Positions 1-64,000 of a DNA stretch of 64,000 nucleotides are shown piece after piece; positions within the stretch are counted from its first letter, which is position 1, and each line of letters opens with the position of its first letter. The stretch lies in assembly GCF_007830055.1 (NCBI RefSeq), contig NZ_VLLE01000005.1, positions 186,001-250,000 of the forward strand, written 5' to 3'. The notes under the pieces are model-generated. The model was given only the letters and a program-made list of their open reading frames with translations. It did no database searches and was not told where the DNA came from. The stretch comes from Lacibacter cauensis (GTDB lineage: Bacteria; Bacteroidota; Bacteroidia; Chitinophagales; Chitinophagaceae). The translations under genes were made by a program, and so were the position numbers.

Positions 1-19
1 ATTGTTTGCATAGCCTGTT

Positions 20-436
20 TTAGTTTGCAGGAATTCCCGTTTTAAAACTGCCGCTGCCCATGGTCCACCACGGACGAATATCGTAGGTTAAACGACCAGC
101 AGCAACTGCAGGATCTGTTTTCACTAATGCTTCAATTTCTTCTTTTGTTTTACAGCCAGGAGCCGATGCATCAAAGATGAATAAGCCAACCCAGTCGCCT
201 TCATCACCAAATGGTCCGGCTACTTTCAACTTTCCTTCTTTGTGCAGGCGTGCCATATTGGCCATGTGGCCTTGCTGTATTTTAGCCGCAGTAACAGAAT
301 CCTGCGAACGGTTTGCACCTTTCAACAACATCACAAACCAGTAAGGTTGAATTTTTTCTTTTGGTTGTTCAGTTGTTTGTTGTGCAAATGCCGAAAGCGA
401 TAAAAGCAGCAAGCCAAAGAATAGTAATTGTTTCAT
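20..436 (-). CDS. Secreted YCII-like domain protein
   Basis: A 138-residue protein with a Sec signal peptide (hydrophobic residues 4-16, likely cut after the AQQ near residue 18-20). The rest resembles the YciI/YCII fold: a small ferredoxin-like domain with a conserved His in the GHMANM segment and a GPFGDEG turn. YCII proteins are mostly of unknown function; the E. coli relative is cytoplasmic, so the exported form is a Bacteroidota-style variant. It is divergent from the acyl-CoA dehydrogenase gene with about 95 bp between the starts. The DNA downstream of its stop lies at the window edge, so its terminator cannot be judged. Family assignment is fairly good; no specific reaction can be given. 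Confidence 0.7.
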   Translation of the reverse strand: MKQLLFFGLLLLSLSAFAQQTTEQPKEKIQPYWFVMLLKGANRSQDSVTAAKIQQGHMANMARLHKEGKLKVAGPFGDEGDWVGLFIFDASAPGCKTKEEIEALVKTDPAVAAGRLTYDIRPWWTMGSGSFKTGIPAN

Positions 437-476
437 ACTTGAAGTTTAACAGGCTGAAAAAGTACAACTTTTTCCC

Positions 477-505
477 TTGTGTGTGCCAGCCCATACGTAC
501 ATTTG
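477..505 (+). promoter_or_regulatory. Promoter of the acyl-CoA dehydrogenase gene
   Basis: TTG at 477-479, an 18-bp spacer and TACATTTG at 498-505 match the Bacteroidota housekeeping consensus (TTG, about 19 bp, TAnnTTTG). Transcription would start near 511-513. That makes the ATG at 516 almost leaderless and favours the in-frame ATG at 531 as the real start. Confidence 0.6.
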
Positions 506-530
506 TTAACCTTAAATGAATGATGTTGCT

Positions 531-1715
531 ATGTCAGTAAAACAAGATCTCTTCCAGAGCCCCGATTATTTTTTAGTGGATGAACTGTTGACCGATGAAC
601 ATAAAATGATTCGTGATGCAGTACGTACGTATGTGAAAAAAGAAATTTCTCCCATCATTGAAGACTATGCACAAAAGGCTGAGTTTCCACAGCAAATTGT
701 ACAGCAAATGGGCGAGTTAGGCTGCTTTGGTCCCACTGTTCCTGTTGAATATGGCGGTGGTGGTTTAGACTATATCAGTTATGGATTGATGATGCAGGAA
801 CTGGAGCGTGGGGATAGTGGTGTGCGTTCAACTGCAAGTGTGCAGGGGAGTCTCGTGATGTACCCCATTTATGCTTACGGCAACGAAGAACAACGCAAAA
901 AATATTTACCCAAGCTTGCAAGTGGTGAGTGGCTGGGCTGTTTCGGATTAACAGAGCCCAATCATGGCAGTGATCCCAGCAGTATGCTCACGAATATTAA
1001 AGATGCAGGCGATCATGTTATCCTCAACGGTGCAAAAATGTGGATCAGCAATGCACCTTTTTCGCAGGTAGCTGTTGTATGGGCAAAAGATGAAGAAGGT
1101 ATTGTGCGTGGTGTAATTGTAGAACGTGGTATGGAAGGATTTTCTACACCAACTACACATGGTAAATGGAGTTTGCGTGCAAGTGCAACGGGTGAGTTAG
1201 TGTTCGATAACGTAAAAGTGCCGAAAGAAAATATTCTGCCGAATGTGCAGGGATTAAAAGGTCCGCTTGGTTGTTTAACCAAGGCACGTTACGGTATTGC
1301 ATGGGGTGTGTTAGGCGCTGCCATGGATTGTTACGATACAGCATTGCGTTACAGCAAACAACGTATTCAATTTGGAAAACCTATTGGCGCTTTTCAGCTG
1401 CAGCAAAAAAAGCTGGCAGAAATGATTACTGAAATTACAAAAGCACAATTACTCAACTGGCGTTTAGGTGTATTGATGAGTGAAGGCAGAGCAACACCGC
1501 AACAGGTGAGCATGGCCAAGCGTAACAGCTGCGAAATTGCTACGAATATTTGCAGAGATGCACGGCAGATGCTCGGTGGTATGGGTATAACCGGTGAATA
1601 TTCGATTATGCGCCACATGATGAATCTTGAAAGCGTAATTACCTACGAAGGCACACACGATGTACATCTGCTCATTACAGGTATGGATGTAACAGGTTTC
1701 AATGCCTTTAAATAA
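531..1715 (+). CDS. Acyl-CoA dehydrogenase, glutaryl-CoA dehydrogenase-like
   Basis: FAD-dependent acyl-CoA dehydrogenase of 394 residues (399 if started at 516). It follows the glutaryl-CoA dehydrogenase subfamily through its length: VQGSLVMYPIYAYG, the FAD-contact segment CFGLTEPNHGSDPSSM, and the C-terminal YEGTHDVH holding the catalytic Glu (residue 373 from the 531 start). The subfamily oxidises and decarboxylates glutaryl-CoA to crotonyl-CoA in lysine and tryptophan catabolism, passing electrons to ETF. I chose 531 because the promoter ends only about 10 bp before 516. The gene is monocistronic and is followed by a strong terminator. Substrate is inferred from motif similarity; another short-chain acyl-CoA remains possible. 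Confidence 0.85.
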   Translation: MSVKQDLFQSPDYFLVDELLTDEHKMIRDAVRTYVKKEISPIIEDYAQKAEFPQQIVQQMGELGCFGPTVPVEYGGGGLDYISYGLMMQELERGDSGVRSTASVQGSLVMYPIYAYGNEEQRKKYLPKLASGEWLGCFGLTEPNHGSDPSSMLTNIKDAGDHVILNGAKMWISNAPFSQVAVVWAKDEEGIVRGVIVERGMEGFSTPTTHGKWSLRASATGELVFDNVKVPKENILPNVQGLKGPLGCLTKARYGIAWGVLGAAMDCYDTALRYSKQRIQFGKPIGAFQLQQKKLAEMITEITKAQLLNWRLGVLMSEGRATPQQVSMAKRNSCEIATNICRDARQMLGGMGITGEYSIMRHMMNLESVITYEGTHDVHLLITGMDVTGFNAFK

Positions 1716-1736
1716 GCATCAACTTTTTTAAATGAG

Positions 1737-1766
1737 AAGGACATCTCCTAGAGATGTCCTTTTTTT
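1737..1766 (+). terminator. Rho-independent terminator
   Basis: An 11-bp perfect stem (1737-1747 with 1751-1761) has a three-base CTA loop and runs into seven T residues. It lies 22 bp after the acyl-CoA dehydrogenase stop codon and closes that single-gene unit. Confidence 0.9.
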
Positions 1767-1943
1767 ATGTCCTGTTTTTTTCGAACTGACTGATTATTAG
1801 ACGAAATTAAATTTCGGCAAGGCAACCATTTTTTTGTGGCATCCATCTTGCAAGTGTTCCGCAGGAAAAGTTTATCCTGCCTGTACTCCCTGTAAACTAA
1901 CTGAGTGTTAACCCCGATTTTCTGAATTTTAAAACCTATTCGT

Positions 1944-3320
1944 ATGGTAACAGTTATTATTCCGGTATTGAATGAAGCAGAAACAATTGCGAGTGTAGTG
2001 AAGTTCGCATTTGCAAATAAACATGTAACGGAAGTTATTGTAGTGGATGATAAATCGTTTGATGATACAGTATCAATAGCAACGGCTGCCGGAGCAAAAG
2101 TAATTACGAGTACTAAATTAGGAAAAGGTGCATCTATGAAAGAGGGGATGCTTTGTGCATCGAATGATATTTTAATTTTTCTTGACGGTGATATTAACCC
2201 TTATCCGCCAAATACTATTTGTAATCTTACCGATCCGATCATAAACGACACACACGATTTTGTAAAAGCAACATTTGAGCGAAATGCAGGTCGTGTTACG
2301 GAGCTTGTTGCAAAACCGTTACTCAATATTTTGTTTCCCGATTTGTCGGAGTTTGAACAACCACTGAGTGGTATGATAGCGGGAAGAAAAAAGTTTTTTG
2401 AACAGATTGATTTTTATGATGACTACGGTGTTGATATCGGTATTCTCATCGATATGTATCTTCAAAAAGCACGCATTACAGAAGTAAATATCGGCTACAT
2501 CGATAATAAGAGCAAACCCTGGCAAGCGCTTGGTAAAATGAGTAAAGAAGTATCACGTGCCATTATTCAAAAAGCCATGCAGCAGAATAAACCAAATGCA
2601 ACACTGGAAGAGCTGCAGTCTTTTTCTGAAATACGTGATCAGATGGAGTTTGCTATCCGTGAGAGTTTAAAGGGGCTCGATAAGATTGCTATTTTTGATA
2701 TGGACGGAACAATTCTGCGTGGGCGTTTTATTGATACCTGTGCGAGATTGTATGGTTTTGAAAAGGAATTGCTCAACATTCGTGCAGCAGGTGCAGACAC
2801 TGCCAGTACAACAAAAAATATTGCAAAGCTGCTGAAAGGGCTTGATCTGTCGCAGGTACTTGCCGTTGCAGATGGTATTCCGTTAGTGCACGATGCGAAA
2901 GATGTTGTAACAGAATTAAAAAAGCGAGGTTATGTTGTAGGTATCATCAGCGATAGTTACGATGTTGTTACCAATCATATCAAAACAAAAATTGGTGCCG
3001 ATTTTTCTCTCGCCAATGAGCTGGAATTTTCAAAAAGTGTGGCAACAGGCGAAGTAAAACTGCCTTCTTTCTTTTTTAATCATACAGAATCGATTTGCAA
3101 GCATGCCATGTGCAAAACAAATGCAGTACAGCATATTCTGAAACATTACAACATCGATATCAACAATGCTATTGCAGTAGGTGATGGAGAAAACGATTTG
3201 TGTATGATCAAGCATGTAGGTGTTGGTGTATCTTTTTGTTCATCGAATGAATTATTGAATTACCTTGCCGACCGGCAAATTACCACTCCGGGTTTTCAAG
3301 AAATACTGGAATTTGCCTGA
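1944..3320 (+). CDS. Glycosyltransferase-HAD phosphatase fusion (glucosyl-3-phosphoglycerate synthase/phosphatase-like)
   Basis: Two enzymes in one 458-residue chain. Residues 1 to about 215 are a GT-A glycosyltransferase: IIPVLNEAETI at the start, DGD at 81-83 as the nucleotide-sugar/metal motif, then PLSGMIAGRK and YGVDIGILIDMY, which recall glucosyl-3-phosphoglycerate synthases (GT81). Residues about 246-458 are a HAD-IB phosphatase: DMDGT with Asp252/Asp254, SDSYD as motif II, and GDGEND with Asp414/Asp417. Synthase plus phosphatase would give a free glycoside such as glucosylglycerate, a compatible solute. The product is inference; the two catalytic domains are directly visible. No signal peptide, so cytoplasmic. 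The stop overlaps the next start (TGATG), so the chloride channel gene is translationally coupled. The 228-bp upstream gap holds the previous terminator and two small palindromes (1802-1816, 1861-1880), with no convincing promoter. Confidence 0.75.
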   Translation: MVTVIIPVLNEAETIASVVKFAFANKHVTEVIVVDDKSFDDTVSIATAAGAKVITSTKLGKGASMKEGMLCASNDILIFLDGDINPYPPNTICNLTDPIINDTHDFVKATFERNAGRVTELVAKPLLNILFPDLSEFEQPLSGMIAGRKKFFEQIDFYDDYGVDIGILIDMYLQKARITEVNIGYIDNKSKPWQALGKMSKEVSRAIIQKAMQQNKPNATLEELQSFSEIRDQMEFAIRESLKGLDKIAIFDMDGTILRGRFIDTCARLYGFEKELLNIRAAGADTASTTKNIAKLLKGLDLSQVLAVADGIPLVHDAKDVVTELKKRGYVVGIISDSYDVVTNHIKTKIGADFSLANELEFSKSVATGEVKLPSFFFNHTESICKHAMCKTNAVQHILKHYNIDINNAIAVGDGENDLCMIKHVGVGVSFCSSNELLNYLADRQITTPGFQEILEFA

Positions 3321-5104
3321 TGTTCATGTCGCTAAGGAATGTTATTCGAAATATTAACCGTTACAGAGTTGCACGCATCAGCGATCGTAATTTTTTACTC
3401 ATTGCCAGTATTATTGTAGGTGTGGCAATGGGTTTTGTTGCAGTGTTGCTTAAGAAAACCGTGCATGCTGTGCAGCATTTTCTTGGAGGATTTTTCCAGG
3501 ACAATTCGTGGCAATATCTTTTTTATCTGCTTCCTCTCATTGGCATCTTACTCACTGTTTTTTATGTGCAGAAGATTCGCAAAGGAAAAATAGGAAGCGG
3601 TATCAGCAACATCATTCAGTCGGTATCAAAACGTCATGGAAACGTATCGCCCGATAATATGTATACGCATATGGTGGGTAGTGCAATTACTGTTGGCTTT
3701 GGTGGTTCGGTTGGTTTGGAAGCACCCATTGTTACCACAGGATCTGCTGTAGGTTCCAATATTGCCCGCATTTTTCTGTTAAGTCATAAAGAGCGGGTTG
3801 TTTTATTGGCATGCGGTGCAGCTGCGGGTATTGCAGCTGTTTTTAATACGCCGGTTGCCGGAGTGCTGTTTGCTATGGAAGTGTTGATTGCAGAATTTTC
3901 AATTCCTACATTTATTCCTATTCTCATTGCTTCGGCAAGTGGTGCCGTTGTTTCCAGACTTATGTACGACGAGCATTTGTTTTATTTGCTTACGAAAGAC
4001 TGGCGCATTGACGCTATACCGTTTTACCTCTTGCTTGGTGGTTTATGTGGTTTACTGTCCGTTTATTTTATGCGGATGTATTTTTGGTCGGAGAAGAAAT
4101 TTGCTGCGGTTAAAAATGTTTTGCCAAAAGCAATAATCGGAGGGTTAATGCTGGGGCTTTTGATATTCTGTTTCCCGGTGTTGTATGGCGAAGGTTATTC
4201 AACCATTGCTGCTTTGTTTCAGAACAATTCACACAAGTTACTCAACAATACTTTTTATGCAGAGTGGGTGAGTAATCCGTATGTTTTTCTATTGATCATC
4301 ATCGGTATTATTTTCTTTAAAGTAATTGCATCCTCATTAACACTGCATGCAGGTGGTAATGGCGGTGTGTTTGCGCCAACCTTGTTTACCGGCGCAGTAA
4401 CCGGTTTTGGGTTCGCCTATTTTTTTAACGCAACAGGATGGAAGGAGTTACTCACTGTAAATTTTGTTGCAGCAGGTATGGCAGGAATTTTAAGCGGTGT
4501 TGTGCATGCGCCATTAACAGCTATCTTCTTAATTGCAGAAGTTACCGGAGGTTATACATTGTTTGTTCCGCTGATGATTGTTTCTGCAGTAAGCTATTTC
4601 ATCAGCAGGGCATTTGAACCATACTCCATTTATACTGAAAAACTGGCACAGAAAGGATTCAAAATTGATGACAGGGAACTGGTGCTGTTGAATAATATTA
4701 AACCGGAATCGATTATCGATCGCAAATACATTGCTTTAAAGTTCGATGATCCTTTCCGTAAACTCAGCAATGCATTTCTTATTACCGATCAAACAGTTTT
4801 TCCGGTGTTGAATGAAGAGCAGAAGCTTACAGCTTTAGTGTATATCGATGATGTAAAATCGGTGCTGTTGCGTGAAGATTTATTTGATAAAACTTCGGTA
4901 GCAGATGTAAGTGTAAAACCACAGTACAGCATTTCGGCTAAGGATGATATTCAAAAGATCATGCGATTGTTTGATATATCAGGATTATGGCATATTCCCG
5001 TAATTAATGCCGACGGTGCATTTATTGGTTTTGCCGATAAACGCATTTTGCTTGGACTCCTGCGAGAAACGCTTAACACACATCATCTGTCGGAGCAGCT
5101 ATAA
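3320..5104 (+). CDS. ClC-family chloride channel/transporter with C-terminal CBS pair
   Basis: A 594-residue ClC protein. The membrane part (about residues 20-440) has the selectivity-filter segments GSGISN, GGSVGLEAP with the gating Glu at residue 134, and GGNGGVFAPTLF. The last 130 or so residues are soluble and look like two CBS domains, which in ClCs bind adenine nucleotides and gate the pore. The GLEAP form in place of GREGP is common in bacterial ClCs of this type. With the gating Glu present it could be a Cl-/H+ antiporter, but channel versus exchanger cannot be settled by reading. It overlaps the upstream fusion gene by one base, and its tail overlaps the convergent HAD gene by 6 bp. 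Confidence 0.92.
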   Translation: MFMSLRNVIRNINRYRVARISDRNFLLIASIIVGVAMGFVAVLLKKTVHAVQHFLGGFFQDNSWQYLFYLLPLIGILLTVFYVQKIRKGKIGSGISNIIQSVSKRHGNVSPDNMYTHMVGSAITVGFGGSVGLEAPIVTTGSAVGSNIARIFLLSHKERVVLLACGAAAGIAAVFNTPVAGVLFAMEVLIAEFSIPTFIPILIASASGAVVSRLMYDEHLFYLLTKDWRIDAIPFYLLLGGLCGLLSVYFMRMYFWSEKKFAAVKNVLPKAIIGGLMLGLLIFCFPVLYGEGYSTIAALFQNNSHKLLNNTFYAEWVSNPYVFLLIIIGIIFFKVIASSLTLHAGGNGGVFAPTLFTGAVTGFGFAYFFNATGWKELLTVNFVAAGMAGILSGVVHAPLTAIFLIAEVTGGYTLFVPLMIVSAVSYFISRAFEPYSIYTEKLAQKGFKIDDRELVLLNNIKPESIIDRKYIALKFDDPFRKLSNAFLITDQTVFPVLNEEQKLTALVYIDDVKSVLLREDLFDKTSVADVSVKPQYSISAKDDIQKIMRLFDISGLWHIPVINADGAFIGFADKRILLGLLRETLNTHHLSEQL

Positions 5105-5758
5105 AAAGAGTTGCAGTTTTGTTTCGTCAAACGCAGTAAGGGATTGCAGTTTTAAATCGGCAGCACTCCATTTTGGATGATCATAATCTGCTGCTGCAGG
5201 AATAATAACACATTTCATGCGGGCTGCTTTTGCTGCAATCATACCATTAAACGAATCTTCAAAAGCAATACACTCCATTCCGGCAGCGCCTAATGCACCT
5301 GCGCAATTGAGGTACACTTCGGGATGTGGTTTGCCAAACGGCAGTTTTTCTGCAGATGTAATTGCGTCGAAACTGTTTTCTAGTTGTAGCTTTTTTAATA
5401 CCACTTCTACCAATGACAAGGGCGAAGAAGTTGCAAGGCCAACCTTTAAACCAAACGAGCGGATAAACGGAATAATACTGTCGGCTCCGGAAAAAGCAGA
5501 ACCCTTTGCATCAATTTTCGCAATTGCTTTTTGTATAATTGTTTCAACTGCCGCTGGTGCATGTTGCATTGGAAGATTGAAATAATGAAACCAATGCTCT
5601 ATCCATTCTTCGGTGCGTAAACCGGTAGAGCTGTGGTATTGTTCTGTGGTTAAGTTAATGACGAATTCCTGTAAGGTTTCACTTCCTGCCTCCTGCCATA
5701 ATGGTTCACTGTCAATGAGTAAACCATCCATATCAAAAATTGCTGCCTTTAATTTCAT
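5099..5758 (-). CDS. HAD-superfamily sugar-phosphate phosphatase (HxpB/beta-phosphoglucomutase-like)
   Basis: A 219-residue cytoplasmic HAD hydrolase of subfamily IA. Motif I is FDMDGLLIDSEP with Asp9 as nucleophile and Asp11 as acid/base; a helical cap follows (about residues 17-85). ATSSP supplies motif II, the KPHPEVY Lys supplies motif III, and FEDSFNG gives the motif IV acids. The LLIDSEPLW sequence is typical of hexitol/2-deoxyglucose-6-phosphatases (E. coli HxpB/YniC) and of beta-phosphoglucomutases, and the two cannot be separated without a search. The gene converges on the chloride channel gene and the coding ends overlap by 6 bp, with no terminator between them. Confidence 0.85.
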   Translation of the reverse strand: MKLKAAIFDMDGLLIDSEPLWQEAGSETLQEFVINLTTEQYHSSTGLRTEEWIEHWFHYFNLPMQHAPAAVETIIQKAIAKIDAKGSAFSGADSIIPFIRSFGLKVGLATSSPLSLVEVVLKKLQLENSFDAITSAEKLPFGKPHPEVYLNCAGALGAAGMECIAFEDSFNGMIAAKAARMKCVIIPAAADYDHPKWSAADLKLQSLTAFDETKLQLFL

Positions 5759-6002
5759 GCCTTTTGCTTAAAGTAGTTCTGTCGAACATATGGGTAACTA
5801 AACTTCTCTGCAAATTTCTGCATGGGCAACATGCGTCGCCATTTTGTGCAGATTATTTACTTTTGAGTTGTTGTTATATGGCGCAAAAGTAGGGGCAAAT
5901 TAACTTTGTAGTAATATGTCGACAACTGAAAATTAATGTTTGCCAGTATTACCAAATTGTTATCTTGCACATCCCTCATAGGGTCGTCAATCAACTTTAA
6001 CC

Positions 6003-6773
6003 ATGTCAACTTTTGTAGAAAGACTGAGGAAACTTAACCTTACCCGCAGGGTTATTTATGGTGTTCTGGGCGTAATTACGTACCCGGGCATTGCACTCAT
6101 AAACAGGTTAAAAATTACCGGCGCAGAAAATTTAAAAAATTTGCCCGGCCGCAATGTATTGTTTGTAAGTAATCATCAAACTTATTTTGCAGACGTAATT
6201 ACTTTCCTGCACATTTTCTTCGCAGCAAAATGGGGGCGTTATAAAGGATTGGGTATTCCTTATTATCTCCTTAATCCCAAGACGAATATCTATTACGTAG
6301 CAGCGGCAGAAACCATGAAAGATACATGGCTCACCCGTTTGTTTGCAAAAGCAGGTGCCATTACTGTTAAACGTACATGGCGTGCAGAAGGTAAAGAAGT
6401 ACAACGTGGACTTGATCCCGGCGATACAAGAAATATTGCCCGTGCACTGAACGACAGCTGGGTAATAACTTTTCCGCAGGGTACAACCAAGCCGTTTGCT
6501 CCCGGCCGCAAAGGAACTGCGTACATCATTAAACAAAATCAGCCTATTGTTGTGCCAATCGTTATTAACGGGTTCTGGCGTGCATTCAATAAAAAAGGAT
6601 TGAAGTTTAAAAAGCGAGGAAGTATTCTTTCTGTAAATATTAAAGAACCACTCAATATCGACTATAATGCACCTGTGGAAGAAATACTGGACCAGGTGAT
6701 GGATTCGATTGAACAGAGTAAAAAGTATATGCTCAAAGGACGGCATCATCTTATGAGCATTATCGATAAATAG
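6003..6773 (+). CDS. 1-acyl-sn-glycerol-3-phosphate acyltransferase family protein (PlsC-like)
   Basis: A 256-residue lysophospholipid acyltransferase family member. PlsC enzymes transfer an acyl chain to lysophosphatidic acid at the inner membrane. Visible motifs are NHQTYFAD (His58, Asp64), ITVKR, FPQGT at 157-161 in place of FPEGT, and a late PIVINGFWR segment. His and Asp are five residues apart where the canonical box has four, so this is a divergent PlsC-like subgroup and the acceptor lipid may differ. A hydrophobic stretch near residues 15-33 could anchor it. It stands alone, with a terminator 20 bp downstream. The 244-bp upstream gap has TAnnTTTG-like boxes at 5858 and 5901, neither with a well-placed TTG. 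Confidence 0.82.
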   Translation: MSTFVERLRKLNLTRRVIYGVLGVITYPGIALINRLKITGAENLKNLPGRNVLFVSNHQTYFADVITFLHIFFAAKWGRYKGLGIPYYLLNPKTNIYYVAAAETMKDTWLTRLFAKAGAITVKRTWRAEGKEVQRGLDPGDTRNIARALNDSWVITFPQGTTKPFAPGRKGTAYIIKQNQPIVVPIVINGFWRAFNKKGLKFKKRGSILSVNIKEPLNIDYNAPVEEILDQVMDSIEQSKKYMLKGRHHLMSIIDK

Positions 6774-6793
6774 GAGCTGCTAAAATTAATTTG

Positions 6794-6822
6794 AAGGATG
6801 AACTGAAGTTCATCCTTTTTTT
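6794..6822 (+). terminator. Rho-independent terminator
   Basis: A 10-bp perfect stem (6794-6803 with 6808-6817), a TGAA tetraloop and a run of T residues end the acyltransferase transcript. Confidence 0.9.
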
Positions 6823-6857
6823 ATGGTAATACCGAAGGTCTGTACTACTCTTAGCAC

Positions 6858-6887
6858 TTGCGAAACCTGTTTTATTCATTAACTTTA
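6858..6887 (+). promoter_or_regulatory. Promoter of the potassium channel gene
   Basis: TTG at 6858-6860, a 19-bp spacer and TAACTTTA at 6880-6887 (one mismatch to TAnnTTTG). The spacing is right and the expected start is about 15 bp before the ATG at 6908. Confidence 0.5.
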
Positions 6888-6907
6888 AAACAGCCAAAAC
6901 CCACTGC

Positions 6908-7726
6908 ATGTACCACAAAGTCAGGAAAAAAGTTCATGTTTTGCTGCATCCCGAATTAGGAGAAACAAAATGGGACAAGATCATTAACGGCTTCATTATT
7001 TTTTTAATTATTGCCAACGTAATCGTGGTGATACTTGAAACAGTACAGCCTTTACACGAAAAATATTTTATTTTTTTTAAGTATTTCGATCTGATATCTG
7101 TTATCATTTTTACTATTGAATACCTGTTACGGTTGTGGAGTTGCATACACGAAACAAGATTTGAGCATTCGTTCTACGGCCGTATTAAATATGTTTTTTC
7201 GGTTGATGGTATTATTGATCTGCTGGCAATTCTTCCGTTTTATATTCATAGCATTATCGGACTCGATTTGCGTGTGTTGCGGATTCTTCGTTTATTACGT
7301 TTTTTGCGTTTGTTCAGGCTTACTGCTTACATGAAATCTGCACGGATGGTGCGAAATGTATTTGTAAAACGGGCAAGCGAATTAAAGTTGAGCGTTGTGT
7401 TGATTCTTTTTCTTGTAATCATTGCATCGAGCATTATGTATTTTACCGAGCACCAAACACAGCCAAAAGTATTTACAAGCATACCCGCTACATTATGGTG
7501 GGCCTTTGTTACACTTACATCGGTAGGTTATGGCGATATGGTTCCCGTAACCACTTTAGGAAAAATAATGACAGCCGTAATTATGCTTTGCGGCGTAGCC
7601 ATTTTTGCTTTGCCTGCGGGTATTATTACAGCTGGGTTTTTAGAAGAGATGCAGAAAATGCGGCAAAAGAAAACAATCAAATGTCCGAACTGCGGCCATA
7701 GTTTTCATCATGAGCATGTAGATTAA
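6908..7726 (+). CDS. Voltage-gated potassium channel with C-terminal zinc-ribbon-like tail
   Basis: A 272-residue six-transmembrane ion channel. S1 lies near 24-45, S2 57-78 and S3 98-117. S4 is near 120-145, with Arg at nearly every third position in a Leu-rich helix, the classic voltage sensor. S5 is near 159-179, the pore carries the potassium filter TSVGYGD, and S6 is near 220-248. After S6 there is only a short cytoplasmic tail ending in CPNCGHSFHHEHVD, which offers two Cys and several His as a possible metal site. Bacterial Kv-type channels usually lack this ending. It is a single gene with its own promoter and is probably homotetrameric. Potassium selectivity is strongly supported; metal binding is a guess. 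Confidence 0.92.
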   Translation: MYHKVRKKVHVLLHPELGETKWDKIINGFIIFLIIANVIVVILETVQPLHEKYFIFFKYFDLISVIIFTIEYLLRLWSCIHETRFEHSFYGRIKYVFSVDGIIDLLAILPFYIHSIIGLDLRVLRILRLLRFLRLFRLTAYMKSARMVRNVFVKRASELKLSVVLILFLVIIASSIMYFTEHQTQPKVFTSIPATLWWAFVTLTSVGYGDMVPVTTLGKIMTAVIMLCGVAIFALPAGIITAGFLEEMQKMRQKKTIKCPNCGHSFHHEHVD

Positions 7727-7772
7727 GCGCTGCTCTTTCTTTTATCTTTACAACATACCTTGTGTATTGCTG

Positions 7773-8915
7773 ATGTACTTTATTAGAACCTTCATCATCC
7801 TCTTTCTCTTACTGCAATTGAGCAGTAGTCTTTATGCGCAAAACTTTTTTATTTATGGTGTTGTGGTAGACGGCGATACGCAACAACCGCTTGCCAATGC
7901 AAGTATATTTATCAATAATTCAACCAGTGGCACGGTTACCAACACTGCAGGCGAATTTAAATTAGGGCCCTTTGTACCCGGAGAGTATGAGGTTGTTGCT
8001 TCTTTTGTTGGCTATCACAAAATACTCTATGTAGCAAACCTGCATGCTGCTTCGCTTAAGATTTCATTTCAAATGGGGAGAAAGGAACAGCAGATGCGTG
8101 AGCTGCTCATTTTGCCAAGTGAAACAAGAATGCGTTATCTCGAAATTTTTAAACGCACGTTGTTAGGACAAACTGCAGCAGCTGAAAGGGCGAAAATTAA
8201 AAACCTCAAAGACGTTCAGTTTACAACAGGACAAAACAGCAGCGAAATAATTGCTTACTGCGATACTACACTGGTGGTAGATAATCCCGAGCTTGGCTAT
8301 GTGATTAATTTTGATTTGGTTGATTTTTATTTCAACCGTACCACGGGCGAATCGAGATTTTTCGGGTACACCCGTTTTGTTGATAAGGATACAGAAGGCG
8401 AAACCAAACGGAAATGGGCACGCAGGCGAAAACAAACATACGATGGCAGTTCAATGCATTTTTTCAGAAGCCTGGTAAACAAAAACCTCAAACAGGAAGG
8501 GTTTACAATGCAGAATGTTTACCGGAAAGAATTAAAGCGTGAACCAGGCGAAACAATAACTTTACGCAGCAACGGCACGAGCAGTATAGAGGTAGCTGTG
8601 CCTGTTACAGAAGATAGTGTCCTGCATTTGTACAAAGATTCGGGATACCGCATTTACCAATTGAAGGTAGCCCATTGGTTACGTGTACTGTATAACAAAA
8701 ACACAAACCTTAAAAATGAAGTAACACGAAACAGAATCATTACCGGGCAAATGCGGGATGGTACTGTTTCAGGAATACGACCTGTTAAACCGCCTGTTCC
8801 TATACTGATCGATTATCGTGGACGTTTGTTAACAGCCATGTCGTTTTACCACGACGGTATATGGATGTATGAACGGCTGGCAAATATGCTGCCGGAAGAT
8901 TATGTGCCGGAGTGA
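7773..8915 (+). CDS. Exported carboxypeptidase-regulatory-like domain protein
   Basis: A 380-residue protein with a signal peptide (hydrophobic 5-20, cut near LYAQN). It then has one carboxypeptidase-D regulatory-like beta-sandwich at about residues 23-110 (GVVVDGDTQQPLANASIFI, TNTAGEFKLG, ASFVGY), the module that also begins many SusC proteins. The remaining 270 residues are not recognised; they are rich in beta-strand-like and basic segments without membrane spans. I start at the ATG at 7773, preferring it to a TTG six bases upstream. No TonB barrel follows, so it is not a receptor. TATCTTTA at 7743-7750 could be its -7 box. Function unknown. Confidence 0.75.
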   Translation: MYFIRTFIILFLLLQLSSSLYAQNFFIYGVVVDGDTQQPLANASIFINNSTSGTVTNTAGEFKLGPFVPGEYEVVASFVGYHKILYVANLHAASLKISFQMGRKEQQMRELLILPSETRMRYLEIFKRTLLGQTAAAERAKIKNLKDVQFTTGQNSSEIIAYCDTTLVVDNPELGYVINFDLVDFYFNRTTGESRFFGYTRFVDKDTEGETKRKWARRRKQTYDGSSMHFFRSLVNKNLKQEGFTMQNVYRKELKREPGETITLRSNGTSSIEVAVPVTEDSVLHLYKDSGYRIYQLKVAHWLRVLYNKNTNLKNEVTRNRIITGQMRDGTVSGIRPVKPPVPILIDYRGRLLTAMSFYHDGIWMYERLANMLPEDYVPE

Positions 8916-8920
8916 GGTTA

Positions 8921-9439
8921 TTAGCCTTCATCAGCAAACAATGCTTTCAATTCTGCTGCATCATTTGGCTTCATCTTTCCGCCAAGAATCAAACGCAACT
9001 GACGGCGGCGCAATGCACCATCAAACAACCTGATCTCTTCTTCTGTTTCAGGAATTAATTGTGGTACAGGTTTGGGCTTGCGGTTCGGATCGAGGGCGAC
9101 AAATGTGTAATAGGCCTCATTGCTTTTGTAGCGGTATTGTTGCACTGTATCTTCTCCCCAAACTTTCATGTGTACTTCCATGGAGCTGTTAAAAGCTCTT
9201 GAAACCTTTGCTTCAATATGAACAACATTACCCAGCTTAATCGGGTTCTCAAACGAAATATTATCAACGCTTGCTGTAACAACAGGTGAGTTACAATGTT
9301 TGCCTGCAGCCAGTGCCGAAGCAATATCCATCCAGTACATTAAACGACCACCCATCAGGTTTCCAAATACATTGGTATCGTTCGGCAGTACCAATTCTGT
9401 CATTACAATAAACGATTCTTTTGCTGTTTTGCTGTTCAT
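8921..9439 (-). CDS. Acyl-CoA thioesterase (hotdog fold, BACH/YciA-type)
   Basis: A 172-residue single-hotdog thioesterase that would hydrolyse acyl-CoAs to free acid and CoA in the cytoplasm. The N-terminal LPNDTNVFGNLMGG and the following long helix are the family's active-site and CoA-contact segment. VTASVDNISFENPI and VHIEAKV are the core strands, and EAYYTFVALD is the last conserved strand. The C-terminal 35 residues are basic and extend past the core. The sequence does not show chain-length preference. It converges on the gene ending at 8915 with only 5 bp between them. Upstream on the minus strand a TTTACTTTG box resembles the -7 element with a one-base-shorter spacing. Confidence 0.88.
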   Translation of the reverse strand: MNSKTAKESFIVMTELVLPNDTNVFGNLMGGRLMYWMDIASALAAGKHCNSPVVTASVDNISFENPIKLGNVVHIEAKVSRAFNSSMEVHMKVWGEDTVQQYRYKSNEAYYTFVALDPNRKPKPVPQLIPETEEEIRLFDGALRRRQLRLILGGKMKPNDAAELKALFADEG

Positions 9440-9526
9440 TTCAAAAACTGTTTTTGCCTTCCGGCGCTGAGTCGCAAAGTAAACGAAGATTTGTTATTGA
9501 TTCTCCGTTTCTGCTTTGCATGTGCT

Positions 9527-9554
9527 AAAAAAATCCCTCTCACAGGGAGAGGGA
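9527..9554 (-). terminator. Rho-independent terminator of queA
   Basis: On the minus strand an 8-bp stem (TCCCTCTC with GAGAGGGA, plus-strand 9534-9541 and 9547-9554) is followed by seven U residues (9527-9533). It sits just after the queA stop. Confidence 0.88.
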
Positions 9555-9562
9555 TAATGTTA

Positions 9563-10612
9563 TCAGATAACCAACATCGCATCTCCATAACTGAAGAAAC
9601 GGTATTTATCTTTAATTGCTTTTTTGTATGCTTCCATTGTTAATTCATAACCGGCAAATGCACAGGTCATAATCAACAGGCTTGTTTTAGGCAGGTGGAA
9701 GTTTGTTACCAATGAATCGGCAATATTAAAGTTGTAAGGTGGGTGGATGAAAATATTGGTCCAGCCTTCACTTGGTTTTAATAGTTGCTGTGCGGTAAAT
9801 GATGTTTCCAGTGCACGCATAGTTGTTGTGCCGATAGAGCAGATACGGTGTTTGCCTTCTTTTGCTTTGTTTACGATTTTGCAGGCAAACTCATCAATCT
9901 TGTAATACTCAGCATCCATTTTATGTTTGCTCAGGTCTTCCACTTCAATCGGACGGAAGGTACCTAAACCAGTGTGCAATGTAACTTCTGCAAAACGCAC
10001 ACCTTGAATTTCCAAGCGCTTAATTAATTCCTGGCTAAAGTGCATACCAGCTGTTGGAGCTGCAACCGCACCTTCGTGTTTTGCAAACACGGTTTGGTAA
10101 CGCTCACGATCTTCTTCATCGGGTTTGCGTTTGATGTATTTGGGTAATGGCGTTTCGCCCATGTTGTACAACACCGTGCGGAACTCTTCATCAGTACCAT
10201 CAAAAAGAAAACGGATGGTACGGCCACGTGATGTGGTATTGTCAATTACTTCTGCAACCAGGTCTTCTGTATCGCCGAAGTATAATTTGTTACCAACACG
10301 GATCTTTCTTGCGGGATCAACAATTACATCCCACAAACGGTTTTGCTTGTTTAATTCACGAAGAAGAAATACTTCGATTTTAGCACCTGTTTTTTCTTTA
10401 CGGCCATACATACGGGCAGGGAATACTTTGGTGTTGTTAACAACAAAAGCATCCTTGTCGTCGAAGTATTCCATAATGTCACGGAATGTTCTGTTTTCAA
10501 TTTGACCGGTTTTGCGGTGAACCACCATCAGGCGACTGTCTTCACGTTTCTTTGTGGGGGTTTGGGCAATAAGATTAAGGGGAAGATCGAAGGTAAACTG
10601 AGATAACTTCAT
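9563..10612 (-). CDS. queA: S-adenosylmethionine:tRNA ribosyltransferase-isomerase
   Basis: QueA transfers and isomerises the ribosyl part of SAM onto preQ1 at position 34 of GUN-anticodon tRNAs, giving epoxyqueuosine. The 349-residue protein is full length (E. coli about 356). It shows the N-terminal [21 protein letters not shown], the central [30 protein letters not shown] and the C-terminal [11 protein letters not shown]. The reading frame continues 59 codons upstream, but the family N-terminus begins at the ATG at 10610-10612 and the upstream part looks like a structured leader. It has its own terminator. A minus-strand -7 box at 10733-10740 suggests a leader of about 115 nt. Confidence 0.96.
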
Positions 10613-10634
10613 ACTACGTTTTAATAAATTTTGG

Positions 10635-10727
10635 TAACGGTGCAAACGCAGCTGTGAGATGAGTACTCGGGAGTGACTCTCCAAACCCCGTCTTACGGCA
10701 CCGGGTTTGAACCTGTTACTTTTTGAT
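10635..10727 (-). other. Structured 5' leader of queA
   Basis: Between the predicted transcription start and the queA ATG, the RNA can form a stem of CAAACC with GGTTTG (plus-strand 10682-10687 and 10704-10709) enclosing CCGT/ACGG (10688-10691 and 10695-10698). Next to it are two self-complementary boxes, GAGTACTC (10661-10668) and GAGTGACTC (10671-10679). It does not fit the preQ1-I consensus as I know it, and a tRNA cloverleaf does not close. It could be an unknown cis-regulatory RNA or just a dispersed palindromic repeat. Confidence 0.35.
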
Positions 10728-10732
10728 GCGTG

Positions 10733-10740
10733 CAAAGGTA
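10733..10740 (-). promoter_or_regulatory. -7 promoter element for queA
   Basis: Minus-strand TACCTTTG matches TAnnTTTG exactly. No clean TTG lies 19 bp upstream. The 225-bp gap between queA and the ABC gene holds this box and the structured leader, nothing else. Confidence 0.45.
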
Positions 10741-10837
10741 AGGGAAATGGCTGAAAACAGGGGAAACTTATCCACAGGGAGATAGCCATGGTAGCGTACC
10801 AGCCTCTGGTAACCTTTGCTCTTTTTACTGCTTACAA

Positions 10838-12541
10838 CTATAATCCACGGCCGGGAATGGCTTCGAGTAGTTGCCGGGTGTATGCTTGTTGCGGATTGAA
10901 ATAAATATCGTCGGCACTGCCTGATTCTTCGATCTCTCCTTTGTTCATGACAATAATCCGGTCGCAGATGTAGCGTACCACCGCTAAGTCGTGCGAAATA
11001 AAAATGGAGGTGAAGTTGAATTCCTGTTTCAGATCGTTGAGGAGGTTGAGCACCTGTGCCTGTACGCTTACATCCAATGCAGAAACCGATTCGTCCCAAA
11101 CAATAAACGATGGGTGAAGAGCCAACGCTCTTGCAATAACAATGCGTTGCCGTTGACCCCCGCTGAACTCATGCGGATAACGTTTAAAATGATCGGCAGT
11201 GAGATTCACCTTCTCCAGTAAATCAATGGTTCGTTCTTTTGCCTGCTTTTTCGATGCAGCCAAACAGTGTACCAGCATGGGTTCGGTAATGGCATCGCCA
11301 ATGCTGATGCGTGGATTAAGCGATGAATAAGGATCCTGGAAAACGATCTGCAGATCTTTGCGCTGCGGTTTAAATGCAGCAGCATTTTTTTGCAGAATGT
11401 CTTCGCCATTTAATACAATGCTACCTGATGTTGCATCAACCAAACGTAAAATGGCTCTGCCCAATGTGGTCTTGCCACATCCACTTTCGCCAACCAGGCC
11501 AACCGTTTCGCCGGCGAATACATCAAAACTTACATTATTCACCGCTTTGATAAAGGAAGTTGGTTTGCCGAACAGTTTTTTCTGCTCCGGGAACCAAACG
11601 TTGAGGTGTTGAATTTGAAGGAGCGGAGTTGAGGATTCGGCGTTTTTTTTACTAATTGCTATCGGCTGATGGCTATCGGCTTTACTTTCCACTTCTAAAA
11701 AATCACTCACTACCGGCAAGCGTTTCCCTTTTGGATGCAGTGCAGGCCGGCAGGCGAGCAATGCTTTGGTGTAGGGGTGTTGCGGGTTCTGGAAAATTTC
11801 GGCTGTAGCTCCCTGTTCAACAACTTCGCCTTTGTACATCACTACAATTCTGTCGGCAATATCGTGTACAACAGCAAGGTCGTGTGTAATAAACAGTACG
11901 CCCATGCCGGTTTCCTGTTGCAATTCTTTTATCAGCTGCAGAATGGTGTTTTGCACTGTTACATCAAGAGCTGTTGTAGGTTCATCTGCAATTAACAACG
12001 ATGGATTGCAACTCATGGCCATTGCAATCATTACCCGTTGTTTTTGCCCGCCACTCAACTGGTGCGGATAGCGCTGAAGCATGGCTTCCGGATTGGGTAG
12101 TTTAACTTTTTCAAACAAGGCCAATGTGCGTAAACGGGCTTCTTCTTTATGCAGCTTTTGGTGTAGCTGAATAGCTTCCATGACCTGCGCTCCACAGGTA
12201 AATACCGGGTTAAGCGATGTCATCGGCTCCTGGAAGATCATTGCAATTTCATTGCCACGGATTGTTTGCAACTGCGAAGGGGAAGCATGTAACAGATCGA
12301 TTGTAGTACCATCTTTGCGTGTAAAAAGAATACTTCCTTTCGGATACGTTGCGGGCGGCTGTGGCAGTAAACGTAATGCTGTAAGCGAGGTAACCGATTT
12401 ACCCGAACCCGATTCGCCAACCACTGCAACAGTTTCTCCTTTACCGATGCTGAAAGAAATGCCGTTAACAGCTTTGGTAAAACCATCTTCTGTTGTAAAC
12501 GCAACTTCTAGTTCCTGTATGGAAAGTAAAGCATTGCTCAT
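10838..12541 (-). CDS. ABC transporter dual ATPase (peptide/nickel-type DppD-DppF fusion)
   Basis: Two ATP-binding cassettes in one 567-residue protein. The first (about residues 5-260) has GESGSGKS, LSGGQKQRV and ADEPTTALD; the second (about 305-560) has GESGCGKT, FSGGQRQRI and DESVSALD. Each half is followed by the oligopeptide-type C-terminal extension (QNPQHPYTKALLACRP, NPQQAYTRQLLEAIP). The protein would energise import of oligopeptides, nickel or glutathione across the inner membrane with DppB/DppC-type permeases, which are not in this window. The inter-domain linker is coded by a repeat-like DNA stretch (11658-11680). Its start overlaps the AMP nucleosidase stop by 4 bp (ATGA), so translation is probably coupled. 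Confidence 0.93.
   Translation of the reverse strand: MSNALLSIQELEVAFTTEDGFTKAVNGISFSIGKGETVAVVGESGSGKSVTSLTALRLLPQPPATYPKGSILFTRKDGTTIDLLHASPSQLQTIRGNEIAMIFQEPMTSLNPVFTCGAQVMEAIQLHQKLHKEEARLRTLALFEKVKLPNPEAMLQRYPHQLSGGQKQRVMIAMAMSCNPSLLIADEPTTALDVTVQNTILQLIKELQQETGMGVLFITHDLAVVHDIADRIVVMYKGEVVEQGATAEIFQNPQHPYTKALLACRPALHPKGKRLPVVSDFLEVESKADSHQPIAISKKNAESSTPLLQIQHLNVWFPEQKKLFGKPTSFIKAVNNVSFDVFAGETVGLVGESGCGKTTLGRAILRLVDATSGSIVLNGEDILQKNAAAFKPQRKDLQIVFQDPYSSLNPRISIGDAITEPMLVHCLAASKKQAKERTIDLLEKVNLTADHFKRYPHEFSGGQRQRIVIARALALHPSFIVWDESVSALDVSVQAQVLNLLNDLKQEFNFTSIFISHDLAVVRYICDRIIVMNKGEIEESGSADDIYFNPQQAYTRQLLEAIPGRGL
11658..11680. repeat. Two GCTATCGGC copies inside the ABC protein linker
   Basis: GCTATCGGC occurs at 11658-11666 and 11672-11680 with a 14-nt period. 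On the coding strand it gives the linker KADSHQPIAISKK. It resembles the core of the palindrome at 46997-47014 and looks like a dispersed short repeat tolerated in a protein linker. Confidence 0.45.
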
Positions 12542-13314
12542 TCTTCAAAACGAAGATGCTTAACCGTATTGCCGTTGTTGATGAGTTGTTTTAACGAATC
12601 GATACCGATTTTGATATGCTTCTCAACGAAGTTGGTCGTTACTTTCTTATCGCTCTCTTCTGTTTTAACACCTTCGGGTGTCATCGGACTATCGCTTACT
12701 AGTAACAAGGCACCAGTTGGAATATGATTGGCAAAGCCTACCATGAATACAGTTGCTGTTTCCATATCAATGGCCATTGCTCTTACTTTTTCCAGGTATG
12801 CTTTAAACTCCTCGTCGTGTTCCCAAACACGGCGGTTGGTGGTGTAAACAGTACCTGTCCAGTAATCACTGTCGTAATCACGGATGGTTGTTGATACGGC
12901 TTTTTGCAGAGCGAATGAAGGCAGCGCAGGAACTTCTGTTGGGAAGTAGTCACGGCTGGTACCTTCTCCACGTATGGCAGCAATTGGCAGAATCAGATCG
13001 CCGATTTTATTTTTTGCTTTCAGTCCGCCACATTTTCCCAAGAACAATACTGCTTTTGGTTGAATAGCTGATAACAGATCCATAACTGTTGCTGCAGTGG
13101 CGCTGCCCATACCGAAGTTGATGATGGTGATGCCATCAGCAGTGGCACATTGCATGGGTTTGTCTTTACCAATTACTTCAACCTTGTTCCATTCTGCAAA
13201 CAAATTCACGTAATTGCTGAAGTTGGTTAAAAGAATGTATTTGCCAAAATCTTCTAATTGCTGTCCGGTATAACGGGGCAGCCAGTTCTGTACTATTTCT
13301 TCTTTCGTCTTCAT
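12538..13314 (-). CDS. amn: AMP nucleosidase (short Bacteroidota form)
   Basis: Hydrolyses AMP to adenine and ribose 5-phosphate, controlling the adenylate pool. The 258-residue protein has the nucleoside-phosphorylase fold: FGMGSATAATVMDLL binds phosphate/ribose, LFLGKCGGLK is the central loop, and AMAIDMETATVFMVGF carries the ribose-binding MET-type motif. SDSPM follows near the C-terminus. It lacks the large N-terminal regulatory domain of the E. coli enzyme (about 484 residues), as is usual in this phylum. It is first in a two-gene unit with the ABC ATPase and divergent from the HsdR_N gene, with 47 bp between the starts. A 5'-methylthioadenosine-type nucleosidase is the main alternative. 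Confidence 0.88.
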   Translation of the reverse strand: MKTKEEIVQNWLPRYTGQQLEDFGKYILLTNFSNYVNLFAEWNKVEVIGKDKPMQCATADGITIINFGMGSATAATVMDLLSAIQPKAVLFLGKCGGLKAKNKIGDLILPIAAIRGEGTSRDYFPTEVPALPSFALQKAVSTTIRDYDSDYWTGTVYTTNRRVWEHDEEFKAYLEKVRAMAIDMETATVFMVGFANHIPTGALLLVSDSPMTPEGVKTEESDKKVTTNFVEKHIKIGIDSLKQLINNGNTVKHLRFEE

Positions 13315-13361
13315 GCTTTCATTTTTTTAAATTCTGCTAAATTAATCATTTACTTTGACGC

Positions 13362-13799
13362 ATGATACAGGTAACGTTTCCGCAACCGGCATTCCGTATG
13401 AAAGAAGAGGAGGGCAAAGAGTTGATTTTTGATGAAATCCGTAAACAATGGGTACGGCTTACACCGGAGGAATGGGTGCGGCAAAACCTGCTTCAATATC
13501 TCATTCAAACAAAAAAATATCCCGCTTCATTTATTGGTGTTGAAAAAGAAATCAGTTTGGGCGAATTAAAAAAGCGGTTTGATGTATTGATCTTCGATCG
13601 ACATCATCAACCATGGATGATGATCGAGTGCAAGGCAATGGATGTGGAGTTGTCGGAAAAAGTAGTTGAACAGGTTGTACGTTATAACATGTCAGTATCT
13701 GTTCCTTTTCTTGTCGTCAGTAACGGTTCGTACACCTATGCATGGGCTAAAAAAGAAAACCGGCTCATCAGCTTAGCTGAATTGCCGGAATTTGAATAA
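13362..13799 (+). CDS. HsdR N-terminal-like (PD-(D/E)xK) protein
   Basis: A 145-residue cytoplasmic protein matching the stand-alone 'type I restriction enzyme R N-terminal' family common in Bacteroidota. The nuclease-like core is visible: FDVLIFD with Asp74, then MIECKA with Glu89 and Lys91, a PD-ExK arrangement. The first 35 residues (IFDEIRKQWVRLTPEEWVRQ) are also typical. There is no helicase or specificity subunit nearby, so it is not part of a restriction system here and its role is unknown. The ATG is only a few bases after a TTTACTTTG box (13349-13357), so the mRNA may be nearly leaderless. Confidence 0.8.
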   Translation: MIQVTFPQPAFRMKEEEGKELIFDEIRKQWVRLTPEEWVRQNLLQYLIQTKKYPASFIGVEKEISLGELKKRFDVLIFDRHHQPWMMIECKAMDVELSEKVVEQVVRYNMSVSVPFLVVSNGSYTYAWAKKENRLISLAELPEFE

Positions 13800-14023
13800 G
13801 ACTTTATGCATGTTCTCCTGCGGTATATAAGGGTCTGTTTTTCGAGAAAGCTGATAAGGTGTTTTTCAGTACAGGTTAGCAACGGCCTTAGAACACAAAT
13901 CTATTACCACCGCTATCATTCAAAAAAGGTGTTTTAACGGGTTTTTGGTTTTGCAGACAAACGGCTGTGTGTTTATTAAAATATTTTATATCCGCACTTT
14001 TTAGTGTGGGTGTAATCCTTATC

Positions 14024-14031
14024 TATCTTTG
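14024..14031 (+). promoter_or_regulatory. -7 element of the cydAB promoter
   Basis: TATCTTTG is a perfect -7 box, with a weak TTTAG 20 bp upstream. It lies inside an upstream extension of the reading frame, which shows the real cydA start is the ATG at 14072. I see no clear FNR/CRP palindrome. Confidence 0.55.
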
Positions 14032-14071
14032 TTTTTTCAAGCTGACTTTTCTTCAATCTTCAACCTTTTAT

Positions 14072-15451
14072 ATGGATGTAGAAGTCCTTTCCCGCATACA
14101 GTTTGCATTTACCGTCGCCTTTCATTATATCTATCCGCCTTTAAGTATTGGGTTAGGGTTGCTGCTTGTAATTATGGAAGGGATGTATTTAAAAACAGGC
14201 AGAAAAATCTATGAAGATGCAACCCGTTTCTGGATAAAAATTTTCGCTCTCATCTTTGGTATTGGCGTGGCAACGGGTATTATCATGGAGTTTGAGTTTG
14301 GTACAAACTGGGCAACTTATTCAAAATATGTGGGTGATATTTTTGGCAGCGCACTTGCAGCCGAAGGCATTTTTGCTTTTGCATTGGAGTCGGGCTTTTT
14401 AGGTATTCTCATCTTTGGCTGGAACAGGGTTAGTTCAAAAGTTCATTTCTTTTCAACTATCATGGTGTTTTTTGGCTCCTTGTTTTCTGCCATCTGGATC
14501 GTGGTGGCCAACTCATGGCAACAAACTCCGGCAGGTTATCATATTGTTGGCGAAGGTATGAACGCCCGTGCCGAGATTACCGATTTCTGGGCAATGGTAT
14601 TTAACCCTTCCAGTGTAGATCGTTTAACACATGTTTGGATCGGTGCTTTTCTTTCGGGTGCTTTTCTGGTGCTGAGTGTAAATGCATATTATATTCTTCG
14701 CAAACGTCATCTCGAAATTGCAAGACCATCGTTTAAACTTGCGTTGATTGTTGCCACAGCCTGTTCGTTGTTGCAGTTGGTAGCAGGTCATCACAGTGCA
14801 GATGGTGTGGCTAAAAACCAACCGGCAAAACTTGCTGCTCTTGAAGGCCATTACGATACTTTGGCAAGAGCCGATATGTTTTTGTTGGGCTATGTGAACA
14901 ACAAAACACAAGAGGTGCGTGGTTTAAAAATTCCTGGTGGATTATCGCTTCTTCTATATGGAAATTTTCATGAACCGGTGAAAGGGTTAAACGCTTTCCC
15001 TGCAGATGAGCGGCCAAAACAGATCAATGCCATTTTTCAGGTTTATCATATCATGGTTGCCTGTGGTATTGCAATGATTGCATTAACACTGTTTGCTGTG
15101 TGGCAATGGCGGCGTAACCGTTTGTTTGAAACAAAATGGTTGCTTTGGCTTTTTGTGTTTAGTGTGTTACTGCCGCAAATTGCCAATCAGGCAGGTTGGT
15201 TTGCAGCCGAAATGGGCAGACAGCCGTGGGTGGTTTACGGTTTATTAAAAACATCGGATGCATTATCGAAAACAGTAACTGCCAACCAGGTACTTTTTTC
15301 GCTCATCATGTTTACAATAGTGTATCTGTTGTTGCTGGTTTTGTTTTTGTATTTACTCAATCGAAAAATAAAACACGGACCAGTAAGTGATCATGTACAG
15401 GAAGAGTTAGAAGAAAGCAGCAAACGTAATAACCCAATTATGCAGCAATAA
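14072..15451 (+). CDS. cydA: Cytochrome bd ubiquinol oxidase subunit I
   Basis: Subunit I of the high-affinity bd-type quinol oxidase, which reduces oxygen to water at low oxygen tension without pumping protons. The 459-residue protein starts [22 protein letters not shown], whose His18 is the expected haem b595 ligand. GRQPW near residue 380 is the family signature. The loop between the sixth and seventh helices is short, as in the non-enterobacterial form. About nine membrane helices can be counted. The frame remains open upstream to 13967, but a -7 promoter box in that stretch and the family N-terminus fix 14072. The cydB start follows the stop by 2 bp. Confidence 0.96.
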
Positions 15452-15453
15452 TT

Positions 15454-16488
15454 ATGGAAACATTTCTCGGTTTGGATTACAATGTGTGGTGGTTTCTTGT
15501 TTTTGGAGGCGTCATCAGCGGTTATGCCATACTCGATGGTTTCGATTTGGGGGCCGGTGCCCTGCACTTACTGCTCAAGAAAGAACAAAGCAGGCGGATT
15601 GCCATGAATGCGATTGGCCCTGTATGGGATGGCAACGAAGTATGGCTGGTTATTGGCGGTGGTGCTTTGTTTGCCGGTTTCCCTGTTGCATATGCAGCCA
15701 TTTTTTCTGCTTTTTATGTTCCGTTTATGATTTTTATGATGGGGTTGATTTTTCGTGCTGTCGCAATTGAGTTTAGAAGTAAAGAACCCATGTTGTGGTG
15801 GCGTAAAACATGGGATGTTGTTTACAACATAGCGTGTATTGTGATTGCACTTTCGCTCGGGTTGATGTTGGGCAACGTAGCCTATGGCATTCCGTTAAAT
15901 GCCGATAAAGAATTTGCAGGCAACTGGATGTCGTTTTTTCATCCCTTTCCAATTATGGTGGCTATTACTACATTGGCTTTGTTTCTGATGCATGGAGCTA
16001 TTTATCTTACCATGAGAACAGAAAACAGGCTGTATACAAAAATGCATCTGTTGGCTAACAACTTTACCGTATTCTTTGTGTTGAGCTTTGTTATTACAAC
16101 ATTGTATACACTGCTGTACATACCGCATCTGAGCGATCAATTCAAACAATCACCCGGGTTGTTTTTGTTGCCGGTGTTGATGATATTGGCGATTGCAAAT
16201 ATTCCCAGGCAGATTAAGAAAGGCATGTACCGTTATGCGTTTCTCAGCTCGGCAATAACCATTGCCTTGTTGCTGATTATGGTTGCAGTAGAAATTTTTC
16301 CATACCTGTTATACGCAAGTAATAATATCGATAACAGCATTACTATCCATAACGCAGCAGCGTCGGCCAAAACAATGAAAATACTGCTCATTATTGCATT
16401 GATAGGTACTCCGTTGGTAGCTATGTACACAGCATTTGTGTTCTGGACCTTTAAAGGAAAGGTTAAGCTCGACGACATGAGTTACTGA
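15454..16488 (+). CDS. cydB: Cytochrome bd ubiquinol oxidase subunit II
   Basis: Subunit II of the bd oxidase, 344 residues with about eight to nine membrane helices. It shows the family opening YAILDGFDLGAGALHL, GPVWDGNEVWLV, then a long helical hairpin (FRAVAIEFRSK), and a C-terminal segment with PLVAMYTAFVFWTFKGKV. It is translated directly after cydA with only two bases between them, so the two form one operon under the promoter at 14024. No CydX-like small subunit and no cydCD assembly transporter are found downstream in this window. A weak hairpin-T-run ends the unit. Confidence 0.96.
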   Translation: METFLGLDYNVWWFLVFGGVISGYAILDGFDLGAGALHLLLKKEQSRRIAMNAIGPVWDGNEVWLVIGGGALFAGFPVAYAAIFSAFYVPFMIFMMGLIFRAVAIEFRSKEPMLWWRKTWDVVYNIACIVIALSLGLMLGNVAYGIPLNADKEFAGNWMSFFHPFPIMVAITTLALFLMHGAIYLTMRTENRLYTKMHLLANNFTVFFVLSFVITTLYTLLYIPHLSDQFKQSPGLFLLPVLMILAIANIPRQIKKGMYRYAFLSSAITIALLLIMVAVEIFPYLLYASNNIDNSITIHNAAASAKTMKILLIIALIGTPLVAMYTAFVFWTFKGKVKLDDMSY

Positions 16489-16509
16489 TGCAGGCATAGC
16501 AATGAAGCA

Positions 16510-16529
16510 ACTGCATCAGCAGTATTTTT
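16510..16529 (+). terminator. Weak terminator after cydB
   Basis: ACTGC-ATCA-GCAGT (16510-16523) is a 5-bp stem followed by ATTTTTTATT. It is a plausible but short terminator between convergent genes. Confidence 0.5.
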
Positions 16530-16551
16530 TATTGCTCAATCTTGTGCATGC

Positions 16552-16959
16552 TTAATCGTTATGATCGAAATGCAGGTGTTGCTTGTATGCGCCAGCTGCA
16601 ATATGCAACGCAAATGCAGCAATAGCAGTATCCTTCAATAAATTAATCAACGCCATCTGCCGCATTTCGGGCGCTCCTGCGTTCATTGAATTGGGCAGAT
16701 GAATAGTTAATACAAAAACGATTAGCATGGCTGCCAGTACATAGCCCGCAACTTTTACAAAATTGTTTGTAATAAACGATAAGCCTGCAAGTATAAATGC
16801 GGTACCTACTACGTAAGCCCATGTTATTCCGCCGGGCAAAAAGTCCGGCACGTATACCAGAAGATCGTAGGGGTATTTGTAATGAAACAAACCGAATGCA
16901 ATAAGTATTACGGAAAGTAAATAAATGGCAATGCGTGAAACGATGTGATAATGTTTCAT
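16552..16959 (-). CDS. DoxX-like four-helix membrane protein
   Basis: A 135-residue integral membrane protein with four predicted helices (about 10-28, 45-63, 69-87, 104-124) and a His-rich C-terminal tail (KQHLHFDHND). The GITWAYVVGTAFILAGLSF segment and topology fit the DoxX/DoxD-like superfamily, found beside diverse redox enzymes. No catalytic residues can be named. It converges on cydB and is followed upstream by a strong bidirectional terminator, so it is a single-gene unit. A cytochrome-bd-related role is possible only by proximity. Confidence 0.7.
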   Translation of the reverse strand: MKHYHIVSRIAIYLLSVILIAFGLFHYKYPYDLLVYVPDFLPGGITWAYVVGTAFILAGLSFITNNFVKVAGYVLAAMLIVFVLTIHLPNSMNAGAPEMRQMALINLLKDTAIAAFALHIAAGAYKQHLHFDHND

Positions 16960-17058
16960 AACAGAAATTTTAAAATGAAAAAAAATATAGTCGAAAACTT
17001 TATTTCTTTCTGATAGGTGCTGTAATGAAACCTGCTTCTTTGTATTAAGTTACGAAGA

Positions 17059-17103
17059 AAAAAGCCCGGAACAAACAATTAATCTGTTTATTCCGGGCTT
17101 TTT
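17059..17103. terminator. Long hairpin terminator, usable in both directions
   Basis: A 13-bp perfect stem (17059-17071 with 17091-17103, core GCCCGGAA/TTCCGGGC) is flanked by A-runs on one side and T-runs on the other. An inner AAACA/TGTTT pairing extends it. It lies between two minus-strand genes and would end transcripts from the luxC side; the remaining 110 bp to luxC shows nothing else. Confidence 0.8.
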
Positions 17104-17211
17104 AGTGACTATAAGCAGAGCGCTAATTTTTCCAGAAGAACTTAGCTGATCACATTCGTTTTTTAATGAAATAACCGAGTGCCGGATGTATGGCATGCGC
17201 TTTTCGAAGTG

Positions 17212-18207
17212 CTAAATAGCTTGTAAAAAAGCCATCACATCTACGCCGTCGGCATAATCTGTTAATGCAGGTTCTTGTGCATAACCAAATGGTATGGCCT
17301 GTGTGCCGGTAACAGCCTGCACCTGTTCATTATTCAGCAAATTAGCTGTTACTTCTTCGGGTGAGTTGTAGTAACTGTAATGGAGGGTGCCGATGGGTGA
17401 AAACAGCTGCTCGTTTTCTACAAGTACAATGCAATCATTCGTCATGTAATACACATTGTTCATTAAATAAATAGCGAGCTGGTAATCGTAATTGCTGCGA
17501 TACTTGTGATGATCGAACATCCACTTGTATTTCCGCAATGCATTTAACAGCGGAACAAAATCGTAGTTACGTGGCACATACAGTTTGGTAACGTTGCGGC
17601 AACCCAAACCAAAGTACAGCATTACATCATCTGCCAGTAATGAAAGTTGTTCTTCCGTTTCGTTACCGGTAAGCAACGCAACAGAGGTCCTGTTTTTACG
17701 GATGATGGAAGGGTAGCGGCCAAAATAATACTCAAAATAGCGGGCACTGTTATCGCTGCCGGTTGCAATGTACGCATCACAATCCTTCAGCATACTGCTG
17801 AATTGAATATGATTGGCTGTGTCAGGATTCCATTCTGTCATCTTCTGTACTAGATGTTTCAGCAATACCTCATCTTTCGAAGAAAGTTTGCATAATTGTT
17901 TGTGGCCGCTTACAAAAACCGTAAGCAAATCATGAAACCCAACCATCGGAATATTTCCCGCCATTACAATACCAACAGTCTTCGGCAATACATTGTCATC
18001 AAGATGATAGGAATCAACCCAGTTACGTAGTTTCGTCAGCTGTAAAAAGTTTTCAGCAATTGTAGTTGCTGCATTTTTAATAAATGCCTGTGTAAACCAG
18101 TTGTTTTGCTGTTCGGCTCTCTGGCAGGCCACTTGCCACTCGGGCGATTGCGAAGAAATATATTCACCAAGTTGCGATAAAATTTCCAGCCTTTGTTGTA
18201 AATTCAT
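17212..18207 (-). CDS. Acyl-CoA reductase (LuxC family)
   Basis: A 331-residue LuxC-type reductase related to aldehyde dehydrogenases, which uses NADPH to reduce an activated fatty acyl group to an aldehyde through a thioester on a Cys. The candidate nucleophile is Cys203 in YFGLGCRNVTKLYVP. VMAGNIPMVGFHDLL and ATGSDNSARYFEYYF form the nucleotide-binding part. There are no luxAB or luxDE genes, so luminescence is not implied; in Bacteroidota this family may feed lipid or aryl polyene-like pathways, but that is not shown here. It is divergent from a ferredoxin gene with 67 bp between the starts and overlapping promoter boxes, hinting at a functional pairing. Confidence 0.88.
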   Translation of the reverse strand: MNLQQRLEILSQLGEYISSQSPEWQVACQRAEQQNNWFTQAFIKNAATTIAENFLQLTKLRNWVDSYHLDDNVLPKTVGIVMAGNIPMVGFHDLLTVFVSGHKQLCKLSSKDEVLLKHLVQKMTEWNPDTANHIQFSSMLKDCDAYIATGSDNSARYFEYYFGRYPSIIRKNRTSVALLTGNETEEQLSLLADDVMLYFGLGCRNVTKLYVPRNYDFVPLLNALRKYKWMFDHHKYRSNYDYQLAIYLMNNVYYMTNDCIVLVENEQLFSPIGTLHYSYYNSPEEVTANLLNNEQVQAVTGTQAIPFGYAQEPALTDYADGVDVMAFLQAI

Positions 18208-18221
18208 TCAAAGCTTTAGTT

Positions 18222-18229
18222 TACATTTG
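18222..18229 (+). promoter_or_regulatory. -7 element of the ferredoxin promoter
   Basis: TACATTTG matches the consensus. TTG at 18196-18198 is 23 bp upstream, at the long end of accepted spacing. The leader to the ATG at 18275 would be about 40 nt. Confidence 0.45.
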
Positions 18230-18234
18230 AAATG

Positions 18235-18242
18235 CAAAAGTA
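18235..18242 (-). promoter_or_regulatory. -7 element of the luxC-type gene promoter
   Basis: Minus-strand TACTTTTG matches TAnnTTTG. A TTTG lies 15 bp upstream, a short spacing. Its box is 5 bp from the oppositely oriented ferredoxin box, so the two promoters should compete for polymerase. Confidence 0.45.
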
Positions 18243-18274
18243 AATCAAATCTAACCCCAAAAATTTCAAAGGTT

Positions 18275-18622
18275 ATGGCTATAAAAATTACAGAAGAATG
18301 TATCAACTGCGGGGCATGCGAACCCGAATGTCCGAACAATGCAATTTATGAAGGCGGTGTAGAATGGGCAATCGCTGATGGAACAACCGTTAAAGGATCT
18401 TATACCCTCATCGATGGTTCTGAGGTGGATGCTGCTGCCAAGCAATCACCGTTAAGCATGGATACGTATTATATTACTCCCAACAAATGCACCGAGTGTC
18501 AGGGTTTTCATGAAGAGCCGCAATGCGCTTCTGTTTGCCCGGTAGATTGCTGCGTTCCGGACGATATGTACCAGGAAACAGTAGATGCTTTGATGGCACG
18601 TAAAGAGCGCTTACACAGTTAG
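18275..18622 (+). CDS. Two-cluster 4Fe-4S ferredoxin
   Basis: A 115-residue dicluster ferredoxin. The N-terminal motif CINCGACEPECP provides four Cys; the second, CTECQGFHEEPQCASVCP, has an expanded spacing between its second and third Cys, as in ferredoxins of the Chromatium/Chlorobium type. About 40 residues separate the motifs, longer than in clostridial 2[4Fe-4S] ferredoxins. It carries electrons at low potential in the cytoplasm. The frame is open for 58 codons upstream, but the ATG at 18275 gives the family N-terminus (MAIKITEECINCG). It is divergent from the LuxC-type reductase and closed by a terminator. Confidence 0.95.
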   Translation: MAIKITEECINCGACEPECPNNAIYEGGVEWAIADGTTVKGSYTLIDGSEVDAAAKQSPLSMDTYYITPNKCTECQGFHEEPQCASVCPVDCCVPDDMYQETVDALMARKERLHS

Positions 18623-18696
18623 TCTTTTTTCAACCGATGGATGAGTTCCCGTAAGAACGATTCCGGAATACAGCGGGTGATATTTCCCGTTAAAAA

Positions 18697-18731
18697 AAGG
18701 TGAAGGCTTGAAAACCTTCACCTTGCTTTTT
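18697..18731 (+). terminator. Rho-independent terminator of the ferredoxin gene
   Basis: A 10-bp perfect stem (18697-18706 with 18715-18724), an 8-nt loop and a T-rich tail, 75 bp after the ferredoxin stop. Confidence 0.85.
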
Positions 18732-18744
18732 ATATCTTGCAGCA

Positions 18745-19239
18745 ATGAAGAAGTTTGCATATATCTTGCTGGCTGCAGCTGTTTTGTCTGCTTGTAATTG
18801 GGAGTTTAAAAAGCAGGAAAGCCCCGAAACACTTTCTGAACAATCTGAAAATACCGGTAACCAGCTCAACCAAATGCTTGATACGGATAAGGCTTTTTCT
18901 GCCGCCAGCGAAAAAGTTGGCATGAACAAAGCTTTTCTTGAATATGCAGCTGATGATGCCGTATTGTTGCGCCCCGGCTATATGCCTATTGTTGAAGCCG
19001 ATGTGATCAAATACCTCAACGCACAGGAGGATACTTCCTTTACGATGACATGGGAACCAATTGGTGCCGACATTGCCGCATCGGCCGATATGGGTTATAC
19101 CTACGGCGTTTACAAGGTTGTTACTGCCGATACAACATTGCGAGGAACCTACCTTAACGTATGGAAGAAGCAACAGGATGGTAAATGGAAATTTGTGATC
19201 GACTCGGGCAATGCAGGTGCAGAAAAGCAGGGAATGTAA
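18745..19239 (+). CDS. DUF4440/SnoaL-like lipoprotein
   Basis: A 164-residue lipoprotein: signal peptide with lipobox LSAC (Cys17), then a polar linker and an NTF2-like domain (about residues 45-155) of the DUF4440 type. Visible family features are the opening helix DTDKAFSAASEKVGMNKAFLEYAADDAVLLRPG, a central MTWEPIGADIAASADMGYTYG and the C-terminal YLNVWKKQQDGKWKFVIDSG. Such domains bind small ligands or act as scaffolds; no catalytic residues are evident. It is 87 bp upstream of ddl and probably shares its transcript. Confidence 0.78.
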   Translation: MKKFAYILLAAAVLSACNWEFKKQESPETLSEQSENTGNQLNQMLDTDKAFSAASEKVGMNKAFLEYAADDAVLLRPGYMPIVEADVIKYLNAQEDTSFTMTWEPIGADIAASADMGYTYGVYKVVTADTTLRGTYLNVWKKQQDGKWKFVIDSGNAGAEKQGM

Positions 19240-19326
19240 TATTTAGCGGCAGGGTTTTTGAATACAACATGCCCCGTAAAGAAAGCAGTAATCAGACATC
19301 AAACGAATACTTAAACAACCATCATC

Positions 19327-20328
19327 ATGAACGGACCCAAAAAAATAGCCTTGGTTACAGGTGGCTATAGTGGCGAAGCGGTTATTTCGTATAAAAGTGC
19401 AACAACCATTTTTAATCATCTCGATAAGTCGAAATACAATGTATACGTCATTGATGTTACCAAAGATGGTTGGTATTACAAAGCTGATAACGGTGAATTA
19501 TTTGCTGTTGACAAGAACGATTTCAGCATCAGCGTTAACAACCATAAAGTAACGTTCGATTGTGTATTCATCGGTATGCATGGTACACCTGGCGAAGATG
19601 GGAAGCTTCAAGGCTATTTCGATGTGCTTGGTTTACCATACACTTCGTGTAATGCTGCAACATCGGCCATTACATTCAATAAACGGTATACGGTTGCAGT
19701 TGCTGCATTTGCCGGTATCAATGTTGCCAAAAGTGTACACCTGTTTAAACAGCAGCCTTTCGATATCAACCAGTTTAACTTAAAACTGCCCGTGTTTGTA
19801 AAACCGAACAACGGCGGCAGCAGTATTGGCATGAGCAAGGTGAGTAAAACAGAAGATATTGCTGTTGCAATTGAAAAGGCATTTGCAGAAGACAACCAGG
19901 TATTGGTTGAAGAAATGATTACCGGTCGTGAATTTACCATTGGCGTATTTAAACATAAAGGTGAAATTGTTGCCATGCCAATGACGGAAGTAAAGGCCCA
20001 TGCAGATATGGAGTTTTTTGATTTTATTGCCAAATACCAGGGCAAGAGTACAGAAATAACTCCTGCAGAAGCAAGTGATGAGATGTATAAAAAAGTAAGC
20101 GATACAGCAAAGAAAGTATACGCTGTATTCAATTGCAGCGGTGTTATACGAATTGATTTTATTTACAATGAAGAACGCAACGAGCCGTTTATGTTGGAAA
20201 TAAATACCATTCCGGGGCAGAGCGATGCCAGCATTGTTCCGCAGCAGGTGAAAGCCATGGGATGGAAGCTTGAAGATTTTTATGCATCTTTAATTGAAGA
20301 AGCATTGGCCGATGCCGCTGTTAAATAA
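19327..20328 (+). CDS. ddl: D-alanine--D-alanine ligase
   Basis: ATP-grasp enzyme joining two D-Ala for peptidoglycan precursor synthesis in the cytoplasm. The 333-residue protein shows an N-terminal GGYSGEAVISYKSA (the family's GGxSxE start), HGTPGEDGKLQGYFD, VKPNNGGSSIGMSKV for the glycine-rich ATP loop, and FMLEINTIPGQSDASIVPQQ at the metal and substrate site. The final Ser-containing loop is normal for a D-Ala-D-Ala enzyme; no vancomycin-resistance-type signature was noticed. It heads a set with a PASTA protein 17 bp later, a linkage that makes sense for cell-wall synthesis. Confidence 0.96.
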   Translation: MNGPKKIALVTGGYSGEAVISYKSATTIFNHLDKSKYNVYVIDVTKDGWYYKADNGELFAVDKNDFSISVNNHKVTFDCVFIGMHGTPGEDGKLQGYFDVLGLPYTSCNAATSAITFNKRYTVAVAAFAGINVAKSVHLFKQQPFDINQFNLKLPVFVKPNNGGSSIGMSKVSKTEDIAVAIEKAFAEDNQVLVEEMITGREFTIGVFKHKGEIVAMPMTEVKAHADMEFFDFIAKYQGKSTEITPAEASDEMYKKVSDTAKKVYAVFNCSGVIRIDFIYNEERNEPFMLEINTIPGQSDASIVPQQVKAMGWKLEDFYASLIEEALADAAVK

Positions 20329-20345
20329 GTTTTAAAACAAATAAC

Positions 20346-21185
20346 GTGTTTCAATTTATTACTAAACGTTCCTTTTTTATAAACCTGCTGGTTGCGCTGT
20401 TACTGGGGCTTGCCATCGTGTTTGTGTTTTTTCAGTTGCTCGACAGCATTACACAGCATGGCAAGTATGCGAAAGTGCCCTCTGTAAAAGGCAAAACAAT
20501 TGAAGATGCTACAAAAGTGCTGGAAGCGCAGGGCTTTCGTGTAGATGTACAGGACAGTGTTTATTACGACAGTCTTCCAAAACTTTCTATTGTAAAACAA
20601 TCGCCGCAACCCGAAGAACTGGTGAAGGTGAACCGTACAATTTATCTTACTATTAACCGTGCAGAAGCTCCGCTGGTTAGCTTGCCCAACTTTGTAGGGC
20701 AAACCTACCGCAGCGTTCAGTTACAATTAAATACGCTTGGATTAAAACTGGGCGATACCACCACACGCCCTGATTTTGCTGTTGGCTCTGTATTGGAGCA
20801 GCTATACAATGGAGTAGCGGTAAAGCCCGGCGCTAAAATTCCAATGGGCAGCCGCATCAGCCTTGTAATAGGCGGAGGCATTAAGCAAACCGAATCTGCT
20901 GTTCCCTTGTTGTTAGGTCTTACATTTGCCGAAGCAAAGGTTGTACTTGAAAGTAACGATTTATTACTGGGAGCCGTGGTGGTTGATGGAGCGATCGCCG
21001 ACAGTGCATCGGCATTCATTATTAAACAGAATCCGCCTGTAAGAGATGATGAAGGAAGGCCGATACGTATCCGTGGCGGACAATTGATTGATGTATGGAT
21101 CAGCACAGACCGTTCAAAAATGGATAGTATTCCAAAGCCCAAAGCGGTAATGGAAAAGAAACCCGAAACTGTTAACGAATATTAA
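20346..21185 (+). CDS. Membrane-anchored PASTA-domain protein
   Basis: A 279-residue protein with one N-terminal membrane helix (about 10-32) and three PASTA domains in the periplasm (about 40-110, 112-180, 184-255). PASTA modules bind peptidoglycan fragments. There is no kinase or transpeptidase domain. The start is GTG at 20346; no nearby in-frame ATG exists, so initiation may be weak. The gene is 17 bp after ddl and 10 bp before the rhodanese gene. The context suggests a cell-wall sensing or scaffolding role, which is inference. Confidence 0.85.
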   Translation: MFQFITKRSFFINLLVALLLGLAIVFVFFQLLDSITQHGKYAKVPSVKGKTIEDATKVLEAQGFRVDVQDSVYYDSLPKLSIVKQSPQPEELVKVNRTIYLTINRAEAPLVSLPNFVGQTYRSVQLQLNTLGLKLGDTTTRPDFAVGSVLEQLYNGVAVKPGAKIPMGSRISLVIGGGIKQTESAVPLLLGLTFAEAKVVLESNDLLLGAVVVDGAIADSASAFIIKQNPPVRDDEGRPIRIRGGQLIDVWISTDRSKMDSIPKPKAVMEKKPETVNEY

Positions 21186-21195
21186 TATTATAAAC

Positions 21196-21501
21196 ATGAA
21201 GACAATTACAGCTGAAGAATTGAAGGCAAGAATAGATGCCGGCGAACAATTAAATATTGTAGATGTGCGTGAACCACACGAACACGAAGAGTTCAATATC
21301 GGCGGCACCTTGTATCCGCTTGGTCGTATTTTGTCGATGGATGTTGATGAACTGGAAAGCTTAAAAGATAAAGAGGTGATCTTCTATTGCCGCAGTGGTA
21401 ACCGCAGCGGACAAGCTTGTATGTTTGCAGAAACAATGGGCTTTACGAATGTTGTAAATCTTACAGGAGGTATGCTTAACTGGCGCCAGGTATTTGGTTA
21501 A
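21196..21501 (+). CDS. Single-domain rhodanese
   Basis: A 101-residue cytoplasmic rhodanese domain. The active-site loop is CRSGNRSG with Cys65, and the conserved N-terminal VDVREPHEHEEFNIGG is present. Rhodaneses carry a persulfide sulfur on the active Cys and hand it to acceptors such as thiols. The protein is the size of GlpE/PspE-like stand-alone forms. It closes the ddl operon; a wall-related function is not evident from sequence. Confidence 0.93.
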   Translation: MKTITAEELKARIDAGEQLNIVDVREPHEHEEFNIGGTLYPLGRILSMDVDELESLKDKEVIFYCRSGNRSGQACMFAETMGFTNVVNLTGGMLNWRQVFG

Positions 21502-21525
21502 TATAAATAACTAACTATGTGTTAT

Positions 21526-21563
21526 AAAAAGAACGGCCGCTGTTTACAGCGGCCGTTCTTTTA
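21526..21563. terminator. Bidirectional terminator between the rhodanese gene and the TonB receptor gene
   Basis: A 17-bp nearly uninterrupted stem (21526-21542 with 21547-21563, core GAACGGCCGCTG/CAGCGGCCGTTC) with a TTTA loop. A-runs and T-runs on either side serve both convergent transcripts. Confidence 0.9.
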
Positions 21564-21576
21564 TTATACCATATGC

Positions 21577-24000
21577 TTACAGCTTAATGGCAATGCCAGC
21601 CATAAAATTGCGACCCGCCATTGGGTAGTAATAGTTTTCGGTGATAGTTTGTCCGCCGTAGATATAGCCAAAGCTGTAGCCATTGGTTTCGTACATGCGG
21701 TTAAACAGGTTGTTTAGCTGGAAGTTGAGGTTTACTTCTTTTACTTTTTTAAAGCGAAGCTGGTAGCTGAAACGTAGATCGCTTACAAAAAACGGATCAA
21801 TGCTTCTTGCCTTATTGCCCGTATTGTCGAGGTACTGGCGTGATACATATTTATTCAGCAAACTGATTTCTCCGTTCTTAACCGGTATAAAGTTGAGTGT
21901 AATGCCCGCAACTGCTGATGGAGAAAAGGAGAGTGTTGTTGATGAGAACTTGTTCTCTTTCTGTCCGCCATTATCATAGTCATCAACAAATTCGGTGAAG
22001 TTGAGAATACGGTTACTGCTCAGCGTTAAATTACCGGTTGCATTAAACCAGCTGATGGGTTTTACGCCTGCCTGCAATTCCACACCTGCACGAAAACTCT
22101 TGGGTACATTGGTACGGGTATAAGCACCCACATCGTTTACTTTCCCGGTTAGCACAAGCTGGTTGTTGTAATACATATAATATCCGGTAATACTCCAGTT
22201 GTATTGTGCTTTGCGCTGTTCAATATTTACTTCAAAATCGTACAAGGTTTCGTGTTTAGGTTTTTGTGTAACACCTGCTTCAAAATCATCTCTGTTGGGT
22301 TCTTTATTACCGATGCTGAACGAGGCAAAACCTAACCATCCATTACTGTTTGCATAAGAAACTCCCAACTTCGGATTAATAAAGTTGAAGTTGCCACCTG
22401 ATTGTAAGGTTGGATTTTTACGGAAACCTTTGATTGTGTGGTTTACGTTACGGTACTGCACATCTGCAAATGCTTCCCAACGGCTGTTTAAACGGCGCTG
22501 GTATTTCGTATAAAAATTAAAGTCTGTTTTAAAAGCTGTGAGGTTATACCATTTGTAATCTTTCGGCACAGCAACTTCGCTCCATACAATTTTACCATAA
22601 TGTTTACCATCGTAACGGGTAAAAGCACCGCCAAATGTTAACTGATCATTGTTGTGTTTATATTGGGCTGAGAAGGTTGTGCCATAGAAATAATTATCTA
22701 ACCAAAGCTGGCGGATGATGTCGGCTGTAACAGCATTCAAACCATAATCATCCAGTGATTCACCACGCTTATATTCTTCGTAATAGCCTAAGCCACGTGT
22801 TAAGAAAAATGCGGTGTTAATGTTCCAGCTTTTGTTGATCTCGTGGTTAAACAGGAGTTGGTAATGCGTCTGGCGATAATTGTCTGTTTGATTGCCATAC
22901 CGGAAATAATTGTACGTACGGTTATTGTTGGGGTTGAACAGGTTGGCCGAATCTTCCGGCGTGTCATATAAATAGTAGTTGTTGTTGTAATGCTCTACAA
23001 GTTTTGTGGCATCACCTCTCAGTTTTGCTTCCGGAATACCATTCCATGCCTGGTAGGTTTTTTCTTTTCCTGTAAATGCATTCAGCCGTAGTGATGTTTT
23101 TTTGTTGATGTAAGCTGCGGATAAATAAGCCGAACGCAGATCGGATGCTCCTCTTTCAATAAAGCCGTCGCTGTTGATGAACGATACCCGGCCATCGATC
23201 GTAAAATGTTTGCCGATTAAACCAGAGCCCGCTTTAAGCGTATGCCGCCAGCTGCTGAAGCTGCCAAAACCGTTGGTGAGTTCTGCATAAGGCTTTTCGT
23301 TAAACTCGTTAGTGCTAAGGTTAAGTGTAGCGCCAAACGCACCGGCACCGTTTGAAGAAGTGCCCACACCACGTTGAATTTGGATGGAGTTTACAGACGA
23401 TGTAAAGTCGGGGAGGTTCACAAAAAATAAACCCTGGCTTTCGGCATCGTTATACGGAATACCGTTCAGCGTCATATTGATTCTTGTGGCATCGGTACCA
23501 CGTATGCGAATACCGGTGTAACCAATACCGTTACCTGCATCGGAGTTAATAACCACCGAAGGCGTTTGGTTAAGAATGAACGGCAGATCCTGGCCGGTAT
23601 TCATCTTTTCAATTTCTTTTTTCGAAAGATCAGTTTTGGCAAACGGCATACGGTCACCCGCACGAATAGCCATCACTTCAACAGGCTTCAGAAAAAGCGG
23701 TTGTGCTTCAAGCAGCACGTTCAGTTTTGTTTCTTTGTCGGTAACGGTTACTGTTTGTTCAAAAACTTTAAAGGCAACGGTGCTGATGCGAACAGTATAT
23801 GTTCCCTTTTGCCGTAGGCTGAGGTTAAATGCACCATTGCTGTTGGTTAATGTACTGCCATTGCCTGCAACCTCAACGGTAGCGCCGGAAATGGCTGTTT
23901 GATTGTTGTTTTTTTCGGTAACAATACCGCTCAGTTTGTACTGAGCAAATACCAGTTGTTGAGAAAGAATCATCAACATTCCCAGCATCAATTTTTTCAT
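21577..24000 (-). CDS. TonB-dependent outer-membrane receptor, probably for thiamine or a precursor
   Basis: An 807-residue TonB-dependent receptor. The signal peptide ends near LVFAQ; a carboxypeptidase-regulatory-like domain covers about 22-108. The plug follows (about 115-225, with LPFILNQTPSVVINSDAGNGIGYTGIRIRG), then the 22-strand barrel to the C-terminal GRNFMAGIAIKL. It is not a SusC: it is shorter and no SusD follows. A TPP riboswitch in its leader (24077-24180) makes thiamine or a thiamine precursor the likely ligand, as known for thiamine-regulated outer-membrane receptors in this phylum. No inner-membrane thiamine transporter lies beside it. Confidence 0.93.
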   Translation of the reverse strand: MKKLMLGMLMILSQQLVFAQYKLSGIVTEKNNNQTAISGATVEVAGNGSTLTNSNGAFNLSLRQKGTYTVRISTVAFKVFEQTVTVTDKETKLNVLLEAQPLFLKPVEVMAIRAGDRMPFAKTDLSKKEIEKMNTGQDLPFILNQTPSVVINSDAGNGIGYTGIRIRGTDATRINMTLNGIPYNDAESQGLFFVNLPDFTSSVNSIQIQRGVGTSSNGAGAFGATLNLSTNEFNEKPYAELTNGFGSFSSWRHTLKAGSGLIGKHFTIDGRVSFINSDGFIERGASDLRSAYLSAAYINKKTSLRLNAFTGKEKTYQAWNGIPEAKLRGDATKLVEHYNNNYYLYDTPEDSANLFNPNNNRTYNYFRYGNQTDNYRQTHYQLLFNHEINKSWNINTAFFLTRGLGYYEEYKRGESLDDYGLNAVTADIIRQLWLDNYFYGTTFSAQYKHNNDQLTFGGAFTRYDGKHYGKIVWSEVAVPKDYKWYNLTAFKTDFNFYTKYQRRLNSRWEAFADVQYRNVNHTIKGFRKNPTLQSGGNFNFINPKLGVSYANSNGWLGFASFSIGNKEPNRDDFEAGVTQKPKHETLYDFEVNIEQRKAQYNWSITGYYMYYNNQLVLTGKVNDVGAYTRTNVPKSFRAGVELQAGVKPISWFNATGNLTLSSNRILNFTEFVDDYDNGGQKENKFSSTTLSFSPSAVAGITLNFIPVKNGEISLLNKYVSRQYLDNTGNKARSIDPFFVSDLRFSYQLRFKKVKEVNLNFQLNNLFNRMYETNGYSFGYIYGGQTITENYYYPMAGRNFMAGIAIKL

Positions 24001-24076
24001 TGCAAATTCACTTTAACGGTTAAAAATTGAATTGGAAATGCTGCGTAACGGAGAGAGGAATATGCATAAAGGAACC

Positions 24077-24180
24077 TCCTTCCCTGCGCAGGCATTACCC
24101 TGATCAGGTTCTACGGGTTTGATCTCAGCCTCCGTGCAGGTTCCGGGCCCTGGAACCGACGGGTAAGCACCCCGGGGAAT
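24077..24180 (-). ncRNA. TPP riboswitch (THI element)
   Basis: Read on the minus strand, the leader has the TPP aptamer in order: GGGGTGC, then a P3 hairpin extended by GGTTCC/GGAACC, GGCTGAGA, ACCCGTAGAACCTGATC, GGGTAATGCCTGCGCAGGGAA. These are the universally conserved segments that bind the pyrimidine and pyrophosphate of TPP. UUCCC and GGGAA close P1. About 76 nt separate the aptamer from the receptor ATG and hold the expression platform. It should reduce receptor synthesis when TPP is plentiful. The whole 390-bp gap between the receptor and the GIN-domain gene holds this element, its promoter, and an AT-rich stretch with nothing recognised. Confidence 0.96.
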
Positions 24181-24217
24181 CTGTGCCGAAAGCCGGTTTA
24201 CCGCTCCTTCGACGCCG

Positions 24218-24225
24218 CAAAGATA
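24218..24225 (-). promoter_or_regulatory. -7 element upstream of the TPP riboswitch
   Basis: Minus-strand TATCTTTG matches the consensus; no clear TTG at -33. Transcription would start about 30 nt before the aptamer, giving a leader of about 210 nt. Confidence 0.55.
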
Positions 24226-24391
24226 AATTCTTTCAGCTTTGCTGTAACATTTTCGTAACATCTTTCGTACAACTATTACACAACAGCGGTTACAGCCTTG
24301 TTTAAGCTGATACTAAAGCAAGATTGTAGCTAGATTGTAATGGCGCATTCAATTAACAGTAACCATTAAACCTTATCTAAAATTTTACAAA

Positions 24392-25120
24392 ATGAAAAAA
24401 GTATTCAGCTTCATCGTATTAGCCGTTTTTGCTGCAGGGTTTGCTGCTGCCCAGGATGTAACCGTAATTAATGATAAAAATGCCGAACCCCGGAAGGTGA
24501 GTGCTTTTCATGGCATCAGGGTATCGAATGCATTTGACGTAATTATTAAACAGGGTAACGAAGAGGCCGTAGTGGTGAGTGCCAGCGAAGAAAAATACCG
24601 CAGCCGTATTAAAACAGAAGTGGTAGATGGTATCCTGCGTATCACATACGATAATGAAAGTATGTGGAAATGGAATGGCGAAAACAAAAAGCTGCGTGCG
24701 TATATTTCTGTAAAAGATATTGACAAGCTTGATATAAGCGGAGCGACTGATGTAAAAATTGATGGCGTTTTGAAAGGAACAAACCTGAAAGTGGACCTCA
24801 GCGGTGCTTCCAGTTTAAAAGGTGCGGTAGCTTATGAAAGTATCAGTATCGATCAGAGTGGAGCTTCCGATTCTAAGCTGTCGGGTTCGGTAAAAAACTT
24901 GGATATTGATGTAAGTGGCGCAAGCGATTTTAATTGTTTTGAACTTGTTGCGTACAATTGCAGAGCAGAGGCTTCAGGAGCATCCGATATTTTTGTTACT
25001 GTAAATAACGATTTAAAAGTAAACGCAAGTGGGGCCAGTGATGTACAATACAAGGGCACTGCTTCTATCAGCGATTTTAAAACAAGCGGAGCATCGAGCT
25101 TAAAGAAACGTACCAAATAA
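24392..25120 (+). CDS. Head GIN domain (DUF2807) secreted protein
   Basis: A 242-residue protein with a signal peptide (cut near GFAAAQ). It then has one DUF2807 'auto-transporter adhesin head GIN' domain: an N-terminal strand pair (FHGIRVSNAFDVIIKQGNEEAVVVSASEE in outline) followed by a beta-helix built from repeated S-G-A-S-D/S units (about 7 copies between residues 117 and 238). The repeats place a Gly-Ala turn every 20-22 residues, typical of a right-handed beta-solenoid. There is no lipobox or anchor, so it is periplasmic or secreted. Function is unknown in the family. A terminator follows it. Confidence 0.88.
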   Translation: MKKVFSFIVLAVFAAGFAAAQDVTVINDKNAEPRKVSAFHGIRVSNAFDVIIKQGNEEAVVVSASEEKYRSRIKTEVVDGILRITYDNESMWKWNGENKKLRAYISVKDIDKLDISGATDVKIDGVLKGTNLKVDLSGASSLKGAVAYESISIDQSGASDSKLSGSVKNLDIDVSGASDFNCFELVAYNCRAEASGASDIFVTVNNDLKVNASGASDVQYKGTASISDFKTSGASSLKKRTK

Positions 25121-25146
25121 GTTTTCGATAATTATCAATGATGAAG

Positions 25147-25180
25147 AAAAAGACAGAAATAATTTCTGTCTTTTTCTTTT
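25147..25180 (+). terminator. Rho-independent terminator
   Basis: A 13-bp stem (25147-25159 with 25163-25175; AAAAAGACAGAAA with TTTCTGTCTTTTT) and a continuing T-run separate the GIN-domain gene from the tRNA. Confidence 0.85.
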
Positions 25181-25185
25181 TTCTT

Positions 25186-25216
25186 TTGGGAGCTAAGTTG
25201 TTTACCCTTACCTTTG
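25186..25216 (+). promoter_or_regulatory. Promoter of the initiator tRNA gene
   Basis: TTG at 25186-25188 (within TTTTG), 20-bp spacer, TACCTTTG at 25209-25216. The expected start is only about 5 bp before the mature tRNA 5' end. It is the best-matching promoter in the window. Confidence 0.75.
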
Positions 25217-25226
25217 CAATCCATTC

Positions 25227-25298
<72 letters not shown>

Positions 25299-25304
25299 CA
25301 AAGG

Positions 25305-25336
25305 TCCCTCGCAAATGCGGGGGATTTTCTTTTTCA
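25305..25336 (+). terminator. Rho-independent terminator of the tRNA gene
   Basis: TCCCTCGC (25305-25312) pairs with GCGGGGGA (25317-25324), including one T-G pair, with an AAAT loop and a TTTTCTTTTT tail. Confidence 0.8.
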
Positions 25337-25372
25337 GCCAATAGCATGTAGCTTGCGGTAATAATCTTTTTT

Positions 25373-26245
25373 ATGAAAGTAGGGTTTGTAAACATTTTTG
25401 GTAAGCCAAACGCAGGTAAAAGCACATTAATGAATGCTTTGCTGGGCGAAAAGCTTGCTATTGTTTCGCCCAAGGTGCAAACAACAAGGCATCGCATAAA
25501 AGGAATCCTTACAACCGCCGATTACCAGGTGATCTTATCAGACACACCCGGCATCATTGATCCGAAGTATAAACTGCAGGAGAAAATGATGATGAGTGTA
25601 AAGAGTGCATTGGAAGACGCAGATGTGGCTTTATTACTGGTAGATGTAAAAGATAACTGGCAGGAAAATGATGAACTGTTTGCTTCACTGAAATTAAAAG
25701 TGCCATCGATTGTTGTGTTGAATAAACTCGATACAGTTGATAAAGCTAAACTGGAAGAAGCCAGACAATATTTCGAAAGCAAGCCTTACTGCAAAAAAGT
25801 TATTACCATTTCGGCATTGTCGGGAATTAATAAAAAGCAGTTTATTAACCAGATACTACCATTGCTGCCCGAAGGCGAACCTTATTTTGAAGAAGATCAG
25901 CTAACGGACCTCAGCACCCGCTTTTTTGTTGCCGAACTCATCAGGGAAAAAATCTTCGAACTTTTTTCTGATGAAATACCTTACCACACAACTGTAATTG
26001 TTACAGCTTTTCAGGAAAAAAATACACTCATCAAAATATCGGCCGATATTATTGTGCAGCGTGAAACACAAAAAGCTATTCTGCTGGGCAACAAGGGAGT
26101 AATGATCAAAAAGCTCGGATCGATGGCCCGTGTGGAAATTGAAAAATTTGTGGATTCGAAAGTGTTTCTTGAGTTATTTATTAAAGTACGTCCCAAGTGG
26201 CGTGATACCGATCTTTTTTTGAAAGAGTACGGTTACAATGGCTGA
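25373..26245 (+). CDS. era: GTPase Era
   Basis: Essential GTPase for 16S rRNA maturation and 30S assembly. The 290-residue protein has G1 GKPNAGKS at 10-17, G3 DTPG, G4 NKLD, and a C-terminal KH domain (about 200-290) with the segment GNKGVMIKKLGSMARVEIEKF, which binds the 3' end of 16S rRNA. The length is normal (E. coli 301). It follows the tRNA-fMet terminator and precedes the paralogous GTPase Der by 75 bp. Confidence 0.97.
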   Translation: MKVGFVNIFGKPNAGKSTLMNALLGEKLAIVSPKVQTTRHRIKGILTTADYQVILSDTPGIIDPKYKLQEKMMMSVKSALEDADVALLLVDVKDNWQENDELFASLKLKVPSIVVLNKLDTVDKAKLEEARQYFESKPYCKKVITISALSGINKKQFINQILPLLPEGEPYFEEDQLTDLSTRFFVAELIREKIFELFSDEIPYHTTVIVTAFQEKNTLIKISADIIVQRETQKAILLGNKGVMIKKLGSMARVEIEKFVDSKVFLELFIKVRPKWRDTDLFLKEYGYNG

Positions 26246-26292
26246 TAAACACCTGTTTTCAACAACAAACCCTGCTTTCCCTTTTATTTCAG

Positions 26293-26300
26293 TACCTTTG
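26293..26300 (+). promoter_or_regulatory. -7 element of the der promoter
   Basis: TACCTTTG matches the consensus, 20 bp before the der ATG. No TTG at the right distance upstream is evident, so der may also be read from era. Confidence 0.45.
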
Positions 26301-26320
26301 CCGACTTTATTTGTTTTATT

Positions 26321-27631
26321 ATGGCAGGTTTTACAGTAGCAATTGTGGGCAGACCCAATGTAGGAAAGAGTACATTCTTCAATCGTTTATTGCAACAACG
26401 CAAAGCGATTGTTGATGATGTTAGCGGCGTTACGAGAGATCGCCAATATGGTATTGCCGACTGGAATGGGAAAACATTTAACCTCATTGACACGGGTGGT
26501 TTTGTTGCCGGCAGCGATGATGTGTTTGAAACAGAAATACGCAAGCAGGTAAAGATTGCATTAGACGAAGCGAATGCAGTTATTTTTATGTGCGATGCTG
26601 CTTCGGGTATTACTGACCTTGATGAATCGATGACCGATTTACTGCGCCGTACTACCAAACCTGTTTTTTTAGCAATTAACAAAGTTGACAACCACGAGCG
26701 TTTACTGGAAGCAAGTGAGTTTTATGCGCTGGGCTTTGAACATATTTTTTTCATCAGCAGTATGACAGGTAGCGGAACTGGTGAATTGCTTGATGCGGTT
26801 GCAGCTTTGATTCCTGATGAACAGGCAGCAGTTGAAGAATCAACTATTCCGAAAATTGCAATTATCGGTCAGCCCAATGTTGGTAAATCTTCGATGCTGA
26901 ATGCTTTACTTGGCGAAGAGCGTACCATCGTAAGCGATATTGCAGGCACTACAAGAGATACCATTCATACCCATTACAATCTCTTCAACAAAGAATTTAT
27001 ACTGATCGATACAGCTGGAATTCGTCGCAAAACAAAAGTGAACGAAGACCTGGAATTTTATTCGGTGATCCGTGCTATCCGTGCAATGGATGAAGCCGAT
27101 GTATGTATGCTTTTGCTCGATGCAGAAAAAGGAATTTCACAGCAGGACCTGAATATTTATTCGCTTGCAGTAAAAAAGGGAAAAGGCATTGTGTTGTTGG
27201 TGAATAAGTGGGATCTGATACAGAAAGAAACCAATACAGCACGTGATTATGAAAAAGAATTGAAGCAAAGACTTGCTCCATTTAATGATGTGCCGATTCT
27301 TTTTGTTTCAGCAAAGGAAAAAACCAGGCTCATGCAAGGTATTGAAGCAGCATTACAGGTGGTGGAGAACAGGCAGCGCAAAATTTCAACTTCCGATTTA
27401 AACGAAGTGTTGCAAAAAGCTATCCAGGCTTATCACCCGCCGGTGGTGCGTGGTATGCCTATCAGCATCAAGTATGCAACACAGTTGCCAACACCGGTTC
27501 CTTCTTTTGCGTTTTTCTGTAACCATCCCGACGATGTAAAGCAATCGTATAAAAATTATCTCGAAAATCAACTGCGTGCAGCGTTCAATTTTAAAGGAAC
27601 GCCGATGCGTTTGTTCTTCCGTAAAAAATAA
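26321..27631 (+). CDS. der: GTPase Der (EngA)
   Basis: Double-GTPase needed for 50S ribosome assembly. The 436-residue protein has two G domains: the first with GRPNVGKS at 10-17, DTGG and NKVD, the second with GQPNVGKS, DTAG and NKWD. They are followed by a C-terminal KH-like domain (about 355-436) ending in the conserved PMRLFFRKK. The length and architecture are standard. The two adjacent G domains are not a recent fusion; this is the normal Der layout. Confidence 0.97.
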   Translation: MAGFTVAIVGRPNVGKSTFFNRLLQQRKAIVDDVSGVTRDRQYGIADWNGKTFNLIDTGGFVAGSDDVFETEIRKQVKIALDEANAVIFMCDAASGITDLDESMTDLLRRTTKPVFLAINKVDNHERLLEASEFYALGFEHIFFISSMTGSGTGELLDAVAALIPDEQAAVEESTIPKIAIIGQPNVGKSSMLNALLGEERTIVSDIAGTTRDTIHTHYNLFNKEFILIDTAGIRRKTKVNEDLEFYSVIRAIRAMDEADVCMLLLDAEKGISQQDLNIYSLAVKKGKGIVLLVNKWDLIQKETNTARDYEKELKQRLAPFNDVPILFVSAKEKTRLMQGIEAALQVVENRQRKISTSDLNEVLQKAIQAYHPPVVRGMPISIKYATQLPTPVPSFAFFCNHPDDVKQSYKNYLENQLRAAFNFKGTPMRLFFRKK

Positions 27632-27678
27632 GAACGGTTTTTGCTTCGCTTTCAGCTCATCAACAAAATTGAAAACGT

Positions 27679-27966
27679 ATGAAAAAATTAGTAGTTGTTT
27701 TACTGGCTGTTTCCTTTTTAACTGCATGTGGCAGCGACGAACAAAAATCGGATAACGAAAAAGCAGGAACAGGCGACAGCAATGTAATTGATAAAGCCCA
27801 GCAAGGAATGAACGAAGTGATTGATACCTTACAAAGCAAGGGCGACAAGCTGGCTGATACCTTAAAAAAGAATGTCATTGAACCTGTAAAAACAGACATT
27901 AAGAAAGCAGGCGAAAAAATTAAAGCAGCCGCAAATGAAGTGAAAGAGAAAGTGAAGCCGGAATAA
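27679..27966 (+). CDS. Small helical lipoprotein
   Basis: A 95-residue lipoprotein with lipobox LTAC (Cys17). After a charged linker, residues 38-95 form a long Lys/Glu-rich amphipathic helix with short repeats (VIDTLQSKGDKLADTLKK; IKKAGEKIKAAANEVKEKVK), resembling LEA-like or apolipoprotein-like sequences. No catalytic motif. It is 47 bp after der and ends at a strong terminator. Role unknown; perhaps membrane or peptidoglycan association. Confidence 0.75.
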   Translation: MKKLVVVLLAVSFLTACGSDEQKSDNEKAGTGDSNVIDKAQQGMNEVIDTLQSKGDKLADTLKKNVIEPVKTDIKKAGEKIKAAANEVKEKVKPE

Positions 27967-27987
27967 AAAGTAAAATAAAATCATTGA

Positions 27988-28022
27988 ACAAAGGGACTGA
28001 GCAATCAGTCCCTTTGTTATTT
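27988..28022 (+). terminator. Rho-independent terminator
   Basis: A 13-bp perfect stem (27988-28000 with 28005-28017), a GCAA tetraloop and a T-rich tail. It ends the der/lipoprotein transcript and separates it from the glycan locus. Confidence 0.88.
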
Positions 28023-28098
28023 TTACCGGCAGAAACTGATAAAAATCATTTGGATTTTATTCAGAAATAAAAGTAATTTACAAATCGACTATTGATTC

Positions 28099-28674
28099 TT
28101 GCCTCACAAAAAAACGCATAAGAGCATAAAAGATCTTCAGCGACGGATTGCTGTTTACGAAGATGAAGCGGCTTACAAAGAGCTGTTTTTTCTTTTGTTT
28201 CCATCCCTTACCCGTTTTGCTGAAGGTATTCTGCAGTCGAAAGAAAATGCAGAAGAAATTGTTTCCGATGTATTTATTGCTGTATGGAACGATCGTGCTA
28301 AGCTGAATAAAATTGACGATCTGCAACTCTACATCTATGTTGCGGTTAAAAACAATGCCGTTCGTAAAGCCAAACAACTCAACAAAAACAGTACAGTATC
28401 GCTGGAACACATTCATGTAGAAATGGATTCGCTCTACCAGACACCCGAAGAACGGATGCTCTCTGGCGAAACAGTGGGTAAAATTGAAACCGCCATCAAC
28501 AATCTTCCCAATAAAGCAAGGCTGATTTTAAAACTGGCCAAAGAAGACCGGATGAAGTACAAGGATATTGCTACGCTCCTCAATATATCGGTTAAAACGG
28601 TTGATAATCAGCTGGCCATAGCGCTAAAGAAACTGGCATCAGCCATCAGCGAACCACTTCGCAAAAAGAAATAA
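28099..28674 (+). CDS. ECF RNA polymerase sigma factor (FecI-like)
   Basis: A 191-residue sigma-70 family ECF protein. Region 2 (about residues 20-90; AEEIVSDVFIAVWNDR) binds core polymerase and the -10 element; region 4 (about 130-180; NLPNKARLILKLAKEDRMKYKDIATLLNIS in outline) carries the helix-turn-helix. The start codon is TTG at 28099: an in-frame TGA lies two codons upstream and the first ATG is far downstream. It is followed by a FecR-type anti-sigma gene and an STN-domain SusC, the standard trans-envelope signalling trio, so it probably drives the downstream susC. Confidence 0.92.
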   Translation: MPHKKTHKSIKDLQRRIAVYEDEAAYKELFFLLFPSLTRFAEGILQSKENAEEIVSDVFIAVWNDRAKLNKIDDLQLYIYVAVKNNAVRKAKQLNKNSTVSLEHIHVEMDSLYQTPEERMLSGETVGKIETAINNLPNKARLILKLAKEDRMKYKDIATLLNISVKTVDNQLAIALKKLASAISEPLRKKK

Positions 28675-28684
28675 AAAAAAGTTG

Positions 28685-28706
28685 AAATCCTCTTGGGGGA
28701 TTTTTT
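28685..28706 (+). terminator. Hairpin with T-run between sigma and anti-sigma genes
   Basis: AAATCC (28685-28690) pairs with GGATTT (28698-28703), followed by more T. It is a weak intrinsic terminator or attenuator that could lower FecR expression relative to the sigma factor. Confidence 0.45.
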
Positions 28707-28736
28707 CCATTTTCTACTCCTTATCATTAACTATTC

Positions 28737-29858
28737 ATGAGCAAAGAAAAAATCTGGCATTTATTTTCCCGTAAACTAACCGGTGAGGCTAGTCAGGATG
28801 AATTGATGGAGCTGAAGCTTTACATCGAAGATCATCCGGCTCTGCTGCACGAAATGGACGCACTTGAGCAGTTATGGATGCAGGATAATGAGCCGGATCA
28901 GGATTACCTGGAAGCTACTTATCTGTTGCATCTTGAGAAAATGAAAAAAATGGGTGTTGAACCAACAGCACCTGACGAATCATACGAAGCAGAACAACCT
29001 TTTCAAACTTCTTTCTTTAACCGTAACAGGCGCAGACTGTTGGCAGGAGTGATGTTTGTAGTAATTGTTATGGCAGCTGTTATACCATTTCTGAACAGGA
29101 AAAGTGCAGCGGGCAAGCTGGCAGAAACAACTGCTGCAATAAAGCAAAAAGTAGTAGTAACTCCCAACGGTAAAAACACCAGCTTTCAACTGCCCGATGG
29201 CTCTACTGTTTGGTTAAACGCCGGCAGTAAAATTGATTATTCGAAAATAAACGAAGCCGGTAACAGAGAAGTGTATTTAACCGGAGAAGCTTTTTTTGAT
29301 GTAGTAAAAAATCCTGCACGGCCCTTCATTATCCATACATCTTCCATTGATGTAAAAGTGTTGGGTACCAAGTTTAATGTAAAAGCCTACCCGGAAGATA
29401 AAACTGTTGAAACCAGTTTGGTGCAGGGTAGTGTGGAAGTATTTGTAAAGAACAGGCCGGGCGAAAAATATTTACTTAAACCGAACCAGAAGCTTGTTTT
29501 GCTGAACGAAGAACAAACGGTTGCCAAAACGCCCTTAGCAACAACCTCAAAGAAAGATTTTAATCTGCCCATTATAGCTATTACACATTTAACCTATCCG
29601 AAAAACGATACACTGGCAACGGAAACATCGTGGACGAGAAATAAACTGTCGTTCGAGAATGAAAGCTTTGCAGAAATAGCAAAGAAGATGGAGCGTTGGT
29701 ACGATGTAAAGATCATCTTCAAAAACGAAGAGCTGGAAAACGAAGAACTGAATGGCGATTTTTCGAAAGAAACGCTGCAACAGGCATTGGATGCCCTGCG
29801 GTTCACCAGCAACAGCTTCCGTTATAAGATAGAAGGAAAAACTGTTATTATTTATTAA
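28737..29858 (+). CDS. FecR-family anti-sigma factor
   Basis: A 373-residue inner-membrane protein. The first 90 residues are cytoplasmic and should hold the ECF sigma. One membrane helix (about 102-120) follows, then a periplasmic FecR domain (about 140-240; VVVTPNGKNTSFQLPDGSTVWLNAGS in outline, VLGTKFNVKAYPED) and the C-terminal DUF4974 domain (about 295-373), which contacts the receptor's STN domain. All parts of the family are present, so the cascade looks functional. The gene is 62 bp after the sigma gene. Confidence 0.94.
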   Translation: MSKEKIWHLFSRKLTGEASQDELMELKLYIEDHPALLHEMDALEQLWMQDNEPDQDYLEATYLLHLEKMKKMGVEPTAPDESYEAEQPFQTSFFNRNRRRLLAGVMFVVIVMAAVIPFLNRKSAAGKLAETTAAIKQKVVVTPNGKNTSFQLPDGSTVWLNAGSKIDYSKINEAGNREVYLTGEAFFDVVKNPARPFIIHTSSIDVKVLGTKFNVKAYPEDKTVETSLVQGSVEVFVKNRPGEKYLLKPNQKLVLLNEEQTVAKTPLATTSKKDFNLPIIAITHLTYPKNDTLATETSWTRNKLSFENESFAEIAKKMERWYDVKIIFKNEELENEELNGDFSKETLQQALDALRFTSNSFRYKIEGKTVIIY

Positions 29859-29904
29859 AACCTAAACTGCAACTGATTATGACCAAACTTCAAAACTCAA
29901 GTTG

Positions 29905-30010
29905 AGAAAGTGTTGGAAACAAAAGCGGGAAATGTTGGCGCATTCCCCGCAAGTAGTACACTTTCTTTAACCCGGAGACCGCTTGCGATGTAAAAAAGAA
30001 AACGGTTTCC
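29905..30010 (+). other. Structured leader upstream of the first susC
   Basis: The 179-bp gap before susC holds two hairpins. The first nests a 10-bp stem with one mismatch (29925-29934 with 29941-29950, GCGGGAAATG/CATTCCCCGC) inside a 9-bp outer stem (29905-29913 with 29958-29966, AGAAAGTGT/ACACTTTCT). The second is GGAGACCG (29974-29981) with CGGTTTCC (30003-30010), one G-T pair. This may be an attenuator or an RNA stabiliser for the abundant SusC mRNA. I could not place a promoter in it. Confidence 0.5.
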
Positions 30011-30037
30011 TTATTTATACTACCAAAGCTTAAAAGT

Positions 30038-33000
30038 ATGAAAAAAAGGACTTCGATTGCTAAGGCATCCTATGCCTTAAAAAAGCCGCTATTGATTATG
30101 AAACTAACAATTTTGCTTGCTGTATTGTGTACGTTTCAGGCTACAGCTGGCCTTACTGCCCAAACAGTAACATTAAAAACCAAGGATACTGAAATAGCTA
30201 CTGTGCTCAACAGTATACAAAAACAAGGCGATTTCAGATTCCTGTACAATTCAAAACTGAAAGACCTCAAACAAAAAGTATCGGTTGAATTTCAAAATGC
30301 AGATATACGGGAGGTATTGAAGCGTTTATTTGCCGGCACTAATCTTACCTTTCTTCAGTTGGATAATAACCTGGTTGCTATTCGCTCCACCAGTCCTGAA
30401 GAAAAAGATATCCGTGTAACAGGTAAAATCACAAACGAAGCCGGCGAAGGTCTTGCGGCTGTATCCATTACTGTTAAAGGAACTGCACGTGGTACCGTAA
30501 CCGACATGAACGGAAACTTTGTGCTCACTGCTCCTGAAAATGCAGTACTGGTTATTTCTGCAATTGGTTATAATACCATCGAAGTAAACGTGAACAACCA
30601 ACAGGTGTTAAACGTAAAACTCGAACAGGCTACCCGCCGTATGGATGAGGTAGTGGTAATTGGTTATGGTGCGGCAAGCAAGCGTGATCTTACCGGATCG
30701 ATTACCAAAGTAAACGGTAAGGATATTGCCGATAAACCAAACATCAACCCTATTTCTTCTTTACAGGGTCGTGTTGCTGGTTTATACATTGTAAACAGTG
30801 GTACTCCGGGCGCTCAACCCGATATCCGTTTACGTGGTACTTCAAGCTTCGGACAGGTTCGTCCGCTTTATGTAGTGGATGGAATTTTTAACGATAACAT
30901 CGACTTCTTAAATCCCAACGATATCGAATCGATTGAAGTGTTGAAAGATCCTTCATCTCTCGCCATCTTCGGTATACGTGGTGCAACAGGGGCAATCGTA
31001 ATTACAACTAAGAAAGCAAAAGCAGGTCAGCTCAACATCAACTTCAGTTCAACTGCAGGTGTTAAACGCCTGGTTGACCGTATAGATATGGTTGATGCCA
31101 ATGGTTTTAAAACACTGTACAATGAAGAACAAGCCAACAACGGCGTTCCAACCAATCAGCGTTTCGATTACACACCATGGACCGGTAACACCGACTGGAT
31201 TGAAGCAATGACACGTACTGCATTCTTCAACACCAATAACTTAAGTGTTACTGCAAGCACAGAGAAAAACAAGTTTTACATGGGCATTGGTTATGCTATT
31301 GACGAAGGCGTGGTGAAACACGAGCGCTTAACCAAAATGTTCATCAACATCAACGATGAGTTAAAGATTTCGAAGAACATTAAAGTTGGTTTTACATTAA
31401 ACAGCATGCGCCAGAAATTGCCATTCAGCCAGGCAAATGGTTTGTTGTTTGATGCAAGAAGAATTTTACCCATTACTCCTGTAAAAAATGCAGAAGGTAC
31501 TTTCTACGATCTGGCTGTACAGGGTGGTCAAATTTCTAACCCGGTAATGAACCTGGAAAGCAAATGGGATAAAGAAAACAGAGTTGAATACCGCAACGTT
31601 GGTAGTGTGTATACCGAAATCAACTTCCTGCGCAACTTTACATTCCGTTCTACATTCTATGCAGATATGTCGAACCTGGAATCGAGAAACTACAATCCGT
31701 TGATTGCACGCTACAATCCGGTAATCGATTCAACATTTGTTCCTGCCAACTCGTTAACATCTGTTACACAGAACAACGAACGCTGGAGCAAGTTTCAACA
31801 GGATCATGTATTAACCTTCCGTAAAAACTTTGGTGAGCATGGTGTAACTGCAACTGCAGGTTTCACCACTTTCGAAGAAAAGTACAGAGGTTTATTTGGT
31901 TCGGTTCGTCAATCACCAACCGGTGATGCAATTCCTGATGATCCACGTTTCTGGTACATCAGCAACGGCTTTGGTGATCCGGCAACATTGCGTTCTACAT
32001 CAAGCCAATGGGATCGTGCAAACGCAGCCTTCCTTGGTCGTGTGTTGTATAACTATGGTGGTAAATATTTGTTGAATGCTTCGTTCCGTCGTGATGGTTC
32101 TTCTGCATTCCCCAACAACGAATGGAATAACTTCTACTCAGTTGGTGCTGCGTGGGAAGTAACCAAAGAATCGTTCATGAATGATGTGAAGTTTATCGAC
32201 TTCCTGAAGATCAAAGCATCAACTGGTACACTGGGTGTACAAAACACATTGGGTCTTGCTTATCCTGCATATCCAAACATTGTTGCTGGTAACTCAGCTG
32301 TGTTTGGCGATTTGTTGCTGCCATCGTATTCAAGAAGCTACGAGCCCGATCGTGATCTGAACTGGGAGCGTATCCGTGCATCTGAAGCCGGCTTTGAATT
32401 ATACGCACTCAATAACCGCTTATTTGTTGAAGCTTCTTATTATGTAAGAACTACAAATGATCTGCTTGCGTTTGAATTCTCAAGCGTAACAGGCAGCCGT
32501 TTGGGTAACATTGGTAAAGTAAGAAATAAGGGTATTGAAGTTACATCGAGCTGGACACAACAACTGTCGAAAGATGCAACGCTTACACTTAGCGGAAATA
32601 TCACAACCTTCAATAACGAAGTAATTGACCTTCCTTCTGGTGGTAAATTAACTGCAGGCGAAGAGCGTCCAAGTGTAACTGAAAAAGGTTTCCCGATTGG
32701 TTATTTCTATGGTTACGTAGTTGAAGGTGTTTACCAGAGCTATGCAGACAAACTTGGATCGCCAACGGTTGTTGGTTACGATTATCAGCCAGGCGATCTG
32801 AAGTATAAAGATGTAAATGGTGATGGTAAAATTGATGCAAGTGACCGTACAATGATCGGTAACCCAACTCCTGATTTCATGTATGGTTTATCTGTCAACT
32901 TTAAATACAAAGGCTTTGATGCTGGAGTAGATTTTCAAGGTGTATATGGTAACGAAATCTATCGCTATTGGGGTAGTTCTGAATTGCCTTTCACACGTTT

Positions 33001-33352
33001 CAACTTCCCGACTTTCCGTTTAAACCGTTGGACAGGTGAGGGTACATCAAACTGGGAACCCGCTGTATCAAGCCGCCCAATCAACCGTTTACCATCAACC
33101 TATGGTGTTGAAGATGGAAGCTTCTTCCGTATCAGAAACGTACAGATGGGTTATAATTTCAATGCCGAAAAACTACGTGCTGTTCATATCAAGAGCTTCC
33201 GCATTTTCCTGAATGCGCAAAACCTGAAAACATTTAAACGTAACTCAGGCTATACGCCGGAATTTGGAGGTTCACCAACTCAGTTTGGAATCGACAATGG
33301 TGATGGTCCTATTCCTGTAATCTTTACAGGTGGTATCAATGTAAACTTCTGA
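30038..33352 (+). CDS. SusC/RagA TonB-linked outer-membrane protein with STN domain
   Basis: A 1104-residue SusC-type oligosaccharide importer. Order: signal peptide (about 20-42), STN domain (about 45-115; the signalling domain that touches FecR), carboxypeptidase-regulatory-like domain (about 126-205), plug (about 215-325; VVVIGYGAASKRDLTGSI, VYVVDGIFNDNI-like segment) and barrel to a C-terminal Phe (GGINVNF). The STN domain shows it both imports glycan and signals through FecR to the ECF sigma. SusD follows after 51 bp. It probably forms the bipartite pore for glucan oligosaccharides released by the enzymes downstream. Confidence 0.96.
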   Translation: MKKRTSIAKASYALKKPLLIMKLTILLAVLCTFQATAGLTAQTVTLKTKDTEIATVLNSIQKQGDFRFLYNSKLKDLKQKVSVEFQNADIREVLKRLFAGTNLTFLQLDNNLVAIRSTSPEEKDIRVTGKITNEAGEGLAAVSITVKGTARGTVTDMNGNFVLTAPENAVLVISAIGYNTIEVNVNNQQVLNVKLEQATRRMDEVVVIGYGAASKRDLTGSITKVNGKDIADKPNINPISSLQGRVAGLYIVNSGTPGAQPDIRLRGTSSFGQVRPLYVVDGIFNDNIDFLNPNDIESIEVLKDPSSLAIFGIRGATGAIVITTKKAKAGQLNINFSSTAGVKRLVDRIDMVDANGFKTLYNEEQANNGVPTNQRFDYTPWTGNTDWIEAMTRTAFFNTNNLSVTASTEKNKFYMGIGYAIDEGVVKHERLTKMFININDELKISKNIKVGFTLNSMRQKLPFSQANGLLFDARRILPITPVKNAEGTFYDLAVQGGQISNPVMNLESKWDKENRVEYRNVGSVYTEINFLRNFTFRSTFYADMSNLESRNYNPLIARYNPVIDSTFVPANSLTSVTQNNERWSKFQQDHVLTFRKNFGEHGVTATAGFTTFEEKYRGLFGSVRQSPTGDAIPDDPRFWYISNGFGDPATLRSTSSQWDRANAAFLGRVLYNYGGKYLLNASFRRDGSSAFPNNEWNNFYSVGAAWEVTKESFMNDVKFIDFLKIKASTGTLGVQNTLGLAYPAYPNIVAGNSAVFGDLLLPSYSRSYEPDRDLNWERIRASEAGFELYALNNRLFVEASYYVRTTNDLLAFEFSSVTGSRLGNIGKVRNKGIEVTSSWTQQLSKDATLTLSGNITTFNNEVIDLPSGGKLTAGEERPSVTEKGFPIGYFYGYVVEGVYQSYADKLGSPTVVGYDYQPGDLKYKDVNGDGKIDASDRTMIGNPTPDFMYGLSVNFKYKGFDAGVDFQGVYGNEIYRYWGSSELPFTRFNFPTFRLNRWTGEGTSNWEPAVSSRPINRLPSTYGVEDGSFFRIRNVQMGYNFNAEKLRAVHIKSFRIFLNAQNLKTFKRNSGYTPEFGGSPTQFGIDNGDGPIPVIFTGGINVNF

Positions 33353-33403
33353 TGACAATAATTAGTAACGATAAATTTTATAATAACATTTAAATAAGAA
33401 CCT

Positions 33404-34918
33404 ATGCGTACAGTCAAACAATTACTGTGGGTGTTGCTGATGAGTTCTTCCACACTCCTGATGTTCTCAGGGTGTTCGAAATTCCTCGATCGTAAGCCAT
33501 TACAATCAACGCTTGATGATTTGAATCAAGGTGGCTTGGAAGGACAGATTTATGGTATGTATGGCGCTATCCGTAACGGCGATGTTGCGGGCCAGGCCTT
33601 TGGTGGTATTCCCTGGATGGCGTTACACAACTTCCGTTCTGATGATTCAGAAAAAGGAAGCAGCCCTGCCGATGGTGCCGATTGGGAACTCATTCACGAT
33701 AACTTTCAATACGTAAAAGATCACTGGAGTGCAACCATCTACTGGGATCAGCATTACACATTGATTGCGCTTGCCAATACAGCACTGCAGATTGCAGATT
33801 CGTTAAAGCTGAACAGCCCTGCTGATCAGATCAATATTGGTGAAGCCAAATTCTTCCGTGCAATGGCTTACTTCGACCTTGTGCGTACATACGGACAAGT
33901 GCCGAAAATTGATTTCCGTATTTACAATCCGGCTGATGCAAGAAAGCCAAAAGCAAGTGTTGCTGAAATTTATGCATTGATTGATGCAGACCTGCAGGCA
34001 GCCATTGCAAGCTTGCCCGACGATTGGAAAAATGCCAGCGGTAACAACCGTTTCCCCGGCCGTTTAACCAACTATGCTGCAAAAGCATTGCGTGCAAAAA
34101 CATTAATGTATCGTAATCAATGGAGCGAAGCATTGGCGCTGTGCCAGAACATCATCACATCTGGCCGCTATGCACTGGCAGATGATTATTTTAAAACCTT
34201 TGGTGATGAAGGGGAGAATAACATTGAGTCGATCTTTGAAATTCAAGCTGACCAAGGTCCACAATACGCAGGCAGTAACGAACCTTTCTCCTGGTTTGCA
34301 ATTTGCCAGGGTGTACGTGGTGCAGCAGAATGGGATTTGGGTTGGGGTTGGAACACACCAACTGCTGATCTTGTAAATGCGTATGCACCGAACGACAAGC
34401 GTAAAGACGGAACCATTTTGTTCTCTGGCCAAAGCGATGGTGTATATGGCCGTACATTACCTGCATACCCCGCAGTGATACCACGTGCTTACTGGAACAA
34501 AAAAGTATATCCAAATCCTGCTACACAGTCTGCTAAAGGACAACGCCAGGCAGGATGGCGCAACCAAAAGGTATTGCGTTATGCCGATGTGTTGCTGATG
34601 GCTGCCGAAGCTGCAAATGAAATTGGCGGTGCAGGCAATCAAACACTTGCAGTTACTTATGTAAACCAGATTAGAAAAAGAGCGGGCCTTGGCGATGTAA
34701 GCTTTACAACACAGGCTGCAATGCGTACCATCGTACAAAATGAACGTCGTTTTGAAATGGCGCTGGATGGCGAACGTTTCTTCGATCTTGTTCGCTGGAA
34801 TCTTGCAACAACTGTTTTAGGTCCTAAGGGTTATCAGAACAAGCACAGGTATTACCCCATACCACAGGCTGCAATTGATGCGGCAAATGGTGTGCTCATT
34901 CAAAACCCCGATTATTAA
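33404..34918 (+). CDS. SusD/RagB glycan-binding lipoprotein
   Basis: A 504-residue outer-membrane lipoprotein (lipobox FSGC, Cys24) that forms the lid over the SusC barrel and captures glycan. Typical SusD features: the helical TPR-like core (EAKFFRAMAYFDLVRTYGQVP), RFPGRLTNYAAKALRAKTLMY, and the C-terminal RYADVLLMAAEAANE, NQIRKRAGL, NERRFEMALDGERFFDLVRW. It lies between SusC and a LamG lipoprotein. The ligand is not predictable from the sequence; context suggests a beta-glucan. Confidence 0.96.
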   Translation: MRTVKQLLWVLLMSSSTLLMFSGCSKFLDRKPLQSTLDDLNQGGLEGQIYGMYGAIRNGDVAGQAFGGIPWMALHNFRSDDSEKGSSPADGADWELIHDNFQYVKDHWSATIYWDQHYTLIALANTALQIADSLKLNSPADQINIGEAKFFRAMAYFDLVRTYGQVPKIDFRIYNPADARKPKASVAEIYALIDADLQAAIASLPDDWKNASGNNRFPGRLTNYAAKALRAKTLMYRNQWSEALALCQNIITSGRYALADDYFKTFGDEGENNIESIFEIQADQGPQYAGSNEPFSWFAICQGVRGAAEWDLGWGWNTPTADLVNAYAPNDKRKDGTILFSGQSDGVYGRTLPAYPAVIPRAYWNKKVYPNPATQSAKGQRQAGWRNQKVLRYADVLLMAAEAANEIGGAGNQTLAVTYVNQIRKRAGLGDVSFTTQAAMRTIVQNERRFEMALDGERFFDLVRWNLATTVLGPKGYQNKHRYYPIPQAAIDAANGVLIQNPDY

Positions 34919-34962
34919 TCGATGATTGTTATTGATGACATTCATGTTTAAAAAATAATTGT

Positions 34963-35820
34963 ATGCGTATAAAAAACTTTCAAATCATATCTAAAGGAGC
35001 ATTAGCCGCAATGCTCCTCCTCTCGGCTTGCCAGAAAATGAACCGTCCGGGTTTGGGTAATTATCCAAAAGATACAAACCCTCCGGGAGGCGCACTCAAA
35101 TTTTATGTTGCGTTTGATGGTACTACAACCAATCCGTTAATGAATGCGGTTGACAGTATCCGTGCAAACTTTGCATCAGATAATCCGCTTGCTTCAATAG
35201 CAGGAGTAAACGGAAAAGCTGTACAGGGTGAAAATAAAAAGTTCATCAAGTATGCAAAACCAAATGACTGGGCTGATCTGTCAAGAAGCTTCACTATCTC
35301 AGCATGGTTCAAACGCAATGGTCAAACAAAAAATAACACAGGTACCAATGGTCCTGAATATATCATGAGCTTCAAAGCAAGCACCGGGCATTGGTCTGGT
35401 TCAAGCTTACTTGTATTCTTAGAAGGTGATAATGCTGCCGGCCAGGTAAAGGTGATGGTTGCTGATAAAACAGGCGACAATTGGTTTACTTGGGAAAATT
35501 CAAATGCAAGTACAATTCCAGGTTTGCTGGATAACAACTGGCACCACATGGTGTTAACATATAACAGCAGCAACAGTACAATGACCTTGTATATTGATGG
35601 TGTTGCAAATTCAAAAACACGTACATGGGGTACACATGGTGCTGTAGTATTTGATGCAGAAAAAATTACGGAAGTACGTATCGGTGCTGGTCCAGGTACT
35701 GGTTACGATACAGACGATTGGTTATCTTCTACATTTAAAGGAGGAATCGACCAGGTGAGAATGTACAGTACCGTACTTACACAAGCAGAAATTACTGCAC
35801 TGTTTACAGGCAAACAATAG
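34963..35820 (+). CDS. LamG-domain surface lipoprotein
   Basis: A 285-residue lipoprotein (lipobox LSAC, Cys23) with a Pro-rich linker and one concanavalin-A-like LamG domain (about residues 45-280). Diagnostic pieces are LSRSFTISAWFKRNG, NNWHHMVLTYNSSNSTMTLYIDG and the final GGIDQVRMYSTVLTQAEITALF. No glycosidase acid pair is seen, so it is a binding protein. Its place after SusD is that of SusE/SusF-like surface glycan-binding proteins. A strong terminator follows, so susC-susD-lamG can be transcribed at a level separate from the enzymes. Confidence 0.87.
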   Translation: MRIKNFQIISKGALAAMLLLSACQKMNRPGLGNYPKDTNPPGGALKFYVAFDGTTTNPLMNAVDSIRANFASDNPLASIAGVNGKAVQGENKKFIKYAKPNDWADLSRSFTISAWFKRNGQTKNNTGTNGPEYIMSFKASTGHWSGSSLLVFLEGDNAAGQVKVMVADKTGDNWFTWENSNASTIPGLLDNNWHHMVLTYNSSNSTMTLYIDGVANSKTRTWGTHGAVVFDAEKITEVRIGAGPGTGYDTDDWLSSTFKGGIDQVRMYSTVLTQAEITALFTGKQ

Positions 35821-35851
35821 AAGCAGTCGTTTTTAGGTCATAATCAAGAGT

Positions 35852-35880
35852 GGGGCTGCATATTTATGCAGCCCCTTTTT
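35852..35880 (+). terminator. Rho-independent terminator after the susCD-lamG unit
   Basis: A 9-bp perfect stem GGGGCTGCA/TGCAGCCCC (35852-35860 with 35867-35875), TATTTA loop and a T-run. Confidence 0.9.
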
Positions 35881-35924
35881 AAACAAGTCATTTTTCTTTC
35901 ACCTATTTAGCTTTTGTGCAGGTT

Positions 35925-38900
35925 ATGTTTTTATTACGCAACGTCCGTTTCGTAGCATTACTCGTTGTTTGCGGTATCTTTTTTTCCTGCAAGGAAAACA
36001 AAACGCTTTTTACACAGGTAGATGCTGCAGCTTCAGGCATCAGCTTTCAAAACAAGCTCGAGGATAAACCGCACCACAATATTCTTTATTATCTCTATTT
36101 CTATAATGGCGGTGGTGTTGCAGCAGGCGATATCAATAATGACGGATTGGTTGATCTGTATTTTACAGCAAATACCAAAGGCAACAACAAATTGTATTTA
36201 AACAAAGGCAATTTTCAGTTTGAAGATATTACAACCAAAGCAGGCGTTGCAGGCAACAGTGATTGGTGCAGCGGCGTAACCATGGCCGATGTAAACGGCG
36301 ATGGATTCCTGGATATTTATGTATCGGCAGTTGCAAAGTTTAACGATCTGAAAGGCCACAATGAATTATTCATTAACAAAGGCAATGGAACATTTACGGA
36401 GCAATCGAATCTTTATGGTCTCGATTTTTCCGGCTTATCAACACAGGCTGCTTTTTTCGATTACGATAAGGATGGAGATCTGGATTGTTTTTTAGTGAAT
36501 CATTCCAAGCAGCCACATGCAAACATTGTTGATACGGTTAACCGTAATAAAAAAGATTCCATCAGCGGCAGCCGTTTATTCCGCAACGAATTAAATAAAG
36601 GCGAACAGAAATTTACGGATGTTACAGCAGAAGCAGGCATTTATCAATCCAACCTTTCTTACGGACTAGGATTAGCTGTAGCCGACATGAACAACGATGG
36701 TTGGGATGATGTGTATGTTGGCAACGATTTTCACGAAAACGATTATTACTACATCAACAATAAAAACGGTACGTTCAGCGAAAGTGGTGCAAAACATTTT
36801 GGGCATTACAGCCGCTTTAGTATGGGTAACGATGTGGCCGATTATAACAACGATGGACAGCCCGATATTATTACGGTTGACATGTTACCTCCTGATGAAA
36901 AAACATTAAAAACGTATGGCAGCGATGAGAACCCCGACATCTACAAAGTAAAGCTGCAGATGAACGGTTATCAGCATCAGTATTCACGCAACTGTTTGCA
37001 AAAAAATAATGGCAGCGCTGTTAACTTCAGCGAAGTTGGTTTAATGGCAGGCGTATCTGCAACCGACTGGAGCTGGAGTCCGTTGTTTGCCGACTTTGAT
37101 AATGACGGAAAAAAAGATCTGTTTATCAGCAGCGGTATTGTAAAGCGACCGGTTGATCTTGATTATATCCGTTTTGTTTCCTCGATGCAGATGAACAAGG
37201 GATTGGATGCAACCGATCAGTACGATGCAGAAACCATCAGTAAAATGCCCGATGGCAGCAGTCATCCATTCTTCTTTAAAAACAACAATGGCCATTCGTT
37301 TAGTGATGTAAGTGTTGCATGGGGTACTGCAAACATGAAAGGTTATTTCAATGGTGCTGCTTATGCTGATCTGGATAACGATGGTGATCTGGATGTTGTA
37401 ACCAACAACATCAATGCGCCTGCAACAGTTTTAAAAAACGAAACGACTGGCAAAAATTATCTCAGCATACAATTCAAAGGAGACAGTTTAAACAGGTTTG
37501 CTGTTGGAGTAAAAGCTTACCTGTTTACAAAAACGGGTATGCAATATCAACAGCTGATGTTAACAAGAGGATTTCAGTCGGCAGTAGAACCACGTTTGCA
37601 TTTTGGATTGGATAGTGTGGTAACAGTTGATTCGCTTGTAATTGTTTGGCCCAATCAACAAAGCCAAACCATTAAAAATCCGGCGATAAATAAACAGCTT
37701 GTTGTTACACAAAAAGATGCAACCGGCATGTTTCAATACGATTTATTCTTTGGTACGCCTGCGCCGTATTTTAAAGATGTAACCAATGAAATTGCATGTA
37801 ATTGGAAGCATACTGAAAATGATTTCGAAGATTTTAATGTGCAATATCTTATTCCGCATGCGCAAAGTACCAGAGGTCCCAAACTGGCTGTAGCAGATGT
37901 AAACGGTGATGGGTTGGATGATTTTTATGCATGCGGTGCAAAAGGCCAACCGGGTGCATTAATGTTGCAACAGCCGAATGGAATATTTCAATCAACGAAT
38001 ACTGCATTGTTGGCAAAAGATGCTGGTTGTGAAGATGTAGATGCTGTATTTTTTGATGCTGATGGAAATAAAACAATCGATCTGCTGGTCATCAGCGGAG
38101 GTAACCAGTTGCCGCAACATGCAGGCGATCTTGCCGATCGCTTGTACCTTAATGATGGCAAAGGAAATTTTACACGAAAGAACGATGCCTTTACCATTCA
38201 ATACGAAAATAAATCCTGTGTGGCTGTTGCCGATGTAGATCATGATGGTGATATGGATTTCTTTGTAGGCAATCTTGCAAGCCCTACGGGTTATGGTTTG
38301 CTTAAACCTTCTTACCTGTATCTCAACGATGGAAAAGCGAAGTTTACCAATGCATCCATGCAGAAAATTGATTTGACTGCGTTGGGTATTGTAACCGATG
38401 CAGCGTTTGCAGATGTAAATAAAGATGGTTGGGACGATTTGCTGGTAACAGGGGAGTGGATGCCGTTGAAAGTGTTCATCAACAACAAAGGAACCTTTAC
38501 GGCAACCGATGTGCCTGCCTCTACAGGTATGTGGCAGCATATAACAGTTACAGATGTAAACAATGATGGTTATGCAGATGTTTTGGCCGGCAACTGGGGG
38601 CATAACTCCAAGCTGTGGGAACGTAAAGATGGTCCGCTGAAACTGTATGTGAAAGATTTTGATAACAATGGTAAAACCGAACAGATACTGGCATACAACA
38701 TTAAAGGCGAAGAGTATCCTTTTTTAGCGAAAGATGAGCTGGAACGTCCGTTGCCTTTGTTGAAAAAAGCATACCTCACTTACGGCGAAGTTGCAGGTAA
38801 AACCGTGCAGTATATTTTTTACGATTTGTTTAAAGATTACAAAGAACTGAAAGCAGAAGTGCTGGGCAACTCGGTATTCATCAACGATGGTAAAGGAGGA

Positions 38901-39227
38901 TTTAAGCGCTACGATCTTGGTAACGAATTGCAGCTTTCGCCCATTATGAGTTTTGCAACCGTTAGTGCAGGCGGGAGTTATATAGCCGGGGGGAATTTTT
39001 ACGGAGTAATTCCTTACGAAGGAAGATACGATGCATTATACCCATCGCTGTTTTCATTCAATGGCGAACAGTCTGCTGTATACGCATCGTTACAGCATAT
39101 AACAGGCGAAGTGAGAGATATGCAATGGTTGCGTACTGCAGGGGGGAATAAGGTATTGGCAATTGCAAGAAATAACTCACCCTTACTTTTTATGAAAAGT
39201 ATAGGTGAGTTGCAAACAATGAAATAA
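35925..39227 (+). CDS. VCBS/FG-GAP-repeat lipoprotein with UnbV (ASPIC) domain
   Basis: A 1100-residue lipoprotein (lipobox FFSC, Cys22 from the ATG at 35925; a GTG nine bases upstream is the other option). It consists of two beta-propeller regions built from calcium-binding DxNxDGxxD-type loops; I count at least twelve (for example DINNDGLVD, DVNGDGFLD, DLDNDGDLD, DVNNDGYAD). Between them, near residues 505-605, is an ASPIC/UnbV segment (LRFAVG-like start, RGFQSAVEPRLHFGLD, VIVWPNQQSQTI). The family is common near SusC/SusD genes in Bacteroidota, and its role is unproven; glycan or cell-surface binding is most likely. A near-consensus -7 box at about 35908 suggests its own promoter. Confidence 0.88.
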   Translation: MFLLRNVRFVALLVVCGIFFSCKENKTLFTQVDAAASGISFQNKLEDKPHHNILYYLYFYNGGGVAAGDINNDGLVDLYFTANTKGNNKLYLNKGNFQFEDITTKAGVAGNSDWCSGVTMADVNGDGFLDIYVSAVAKFNDLKGHNELFINKGNGTFTEQSNLYGLDFSGLSTQAAFFDYDKDGDLDCFLVNHSKQPHANIVDTVNRNKKDSISGSRLFRNELNKGEQKFTDVTAEAGIYQSNLSYGLGLAVADMNNDGWDDVYVGNDFHENDYYYINNKNGTFSESGAKHFGHYSRFSMGNDVADYNNDGQPDIITVDMLPPDEKTLKTYGSDENPDIYKVKLQMNGYQHQYSRNCLQKNNGSAVNFSEVGLMAGVSATDWSWSPLFADFDNDGKKDLFISSGIVKRPVDLDYIRFVSSMQMNKGLDATDQYDAETISKMPDGSSHPFFFKNNNGHSFSDVSVAWGTANMKGYFNGAAYADLDNDGDLDVVTNNINAPATVLKNETTGKNYLSIQFKGDSLNRFAVGVKAYLFTKTGMQYQQLMLTRGFQSAVEPRLHFGLDSVVTVDSLVIVWPNQQSQTIKNPAINKQLVVTQKDATGMFQYDLFFGTPAPYFKDVTNEIACNWKHTENDFEDFNVQYLIPHAQSTRGPKLAVADVNGDGLDDFYACGAKGQPGALMLQQPNGIFQSTNTALLAKDAGCEDVDAVFFDADGNKTIDLLVISGGNQLPQHAGDLADRLYLNDGKGNFTRKNDAFTIQYENKSCVAVADVDHDGDMDFFVGNLASPTGYGLLKPSYLYLNDGKAKFTNASMQKIDLTALGIVTDAAFADVNKDGWDDLLVTGEWMPLKVFINNKGTFTATDVPASTGMWQHITVTDVNNDGYADVLAGNWGHNSKLWERKDGPLKLYVKDFDNNGKTEQILAYNIKGEEYPFLAKDELERPLPLLKKAYLTYGEVAGKTVQYIFYDLFKDYKELKAEVLGNSVFINDGKGGFKRYDLGNELQLSPIMSFATVSAGGSYIAGGNFYGVIPYEGRYDALYPSLFSFNGEQSAVYASLQHITGEVRDMQWLRTAGGNKVLAIARNNSPLLFMKSIGELQTMK

Positions 39228-39248
39228 ACAATAAATCTATTGAGTTAA

Positions 39249-40679
39249 ATGAAACATCTAAATCGAATGAAAAGTATTTTAGTATTAGTGGCGGTAATGT
39301 CGCTGAGTTTTAATTGCGATAAACGCAAAGCAGGAGGAGGTACGCCCAATACTGCCGGTGCAGAAGTAAACTGGTGGCTTACAACAGGTAATCAAACTTC
39401 GTTATTGCAAAAGCAGCCTGTATTTACATTTAATAATGGCGGTACCGCTGTATTAACCATTGATGTAGACAGTACGCAAACCTATCAAACTATTGATGGT
39501 TTTGGTTACACGTTTACCGAAGGCAGTGCTTACCTCATCAATAAATATGGTGCTGCAGCAAAAAATAATTTACTGCAGGAGTTGTTTGGTACAGCAGATA
39601 ATGCAATTGGCGTAAATTATTTACGCATTGGTATGGGCGCAACCGATCTAAGTACAAAAGTGTACAGCTACAACGATTTGCCCAATGGAGAAACCGATAT
39701 TGCACTCAGTAAGTTTTCGCTGGCGCAGGATACCGTGGATGTGATTCCGTTGCTGCAACAGGTGCTTGCCATTAATCCGAATATAAAAATTATGGCTACG
39801 CCCTGGAGTGCACCAACATGGATGAAGGATAACAACAATACTGTTGGCGGAAGATTGAAGACGCAGTATTACAGTGTATATGCACAATACTTTGTAAAGT
39901 ATATCCAGGCAATGAAAGCAAAGGGTATTACCATTGATGCCGTTACTATTCAAAACGAACCATTGCACGGCGGCAACAATCCCAGTATGTTGATGAATGC
40001 TGCAGAACAAGCTGATTTTATCAAGAATCATTTAGGTCCCGCTTTCAGAGAATCGAACATCACAACAAAGATTGTGTTGTACGATCATAATTGCGATCGT
40101 CCGGATTATCCGATTGCAGTATTGAATGATGCAGCTGCAAAACCATTTGTTGATGGCTCTGCATTTCATTTGTATGCAGGTGATGTGGCAGCAATGTCTA
40201 CCGTACACGATGCACACCCCGACAAGAATTTATATTTCACCGAACAATGGACAGGTGCAAGCGGCAGTTTTGATGGTGATTTGAAATGGCATGTCCGTAA
40301 TGTCATCATTGGTACTATGCGCAACTGGAGTAAAGTGGCGCTCAACTGGAATCTGGCGAATGATGGTAGTTATAATCCGCATACGCCTGGTGGTTGCGAT
40401 CAATGTAAAGGAGCGTTGACATTGGATGGCGGTGTTATCCGTAACGTATCTTATTATATCATCGGTCATGCTTCTAAGTTTGTGCCTGCTGGTTCAAAGC
40501 GTATTGCCAGTACACAAACTGGTAATCTTTATACCGTAGCTTTTTTACGTCCTGACGGAAAGAAAGTATTGATTGCACTCAACGACGGAACAACGACTCT
40601 ACGCTTTAATATTAAATACAAAGGAAGTAACGCAAATACAAGTTTGCCTGCAGGAGCAGTGGCAACTTATGTTTGGTAA
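39249..40679 (+). CDS. GH30 lipoprotein, GH30_3-like (endo-beta-1,6-glucanase-like)
   Basis: A 476-residue glycoside hydrolase of family 30, clan GH-A. The acid/base is Glu237 in TIQNEP and the nucleophile Glu332 in YFTEQWTG; the substrate-contact ATPWSAPTWMKDN is intact. Segments such as KIVLYDHNCDRPDYPI and SFDGDLKWHVRN recall subfamily 3, whose known members are beta-1,6-glucanases. The (beta/alpha)8 barrel is followed by the usual side beta-domain. The N-terminal signal ends in SFNC, an atypical lipobox, so surface lipidation is probable but less certain. It is 21 bp after the VCBS gene, in a run of enzyme genes. Confidence 0.87.
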   Translation: MKHLNRMKSILVLVAVMSLSFNCDKRKAGGGTPNTAGAEVNWWLTTGNQTSLLQKQPVFTFNNGGTAVLTIDVDSTQTYQTIDGFGYTFTEGSAYLINKYGAAAKNNLLQELFGTADNAIGVNYLRIGMGATDLSTKVYSYNDLPNGETDIALSKFSLAQDTVDVIPLLQQVLAINPNIKIMATPWSAPTWMKDNNNTVGGRLKTQYYSVYAQYFVKYIQAMKAKGITIDAVTIQNEPLHGGNNPSMLMNAAEQADFIKNHLGPAFRESNITTKIVLYDHNCDRPDYPIAVLNDAAAKPFVDGSAFHLYAGDVAAMSTVHDAHPDKNLYFTEQWTGASGSFDGDLKWHVRNVIIGTMRNWSKVALNWNLANDGSYNPHTPGGCDQCKGALTLDGGVIRNVSYYIIGHASKFVPAGSKRIASTQTGNLYTVAFLRPDGKKVLIALNDGTTTLRFNIKYKGSNANTSLPAGAVATYVW

Positions 40680-40695
40680 TAATAAAACAACGATT

Positions 40696-42165
40696 ATGAA
40701 CAGATTATTCTTTGTTGCAGCAACCTGTTTGTTTGCAGCATGTACTACAACAGAAAAGGACAAATCTTCAACTGCAGCAACAGCTGCGTTTTCAACGGAC
40801 GGTAAGAAGGTGTTGGTGTATTCTACGGCCGACAGTACCGATCTGCGTTTGTCGCTCAACGATACATTAACGTTTGCCGACAAAGGGCAGCCTTTCGAAA
40901 ACGAGATCATGGTTTTTGTTGATCCCGGTAAAACCTTTCAGTCGTACATGGGTGTTGGCGCTGCTTTAACCGATGCATCAGCCGAAGTGTTTGCAAAGCT
41001 TTCGAAAGAAAAGCAGCAGGAATTTTTAACGGCTCATTTCGATAAAGAAAAAGGAATCGGTTATACAATAGTACGTACCAATATTAACAGCTGCGATTTC
41101 AGCAGCGATATGTACACCTATGTGCAGGATGGCGATAAAGAACTAAAATCGTTCAACATTGAACATGATCAGAAATTTAAAATTCCGTTGATTAAAGCCG
41201 CTATGCAGGCAGCAGGCGGAAGTTTGAATTTATTTGCAAGCCCGTGGAGTCCGCCAGCCTGGATGAAAGACAATAACGATATGCTGCACGGTGGTAAACT
41301 GAAAGAAGAGTTTGCAGGCAGCTGGGCCTTGTACTATACAAAATTCATCAAGGCATATGAAGCTGCCGGTATTCCGGTGTGGGGCATCAGCATCCAGAAC
41401 GAACCAATGGCCAAACAGATTTGGGAGAGTTGTATTTACACAGCGGAAGAAGAAAAGAATTTCCTGGTGAAACATCTTGGCCCTACAATGGAGAAAGAAG
41501 GATTGAATGATAAGAAGATCATCATGTGGGATCATAACAGGGATTTGATTTATCAACGTGCAACTACTTATTTCAACGATCCGGAAGTAAAGAAATATGC
41601 ATGGGGTATTGGCTTGCATTGGTACGAAGACTGGAGCGGTGGTGATCAGATGTTTGATAATGTACGTCGTGTACACGAATCATTTCCTGATATGCCGATC
41701 CTGTTTACTGAAGGTTGTAATGGTCCCTTCAAAATGGAAAACGTTTACCAATGGAAATTGGGCGAGCGTTATGGCCGCAGCATGATCAACGATTTTAATA
41801 ATGGAATGACGGGCTTCACCGACTGGAATATTCTGCTCGATGAAACAGGTGGTCCCAATCATGTAAAGAATTTCTGTTTTGCACCCGTACATGCCGATAC
41901 ACGTACCGGCGAACTGATTTATACCAATGCGTATTACTATATCGGACATTTTTCAAAATTCATACAGCCAGGTGCCAAACGCATCAGTGCAGCGCCGAGC
42001 AGAAGTCAGCTTTTGTCAACTGCGTTTCAAAATCCCGATGGAAGTATTGCAGTCGTCGTAATGAATCAAAGTGATAAACCAACTGATTTTATGTTGTGGA
42101 TTAATGGTAAAGCTGCTACAACAAAAGCGCTGGCACATTCCATCAACACCTATCTCATTCAATAA
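40696..42165 (+). CDS. GH30 lipoprotein, GH30_1-like
   Basis: A second GH30 enzyme, 489 residues, lipobox FAAC (Cys16). Acid/base Glu236 in SIQNEP and nucleophile Glu339 in LFTEGC; ASPWSPPAWMKDN is intact. It differs clearly from its upstream neighbour (no DHNCDRPDY; it has WDHNRDLIYQRA and TDWNILLDETGGPNH) and looks like subfamily 1, which holds glucosylceramidases, beta-glucosidases and beta-xylosidases. The frame is open further upstream inside the previous gene, but the ATG at 40696 gives a lipoprotein signal. It is 16 bp after the first GH30. Substrate: a beta-glucoside, inferred from context. Confidence 0.87.
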   Translation: MNRLFFVAATCLFAACTTTEKDKSSTAATAAFSTDGKKVLVYSTADSTDLRLSLNDTLTFADKGQPFENEIMVFVDPGKTFQSYMGVGAALTDASAEVFAKLSKEKQQEFLTAHFDKEKGIGYTIVRTNINSCDFSSDMYTYVQDGDKELKSFNIEHDQKFKIPLIKAAMQAAGGSLNLFASPWSPPAWMKDNNDMLHGGKLKEEFAGSWALYYTKFIKAYEAAGIPVWGISIQNEPMAKQIWESCIYTAEEEKNFLVKHLGPTMEKEGLNDKKIIMWDHNRDLIYQRATTYFNDPEVKKYAWGIGLHWYEDWSGGDQMFDNVRRVHESFPDMPILFTEGCNGPFKMENVYQWKLGERYGRSMINDFNNGMTGFTDWNILLDETGGPNHVKNFCFAPVHADTRTGELIYTNAYYYIGHFSKFIQPGAKRISAAPSRSQLLSTAFQNPDGSIAVVVMNQSDKPTDFMLWINGKAATTKALAHSINTYLIQ

Positions 42166-42191
42166 AGAACGGTTTTTGCTGTAAAAACAAT

Positions 42192-43862
42192 ATGAAGATC
42201 CTCGTACGATATTGCTTGTGTTTTTTACTGTTGACGATTGCATCCTGTAAAAAGAAAGCAGCACCGCCTGTTCCGGAGCCACCGAAGCAGGTGACGTTAA
42301 AATCCATTCAGTTAAACGGTGTTGATTTCAGCAGCCTGCGGTATGGCGTTAATCTGCAGCCGACCATTCGGTTACAGTTTACGCAACCGTTAAAGCCTTC
42401 CACTATTGCAACTGCAATTAAGTTGTACAATGCATCGGGTACTGAAACCGGTATTACAACCAGTTTGCAAAACAACGATTCGGTTTTACTTGTACAACCA
42501 TCTGCAGCGCTTGCAAGTGTAGCCCGTTACCAGTTTAAAATTGAAAACGGCTTGCAATCGGCAAGTGGTGGTCTCTTCATTGGTACGGTAGATAATACCT
42601 TTATTACACAAATCGATTCTTCAAGAAAGTTCCCTGCTATCAGCGATGATGAGTTATTGACCAAAGTACAGCAGCAAACCTTTAAGTACTTTTGGGATTT
42701 TGCACACCCAACAAGTGGTCTTGCAAGAGAACGTAATACAAGCGGCGATCTCGTTACATCCGGAGGCTCAGGATTCGGCGTGATGGCAATTGTAACGGGG
42801 ATCAACCGTAATTTCATTACAAGAGCACAAGGCTTGCAACGTATGCAAACCATTGTTGATTTTCTGAAAACAAAAGCGCAAAAATTTCATGGTGCATTTT
42901 CGCATTGGTTAAATGGTAATACCGGAAACGTGATTGCGTTTAGTGCAAAAGATGATGGGGCTGATTTAGTGGAAACATCGTTGCTGATGATGGGTCTGTT
43001 AACTGCACGGCAATACTTTAATGGCGGTGATGTTGCAGAAACAAATCTTCGCAACGACATTACGGCTTTGTACAATGCGGTAGAGTGGAGTTGGTTCAGG
43101 AAGAGTAATGAACAACAGTTGTATTGGCACTGGAGTCCGAATTATGCATGGGATATGAACTTGCCCATCCGTGGCTGGAACGAATGTTTAATTACATATG
43201 TGCTTGCTGCTTCTTCTGCAACTTATGGTATTCCAAAAACAGTATATGATAATGGCTGGGCCAGAAACGGTGCTGCAGGTTTTGTAAATGGTGCGCAATA
43301 CTTCAATATTACATTGCCGTTGGGCAGCGCTTATGGCGGACCGTTATTTCTTTCGCATTATTCATTCATGGGTATCAACCCGAATGGCTTAAGTGATGCG
43401 TATGCCAACTACGAAACGCAAACAAGAAATCATTCACGCATCAATTACCAGTTTTGTGTAACAAATCCCAACGGTAATTATGGTTACAGCGATTCCATCT
43501 GGGGATTAACGGCCAGCGATATTCCCAACGGTTATACAGCCAGTTCTCCTTCGAACGATGTGAGCGTAATTGCCCCAACAGCAGCTATTTCATCGTTACC
43601 CTACACGCCAACAGAAAGTATGAAGGCGCTGAAGTTTTTTTACTATGTGTTGGGCGATAAATTATTTAAAGAGTATGGATTTATTGATGCGTTCTCGTTG
43701 AAACAAACCTGGTTTGCATCTTCTTTTCTGGCCATTGACCAGGGACCTATTATTGTCATGATCGAAAACCACCGCAGCGGTTTGTTGTGGAATTTATTCA
43801 CCAGCTGTCCCGAAGTAAAAAGCGGTATGCGCTTACTTGGCTTCAGCGCACCTTACCTGTAG
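42192..43862 (+). CDS. GH144-like (glucoamylase-domain) lipoprotein with Ig-like module
   Basis: A 556-residue lipoprotein (lipobox IASC, Cys19). Residues about 30-145 are an Ig-like module of the Big_5 kind (IRLQFTQPLKPSTIATAIKLYN). Residues about 155-556 are an (alpha/alpha)6 toroid with TFKYFWDFAHPTSGLARER, GFGVMAIVTGINR, DDGADLVETSLLMMGLL, YWHWSPNYAWDMNLPI and APTAAISSLPYTP. This is the domain named 'glucoamylase' in Pfam, which in family GH144 is an endo-beta-1,2-glucanase fold (the founder, as I recall, is from Chitinophaga pinensis). The adjacent gene is a paralogue without the Ig module. I expect cell-surface attack on beta-1,2-glucan. Confidence 0.82.
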   Translation: MKILVRYCLCFLLLTIASCKKKAAPPVPEPPKQVTLKSIQLNGVDFSSLRYGVNLQPTIRLQFTQPLKPSTIATAIKLYNASGTETGITTSLQNNDSVLLVQPSAALASVARYQFKIENGLQSASGGLFIGTVDNTFITQIDSSRKFPAISDDELLTKVQQQTFKYFWDFAHPTSGLARERNTSGDLVTSGGSGFGVMAIVTGINRNFITRAQGLQRMQTIVDFLKTKAQKFHGAFSHWLNGNTGNVIAFSAKDDGADLVETSLLMMGLLTARQYFNGGDVAETNLRNDITALYNAVEWSWFRKSNEQQLYWHWSPNYAWDMNLPIRGWNECLITYVLAASSATYGIPKTVYDNGWARNGAAGFVNGAQYFNITLPLGSAYGGPLFLSHYSFMGINPNGLSDAYANYETQTRNHSRINYQFCVTNPNGNYGYSDSIWGLTASDIPNGYTASSPSNDVSVIAPTAAISSLPYTPTESMKALKFFYYVLGDKLFKEYGFIDAFSLKQTWFASSFLAIDQGPIIVMIENHRSGLLWNLFTSCPEVKSGMRLLGFSAPYL

Positions 43863-43865
43863 TGT

Positions 43866-45314
43866 ATGAAACGATTGCCATTATTTATTCTTTGTTTGTG
43901 TATTTGTTTTGCTGCATCAGCACAGTCGTCTTTGCGATCACTTACGAAAGGAAAGTATGCCGATGGCCCCGACAGTATTACACCTGTTGGTATCATCAAA
44001 GGATTAAGTGATGAACAGTTGCTGGAAACAGTACAGAAACAAACCTTTCGTTTCTTTTGGCATGGTGCACATCCGTACAGCGGATTGGCCTTGGAAAGAA
44101 GCAACAGTGTGAAAGCCGAGCATTACTGGGATTACATCAACGAAGCATGGGATGAACCCAATTTCAGTAAAACTGAATTTGGAAAAGATGCAGGTGCAAT
44201 CGGTGGTACGGGCTTTGGTATTATGAGTACCATTGTTGCAGTGGAGCGTGGATGGATCGGCAGAGATACAGCTGTGCGACGTTTGATACAGATTGCGGAT
44301 TTTCTGATTAATGCCGATTGTTATCATGGTATCTATCCGCATTTCATGAATGGCCGCACAGGCAAAACAATCAAGTTCGATCGACTGGATGATGGTGCCG
44401 ATATTGTGGAAACATCTTATTTGCTGATGGGCTTTCTCTGCGCAAGAGAATATTTTACCAAGGACACACCAAGAGAAATTTATTTGCGGAAACGCATTAA
44501 CCAGATGTGGGGTGCTGCCAACTGGAACTGGCATACCAACGGCGAAAATAAATTGTACTGGCACTGGAGCCCGAACAATGGCTTTGATATGAACTTCCCG
44601 GTGTGGGGTTATAATGAATGTCTGATCACCTACATCATGGCAGCATCATCACCTTATAAAGGCATTAAGAAATCGGTGTACGATGGGACATGGGCGGGCA
44701 GCACAGGATTTAAAAACGGCAAAGAATATTACGGCTACATTTTGCCGTTAGGTAATTATGATAAAGACAAAGGTGGTCCGTTGTTCTTTGAACAATATAC
44801 CTTCCAGGGAATTGATCCGAATGGATTAAAAGATTCGTTGGGCAACGATTATTTTCTGCAGGGCAAACATCACACACTTATTAATCGTGCATACTGTATT
44901 GAGAATCCCAAACAATTTAAAGGCTATTCTGATAAATGCTGGGGCTTAACAGCGGGCGACAGTTACAAAGGTTATGTAGCACACAGTCCGGAAAATGACC
45001 GTGGTGTTATACAGCCGACAGCTGCCATTTCATCAATGCCTTATACACCCAAAGAAAGTATGGAAGCCTTGCGGTATTTCTATTATGAACTGGGTAATAA
45101 GATCTGGAGTAACTATGGTTTTGTGGATGGCTTCAGTATTCATCACAACTGGTATGCAAAAAGTCACCTGGCAATTGATCAGGGACCAATTGTAGTGATG
45201 CTCGAAAATTACCGCACAGGTTTGTTGTGGAAATTATTTATGAAGATACCGGATGTACAGAACGGATTGAAGAAGCTGGGATTTGCATCGCCGTATATCA
45301 AAGGAAATAATTAG
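43866..45314 (+). CDS. GH144-like (glucoamylase-domain) periplasmic protein
   Basis: A 482-residue paralogue of the preceding gene, starting 3 bp after it. A normal Sec signal peptide (cut near ASAQS) and no lipobox point to the periplasm. The toroid shows TFRFFWHGAHPYSGLALERS, GGTGFGIMSTIVAVERGW, LDDGADIVETSYLLMGFL, YWHWSPNNGFDMNFPVWGYNE and QPTAAISSMPYTP. The pair suggests an outside/inside split: endo-cleavage by the lipoprotein at the surface, further trimming here. Family members may be endo-beta-1,2-glucanases or exo-enzymes releasing sophorose; reading alone cannot say which. Confidence 0.82.
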   Translation: MKRLPLFILCLCICFAASAQSSLRSLTKGKYADGPDSITPVGIIKGLSDEQLLETVQKQTFRFFWHGAHPYSGLALERSNSVKAEHYWDYINEAWDEPNFSKTEFGKDAGAIGGTGFGIMSTIVAVERGWIGRDTAVRRLIQIADFLINADCYHGIYPHFMNGRTGKTIKFDRLDDGADIVETSYLLMGFLCAREYFTKDTPREIYLRKRINQMWGAANWNWHTNGENKLYWHWSPNNGFDMNFPVWGYNECLITYIMAASSPYKGIKKSVYDGTWAGSTGFKNGKEYYGYILPLGNYDKDKGGPLFFEQYTFQGIDPNGLKDSLGNDYFLQGKHHTLINRAYCIENPKQFKGYSDKCWGLTAGDSYKGYVAHSPENDRGVIQPTAAISSMPYTPKESMEALRYFYYELGNKIWSNYGFVDGFSIHHNWYAKSHLAIDQGPIVVMLENYRTGLLWKLFMKIPDVQNGLKKLGFASPYIKGNN

Positions 45315-45345
45315 AAACGATGCCGGTGAGCCACCCTTGAAGAAA

Positions 45346-45358
45346 GCGAGTGACTCGC
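45346..45358. repeat. GCGAGTGACTCGC palindrome
   Basis: A 13-nt perfect palindrome around a central G, with a smaller GGTG/CACC hairpin just before (45325-45335). Together they fill the 71-bp gap before the Gfo/Idh gene. The core GAGTGACTC also occurs in the queA leader (10671-10679), so it may be a dispersed element. Confidence 0.4.
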
Positions 45359-45385
45359 CGCAGCATATTTATTAAAGTGTTTGCC

Positions 45386-46558
45386 ATGAACGATCAATTA
45401 TCACGTGAACAGTTTTTAAAAACCACTGCAATGGCTGCAGCCGCATTGCTGGTTTCTTCGTTAGAAGGTTGGGCGGCTGCATTACCCGAAAAGAAATTAC
45501 GTGTAGCAGTTATTGGTTGCGGCAGCGTAAGCAATCGATACATTCCTCAACTCTTATCATCAAAATTAATTGAAGTAGTAAGTCTCTGCGATATAAAGTA
45601 CGAACGTGCAGTGGCGCAGAATAAGGAATACAAAGTAAATGCAGCAACCTATCGTAGCATCGATGAACAGCTGAAAGGTGTTCCGTTTGATATGCTGGTT
45701 ACACTCACCGATATGCAGGTACATGGTGAACTGAATAAGAAAGCTTTGCTCGCCGGTAAGCATGTGTGGAGTGAAAAACCAATGGCGAATACATACGCCG
45801 AAGGGAAAGCATTGCTCGATTTAGCGAAAAGTAAAAAGTTGCGCATCTGGGGAGCGCCTGCTGTCGTTAACAGTCCGCAGTTTGCATTTATGAGTAAAAC
45901 AATTCAGGAAGGGAAACTGGGGCGTATTGCCAGTGCGCATGGGCAGTACGGACATACAGGCCCAACCTGGAGTGCGTTCTTTTATGAAAAAGGTGGTGGC
46001 AGCATGCCCGATCTGGGTGTGTACAATATGGCAACGCTCACCGGTTTGTTAGGGCCTGCAAAAAGTGTAATGGCGATGACGAGCATTGTAAAACCGGAAC
46101 GTACGGTTGATGATAAAGGAACAATTAAAGTAGAAGCAGAAGATAATGCGCATGTATTGCTGGAACATGATAAAGGAGTAATCAGTCATGTGATGTGCGG
46201 GTTTAATTATTTCGATCCACATGGACATGAAGCCGGTAATCAAACCTTACATTCGATACAGATCTATGGCGATTACGGTAATATGCGTTTGATTGGTTAC
46301 GATTGGGAAACCAATGGTGTGATGCTCGATACATCGTGGGATAAACCTGCTGTGTTGATGAGTACCGATAAAGGTGGTTACGAATGGCAGGAAGGTGCAA
46401 GAGTAACCGGCGAAAGTATTGTAAACGGAACAGAGCCGTTGATTAATGTGGAGCATGCATTGCATGTGTTGGAGATTATTGAGGCGGCACGCAAATCATC
46501 TGCAAGCGGAATGAAGGTGAAGTTGAAAAGTTCATTCCCCTGGCCAATTATAAAATAA
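45386..46558 (+). CDS. Gfo/Idh/MocA-family oxidoreductase, exported
   Basis: A 390-residue NAD(P)-dependent sugar oxidoreductase. After a signal-like N-terminus (SREQFLKTTAMAAAALLV) comes the Rossmann domain with VIGCGSVSNRYIPQL, then GKHVWSEKPMANTYAEGK, whose EKP motif holds the catalytic Lys, and the C-terminal alpha/beta domain (GGGSMPDLGVYNMATLTGLLG) with the substrate Asp and Tyr. The signal resembles a Tat leader (S-R-R-x-F-L-K) with one of the two Arg replaced (S-R-E-Q-F-L-K), so export route is uncertain. I start at 45386 because upstream codons overlap the palindrome. It begins the oxidoreductase block. Confidence 0.88.
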   Translation: MNDQLSREQFLKTTAMAAAALLVSSLEGWAAALPEKKLRVAVIGCGSVSNRYIPQLLSSKLIEVVSLCDIKYERAVAQNKEYKVNAATYRSIDEQLKGVPFDMLVTLTDMQVHGELNKKALLAGKHVWSEKPMANTYAEGKALLDLAKSKKLRIWGAPAVVNSPQFAFMSKTIQEGKLGRIASAHGQYGHTGPTWSAFFYEKGGGSMPDLGVYNMATLTGLLGPAKSVMAMTSIVKPERTVDDKGTIKVEAEDNAHVLLEHDKGVISHVMCGFNYFDPHGHEAGNQTLHSIQIYGDYGNMRLIGYDWETNGVMLDTSWDKPAVLMSTDKGGYEWQEGARVTGESIVNGTEPLINVEHALHVLEIIEAARKSSASGMKVKLKSSFPWPIIK

Positions 46559-46563
46559 ATGCC

Positions 46564-46986
46564 ATGAAGAAATTCTTTTCAGCAGAACCCTTTGCACCAA
46601 ACGTTGGTTTAACGTTGGTACGCATGATTGTTGGCTTGTTTCTCATCTATCACGGTTGGGAAGTATTTGATGCAGCGAAGATGAATGAATATCTTACCTG
46701 GGATAGTTTTAAACAAGCTGCTAATGGAAAGATGTTGGTGTATGCAGGTAAGTCTGCCGAGTTAATAGCCGGTGTATTGTTTGTGTTGGGTTTGTTTACA
46801 CGTGTTGCTGCAGTACTTACAATCGGCACTCTTGGTTACATTGCATTCGGATTAGGCAACGGTGTTGTTTGGTATAACGATCAGCATCCGTTTATGTTTG
46901 TACTCATTGCATTCCTGTTTTTGTTTACTGGACCGGGAACATTCAGTCTAGATGCAAAATTGTTTAAAGAAAAACGAAGATATTAA
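46564..46986 (+). CDS. DoxX-family membrane protein
   Basis: A 140-residue four-helix inner-membrane protein with the DoxX signature: LTLVRMIVGLFLIYHGWEVF at the start, YAGKSAELIAGVLFVLGLFTRVAAVLTIGT in the middle, and PFMFVLIAFLFLFTGPGTFSLDA at the end. Its position between two sugar oxidoreductase genes, 5 bp after the first, suggests an electron-transfer or membrane-anchoring part for one of them, by analogy with DoxD/DoxA in quinone reduction; this is inference. Confidence 0.87.
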   Translation: MKKFFSAEPFAPNVGLTLVRMIVGLFLIYHGWEVFDAAKMNEYLTWDSFKQAANGKMLVYAGKSAELIAGVLFVLGLFTRVAAVLTIGTLGYIAFGLGNGVVWYNDQHPFMFVLIAFLFLFTGPGTFSLDAKLFKEKRRY

Positions 46987-46996
46987 TTCATTCATC

Positions 46997-47014
46997 TCCC
47001 GATAGCTATCGGGA
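46997..47014. repeat. 18-bp perfect palindrome
   Basis: TCCCGATAGCTATCGGGA is a perfect palindrome in the 53-bp gap before the GMC gene. Its half, GCTATCGG, also forms the repeats inside the ABC protein linker (11658-11680). It looks like a dispersed REP-type element of this genome. Confidence 0.55.
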
Positions 47015-47039
47015 CATTACTCATCACTCATCATTCTCA

Positions 47040-48767
47040 ATGCCCGATACTTCGCAATTACATATCAACATAAACGGTAAAGAGGCAAACAGCTATGATG
47101 CTATTGTAATTGGCAGCGGCATCAGTGGCGGCTGGGCAGCAAAAGAGTTGTGCGAAAAAGGATTGAAAACATTGGTGCTCGAAAGAGGAAGAGATGTGCA
47201 GCACATCAAAGATTATCCCACTGCAACGCTTTCACGTTGGGAGTTGCCGCATCGTGGACAAATCACACAACAAACCAAAACAAATAATCCGCTTATTACA
47301 AAAGCAGCCGGCTACGATGAAAGCACGCAACATTTTTTTGTGCAGGATAAAGATCATCCTTACATACAGGAAAAACCATTCGACTGGATCCGTGGTTACC
47401 AGGTTGGTGGTAAATCATTAACATGGGGCAGGGCCTGTGCACGCTGGAGTGAGTATGATTTTACTGCGCCTGAACGCTATGGTTACGGTGAACGTTTCCC
47501 CATCGGTTACAACGACATCAAAGACTGGTACAGCCATGTTGAAAAATTTATGGGTGTATGTGGCAACAGAGACGGAATACCTTCTATGCCCGATGGAGAA
47601 TTTTTAACGGCGTATGAGTTGAATGTGGTAGAGAAGCATTTGCAGAAAGTGATCAAGGAAAAATTCAATCGTCATTATGTGAGCGGACGTTGGGCGCATA
47701 TCAGCGATCCGCAGCCCATTCATCTGCAGCAAGGCCGTGGACAATGCATGAACCGCAATTTGTGTATGCGTGGTTGTCCGTTGGGAGGTTACTTCAGCTC
47801 TAATTCATCTACATTGCCATGGGCAGCAAAGACGGGCAACTTAACCATCCGTCCACATTCAGTTGTGCATTCCATTATTTACGATGAGCAAAAGCAAAAA
47901 GCAATTGGTGTACGTGTAATTGATGCACAAACAAAAGAAGCAAAAGAATATTTTGCCAAGATCATTTTTGTAAATGCCTCTGCACTCAATACCAATCTTA
48001 TTTTATTGAACTCAACATCGCAACGTTTTCCAAATGGTTTAGGAAACGATAGCGGATTGCTGGGTAAATACATTTGCTTCCACAATTACCGTGGAAGTAT
48101 GAATGGTGAGGTGGAGGGATTTGAAGAATATTATTACAAAGTATCGAAGCCGGTGGAATGTATTGTGGCCAACTTTCGGAATGTGGAAAAACAGGAAACA
48201 GACTTTAAAGGCGGGTATGTTATTTACTCCGGTGCGTACAGAGAAAAACTCAATGATGAAAATATAAAACCATTGATCGGTGCTGAATACAAAGAAGCCA
48301 TCAGCGAACCCGGCAAGTGGGGCGTGTACATGTATATGCAGGGCGAAACGATTGCAAAAGAAAGGAATCATGTGCGTTTGAGTAACGAGGAAAAAGATCA
48401 GTGGGGAATACCTTTGCTTATTACATCGGTTGATTATGATGAGAACGATGATAAGATGGTGAATGATTTTTTACAACAGGGCAAAGCAATGCTGGAAGCT
48501 GCCGGTGTAAAAAATATTGAAATGAGAGACAGTATGCAGGCGCCCGGTTTGGATATACATGAAATGGGAGGTGTGCGCATGGGTGCCGATCCGAAAACAT
48601 CGTTGCTGAACGAATGGAATCAACTGCATCATTGTAAAAATGTATTTGTAACCGATGGCGCCTGTATGACGAGTACGGGCAGTCAGAGTCCATCTATTTT
48701 ATACATGGCGTTTACTGCACGTGCAGTCAACCATGCTGTGGAAGAATTAAAAAAAGGAAATCTTTAG
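47040..48767 (+). CDS. GMC-family FAD oxidoreductase (sugar/glucoside dehydrogenase-like)
   Basis: A 575-residue flavoprotein. FAD binds at IVIGSGISGGWAAKELCEKG (residues about 20-39) with LERG following; KSLTWGRACARW matches the GMC central motif; the C-terminal catalytic part has HEMGGVRMGADP and TDGACMTSTGSQSPSILYMAFTARA. A Cys-rich loop (CMNRNLCMRGCPLGG) in the middle is typical of the group related to glucoside 3-dehydrogenase and gluconate dehydrogenase. It has no signal peptide; such catalytic subunits are often exported with a small Tat-bearing partner, which is not present here. It may oxidise the 3-OH of a glucoside. The next gene starts one base after it. Confidence 0.88.
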   Translation: MPDTSQLHININGKEANSYDAIVIGSGISGGWAAKELCEKGLKTLVLERGRDVQHIKDYPTATLSRWELPHRGQITQQTKTNNPLITKAAGYDESTQHFFVQDKDHPYIQEKPFDWIRGYQVGGKSLTWGRACARWSEYDFTAPERYGYGERFPIGYNDIKDWYSHVEKFMGVCGNRDGIPSMPDGEFLTAYELNVVEKHLQKVIKEKFNRHYVSGRWAHISDPQPIHLQQGRGQCMNRNLCMRGCPLGGYFSSNSSTLPWAAKTGNLTIRPHSVVHSIIYDEQKQKAIGVRVIDAQTKEAKEYFAKIIFVNASALNTNLILLNSTSQRFPNGLGNDSGLLGKYICFHNYRGSMNGEVEGFEEYYYKVSKPVECIVANFRNVEKQETDFKGGYVIYSGAYREKLNDENIKPLIGAEYKEAISEPGKWGVYMYMQGETIAKERNHVRLSNEEKDQWGIPLLITSVDYDENDDKMVNDFLQQGKAMLEAAGVKNIEMRDSMQAPGLDIHEMGGVRMGADPKTSLLNEWNQLHHCKNVFVTDGACMTSTGSQSPSILYMAFTARAVNHAVEELKKGNL

Positions 48768-48768
48768 T

Positions 48769-50532
48769 ATGAAGAAACTTGTGATGATAGCTGCAATAAT
48801 AATTTCTGTGTTGCATACACATGCACAACAGAAAACCTATTGCAATCCGATTAATATCGATTATGGTTACACGCCTATTCCCAACTTCAGCGAGTGGGGC
48901 AGGCACCGTGCAACGGCCGATCCGGTGATTGTTACGTACAAGGGCGATTACTATCTCTTTAGTACCAATCAATGGGGCTATTGGTACAGCAGCGATATGT
49001 TGAACTGGAAATTTGTTTCACGGAAATTTTTACGTCCGTGGAATAAAGCATACGATGAATTGTGTGCACCTGCAGTTGGCATCATCGGCGATACCATGAT
49101 TGTCTTCGGTTCAACCTATACCCGCAACTTCAGCATCTGGATGAGTACGAATCCGAAAGAAAATGAATGGAAGCCGTTGGTTGATTCGTTTGATATTGGC
49201 GGATGGGATCCTTCTTTCTTCACCGATGATGAAGGTCGCCTGTACATGTACAACGGCAGCAGTAATAAATTCCCCATGTATGGTATTGAACTCAACAGAA
49301 AAACATTGCAGCCAATTGGTACAAGAAAAGAAATGTATTTGTTGGAGCCCTGGCGTTTTGGCTGGCAGCGTTTTGGAGAACACATGGATAACACGTTTCT
49401 CGATCCGTTTATTGAAGGCAGTCACATGACCAAACACAACGGTAAATATTATTTGCAGTATGGTGCACCGGGCACTGAGTTCAGTGGATATGCGGATGGT
49501 TTGTTAGTAGGGAATGGACCATTGGATTATTTCGAAGCACAAAGTGATCCGTTAAGCATAAAGCTTGGAGGATTTGTACGTGGTGCAGGACATGGCGCAA
49601 CTTTTCAGGATAAGTTTAAGCAGTACTGGCATGTATCAACAACTGTGGTGTCGGTAAAGAATACATTTGAACGGAGGCTCGGTATCTGGCCAACAGGATT
49701 TGATAAAGACGGCAACATGTTTTGCAACACAACCTTCGGCGATTATCCGCATTATATTCCTTCTGATAAAATAGATGGATCGGTTTATGGTAAAGATGGT
49801 AAGTCGCCTTATTTCACCGGCTGGATGTTGTTGAACTATAACAAACCTGTACAGGTTTCATCTACGCTTGGTAATTATGTTGCTAATCATGCTGTCGATG
49901 AATTGATCAAAACATATTGGAGTGCAGCAACAGGCAATAAAGGCGAATGGATACAAACCGATTTGGGAACTGTATCAACTGTTCATGCAGTGCAGATCAA
50001 TTATGCTGACCAGGATGTGGAGCAGAACCGTTTGGGAAAATGGAACGATCAGTATCATCAATACAAAATGTATTACTCGGTTGATGGAAAGAAATGGACT
50101 GTGCTGGTTGATAAGAGTACAAACAAAACAGATATTCCGCACGAATATGTAGAACTGGAAAAGCCGGTGCAGGCACGTTATATAAAAGTGGAGAATATCC
50201 ATATGCCCACCGGTAAATTTGCAGTCAGCGGTTTACGTGTATTTGGTAATGGAAATGGCGCAAAGCCGGAAGCCGTGAAAGGATTTATTGTATTGCGTAC
50301 GGAAAAAGATAAACGTAGTGCGTTCATCAAGTGGAAGCCGGTTGACAATGCTTTTGCCTATAATATTTATTATGGCACCCATCCGGATAAATTGTACACC
50401 AGTATTATGGTGCATGCCAACAATGAATACTGGATGAAGGCAATGGATGCATTAAAGACCTATTATTACAGCATTGAAGCCGTTAATGAAAATGGTGTAA
50501 GCGAACGTTCACCCGTAATGAAAGTAGAATAA
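48769..50532 (+). CDS. GH43-like enzyme with discoidin and fibronectin-type modules
   Basis: A 587-residue exported protein (signal peptide cut near HAQQ). The five-bladed propeller (about 20-340) has the three acidic residues of GH43: Asp51 in ATADP, Asp147 in WDPS and Glu216 in IEGSHM. Next is an F5/8-type (CBM32-like) domain (about 365-500; EWIQTDLGTVSTVHAVQI, ARYIKVENIH), then a fibronectin-III-like module to the end. GH43 enzymes usually cut alpha-L-arabinosides, beta-xylosides or galactosides. None fits a glucan obviously, so this may remove a side sugar or work differently. It is coupled to the next gene by a TAATG overlap. Confidence 0.82.
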   Translation: MKKLVMIAAIIISVLHTHAQQKTYCNPINIDYGYTPIPNFSEWGRHRATADPVIVTYKGDYYLFSTNQWGYWYSSDMLNWKFVSRKFLRPWNKAYDELCAPAVGIIGDTMIVFGSTYTRNFSIWMSTNPKENEWKPLVDSFDIGGWDPSFFTDDEGRLYMYNGSSNKFPMYGIELNRKTLQPIGTRKEMYLLEPWRFGWQRFGEHMDNTFLDPFIEGSHMTKHNGKYYLQYGAPGTEFSGYADGLLVGNGPLDYFEAQSDPLSIKLGGFVRGAGHGATFQDKFKQYWHVSTTVVSVKNTFERRLGIWPTGFDKDGNMFCNTTFGDYPHYIPSDKIDGSVYGKDGKSPYFTGWMLLNYNKPVQVSSTLGNYVANHAVDELIKTYWSAATGNKGEWIQTDLGTVSTVHAVQINYADQDVEQNRLGKWNDQYHQYKMYYSVDGKKWTVLVDKSTNKTDIPHEYVELEKPVQARYIKVENIHMPTGKFAVSGLRVFGNGNGAKPEAVKGFIVLRTEKDKRSAFIKWKPVDNAFAYNIYYGTHPDKLYTSIMVHANNEYWMKAMDALKTYYYSIEAVNENGVSERSPVMKVE

Positions 50533-51200
50533 TGATGAAGAAAGTTTTCGTTAGTATGTTGTTTCTCTTTGTTGTGCTTGTTACCAATGCACAAAGCAAA
50601 GAGCCGTTTCCATTCTGGAACGAAGTGCAAAAGTTTAAAGCAGCTGATAGTGCAGCTTTTCCTGCAGCAAACCAGGTATTATTCATCGGCAGCTCATCGT
50701 TTACGATGTGGAAAGATGTGCAGACTTATTTTCCCAATCGTAAAATACTCAATCGTGCATTTGGAGGAAGTACATTAGCTGATGTGATCCGTTACCGGTA
50801 TGATGTAATCTTTCCTTATCAACCCAAACAGATTGTGATCTATTGCGGCGAAAATGATTTTGCATCGAGCGATACCGTAACAGTTGAGCTGGTGATGCAA
50901 CGTTTTACTACCTTGTTCAATTACATCCGTGCAAAATATAAAAACGTACCTGTTGCTTATGTGTCGATGAAACCAAGCCCGAGTCGTGTTCACTTGCTTG
51001 ATAAGTATAAAGAAGCAAACCAAAAGATTAAATCGTTTCTGGCAACAAAACCCAACACAAATTTTGTTGATGTGTACAGTGCCATGTTGAACGAAAAAGG
51101 CGAACCGATGCCGGATATTTTTTTGAAAGACAATTTGCACATGAATGCAAAAGGGTATGCCATCTGGAAAACAAAACTGGAAAAAGTATTGCTTAAATAA
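50532..51200 (+). CDS. SGNH/GDSL-family hydrolase
   Basis: A 222-residue exported esterase-like protein (signal peptide cut near TNAQS). The SGNH blocks are present: FIGSSSF with the nucleophile Ser in the GDS-type position, a Gly in FGGST, Asn in CGENDF, and the catalytic Asp/His in DNLHMN near the C-terminus. Substrates in this family are acyl esters such as acetyl on sugars. In this cluster it could remove acyl groups (acetyl or succinyl) from the glucan, which is inference. The start codon overlaps the GH43-like stop. Confidence 0.88.
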   Translation: MMKKVFVSMLFLFVVLVTNAQSKEPFPFWNEVQKFKAADSAAFPAANQVLFIGSSSFTMWKDVQTYFPNRKILNRAFGGSTLADVIRYRYDVIFPYQPKQIVIYCGENDFASSDTVTVELVMQRFTTLFNYIRAKYKNVPVAYVSMKPSPSRVHLLDKYKEANQKIKSFLATKPNTNFVDVYSAMLNEKGEPMPDIFLKDNLHMNAKGYAIWKTKLEKVLLK

Positions 51201-51206
51201 CGAAAC

Positions 51207-52244
51207 ATGCGTTTAATCACTTGCATCATCTTAACTGCGTTGGCAATGACAGGTTGTAAAGAACAACCGCAAGTAACAAAAATTGCGTTTGGCTCTTGTG
51301 GTCATCAAGACGATCCGCAGCCGGTGCTTGCTATTGCTGCAGAACAAAAGCCCGACGCTTTTATTTTTCTCGGCGACAATATTTATGGCGATACAGATAA
51401 TATGGATACGCTTCGTGCAAAGTACAATCGGTTAGGTGCAAAGCCGGAGTATCAGCAGCTGGCAGCTGCAACGAATATTTTTGCTACCTGGGACGATCAT
51501 GATTTCGGCAGGAATGATGCAGGCAAACATTATCCATTTAAAAAGGAATCAAAAGAAATCTTTCTTTCCTTCTTCAAAGAACCTGCTGAAAGTGCACGCA
51601 GGAAACACGAAGGAATTTATCATGCCGAATATATTCAGCAAGGCGGTAAAACGGTACAATTGATTTTACTCGATGTGCGTACGTTCCGGAATAATCTCCT
51701 GTTGTACGACAGCAGCGTTCAACTTCCGAGAGAACATTATTTCTACAAACCCGACTATCAGCCACACATCAGCAGAGATAGTGTCTTACTTGGTGAAGAA
51801 CAATGGAAGTGGCTGGAAGCCGAATTGAAAAAACCGGCCGATCTGCGTTTGATCTGCAGCGGTTCACAGTTCAGTATTGAATACAATGGTTATGAAGCAT
51901 GGGTTAATTTTCCGCACGAGCAGCAACGCATGCTCGATCTCATCAAATCAACTAAAGCAAATGCGGTGATGTTCTTAACAGGTGATGTGCATTATGCAGA
52001 AATATCAAAACTGCAAACGCCGGGTTTGTATCCCATCTACGATGTAACATCGAGTGGTATTACCTCTACTTGGGATTTTGCTACACTCAATAAAAACAGG
52101 ATCGAAGGTCCGGTAATGGATAATCACTTCGGGTTGCTTACAATCGAATGGGCGAGTGATCCTGTAATTAAAATGGAAATAATCGATAAACATAAAAATG
52201 GTCGTATTGAGTATACGATCAAACGAAGTGAAATCTGTTTTTAA
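51207..52244 (+). CDS. PhoD-like metallophosphoesterase lipoprotein
   Basis: A 345-residue lipoprotein (lipobox MTGC, Cys17) of the alkaline phosphatase D superfamily. Metal-binding motifs in order: FGSCGHQD, FLGDNIYGD, TWDDHDFGRNDAG and TGDVHYAEI near residue 250-260. PhoD enzymes cleave phosphodiesters and phosphomonoesters, including teichoic-acid-type glycerol phosphate. A PhoD-like enzyme among glucanases suggests removal of phosphoglycerol or similar groups from the substrate glucan. It lies 6 bp after the SGNH gene. Confidence 0.87.
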   Translation: MRLITCIILTALAMTGCKEQPQVTKIAFGSCGHQDDPQPVLAIAAEQKPDAFIFLGDNIYGDTDNMDTLRAKYNRLGAKPEYQQLAAATNIFATWDDHDFGRNDAGKHYPFKKESKEIFLSFFKEPAESARRKHEGIYHAEYIQQGGKTVQLILLDVRTFRNNLLLYDSSVQLPREHYFYKPDYQPHISRDSVLLGEEQWKWLEAELKKPADLRLICSGSQFSIEYNGYEAWVNFPHEQQRMLDLIKSTKANAVMFLTGDVHYAEISKLQTPGLYPIYDVTSSGITSTWDFATLNKNRIEGPVMDNHFGLLTIEWASDPVIKMEIIDKHKNGRIEYTIKRSEICF

Positions 52245-52266
52245 CTGCAATTAAAACGACACGAAC

Positions 52267-54555
52267 ATGAAACAATTATTGACAACGTTTGCTTTGCTGT
52301 TGGTACTATCGCATCAACAGTTGGCAGCGCAGCAGACAAATGAACAAAAGATGAAAGTCTTCATCGATGCATTGATGAAGAAGATGACCTTGGATGAAAA
52401 GATCGGGCAATTGAATTTGCCGGGCTCCGGTGATATTGTTACGGGCCAGGCAAGTAATTCTGATATTGGTAAAAAAATCAAAGAAGGAAAAGTAGGCGGA
52501 TTGTTCAACATCAAATCCGTTGCAAAAATCAAAGCGGTACAAAAAGTAGCAGTGGAAGAGTCACGCTTAAAAATACCGATGCTGTTTGGTATGGATGTAA
52601 TTCATGGTTATCAAACCGTGTTTCCCATTCCGCTTGGTTTAAGTGCCAGCTGGGATATGCAGTTGATTGAACAGAGTGCACGCATTGCTGCAATTGAAGC
52701 GAGTGCCGATGGTATTAACTGGACGTTTTCGCCCATGGTGGATCTTACACGTGATCCACGTTGGGGTCGTGTATCGGAAGGCAATGGAGAAGATCCTTAC
52801 CTCGGCGGACAAATTGCCAAAGCAATGGTGCGTGGTTACCAGGGAAAAGATTTGTCGCTCAATAATACGATCATGAGTTGTGTAAAACACTTTGCATTGT
52901 ACGGTGCTGCAGAAGCCGGTCGTGATTACAATACAACCGATATGAGCCGCTACCGCATGTTCAATGAATACCTGTATCCTTACCAGGCAGCAGTTGATGC
53001 AGGTGTAGGAAGCGTGATGGCTTCTTTTAATGAAATTGATGGTGTGCCTGCAACTGCTAACAGATGGTTACTGGATAATGTATTGCGCAAGCAATGGGGC
53101 TTTAAAGGGTTTTTGGTGACAGACTATACAGGGATCAATGAAATGGTGGATCATGGTATTGGTGATTTGAAAACTGTTTCTGCAAGAGCATTGGGTGCAG
53201 GTATTGATATGGATATGGTGGGCGAAGGGTTTTTAACCACACTCAAACAATCGTTGAAAGAAGGAAAGGTGACCATGCAGATGATTGATGCAGCCTGCAG
53301 AAGAATACTCGAAGCAAAATATAAACTGGGGTTGTTTGAAGATCCTTATCGTTACTGCAACGAAGAGCGTGCAAAAACAGAAATCTTTACTACGGCTCAT
53401 CGCAAGATTGCAAGAGAAACCGCAGCACAAAGTTTTGTGTTGTTAAAAAATCAAAACAACATCTTGCCGTTGAAGAAAAGTGGCACCGTTGCGGTGATTG
53501 GTCCGTTGGCAAATGATAAACGCAATATGCCAGGCACCTGGAGTGTAGCTGCTGAGTTTGATAAAGCAACAGCTGTATTAACCGGTTTAAATGAAGTAGT
53601 GGGTAACAAAGTAAAGTTCCTGTATGCAAAAGGAAGTAATCTCGATTACGATGAAGCATTTGAAGATCGTGCAACGATGTTCGGTAAAGGAATTGGTCGT
53701 GATAAACGTTCGCCTGAAGAAATGATCAACGAAGCCGTTGCCATCGCTAATCAGAGTGATGTAGTGTTGGCAGTGCTCGGCGAAAGTGCAGAGATGAGCG
53801 GCGAATCTTCGAGCAGAAGTAATATTGAAATTCCACAGTCACAAAAAGATTTGTTGAAAGCATTATTAAAAACAGGCAAACCTGTGGTGTTGGTATTGTT
53901 CACCGGTCGTCCGTTGGCATTAACATGGGAGCATCAGAATGTACCAGCTATTTTAAATGTTTGGTTTGGCGGCAGTGAAGCTGGTTATGCTGTAGCTGAT
54001 GTGTTGTTTGGCGATGTAAATCCTTCCGGTAAATTAACCATGACCTTTCCGCAAAACGTGGGTCAGGTGCCTTTGTTCTATAATCACAAGAACACCGGTC
54101 GCCCATTGCCTGATGGACAGTGGTTTCAGAAATTCCGCAGTAACTATTTAGATGTAAGCAATGATCCGTTGTATCCGTTCGGTTATGGATTGAGCTACAC
54201 AACTTTTTCGTACAGCGATGTAAAGATCAGTAATGCCTCACCCAAAGGGAATCAAAACATCACTGCCAGTGTAACGCTTACCAACACCGGTGCAGTTACA
54301 GGAAAGGAAGTGGTGCAATTATACATTCGTGATGTGGTGGGTTCGGTTACACGTCCGGTAAAAGAGTTGAAAGGTTTTCAGAAAGTGGAGTTGAAAGCAG
54401 GTGAAAGCAAAACAGTTACATTCAATATTTCTCCCAACGAGCTTAAGTTTTATAACTACGAGCTGAAGCATGATTGGGAAGCGGGTGAGTTCCAGATTAT
54501 GATTGGCGGTAACTCACGTGATGTGAAAATGGCCAAGGTGAACTGGAGTAAATAA
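52267..54555 (+). CDS. bglX: GH3 beta-glucosidase (BglX-like)
   Basis: A 762-residue exported family-3 glycosidase (signal peptide cut near LAAQQ). The N-terminal barrel (about 30-360) carries the nucleophile Asp286 in VTDYTG and KHFALYGAAEAGRDYN; the alpha/beta sandwich (about 395-600) supplies the acid/base region near LGESAEMSGESSSRS; a fibronectin-like domain ends the protein (about 670-757). The layout equals E. coli periplasmic BglX. It would release glucose from beta-linked oligosaccharides such as sophorose or gentiobiose made by the other enzymes. It is the last gene of the cluster, before a terminator. Confidence 0.94.
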   Translation: MKQLLTTFALLLVLSHQQLAAQQTNEQKMKVFIDALMKKMTLDEKIGQLNLPGSGDIVTGQASNSDIGKKIKEGKVGGLFNIKSVAKIKAVQKVAVEESRLKIPMLFGMDVIHGYQTVFPIPLGLSASWDMQLIEQSARIAAIEASADGINWTFSPMVDLTRDPRWGRVSEGNGEDPYLGGQIAKAMVRGYQGKDLSLNNTIMSCVKHFALYGAAEAGRDYNTTDMSRYRMFNEYLYPYQAAVDAGVGSVMASFNEIDGVPATANRWLLDNVLRKQWGFKGFLVTDYTGINEMVDHGIGDLKTVSARALGAGIDMDMVGEGFLTTLKQSLKEGKVTMQMIDAACRRILEAKYKLGLFEDPYRYCNEERAKTEIFTTAHRKIARETAAQSFVLLKNQNNILPLKKSGTVAVIGPLANDKRNMPGTWSVAAEFDKATAVLTGLNEVVGNKVKFLYAKGSNLDYDEAFEDRATMFGKGIGRDKRSPEEMINEAVAIANQSDVVLAVLGESAEMSGESSSRSNIEIPQSQKDLLKALLKTGKPVVLVLFTGRPLALTWEHQNVPAILNVWFGGSEAGYAVADVLFGDVNPSGKLTMTFPQNVGQVPLFYNHKNTGRPLPDGQWFQKFRSNYLDVSNDPLYPFGYGLSYTTFSYSDVKISNASPKGNQNITASVTLTNTGAVTGKEVVQLYIRDVVGSVTRPVKELKGFQKVELKAGESKTVTFNISPNELKFYNYELKHDWEAGEFQIMIGGNSRDVKMAKVNWSK

Positions 54556-54572
54556 CGAACACCGCTAGAATC

Positions 54573-54604
54573 AAAAACGGGACAGCAACAGCTGCCCCGT
54601 TTTT
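54573..54604 (+). terminator. Rho-independent terminator after the enzyme cluster
   Basis: A stem of AAAAACGGG and CAGC with their complements (54573-54586 with 54591-54604, one A/C mismatch) and an AACA loop, ending in T residues. Confidence 0.88.
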
Positions 54605-54681
54605 GTTACAGCTTATACAGCTATGAACGTTCGTAAACGGTAAGGTTACTTTATTTACAGCATCATAACTTTACTATTACT

Positions 54682-54689
54682 TATTTTTG
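54682..54689 (+). promoter_or_regulatory. -7 element of the hybrid regulator promoter
   Basis: TATTTTTG matches TAnnTTTG; no good TTG upstream. The start site would lie about 10 bp before the GTG at 54706, supporting that start. Confidence 0.4.
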
Positions 54690-54705
54690 AAGCAATAGTT
54701 ATTGT

Positions 54706-57700
54706 GTGAAGCGTAATATTCTTTTCTCTTTTTACTGCGTAGTGTTGAGCATATTTCTGTTAACGGGGATTACAGCAAATGCTGTTCCCCCTGTTAAACG
54801 TTTAGGCATTGAAAGCGGGCTTTCCAACAATTCGGTGCGAGTGGTTTACCAGGATAAGCGTGGTTTTATCTGGATGGGAACCTATGACGGACTAAACTAT
54901 TATGATGGAAAAGAATTCAAAGTATTTCGCAATAAACTTAACGACAGTACTTCTATTCCGCACAACTACATTTATTCACTTCACGAAGATGTTAATCATA
55001 ATCTCTGGGTAGGAACCGGTCAGGGTGTTGTAAAATATAACAGCACTTATGAAAATTTTTCACCATTGTACGGGTATTTGTTGCGGGCAAAACAACCGGT
55101 AAAAGTAACCATCAATGCCACAGGTATTCAGTCTTCAGTAACAGGAACATTATTTTTTGCTACAAATGGATGGGGGTTGCTTGTTAAACAACCCAATGAT
55201 GAATATGCAAGAGAAGTGCCGTTGCTGTCCGGCAACAGTAAACAAGGCAGTTACAATGCAAGAGTCGTAGCTGTTGATAATACAAGTAAAAAAGTATGGG
55301 TATTTGTTGCAGGAAAAGGCTTGTGTTTGTATAACGAACAGCAGGGCAATATTACTTTGGTCAACAGCGAAGTTAAAGTAGCCAATTGTATGTTGCTGAA
55401 CAAATCTGGTGAGTTATGGATAGGAGGCGAAGCTGGCTTATACTTGTACGATCCGGCTACAAATCGATACAGTAAACATTATACAGAACATGCAGGTGAG
55501 TTGAGCGGACAGGAGGTAATGACGCTTTGTTTCGACAAGCAGCAAAATCTCTGGATAGGAACCGAGGGTGGTGCAATCAGTATTCTTGACAATGCTACAG
55601 GAGCTTTTGCTTATATCAATTCCGGGCAGGAAAAAGATCAAGTATCCAGCGAAGCTGTTTATTCCATCATTCGTGATACGGAAAACAGGATGTGGATCGG
55701 AACCATCAAAGGCGGTTGTAATGTGTTTGATGAGCAGAAGAATAACTTTTTAACAGTAACAAGCGATCCTTACAAAACAAATACACTTTCAAGCAATTTC
55801 ATTTATTCTTTTTTTGAAGACAAAGATGGAGATATTCTTATTGGTACAGAAGGTGGAGGGGTGAGTGTATGGAATCGCTCACTCAATACATTTAAAAATT
55901 ACAGGTATCAGTCGGGCAATATATCGTCTATCAGTCACAACATTGTATCCAGTATTTTGCAGGATTATACCGGCGCTCTATGGATGGCGACTTATGGTGG
56001 AGGTATCAACCGGTTCAAAAAATCTTCAGGCAGTTTTGAACGGTTTCGCTGTATCAACGACGCAACGGGCGAAGAGAACAGAAACGCCTGGTTACTCTAC
56101 GAAGACAAAGCAAAAACACTTTGGGCAACTACGTTTATCAATGGGCCACTTTATTTTTTCGACAGATCCTTGAACAAATTTGTGGTCTTCGATCAGCGTG
56201 TGAATGATCTTGTATCGCTATTGGAAGACAGCAAAGGACAATTGTGGGGCGGTAATACCATTTCGCTGATCCGCATCGACAGGAAAAATAATCAACACCA
56301 ATTTTACAATTTAGGCAAACCTGTTCGTGCAATTTTCGAAGACAGTAAAAAGAATTTGTGGATTGGTCTCGAAGGTGGCGGCTTGGTTTTGTTTGATGGG
56401 CATAAAGGAAGCATCAAGAAACGTTATTCTTCGGCAGATGGTTTGTGTAACAATGCTGTACTCAATATTGAAGAAGATGCGAAAGGTTTTCTTTGGCTCA
56501 GTACGTTCAATGGTCTTTCCAGGTTTGATCAGGCAACAAGTACATTCAAGAATTTTTACGAGAGTGATGGATTACAGAGTAACCAGTTTTCCTACAACGC
56601 ATCGTACAAGTTACGTTCCGGTGAATTGTTGTTTGGCGGCATCAATGGGTTTAATGTATTTGTTCCTGAAAAAATTACACAACGCACATTTACTCCGCCG
56701 CTTTACATCACCAGTATTCTCATTAATAACAAATCGGTTTCAGAAGTAAGTGATTATATCAAAGAAGCAAAAGGCTCCGGCATTTCTGAGCTGCGTGTGC
56801 CGTTTAAAGAAGCAGTGCTTTCATTTGAGTTTACAGCATTGGAATATACTTCTCCCGAAAAAATTTCGTACGCTTATTATCTCGATGGTTGGGATAAAAA
56901 CTGGAACTACACTGGTAATATCCGCAATATCAACTACAATAATATTAAGGAAGGCAGTTATAAACTCCGCATCAGAAGTACGAATGCAAATGGCGATTGG
57001 AATACACAAGAAACGGTATTGGCAATTACTATTCTGCCGCCCTGGTACCGAACCATTTTTGCATACCTGCTTTATTTGGTGGCAGCAGGTTCGCTGGTGT
57101 ATATGTTTTATCGTTACCGGCTCCAACAGACAAGACTAACGTACAAAGTAAAACTTGCAGAGCTGAATGCTGAAAAAGAAAAAGAGATCAACGAAAAACG
57201 GCAATCGTTCTTTACCAATATTACACATGAGTTTCGTACACCGCTTACACTCATTATTAATCCTGTAAACGATTTGTTGAAGCAGGAAGAAAAAACAGAA
57301 GCAAAAGAAGAGTTGAATGTTGTTTACCGGAATGCACGACGCCTCTTGAGTTTAGTTGATCAGTTGTTGCTGTTCCGTAAAACAGAAAGTGAAACAGGTA
57401 AGCTGCGTATATCATCGTTTAACTTTTACGATCTCAGTCATGATGTGTATTTGTATTTTAAACAACAGGCGAAAGTCAGGCATATAGATTACACATTTAT
57501 TTGCTCCAATCAATCACTTGCGTTTTTTGGCGATAAAACACAGCTTGAAATTGTGTTTTATAATTTATTGTCGAATGCATTTAAGTATACACCCGATCAT
57601 GGAAAGATCAGCTTTAGCATTACCGATGATGGTACAAGCATCTATACGCAGGTAACAGACAGCGGGCAAGGTGTGCCTGAACATATTGGTGACCGCATCT

Positions 57701-58809
57701 TCGAAAAATTTTATCAGGTAAAAGAAGAAAATGTTCCGGTAAAACCCGGCTTTGGTATCGGGCTCTATCTTGTAAAACAACTGGTGGAAGAACACAAAGG
57801 CAAGATCAGTTATAAAAGTAAGGAAGGAGGGGGCACGAGTTTTATGGTGCAATTGAAAAAGGGGAAAGCACATTTTGGCAATGTTGTTATACAGGAAGCT
57901 GCTGCAAAAAATGAGAATCTGCTGTTAACGGAAATTGATGCGGGTATTGAGCCAATTCCTGTTGCTGCTAAACAAACGACCGATGGATTAGAATCGGTCG
58001 TAAGTGAAAAGCCATCCATCCTGGTCACAGATGATAATGTGCAGCTGCGCAATTACCTTGTTCAGGTTTTCCGAACCGATTTTATTGTTCACGAAGCCGG
58101 CAGTGCTGAAGAAGGGCTGAAGCTGGCTAAAGAACTGCAGCCCGATGTGATCATTAGTGACCTGGTAATGGAAGCAATGACCGGGCTGGATTTTTGTAAA
58201 GCGGTGAAGGAATCGCAGGTGCTGGGGCATATTCCTTTTATATTAATAACCGGAACCGACTCGCCTGAATCCAAACTGAAAGGGATCGAATACGGAGCGG
58301 ACGATTATATTACCAAGCCTTTTGAAAAAGACATGCTGGTGGCAAGGGTGCAAAGCTTGCTGAAAAAGCAGGAGAACCTGCAGAAGTATTTTTATAACGA
58401 GATCACCCACCAGCAAAACAGCCTCAATATTTCAGGCGAGTATAAGGAGTTCCTGGAGGCCTGTATTGCGGTGGTGGAACGTAACCTCGACCGGGACGAT
58501 TTCAATATCCAGGTGCTGGCAACTGAAATGGGGATGAGCCACAGCAAACTGTATAAAAAAATCAAGACTATTTCAGGACAGAGCGCCAACGCCTTTATCC
58601 GGTTCATTCGGTTACGAAAGGCGGCCGAGTTGTTCATCAATTCCGATTATAATATTAATGAGACGGCTTTTTATGTGGGCATCAAAGACATCAAATACTT
58701 CCGGGAGCAGTTTGCCAAAACCTTCGGTATGAAGCCATCGGAGTACATTGAAAAGTACCGGAAAAACCTTGGCAAGAACTATAAACTCAACGAAAAAGTA
58801 AAGAAATAG
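54706..58809 (+). CDS. Hybrid two-component regulator (HTCS) with AraC-type output
   Basis: A 1367-residue one-protein signalling system. Signal peptide to about residue 25; two periplasmic beta-propellers of Reg_prop repeats (about 30-660; many W-x-G-T units); a Y_Y_Y domain (about 690-775); one membrane helix (782-803); histidine kinase with His841 in THEFRTP; ATPase with NLLSNAFKYTP and GFGIGLYL; receiver with Asp1152 in ISDLVM; C-terminal AraC helix-turn-helix (about 1250-1350; MGMSHSKLYKKI, YNINETAFYVGIKDIKYFREQF). Such proteins sense oligosaccharides in the periplasm and activate nearby sus genes. It starts with GTG. It sits between the two glycan loci and probably controls the susC downstream. 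Confidence 0.95.
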   Translation: MKRNILFSFYCVVLSIFLLTGITANAVPPVKRLGIESGLSNNSVRVVYQDKRGFIWMGTYDGLNYYDGKEFKVFRNKLNDSTSIPHNYIYSLHEDVNHNLWVGTGQGVVKYNSTYENFSPLYGYLLRAKQPVKVTINATGIQSSVTGTLFFATNGWGLLVKQPNDEYAREVPLLSGNSKQGSYNARVVAVDNTSKKVWVFVAGKGLCLYNEQQGNITLVNSEVKVANCMLLNKSGELWIGGEAGLYLYDPATNRYSKHYTEHAGELSGQEVMTLCFDKQQNLWIGTEGGAISILDNATGAFAYINSGQEKDQVSSEAVYSIIRDTENRMWIGTIKGGCNVFDEQKNNFLTVTSDPYKTNTLSSNFIYSFFEDKDGDILIGTEGGGVSVWNRSLNTFKNYRYQSGNISSISHNIVSSILQDYTGALWMATYGGGINRFKKSSGSFERFRCINDATGEENRNAWLLYEDKAKTLWATTFINGPLYFFDRSLNKFVVFDQRVNDLVSLLEDSKGQLWGGNTISLIRIDRKNNQHQFYNLGKPVRAIFEDSKKNLWIGLEGGGLVLFDGHKGSIKKRYSSADGLCNNAVLNIEEDAKGFLWLSTFNGLSRFDQATSTFKNFYESDGLQSNQFSYNASYKLRSGELLFGGINGFNVFVPEKITQRTFTPPLYITSILINNKSVSEVSDYIKEAKGSGISELRVPFKEAVLSFEFTALEYTSPEKISYAYYLDGWDKNWNYTGNIRNINYNNIKEGSYKLRIRSTNANGDWNTQETVLAITILPPWYRTIFAYLLYLVAAGSLVYMFYRYRLQQTRLTYKVKLAELNAEKEKEINEKRQSFFTNITHEFRTPLTLIINPVNDLLKQEEKTEAKEELNVVYRNARRLLSLVDQLLLFRKTESETGKLRISSFNFYDLSHDVYLYFKQQAKVRHIDYTFICSNQSLAFFGDKTQLEIVFYNLLSNAFKYTPDHGKISFSITDDGTSIYTQVTDSGQGVPEHIGDRIFEKFYQVKEENVPVKPGFGIGLYLVKQLVEEHKGKISYKSKEGGGTSFMVQLKKGKAHFGNVVIQEAAAKNENLLLTEIDAGIEPIPVAAKQTTDGLESVVSEKPSILVTDDNVQLRNYLVQVFRTDFIVHEAGSAEEGLKLAKELQPDVIISDLVMEAMTGLDFCKAVKESQVLGHIPFILITGTDSPESKLKGIEYGADDYITKPFEKDMLVARVQSLLKKQENLQKYFYNEITHQQNSLNISGEYKEFLEACIAVVERNLDRDDFNIQVLATEMGMSHSKLYKKIKTISGQSANAFIRFIRLRKAAELFINSDYNINETAFYVGIKDIKYFREQFAKTFGMKPSEYIEKYRKNLGKNYKLNEKVKK

Positions 58810-58865
58810 ATGCAGCTGTCAGAGCTATTAAGCAGCTTTTAGTAGATCCTCAAAAAAATCATCCG

Positions 58866-58887
58866 GCCCCTGAAGAGGGGCTTTTTT
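58866..58887 (+). terminator. Rho-independent terminator of the hybrid regulator gene
   Basis: GCCCCT (58866-58871) pairs with AGGGGC (58876-58881) over a GAAG loop, followed by six T residues. Confidence 0.85.
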
Positions 58888-58892
58888 GTGCC

Positions 58893-58964
58893 ATTTACCC
58901 CCGCTTTTTAGGTCAAAATCCGAATTTACCCCCTTATTGTACTGCATATCCCCCTGTTTGCCCC
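58893..58964 (+). promoter_or_regulatory. Phased C-run array upstream of the second susC (possible HTCS operator)
   Basis: ATTTACCCCC occurs at 58893-58902 and again at 58924-58933; two further C-runs begin at 58950 and 58961. The C-runs start 31, 21 and 11 bp apart, close to three, two and one helical turns, so all face one side of the DNA. They sit just upstream of the -7-like box at 58977, where an activator would bind. This array, the promoter and an inverted repeat (58912-58998) account for the 331-bp gap between the regulator and susC; about 140 bp of leader hold nothing else recognised. Confidence 0.5.
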
Positions 58965-58998
58965 TCTTGCCATCTGTACTTTTAAAACCGATTTTGAC
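58912..58998. repeat. Inverted repeat GTCAAAATC/GATTTTGAC flanking the promoter
   Basis: A 9-bp perfect inverted repeat (58912-58920 and 58990-58998) 69 bp apart encloses three of the C-runs and the -7-like box. It might be a regulator half-site pair; chance is possible. Confidence 0.35.
58977..58984 (+). promoter_or_regulatory. -7-like element for the second susC
   Basis: TACTTTTA has one mismatch to TAnnTTTG. TTTG at 58957-58960 is 16 bp upstream, a short spacing, as expected for an activator-dependent promoter. Confidence 0.4.
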
Positions 58999-59140
58999 AC
59001 CAAACTGATTGCTGAGAAATTACTGCCGTATGAGATTATTCAATTGCAAATTCACGGAACCGCAACTGTCCGCCAAAGAACAGGAGCAGTTGACTTTGGG
59101 TTCCAATACAGCCAAAACTAAGCCCCTAAACATTCCGATT

Positions 59141-61918
59141 ATGACTAGAACCCCCAAAAGGGCACTGCTGCTTTTTGCCTGTGCGGTAAGCATAGGAACG
59201 ATTGCTACAGCCCAGAAAAAGAACGAAAAAAAGGACAGCAGCAAGCCGGTTGCTCCCCCGGTTCAGCTCATTTACACAGCTGTGCCGAAACATTTAACGG
59301 CTACTTCAACGGAGGCGCTTTACTCAAAAGACGTTTTAAAGTCGCCGGTTACCAGTGTAAAAAGTACGCTTACCGGCCGCATGGCAGGTTTGTACACTTA
59401 CCAGGCTTCGGGCCAGCCGGGTGCCGATGGTGCGTCGGTTAGTCTTCGTGGCCAGGACCCGTTGGTCATTATTGATGGAGTAGTAGCCAACCTCAGCATT
59501 TTTAACCTCGAAGATGTGGAAAGTGTGACCCTGCAAAAAGACGCCCTCAGCACAGCAATGTTGGGTGTGCGTGGCAGTAATGGTGCGTTATTAATTACCA
59601 CACGCAAAGGCAAACCGCAAACGCAAAGCATTTCATTTACAGCACAAACCAGCTTTCAAAGCTCCTTGGGTTTTCCGAAAGTGTTAGGCGCTTACGATTA
59701 TGCTACCTTATACAACGAAGCATCGTTGAATGATGGGTTGCCGTTACGTTATACGCAGGCCGATCTGGATGCTTATAAAAACGGTACCGATCCGTTAGGT
59801 CATCCGGATGTGAACTGGCGAAATGAGGTATTGAAGAACAGCTCACGTTTCGATCGCTATACATTAAATGCTTCAGGTGGTAATGGTTTTGCACGTTACT
59901 ATGTTTCGTTGGAACACGTTAACCAAACAGGGTTCTTTGTAACGTCTGACATTAATAAGTACAATACCAATAATCAATTTAAATCGTATGTTATCCGCAG
60001 CAATGTTGATATTAATGTAACAAAATCATTAAGCGGTGGTATTTATTTATTGGGTCGTATTCTTAGTGGTGCAGAACCGGGCAGTGGCACGGGAAATATT
60101 TTAAGTGCACTGGTAAACACACCCAACAATGCTTATCCTGTGTACAATCCTACAGGAACATTTGGTGGTACCAATCTTTTCCAAAACAATATTCTTGCAC
60201 AAACTATTGCTTCAGGTTATCGCTTAAACTATAAGCGTGATATGTTGGCGAACTTTTATCTCAAGCAAAAGCTCGATGGCATTACTCCCGGCTTATGGGC
60301 ACAGGTTAAAACAGCTTTCAATGCTACATTATCTGAAGATAATAACCGCAGTAAATCCTTCGCAGTATTCCAGGCTATTACAACAACAACTCCTGTTACG
60401 TATAACCAGTACGGAGTAAACGGTACGCAGGCTAACGGTAACGGTATAGCATACCAGGGACGTAGTAACTACACTGAGATATCTGTTGGTTACGATCGTG
60501 CATTTGGTAAACATGGTGTAAACGCACTGGTGCTTGCCAACAGCGATAACACAGTTAATGGCGGCGACTTACCATATACTGTTAGTGGTATTTCGGGCAG
60601 AGCTGCGTACAACTTTAATGAGAAGTATGTTGCAGAAGCTGCTTTTGGTTACAATGGCTCTAACCGTTATCCTCCTCAAGGCGATTTCAAACGTGCATTT
60701 TTCCCTGCTGCAGGTTTAGCATGGAATGTAGATAAAGAACAATTTTTAGCACAGCAAAAGTTCATCAGCCGTTTAAAAGTATATGGTTCGTTCGGTAAAA
60801 CAGGTTGGGACGATCCCGGCTACTTTAGTTACTACCAAAGGTTCTTTGATGCAAGCAGTGTTTACTTTGGTACTTCTGCAGGTACACAAACTGCTATTAC
60901 CGAGCAACCGCTTGCAAATCCCAAGATCGATTTTGAAAAGGCTAATAAATTCAATGCAGGTGTTGATGCGGCTTTCTTAAATAACCGCTTAACTTTTTCG
61001 GTAGAATATTTTAATAACAAGTATTTCGATCTGTTGCAGATTCGTGGACGCAGTTCGTCGATCATCGGTAACAGTTATCCCCGTGAAAATATTGGTATAA
61101 ACCGTTACACCGGTTCGGAATTTAAACTGGGCTGGCAGGAAAAAACAGCGAAAGGTTTTCAATTCTTCGCTTTGTTTAATGCAAGTGTGCTGCGCACCAA
61201 AGTAATTTATATGGATGAAGTATTTCGTCCGCATTACTGGATGCAGCGTACCGGTTGGGCTGTTGGCCAAACCTTTGGTTATGTAGCTGAGGGTTTGTTC
61301 CAATCGCAGGACGAAATTAACCGCAGTGCAACCACTGTTGGCTACACACCGCAACCCGGCGATATCAAATACAAGGATCTCAACAAAGATGGTGTTATCG
61401 ATCAATTAGATGAAAAAGCAATCGGTCGTAAATACCAGCCGCTTATTTTCTTTGGTTTGTCTTTGGGTGCAGAGTATAAGGGTTTCGACTTCAGTGCACT
61501 TATCCAGGGTGTAACCAATCGTGATGTATATGTAGGTGGTTCAAGTATCTGGGCTTTCCAGAACAATGGTTTCGGACAGGCTTACGAAAACAACCTCAAC
61601 CGCTGGACACCGGCTACTGCTGCCACAGCAACTTATCCCCGTTTAAACATTGGCTCTAACGGTAACAACCATGCGCAATCTTCCTTCTGGCTGCGTAACG
61701 GCGATTATGTACGCTTAAAGCAGATTGAACTGGGGTACAGTGTACCACAAAAATGGTTAGCACGCATCAAGCTCGATAATATCCGGTTGTTTGCAAGAGG
61801 ATATAATCTCTTCACTATTGCATCGAAAGAATTAGACGATCGTGATCCGGAAGTAATCAGTGCATTCAGTTACCCCATGCAACGATTAATCAATTTTGGC
61901 TTAAACATTAAACTGTAA
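59141..61918 (+). CDS. SusC-like TonB-linked outer-membrane protein lacking N-terminal accessory domains
   Basis: A 925-residue SusC-type transporter from the ATG at 59141, which gives a good signal peptide (RALLLFACAVSIGTIATAQ). The mature protein starts with a short Lys/Pro-rich stretch and goes almost directly into the plug (about 60-160; SPVTSVKSTLTGRMAGLYTYQASGQPG in outline, LVIIDGVVANLSIFNLEDVESV). The usual carboxypeptidase-regulatory-like domain and STN are absent. The barrel ends in FGLNIKL. Without STN it should not signal to a FecR protein, which agrees with control by the neighbouring hybrid regulator. The frame is open upstream to 59009; ATG 59030 is an alternative without a signal. 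Confidence 0.9.
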   Translation: MTRTPKRALLLFACAVSIGTIATAQKKNEKKDSSKPVAPPVQLIYTAVPKHLTATSTEALYSKDVLKSPVTSVKSTLTGRMAGLYTYQASGQPGADGASVSLRGQDPLVIIDGVVANLSIFNLEDVESVTLQKDALSTAMLGVRGSNGALLITTRKGKPQTQSISFTAQTSFQSSLGFPKVLGAYDYATLYNEASLNDGLPLRYTQADLDAYKNGTDPLGHPDVNWRNEVLKNSSRFDRYTLNASGGNGFARYYVSLEHVNQTGFFVTSDINKYNTNNQFKSYVIRSNVDINVTKSLSGGIYLLGRILSGAEPGSGTGNILSALVNTPNNAYPVYNPTGTFGGTNLFQNNILAQTIASGYRLNYKRDMLANFYLKQKLDGITPGLWAQVKTAFNATLSEDNNRSKSFAVFQAITTTTPVTYNQYGVNGTQANGNGIAYQGRSNYTEISVGYDRAFGKHGVNALVLANSDNTVNGGDLPYTVSGISGRAAYNFNEKYVAEAAFGYNGSNRYPPQGDFKRAFFPAAGLAWNVDKEQFLAQQKFISRLKVYGSFGKTGWDDPGYFSYYQRFFDASSVYFGTSAGTQTAITEQPLANPKIDFEKANKFNAGVDAAFLNNRLTFSVEYFNNKYFDLLQIRGRSSSIIGNSYPRENIGINRYTGSEFKLGWQEKTAKGFQFFALFNASVLRTKVIYMDEVFRPHYWMQRTGWAVGQTFGYVAEGLFQSQDEINRSATTVGYTPQPGDIKYKDLNKDGVIDQLDEKAIGRKYQPLIFFGLSLGAEYKGFDFSALIQGVTNRDVYVGGSSIWAFQNNGFGQAYENNLNRWTPATAATATYPRLNIGSNGNNHAQSSFWLRNGDYVRLKQIELGYSVPQKWLARIKLDNIRLFARGYNLFTIASKELDDRDPEVISAFSYPMQRLINFGLNIKL

Positions 61919-61929
61919 AACGCTGCTAT

Positions 61930-63690
61930 ATGAAACGAAGAATAATTTTAAAAGCTGCTCTTTGCAGTCTGCTGCTGGCAATGTTGTTTACCAACAGTTG
62001 TAAAAAAGTAGAAACAGTGCCGAAAGATTGGTTCGGTTCTGATCTTGTGTTTGATACATTAGATCGTTTGGGAACTGTGGCTGCGTTTAACTTAAACGAT
62101 CTTTATAACTATATCCCCAACGGCTTTAACCGCATTGGCGGCGATTTCTTGGATGCTGCAAGCGGCGATGCAATCCCAAGCCGTAACAATACATTGGTGG
62201 AGTATTATACCAACCGCCGTGTAAGTGTGGTGAGTAACCCCGATCCGTATTGGGGCAACAGTTATGCAGGCATCCGCAGAACAAATATTTTTATGCAGAA
62301 CATCAACAAAGTACCCATTGTTGAAACCGATGCTGCAACCATTGCGCAGGCAAAACTTACCCGGCAGTACTGGCGTGCAGAAGCGAGATTTATCCGTTCG
62401 TTGATGTATTTCGAATTGCTGAAACGTTATGGTGGCGTACCGCTTATTGGTGATAAAATTTTTACGCTGGACGATAATTTACAGATACCACGCAACACGT
62501 TTGCAGAATGTGTAAACTACATTGTAAGCGAGTGTGATATTGTAAAAGACAGTTTGCGTAAAGAAGCGATTGCAGATGGCGACTGGGGACGTATACCGCG
62601 TGGTGCTGCTATTGCATTAAAATGTCGTGTGTTGTTGTATGCTGCAAGTCCGCTGTTTAACGGTGGAGGTTTTGAAACCGATCCTGTTAAGCGTGCATTA
62701 ACCGGTTATCCTTCGTTTGATGCAAGCCGCTGGAATGCTGTGATTGCAGCAGCGGAAGAATTGCGTAACCTGGGTTATTATAAATTGAACGATGCTGGTA
62801 CGCCTAATTTCTTTGCTGCAACATTTACCACAAAGAAAAATGCAGAGATCATTCTTGCAAAACAAAGTTCAAACAATACAAGTTTGGAAAATACACAGGC
62901 TCCTGTAGGTTATGCAGGTGTTGCTGCTAGCCAGGGATTCACCAGTCCTACACAAAATTTTGTAGATGCATTTCCGATGTTGAATGGACTGCAGCCCTTT
63001 AATGCAGATGGGTCTATTAATACAGCATCGGGCTATAGCGCAACTAATCCCTACGCAAATCGTGATCCCCGTTTAGATGTTACCGTTTTCCGCAATGGTT
63101 ATACATGGCTAGGCCGTACAGTAGAAACTTTTGAAGGTGGTCGTGATAAACCTAATACTTCTTCAACTGCAGTGCAAACAAAAACGGGTTATTACCTGCG
63201 TAAGTTCCTCGGCAATTTTCCTACAGGTTCAACTTACTCTAATCAAAGTCACAACTTCCCCATTTTCCGTTATGCAGAAACATTGCTGAACTATGCAGAA
63301 GCATTAAACGAAGTAGGCAGAGTGGAAGAAGCTGTCATACAAATCGGTTTGATTCGCAAACGTGCAGGTATTACTGCAGGAAGTAATAATCGTTACGGTA
63401 TAAAGGTGGGTATTACACAAGCCGAAATGCGTGATGTGGTGCGTAATGAACGCCGTATTGAACTGGCGTTTGAAGAGCATCGTTTCTGGGATCTGCGTCG
63501 CTGGAAAACAGCTGCAGCGGAGTTAACTGCTCCGGTATACGGTATGCGTATCACGTCATCAGGAAGCACGCTTACTTATCAAAAAGTACAGGTGGGCACA
63601 CTTCAGTTTGATCAGAAACTATATCACATGCCGATACCTTACGATGAGATGGTGAAGAATCTTGCACTCATTCAAAACGAAGGATGGTAA
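61930..63690 (+). CDS. SusD/RagB glycan-binding lipoprotein
   Basis: A 586-residue SusD homologue (lipobox TNSC, Cys24), larger than the one at 33404. Family landmarks: AKLTRQYWRAEARFIRSLMYFELLKRYGGVPLIGDK in outline, GAAIALKCRVLLYAASPLFN, FRYAETLLNYAEALNEVG, IRKRAG and NERRIELAFEEHRFWDLRRWK. It starts 11 bp after susC and forms the second transporter pair. The ligand cannot be named; its enzymes must lie beyond the window. Confidence 0.95.
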   Translation: MKRRIILKAALCSLLLAMLFTNSCKKVETVPKDWFGSDLVFDTLDRLGTVAAFNLNDLYNYIPNGFNRIGGDFLDAASGDAIPSRNNTLVEYYTNRRVSVVSNPDPYWGNSYAGIRRTNIFMQNINKVPIVETDAATIAQAKLTRQYWRAEARFIRSLMYFELLKRYGGVPLIGDKIFTLDDNLQIPRNTFAECVNYIVSECDIVKDSLRKEAIADGDWGRIPRGAAIALKCRVLLYAASPLFNGGGFETDPVKRALTGYPSFDASRWNAVIAAAEELRNLGYYKLNDAGTPNFFAATFTTKKNAEIILAKQSSNNTSLENTQAPVGYAGVAASQGFTSPTQNFVDAFPMLNGLQPFNADGSINTASGYSATNPYANRDPRLDVTVFRNGYTWLGRTVETFEGGRDKPNTSSTAVQTKTGYYLRKFLGNFPTGSTYSNQSHNFPIFRYAETLLNYAEALNEVGRVEEAVIQIGLIRKRAGITAGSNNRYGIKVGITQAEMRDVVRNERRIELAFEEHRFWDLRRWKTAAAELTAPVYGMRITSSGSTLTYQKVQVGTLQFDQKLYHMPIPYDEMVKNLALIQNEGW

Positions 63691-63723
63691 TCACAATCAA
63701 ACTAACAGCTTAAAATAACGATA

Positions 63724-64000
63724 ATGAAAAAAATAATTTATATACTGTTTATACAACTGCTTGCAATGGCGCAGTTGCAGGCACAGAACAGAGTTGTTAC
63801 CGGTGTGGTTACAGATTCTGCAGGTCCTGTAGTGGGCGCAAGTGTAGTTGAAAAAGGACTGCTGAGTAATGGTACAGTAACCAATGCCGATGGACTCTTT
63901 ACAATTACGTTAAAAGGAAAAAGTAATACGCTTGTTGTTACGGGAGTTGGCTACCAGGAACTGCAGGTAAGTGTTGCCGGTCGTTCTGATGTTCGTATTA
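63724..64000 (+). CDS. SusC-like protein, N-terminal part (cut by window edge)
   Basis: An open frame of 92 codons runs from the ATG at 63724 to the window end without a stop. It has a signal peptide (IIYILFIQLLAMAQLQAQN) followed by a carboxypeptidase-regulatory-like domain: VVTGVVTDSAGPVVGASVV, GTVTNADGLFTITL, VVTGVGYQELQVSV. These are typical of the first 110 residues of a TonB-linked SusC/RagA protein or another TonB receptor. It begins 33 bp after susD, so it probably shares the transcript. The remainder lies outside the window. Confidence 0.82.
   Translation, partial: MKKIIYILFIQLLAMAQLQAQNRVVTGVVTDSAGPVVGASVVEKGLLSNGTVTNADGLFTITLKGKSNTLVVTGVGYQELQVSVAGRSDVRI

Follow-up and report, generated by a model that had tools for sequence, protein, structure and literature searches.

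The window analysed here, a 64,000-nucleotide stretch of Lacibacter cauensis (contig NZ_VLLE01000005.1, positions 186,001 to 250,000), contains a polysaccharide utilization locus (PUL) that Pfam and NCBIfam scans placed at 28099-58809 (Table 1). A susC/susD pair, degradative enzymes and an adjoining regulator were all identified with Pfam. The PUL is longer than the interval 35925-54555 singled out in an earlier sequence-only reading, as the sigma factor, FecR, SusC, SusD and LamG genes lie upstream of 35925 at 28099-35820. The seven enzymes named in that reading (two GH30, two GH144, SGNH, PhoD-like and GH3) were all recovered by the scans and are co-directional and almost back to back. The same interval also holds the FG-GAP/ASPIC, Gfo/Idh/MocA, DoxX, GMC and GH43+F5/8 genes. 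The LamG/ConA-like lipoprotein is probably a surface glycan-binding protein. Pfam found no GH16, GH10, GH11 or lyase domains among the proteins scanned between 28099 and 63690, no GH67 or GH115 domains among the locus proteins and no beta-1,3-glucanase family in the PUL. Between 39200 and 54720 promoter-like sites were fewer than in shuffled sequences and terminator-like sites were 1.6 sd above them.

Table 1. Genes of the PUL in the window, with positions, strand, supporting match and lipobox cysteine.
Feature	Position	Strand	Supporting match	Lipobox
ECF sigma factor	28099-28674	+	Pfam Sigma70_r4_2	
FecR anti-sigma	28737-29858	+	Pfam FecR, FecR_C	
SusC-like TonB-dependent transporter	30038-33352	+	Pfam STN, CarboxypepD_reg, Plug	
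SusD-like protein	33404-34918	+	Pfam SusD_RagB, SusD-like_3	
LamG/ConA-like lipoprotein	34963-35820	+	Pfam Laminin_G_3	C23
FG-GAP/ASPIC-UnbV lipoprotein	35916-39227	+	Pfam	C25
GH30_3-like, predicted beta-1,6-glucanase (GH30a)	39249-40679	+	best PDB match 5ngk	
GH30_1-like lipoprotein, predicted beta-glucosidase (GH30b)	40696-42165 (ATG at 40696)	+		C16
GH144a lipoprotein, N-terminal Big_5 domain	42192-43862	+	PF10091, 226.7 bits	C19
GH144b	43866-45314	+	PF10091, 253.2 bits	none
Gfo/Idh/MocA oxidoreductase	45350-46558	+	Pfam	
DoxX-like membrane protein	46564-46986	+	Pfam	
GMC-family flavin oxidoreductase	47040-48767	+	Pfam GMC_oxred_N/C	
GH43 + F5/8 type C domain	48769-50532	+	Pfam	
SGNH/GDSL hydrolase, predicted acyl esterase	50532-51200	+	Pfam Lipase_GDSL_2 (PF13472)	
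PhoD-like phosphoesterase lipoprotein	51207-52244	+	PF09423	C17
GH3 beta-glucosidase, BglX type	52267-54555	+	NCBIfam PRK15098	
HTCS hybrid regulator	54706-58809	+	Pfam Reg_prop, Y_Y_Y, HisKA, HATPase_c, Response_reg, HTH_18	

Gene content was surveyed in 97 GH144 clusters of the family, using one standard 20-kb window each, and in 40 control SusD loci without GH144, which were taken from the highest-scoring SusD matches with equal 20-kb windows, 5 of the 40 being shortened by contig ends. Survey and genome counts cover the GH144 places listed, weaker places being absent. A set of 80 related loci comprises the closest matches only and overlaps the survey (L016/L165 and L012/L108 each yield one and the same set of genes), and the two sets were therefore not summed for tests. 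The Fisher tests treat clusters as independent, and the window and G083 share one genus. The full gene combination was found in 3 of the 97 GH144 clusters (20-kb windows), and GH144 together with the SGNH family was common (55/97).

Both GH144 proteins had 4gl3 as closest solved relative, followed by CpSGL (5gzh/5gzk), the endo-beta-1,2-glucanase of Chitinophaga pinensis. In addition to matching PF10091, GH144a and GH144b keep D135, D139, E142, E211, F268 and Y330 of CpSGL in the alignment, including the general acid E211, the general-base candidate E142 and the clan residues F268 and Y330 (roles as given in the cited parts of PMC12102758 and PMC10834661). Across the family, D139, E142, E211, F268 and Y330 (CpSGL numbering) were kept in 175/175 aligned GH144 sequences and D135 in 170. 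The SGL-clan groups found active are specific for beta-1,2-glucan according to the excerpt cited (PMC12102758), and GH144a and GH144b are predicted beta-1,2-glucan hydrolases with the published catalytic residues intact. They share the family and all published catalytic and clan residues with CpSGL and differ from it in clade, the clade comparison placing both in clades without any characterised member among the references used. The CpSGL orthologue of L. cauensis is a third GH144 copy (722 bits) in another locus of the genome, and behind this gene lie those for an esterase and a GDPD (glycerophosphodiesterase). The 144b clade goes with Gfo genes (13/19 Gfo clusters, 20-kb windows), which adjoin the 144b-type GH144 in relatives, and 144b clusters hold a whole or partial Gfo/SDR/ROK/SIS/MetE-like cassette. 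The MetE-like gene was present in 6/26 clusters with 144b versus 0/71 without (20-kb windows). Tests by GH144 clade omit six sequences outside the labelled clade (two 144a, three 144x and one 144s).

GH30a matched 5ngk, which we take to be BT3312, at 263 bits with the next sequence at 169, and, in a comparison restricted to solved structures, lies nearer to BT3312 than to the remaining subfamilies of GH30. The B. thetaiotaomicron BT3312 system has GH30_3/GH30_1 enzymes and SusC/D, and its only known target is beta-1,6-glucan. GH30a scored 385.3 bits against NCBIfam NF053856 (BT3312), below the equivalog cut-off of 700, and is therefore described as a GH30_3-like protein and not a BT3312 equivalog. 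GH30b, presumably of subfamily GH30_1, had 2wnw and human GBA as best PDB matches at 276 and 260 bits. GH30_3 matches of at least 60% identity were near a listed GH144 in 24/43 cases versus 8/51 below 60% (p=4e-5), or 27/43 if unlisted GH144 places are counted too. Clade 144a was present in 25/26 clusters with GH30_3 versus 33/71 without (p=2.5e-6, 20-kb windows), and a close FG-GAP/ASPIC homologue in 15 of those 26. GH30_3 beside GH144 is a recurrent, clade-specific arrangement.

The SGNH family was found in 55 of the 97 GH144 clusters versus 4 of the 40 control loci (p=1.7e-7, equal 20-kb windows), tying this predicted acyl esterase to GH144 loci beyond background, with SGNH and phosphodiesterase HMMs that were seeded from GH144 clusters, so that the tests cover those families only and the counts favour GH144 clusters over controls. 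The alpha/beta esterase type was not enriched (15/97 GH144 clusters versus 4/40 controls). The phosphoesterase matched PF09423 at 79.4 bits (cut-off 27) and NCBIfam AlkPhosPhoDBac at 32.1 bits, not reaching the equivalog cut-off of 1000, and is therefore termed PhoD-like, not PhoD. Orthologues were found in 6/127 genomes, 4 within the locus and two (G049, G066) away from any PUL, and the FGSC, LGDN, WDDHDFG and GDVHY blocks were identical in all six. The lipobox cysteine is shared by the window and three other PUL copies and is missing in the two non-PUL orthologues (alignment). PhoD-like genes occurred in 2/97 GH144 clusters in equal windows, in 4 when longer stretches were read, and in 0/80 related loci. 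A model of the PhoD-like protein from a single sequence had a mean pLDDT of 37 and was set aside.

Four unrelated phosphodiesterase superfamilies turned up in GH144 clusters: PhoD-like, GDPD, endonuclease/exonuclease/phosphatase (EEP) and PF01663. Eleven of 14 phosphodiesterase genes shared a strand with a GH144, GH3 or SGNH gene and were separated from it by 0-130 bases. As a class they were not significantly enriched (11/97 GH144 clusters versus 1/40 controls, p=0.08) and were denser with 144b (6/26 versus 5/71 clusters without 144b, p=0.04). EEP was also found once in a control locus (L206). In a search beyond the family, across the class, PF01663 homologues matched in 10/247 genomes, of which only G034 has its match near a listed GH144; as G034 belongs to the same family as the window, the PF01663-GH144 link holds only within the family. 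Evidence for the phospho part of the predicted substrate is suggestive.

The GH43 matched PF04616 at 75.4 bits (cut-off 32.2), and D51, D147 and E216, which we take to be the Asp-Asp-Glu triad from the motifs of the family, were invariant in 21/21 sequences. Orthologues (62-89% identical, threshold at least 60%) were found in 62/127 genomes, all 62 of which have GH144. GH43 was present in 38/97 GH144 clusters (20-kb windows) and in 46/80 related loci versus 0/40 controls. A GH43 model (mean pLDDT 67.7) placed xylosidase and arabinanase folds in a tie (Z 23.8-26.6, about 20% identity, in 50 rows), a search that yields the family level only. The GH3 scored 969.7 bits against NCBIfam PRK15098 (BglX), above the equivalog cut-off of 666, failed the NCBIfam beta-xylosidase cut-offs and matched the beta-glucosidase structure 5xxl at 1174 bits.

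GH144 PULs are abundant and GH30_1+GH30_3 PULs highly syntenic in the cited part of Lapebie 2019 (PMC6499787), so the earlier remark that no such locus was described goes too far as regards the parts. Bacteroidetes GH144+GH3 PULs (PMC6499787; Elizabethkingia, PMC6786605; Maribacter, PMC8072126) are alike in SusC/D, one or two GH144 and GH3, and their descriptions, in the excerpts cited, name no GH30_3/GH30_1, GH43, SGNH or phosphodiesterase in the locus, unlike the window; the marine examples carry a sulfatase. The GH30_1+GH30_3 PULs share GH30_3, GH30_1 and SusC/D with the window, and no GH144 is named there in the part cited (PMC6499787). The GH35-GH144 PUL of B. xylanisolvens also has its GH144 in a SusC/D locus, and its GH35 is described in the cited excerpt as cutting beta-1,2-galactosides and not beta-1,2-glucooligosaccharides (PMC11739564), a warning that the presence of GH144 in a PUL does not by itself make plain beta-1,2-glucan the target. 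The full enzyme combination of the locus in the window was not seen in the literature searched, nor was any locus consuming decorated OPG or cyclic beta-1,2-glucan.

Many Gram-negative bacteria have osmoregulated periplasmic glucans (OPGs) and cyclic beta-1,2-glucans as polymers of their envelope. In the review text cited, OPG has a beta-1,2 backbone with beta-1,6 branches, succinate, phosphoglycerol and phosphoethanolamine (PMC11842490). The explanation we favour, tentatively and at somewhat less than even confidence, is that the PUL targets a branched beta-1,2-glucan decorated with ester and phospho groups; the most likely natural example would be proteobacterial OPG. The SGNH enrichment and the proximity of GH30_3 to GH144 support a branched, ester-decorated beta-1,2-glucan. 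The sequence-only reading had proposed OPG degradation, and the intact GH144 residues, the GH30_3-GH144 recurrence, the SGNH counts, the BglX type of the GH3 and the appearance of four phosphodiesterase families agree with it. Against it stand the rarity of the PhoD-like gene, the phosphodiesterase class result and the CpSGL orthologue in a different locus. The clades of GH144a and GH144b with no characterised member among the references, the GH35 specificity in the B. xylanisolvens PUL and the scores below the NCBIfam BT3312 and PhoD cut-offs also count against the favoured explanation. The GH43, among the most conserved enzymes of the locus, does not yet fit the OPG picture, as we know of no sugar in OPG that GH43 enzymes cut, nor does an OPG substrate account for the Gfo/DoxX/GMC genes.

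The gene content, protein families, lipobox cysteines, recurrence of the gene set and intact catalytic residues of GH144 and GH43 are observations; all substrates, localisations, the step order and the regulation are inferred. Lipoprotein GH144a would act at the cell surface and cut the beta-1,2 backbone, the GH30_3-like and GH30_1-like enzymes would take off beta-1,6 branches and the PhoD-like lipoprotein would clip phospho-substituents. SusC/D would import the fragments, after which a periplasmic SGNH may strip acyl groups, GH144b may shorten the chains and the BglX-type GH3 may free glucose, part of the released sugar possibly being oxidised by the Gfo/DoxX/GMC proteins.

The GH30 genes could instead belong to a mosaic PUL with two targets, in which a beta-1,2-glucan set (144a, 144b, GH43, SGNH and GH3) stands beside a separate set (LamG, FG-GAP/ASPIC, GH30_3 and GH30_1) directed at beta-1,6-glucan from fungi or another source, with SGNH and PhoD as accessories. 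This is unlikely, though it deserves serious weight: GH30_1+GH30_3 PULs are described as their own type in the cited part of Lapebie 2019 (PMC6499787), 49/94 GH30_3 matches had no listed GH144 on the same contig and many GH144-GH43-GH3 loci lack GH30. However, the GH30_3 nearest to that of the window prefer a GH144 neighbourhood, the PUL has no beta-1,3-glucanase family, and in longer stretches, some of them picked for GH43 or GH30_3, 23/23 clusters with GH30_3, GH144 and SGNH also carried GH3 and GH43. Slightly less probable again is an undescribed beta-1,2-linked heteropolysaccharide other than OPG, with GH144a/b acting on the backbone, GH43 removing a pentose or other sugar and the oxidoreductases handling a modified sugar. 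The GH43 enrichment over controls, its invariant catalytic residues, the 144b cassette and the GH35 beta-1,2-galactosidase of another GH144 PUL (PMC11739564, excerpt) all speak for such a polymer, but the GH3 is of BglX type and near a beta-glucosidase, the active SGL-clan groups are specific for beta-1,2-glucan in the part cited (PMC12102758) and a CpSGL-type GH144 joins 144a in 20/60 144a clusters, mostly those without 144x.

The families GH30, GH43 and GH3 are classically associated with xylan, and a xylan or arabinoxylan locus was considered for that reason; the solved folds nearest the GH43 are xylosidases and arabinanases. This reading is already disfavoured and highly improbable, as the GH30 proteins match 5ngk (GH30a, 263 bits) and 2wnw/GBA (GH30b, 276 bits) far above xylanases (under 120 bits for both), the GH3 passes the BglX cut-off and fails those for beta-xylosidase, and two GH144 are present with no GH10, GH11, GH67 or GH115.

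For the family as a whole, a wider and rather doubtful proposal is that GH144 loci scavenge the envelope glucans of other bacteria, with at least four recruited phosphodiesterase superfamilies and an SGNH esterase stripping the decorations, and that GH43 and the 144b-linked oxidoreductase/kinase/isomerase cassette point to an undescribed natural decoration of beta-1,2-glucan. The positions of OPG substituents have not been identified according to the cited part of a 2025 review (PMC11842490). If the decorated-glucan reading of the locus in the window is right, the locus would supply enzymes that remove phosphoglycerol and acyl groups, and hence tools to map their positions. The GH43, which turned up in no genome lacking GH144, is a concrete lead to a part of beta-1,2-glucan chemistry that is still missing.

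A single co-directional run extends through the window from an ECF sigma factor gene (28099) to a hybrid two-component regulator (HTCS) gene (58809). By Pfam and NCBIfam it encodes the sigma factor, FecR, SusC, SusD, a LamG lipoprotein, an FG-GAP/ASPIC lipoprotein, two GH30 enzymes, two PF10091 (GH144) proteins, Gfo/Idh/MocA, DoxX and GMC oxidoreductase proteins, GH43 with an F5/8 domain, an SGNH hydrolase, a PhoD-like phosphoesterase, GH3 and the HTCS. The sequence-only reading had proposed a locus degrading osmoregulated periplasmic glucans (OPGs). All seven enzymes it named were present; the interval it gave also holds GH43, GMC, DoxX, Gfo/Idh/MocA and FG-GAP/ASPIC genes, and SusC/SusD lie upstream, none of which it listed. 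A second SusC/SusD pair lies immediately past the HTCS gene, and Pfam detected only the TonB barrel in its SusC.

Coordinates of features in the window and in DNA stretches (L numbers) around other GH144 clusters
Feature	Location	Closest relative or source
FG-GAP/ASPIC-UnbV lipoprotein, 1103 aa	window 35916-39227	
GH30a, GH30_3-like	window 39249-40679	best solved relative 5ngk
GH30b, GH30_1-like	window 40696-42165	best solved relatives 2wnw, human glucocerebrosidase
Gfo/Idh/MocA, DoxX, GMC flavoprotein, between GH144b and GH43	window 45350-48767	
GH43 with F5/8 domain	window 48769-50532	
PhoD-like phosphoesterase	window 51207-52244	PF09423
Second SusC/SusD pair	window 59009-63690	Pfam
Third GH144 with esterase and GDPD	L084:11249-14325	
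Gfo2-SDR-ROK-SIS-MetE-like-NagB/AgaI-like-UlaG-like cassette behind 144b-type GH144	L089:15073-19845, L090:1-1443, L088, L191, L192, L169	
PhyH-family dioxygenase in 144b-type cluster	L165:14715-15554	scanned copy

Enzyme identity was assessed against solved structures and NCBIfam models. GH30a was closest to 5ngk (263 bits; runner-up 169), which we take to be the beta-1,6-glucanase BT3312, and scored under the NCBIfam BT3312 cut-off (385 vs 700). GH30b, closest to 2wnw and human glucocerebrosidase, is GH30_1-like by sequence. The GH3 scored above the BglX cut-off and matched JMB19063 (3u48) at 1295 bits and the periplasmic beta-glucosidase 5xxl at 1174 bits, the latter presumably the beta-1,2-glucooligosaccharide-active enzyme of B. 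thetaiotaomicron. The window PhoD protein contains the PF09423 domain and scored below the NCBIfam PhoD equivalog cut-off, and is classed as PhoD-like only. Passages of PMC11842490 mention a B. thetaiotaomicron enzyme for beta-1,2-glucooligosaccharides.

Both window GH144 proteins (GH144a and GH144b) retained D135, D139, E142, E211, F268 and Y330 (CpSGL numbering) in the alignment, and all but D135 of these were invariant across 175/175 aligned GH144 sequences. Passages on GH144 mutants describe D135, D139 and E142 as important and E211 as the general acid (PMC12102758, PMC10834661). In the GH144 tree, GH144a grouped within a clade of 60 sequences (support 0.82), and the clade of GH144b had 25 members (support 1.0). 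Neither clade contained any of the tree's characterised references; clade tests left out six sequences lying outside their labelled clade (two 144a, three 144x and one 144s, after the four GH144 types). A third clade (n=37, support 0.97) held CpSGL, 4qt9, 3eu8 and the third GH144 of the window's genome. That copy scored 722 bits to CpSGL and the two window proteins 469 and 465. This third copy lies on another contig (C2) in its own SusC/SusD locus, ordered SusC, SusD, a weakly LamG-like protein, GH144, an alpha/beta esterase and, after it, a glycerophosphodiester phosphodiesterase (GDPD). Because this GH144 is followed by an esterase and a GDPD, the locus is a second, simpler candidate in the same genome for phosphoglycerol-bearing beta-1,2-glucan. 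PF10091 matches three frames of this genome, of 478, 483 and 583 aa; weak matches elsewhere are frames of 2700-2900 aa, taken as putative cyclic beta-1,2-glucan synthases. As none of the three reaches that length, the genome probably does not itself make cyclic beta-1,2-glucan.

GH144 was present in 92 of the 127 family genomes. The GH144 places listed gave 97 clusters, which were compared with 40 SusD loci without GH144 (the highest scoring, five shortened by contig ends) using one standard 20-kb window per cluster for the main counts. These windows contained 144a (58), 144x (53), GH3 (46), GH43 (38), 144s (36), 144b (26), close homologues of the SGNH protein (35; 55 by family HMM), GH30_3 (26), FG-GAP/ASPIC (25), GH30_1 (17) and close homologues of the window Gfo/Idh/MocA (19), DoxX (13) and GMC (10) proteins. 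With clusters treated as independent, 144a was associated with GH30_3 (25 of 26 GH30_3 clusters, p=2.5e-6); FG-GAP/ASPIC occurred in 15 of the same 26, and GH30_3 in 15/17 GH30_1 clusters. Among 94 family matches to GH30_3, 24/43 at >=60% identity lay near a listed GH144 vs 8/51 below (p=4e-5). Clustering of all frames, which used longer stretches and covered survey, related and control loci (n=40), placed GH43 in 44 loci of the survey and 46 of the related set vs 0/40 controls, GH30 in 31 and 21 vs 0/40, and GH3 in 52 and 42 vs 1/40. The two approaches agree on the GH144 partners. The FG-GAP/ASPIC-UnbV lipoprotein type often shared a cluster with GH30_3 plus GH144a.

Enzymes that could remove decorations were assessed in the same clusters. 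The SGNH family was detected in 55/97 GH144 clusters vs 4/40 controls (p=1.7e-7, with an HMM seeded from, and favouring, GH144 clusters) and in 44 of 80 related loci, these being the closest hits and overlapping the survey. In standard windows any phosphodiesterase, detected with similarly seeded HMMs, was found in 11/97 clusters vs 1/40 controls (p=0.08), comprising PhoD (2), GDPD (3), EEP (PF03372; 3) and PF01663 (4), and in 6/26 clusters with 144b vs 5/71 without (p=0.04). Longer stretches, some fetched because of PhoD, GH43 or GH30_3, raised this to 13/101 and added PhoD in genomes G021 and G091. PhoD lies between SGNH and GH3 in these two, in the window (6 bases from SGNH by gene coordinates) and in its congener G083. 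Of 14 phosphodiesterase genes, 11 had a GH144, GH3 or SGNH gene of the same orientation within ~130 bases; among the others, the GDPD of L084 comes after the esterase and one PF01663 gene (L108) was 4.3 kb away from 144b. Three of 28 family GDPD matches were within GH144 loci, one in G080 was just beyond a GH30_3/GH43/GH3 locus and one in G018 adjoined GH30_3; by coordinate comparison the remaining 23 were not seen near GH144 or GH30_3/GH43/GH3 loci. GDPD adjoins the CpSGL-type GH144 in G087 and G091 too.

PhoD orthologues of >=63% identity were found in 6/127 genomes, with five further weaker matches (33-39%). The lipobox cysteine is present in all four PUL copies and missing in the two orthologues outside any PUL (G049, G066), which suggests that the PhoD-like enzyme was relocated to the membrane on joining the PUL. 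GH30_3, GH144 and SGNH were together in 17/97 clusters, and with a phosphodiesterase in 3/97 (window, G083, G066) or, in longer stretches, 6/101 (adding G021, G091 and G034; five genera).

Some genes of the run do not fit OPG. We know of no OPG sugar that is a GH43 substrate, and this GH43 with its F5/8 domain is not known to take part in degrading beta-1,2-glucan. GH43 at >=60% identity was found in 62/127 genomes (62-89% apart from the window's own), and all 62 also carry GH144, as seen from the listed places for 59 and from the per-genome table for three. In 41 of the 62 a listed GH144 was no more than 40 kb away, in three it was farther, and in 18 the contig had none listed; of ten weaker matches (40-45%), nine were away from listed GH144. 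The catalytic triad was invariant in 21 sequences, and this GH144-bound GH43 is the most interesting loose end. The Gfo/Idh/MocA, DoxX and GMC genes suggest an oxidative branch acting on the sugar that is released. A 144b cassette, whole or in part, was found in eight clusters, six in standard windows, and consists of a second Gfo (Gfo2), an SDR, a ROK kinase, a SIS isomerase, a MetE-like protein, a GlcN6P/GalN6P isomerase-like (NagB/AgaI-like) protein and an UlaG-like metallo-hydrolase. The MetE-like orthologue occurred in 17 of the 127 genomes searched, with none in the window's genome or G083. By frame clustering, the sequence cluster of the PhyH-family protein, of which the L165 copy was scanned, spans four loci of the survey and two of the related set. 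GH144 alone is insufficient to fix the substrate, because a GH35 from a different GH144 PUL cuts beta-1,2-galactosides and not beta-1,2-glucooligosaccharides (passages of PMC11739564).

Excerpts of published work place GH144 PULs among abundant PULs and GH30_1 plus GH30_3 PULs among highly syntenic ones (PMC6499787), and describe GH3 plus GH144 loci in Elizabethkingia and Maribacter (PMC6786605, PMC8072126), which the window locus resembles in holding GH3 and GH144 together. No described OPG-degrading PUL was found in the main texts of the open-licence literature, whose PUL compositions sit in supplements; in the one paper of that literature with both GH144 and phosphodiesterase, the latter concerns loci without CAZymes. 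Phospho-decoration is suggested, since unrelated phosphodiesterases recur in GH144 clusters, but lacks statistical security. OPG itself would be a candidate substrate only. A branched, ester-decorated beta-1,2-glucan has reasonable support as the target of the PUL, and the locus is a variant of an already known PUL type.
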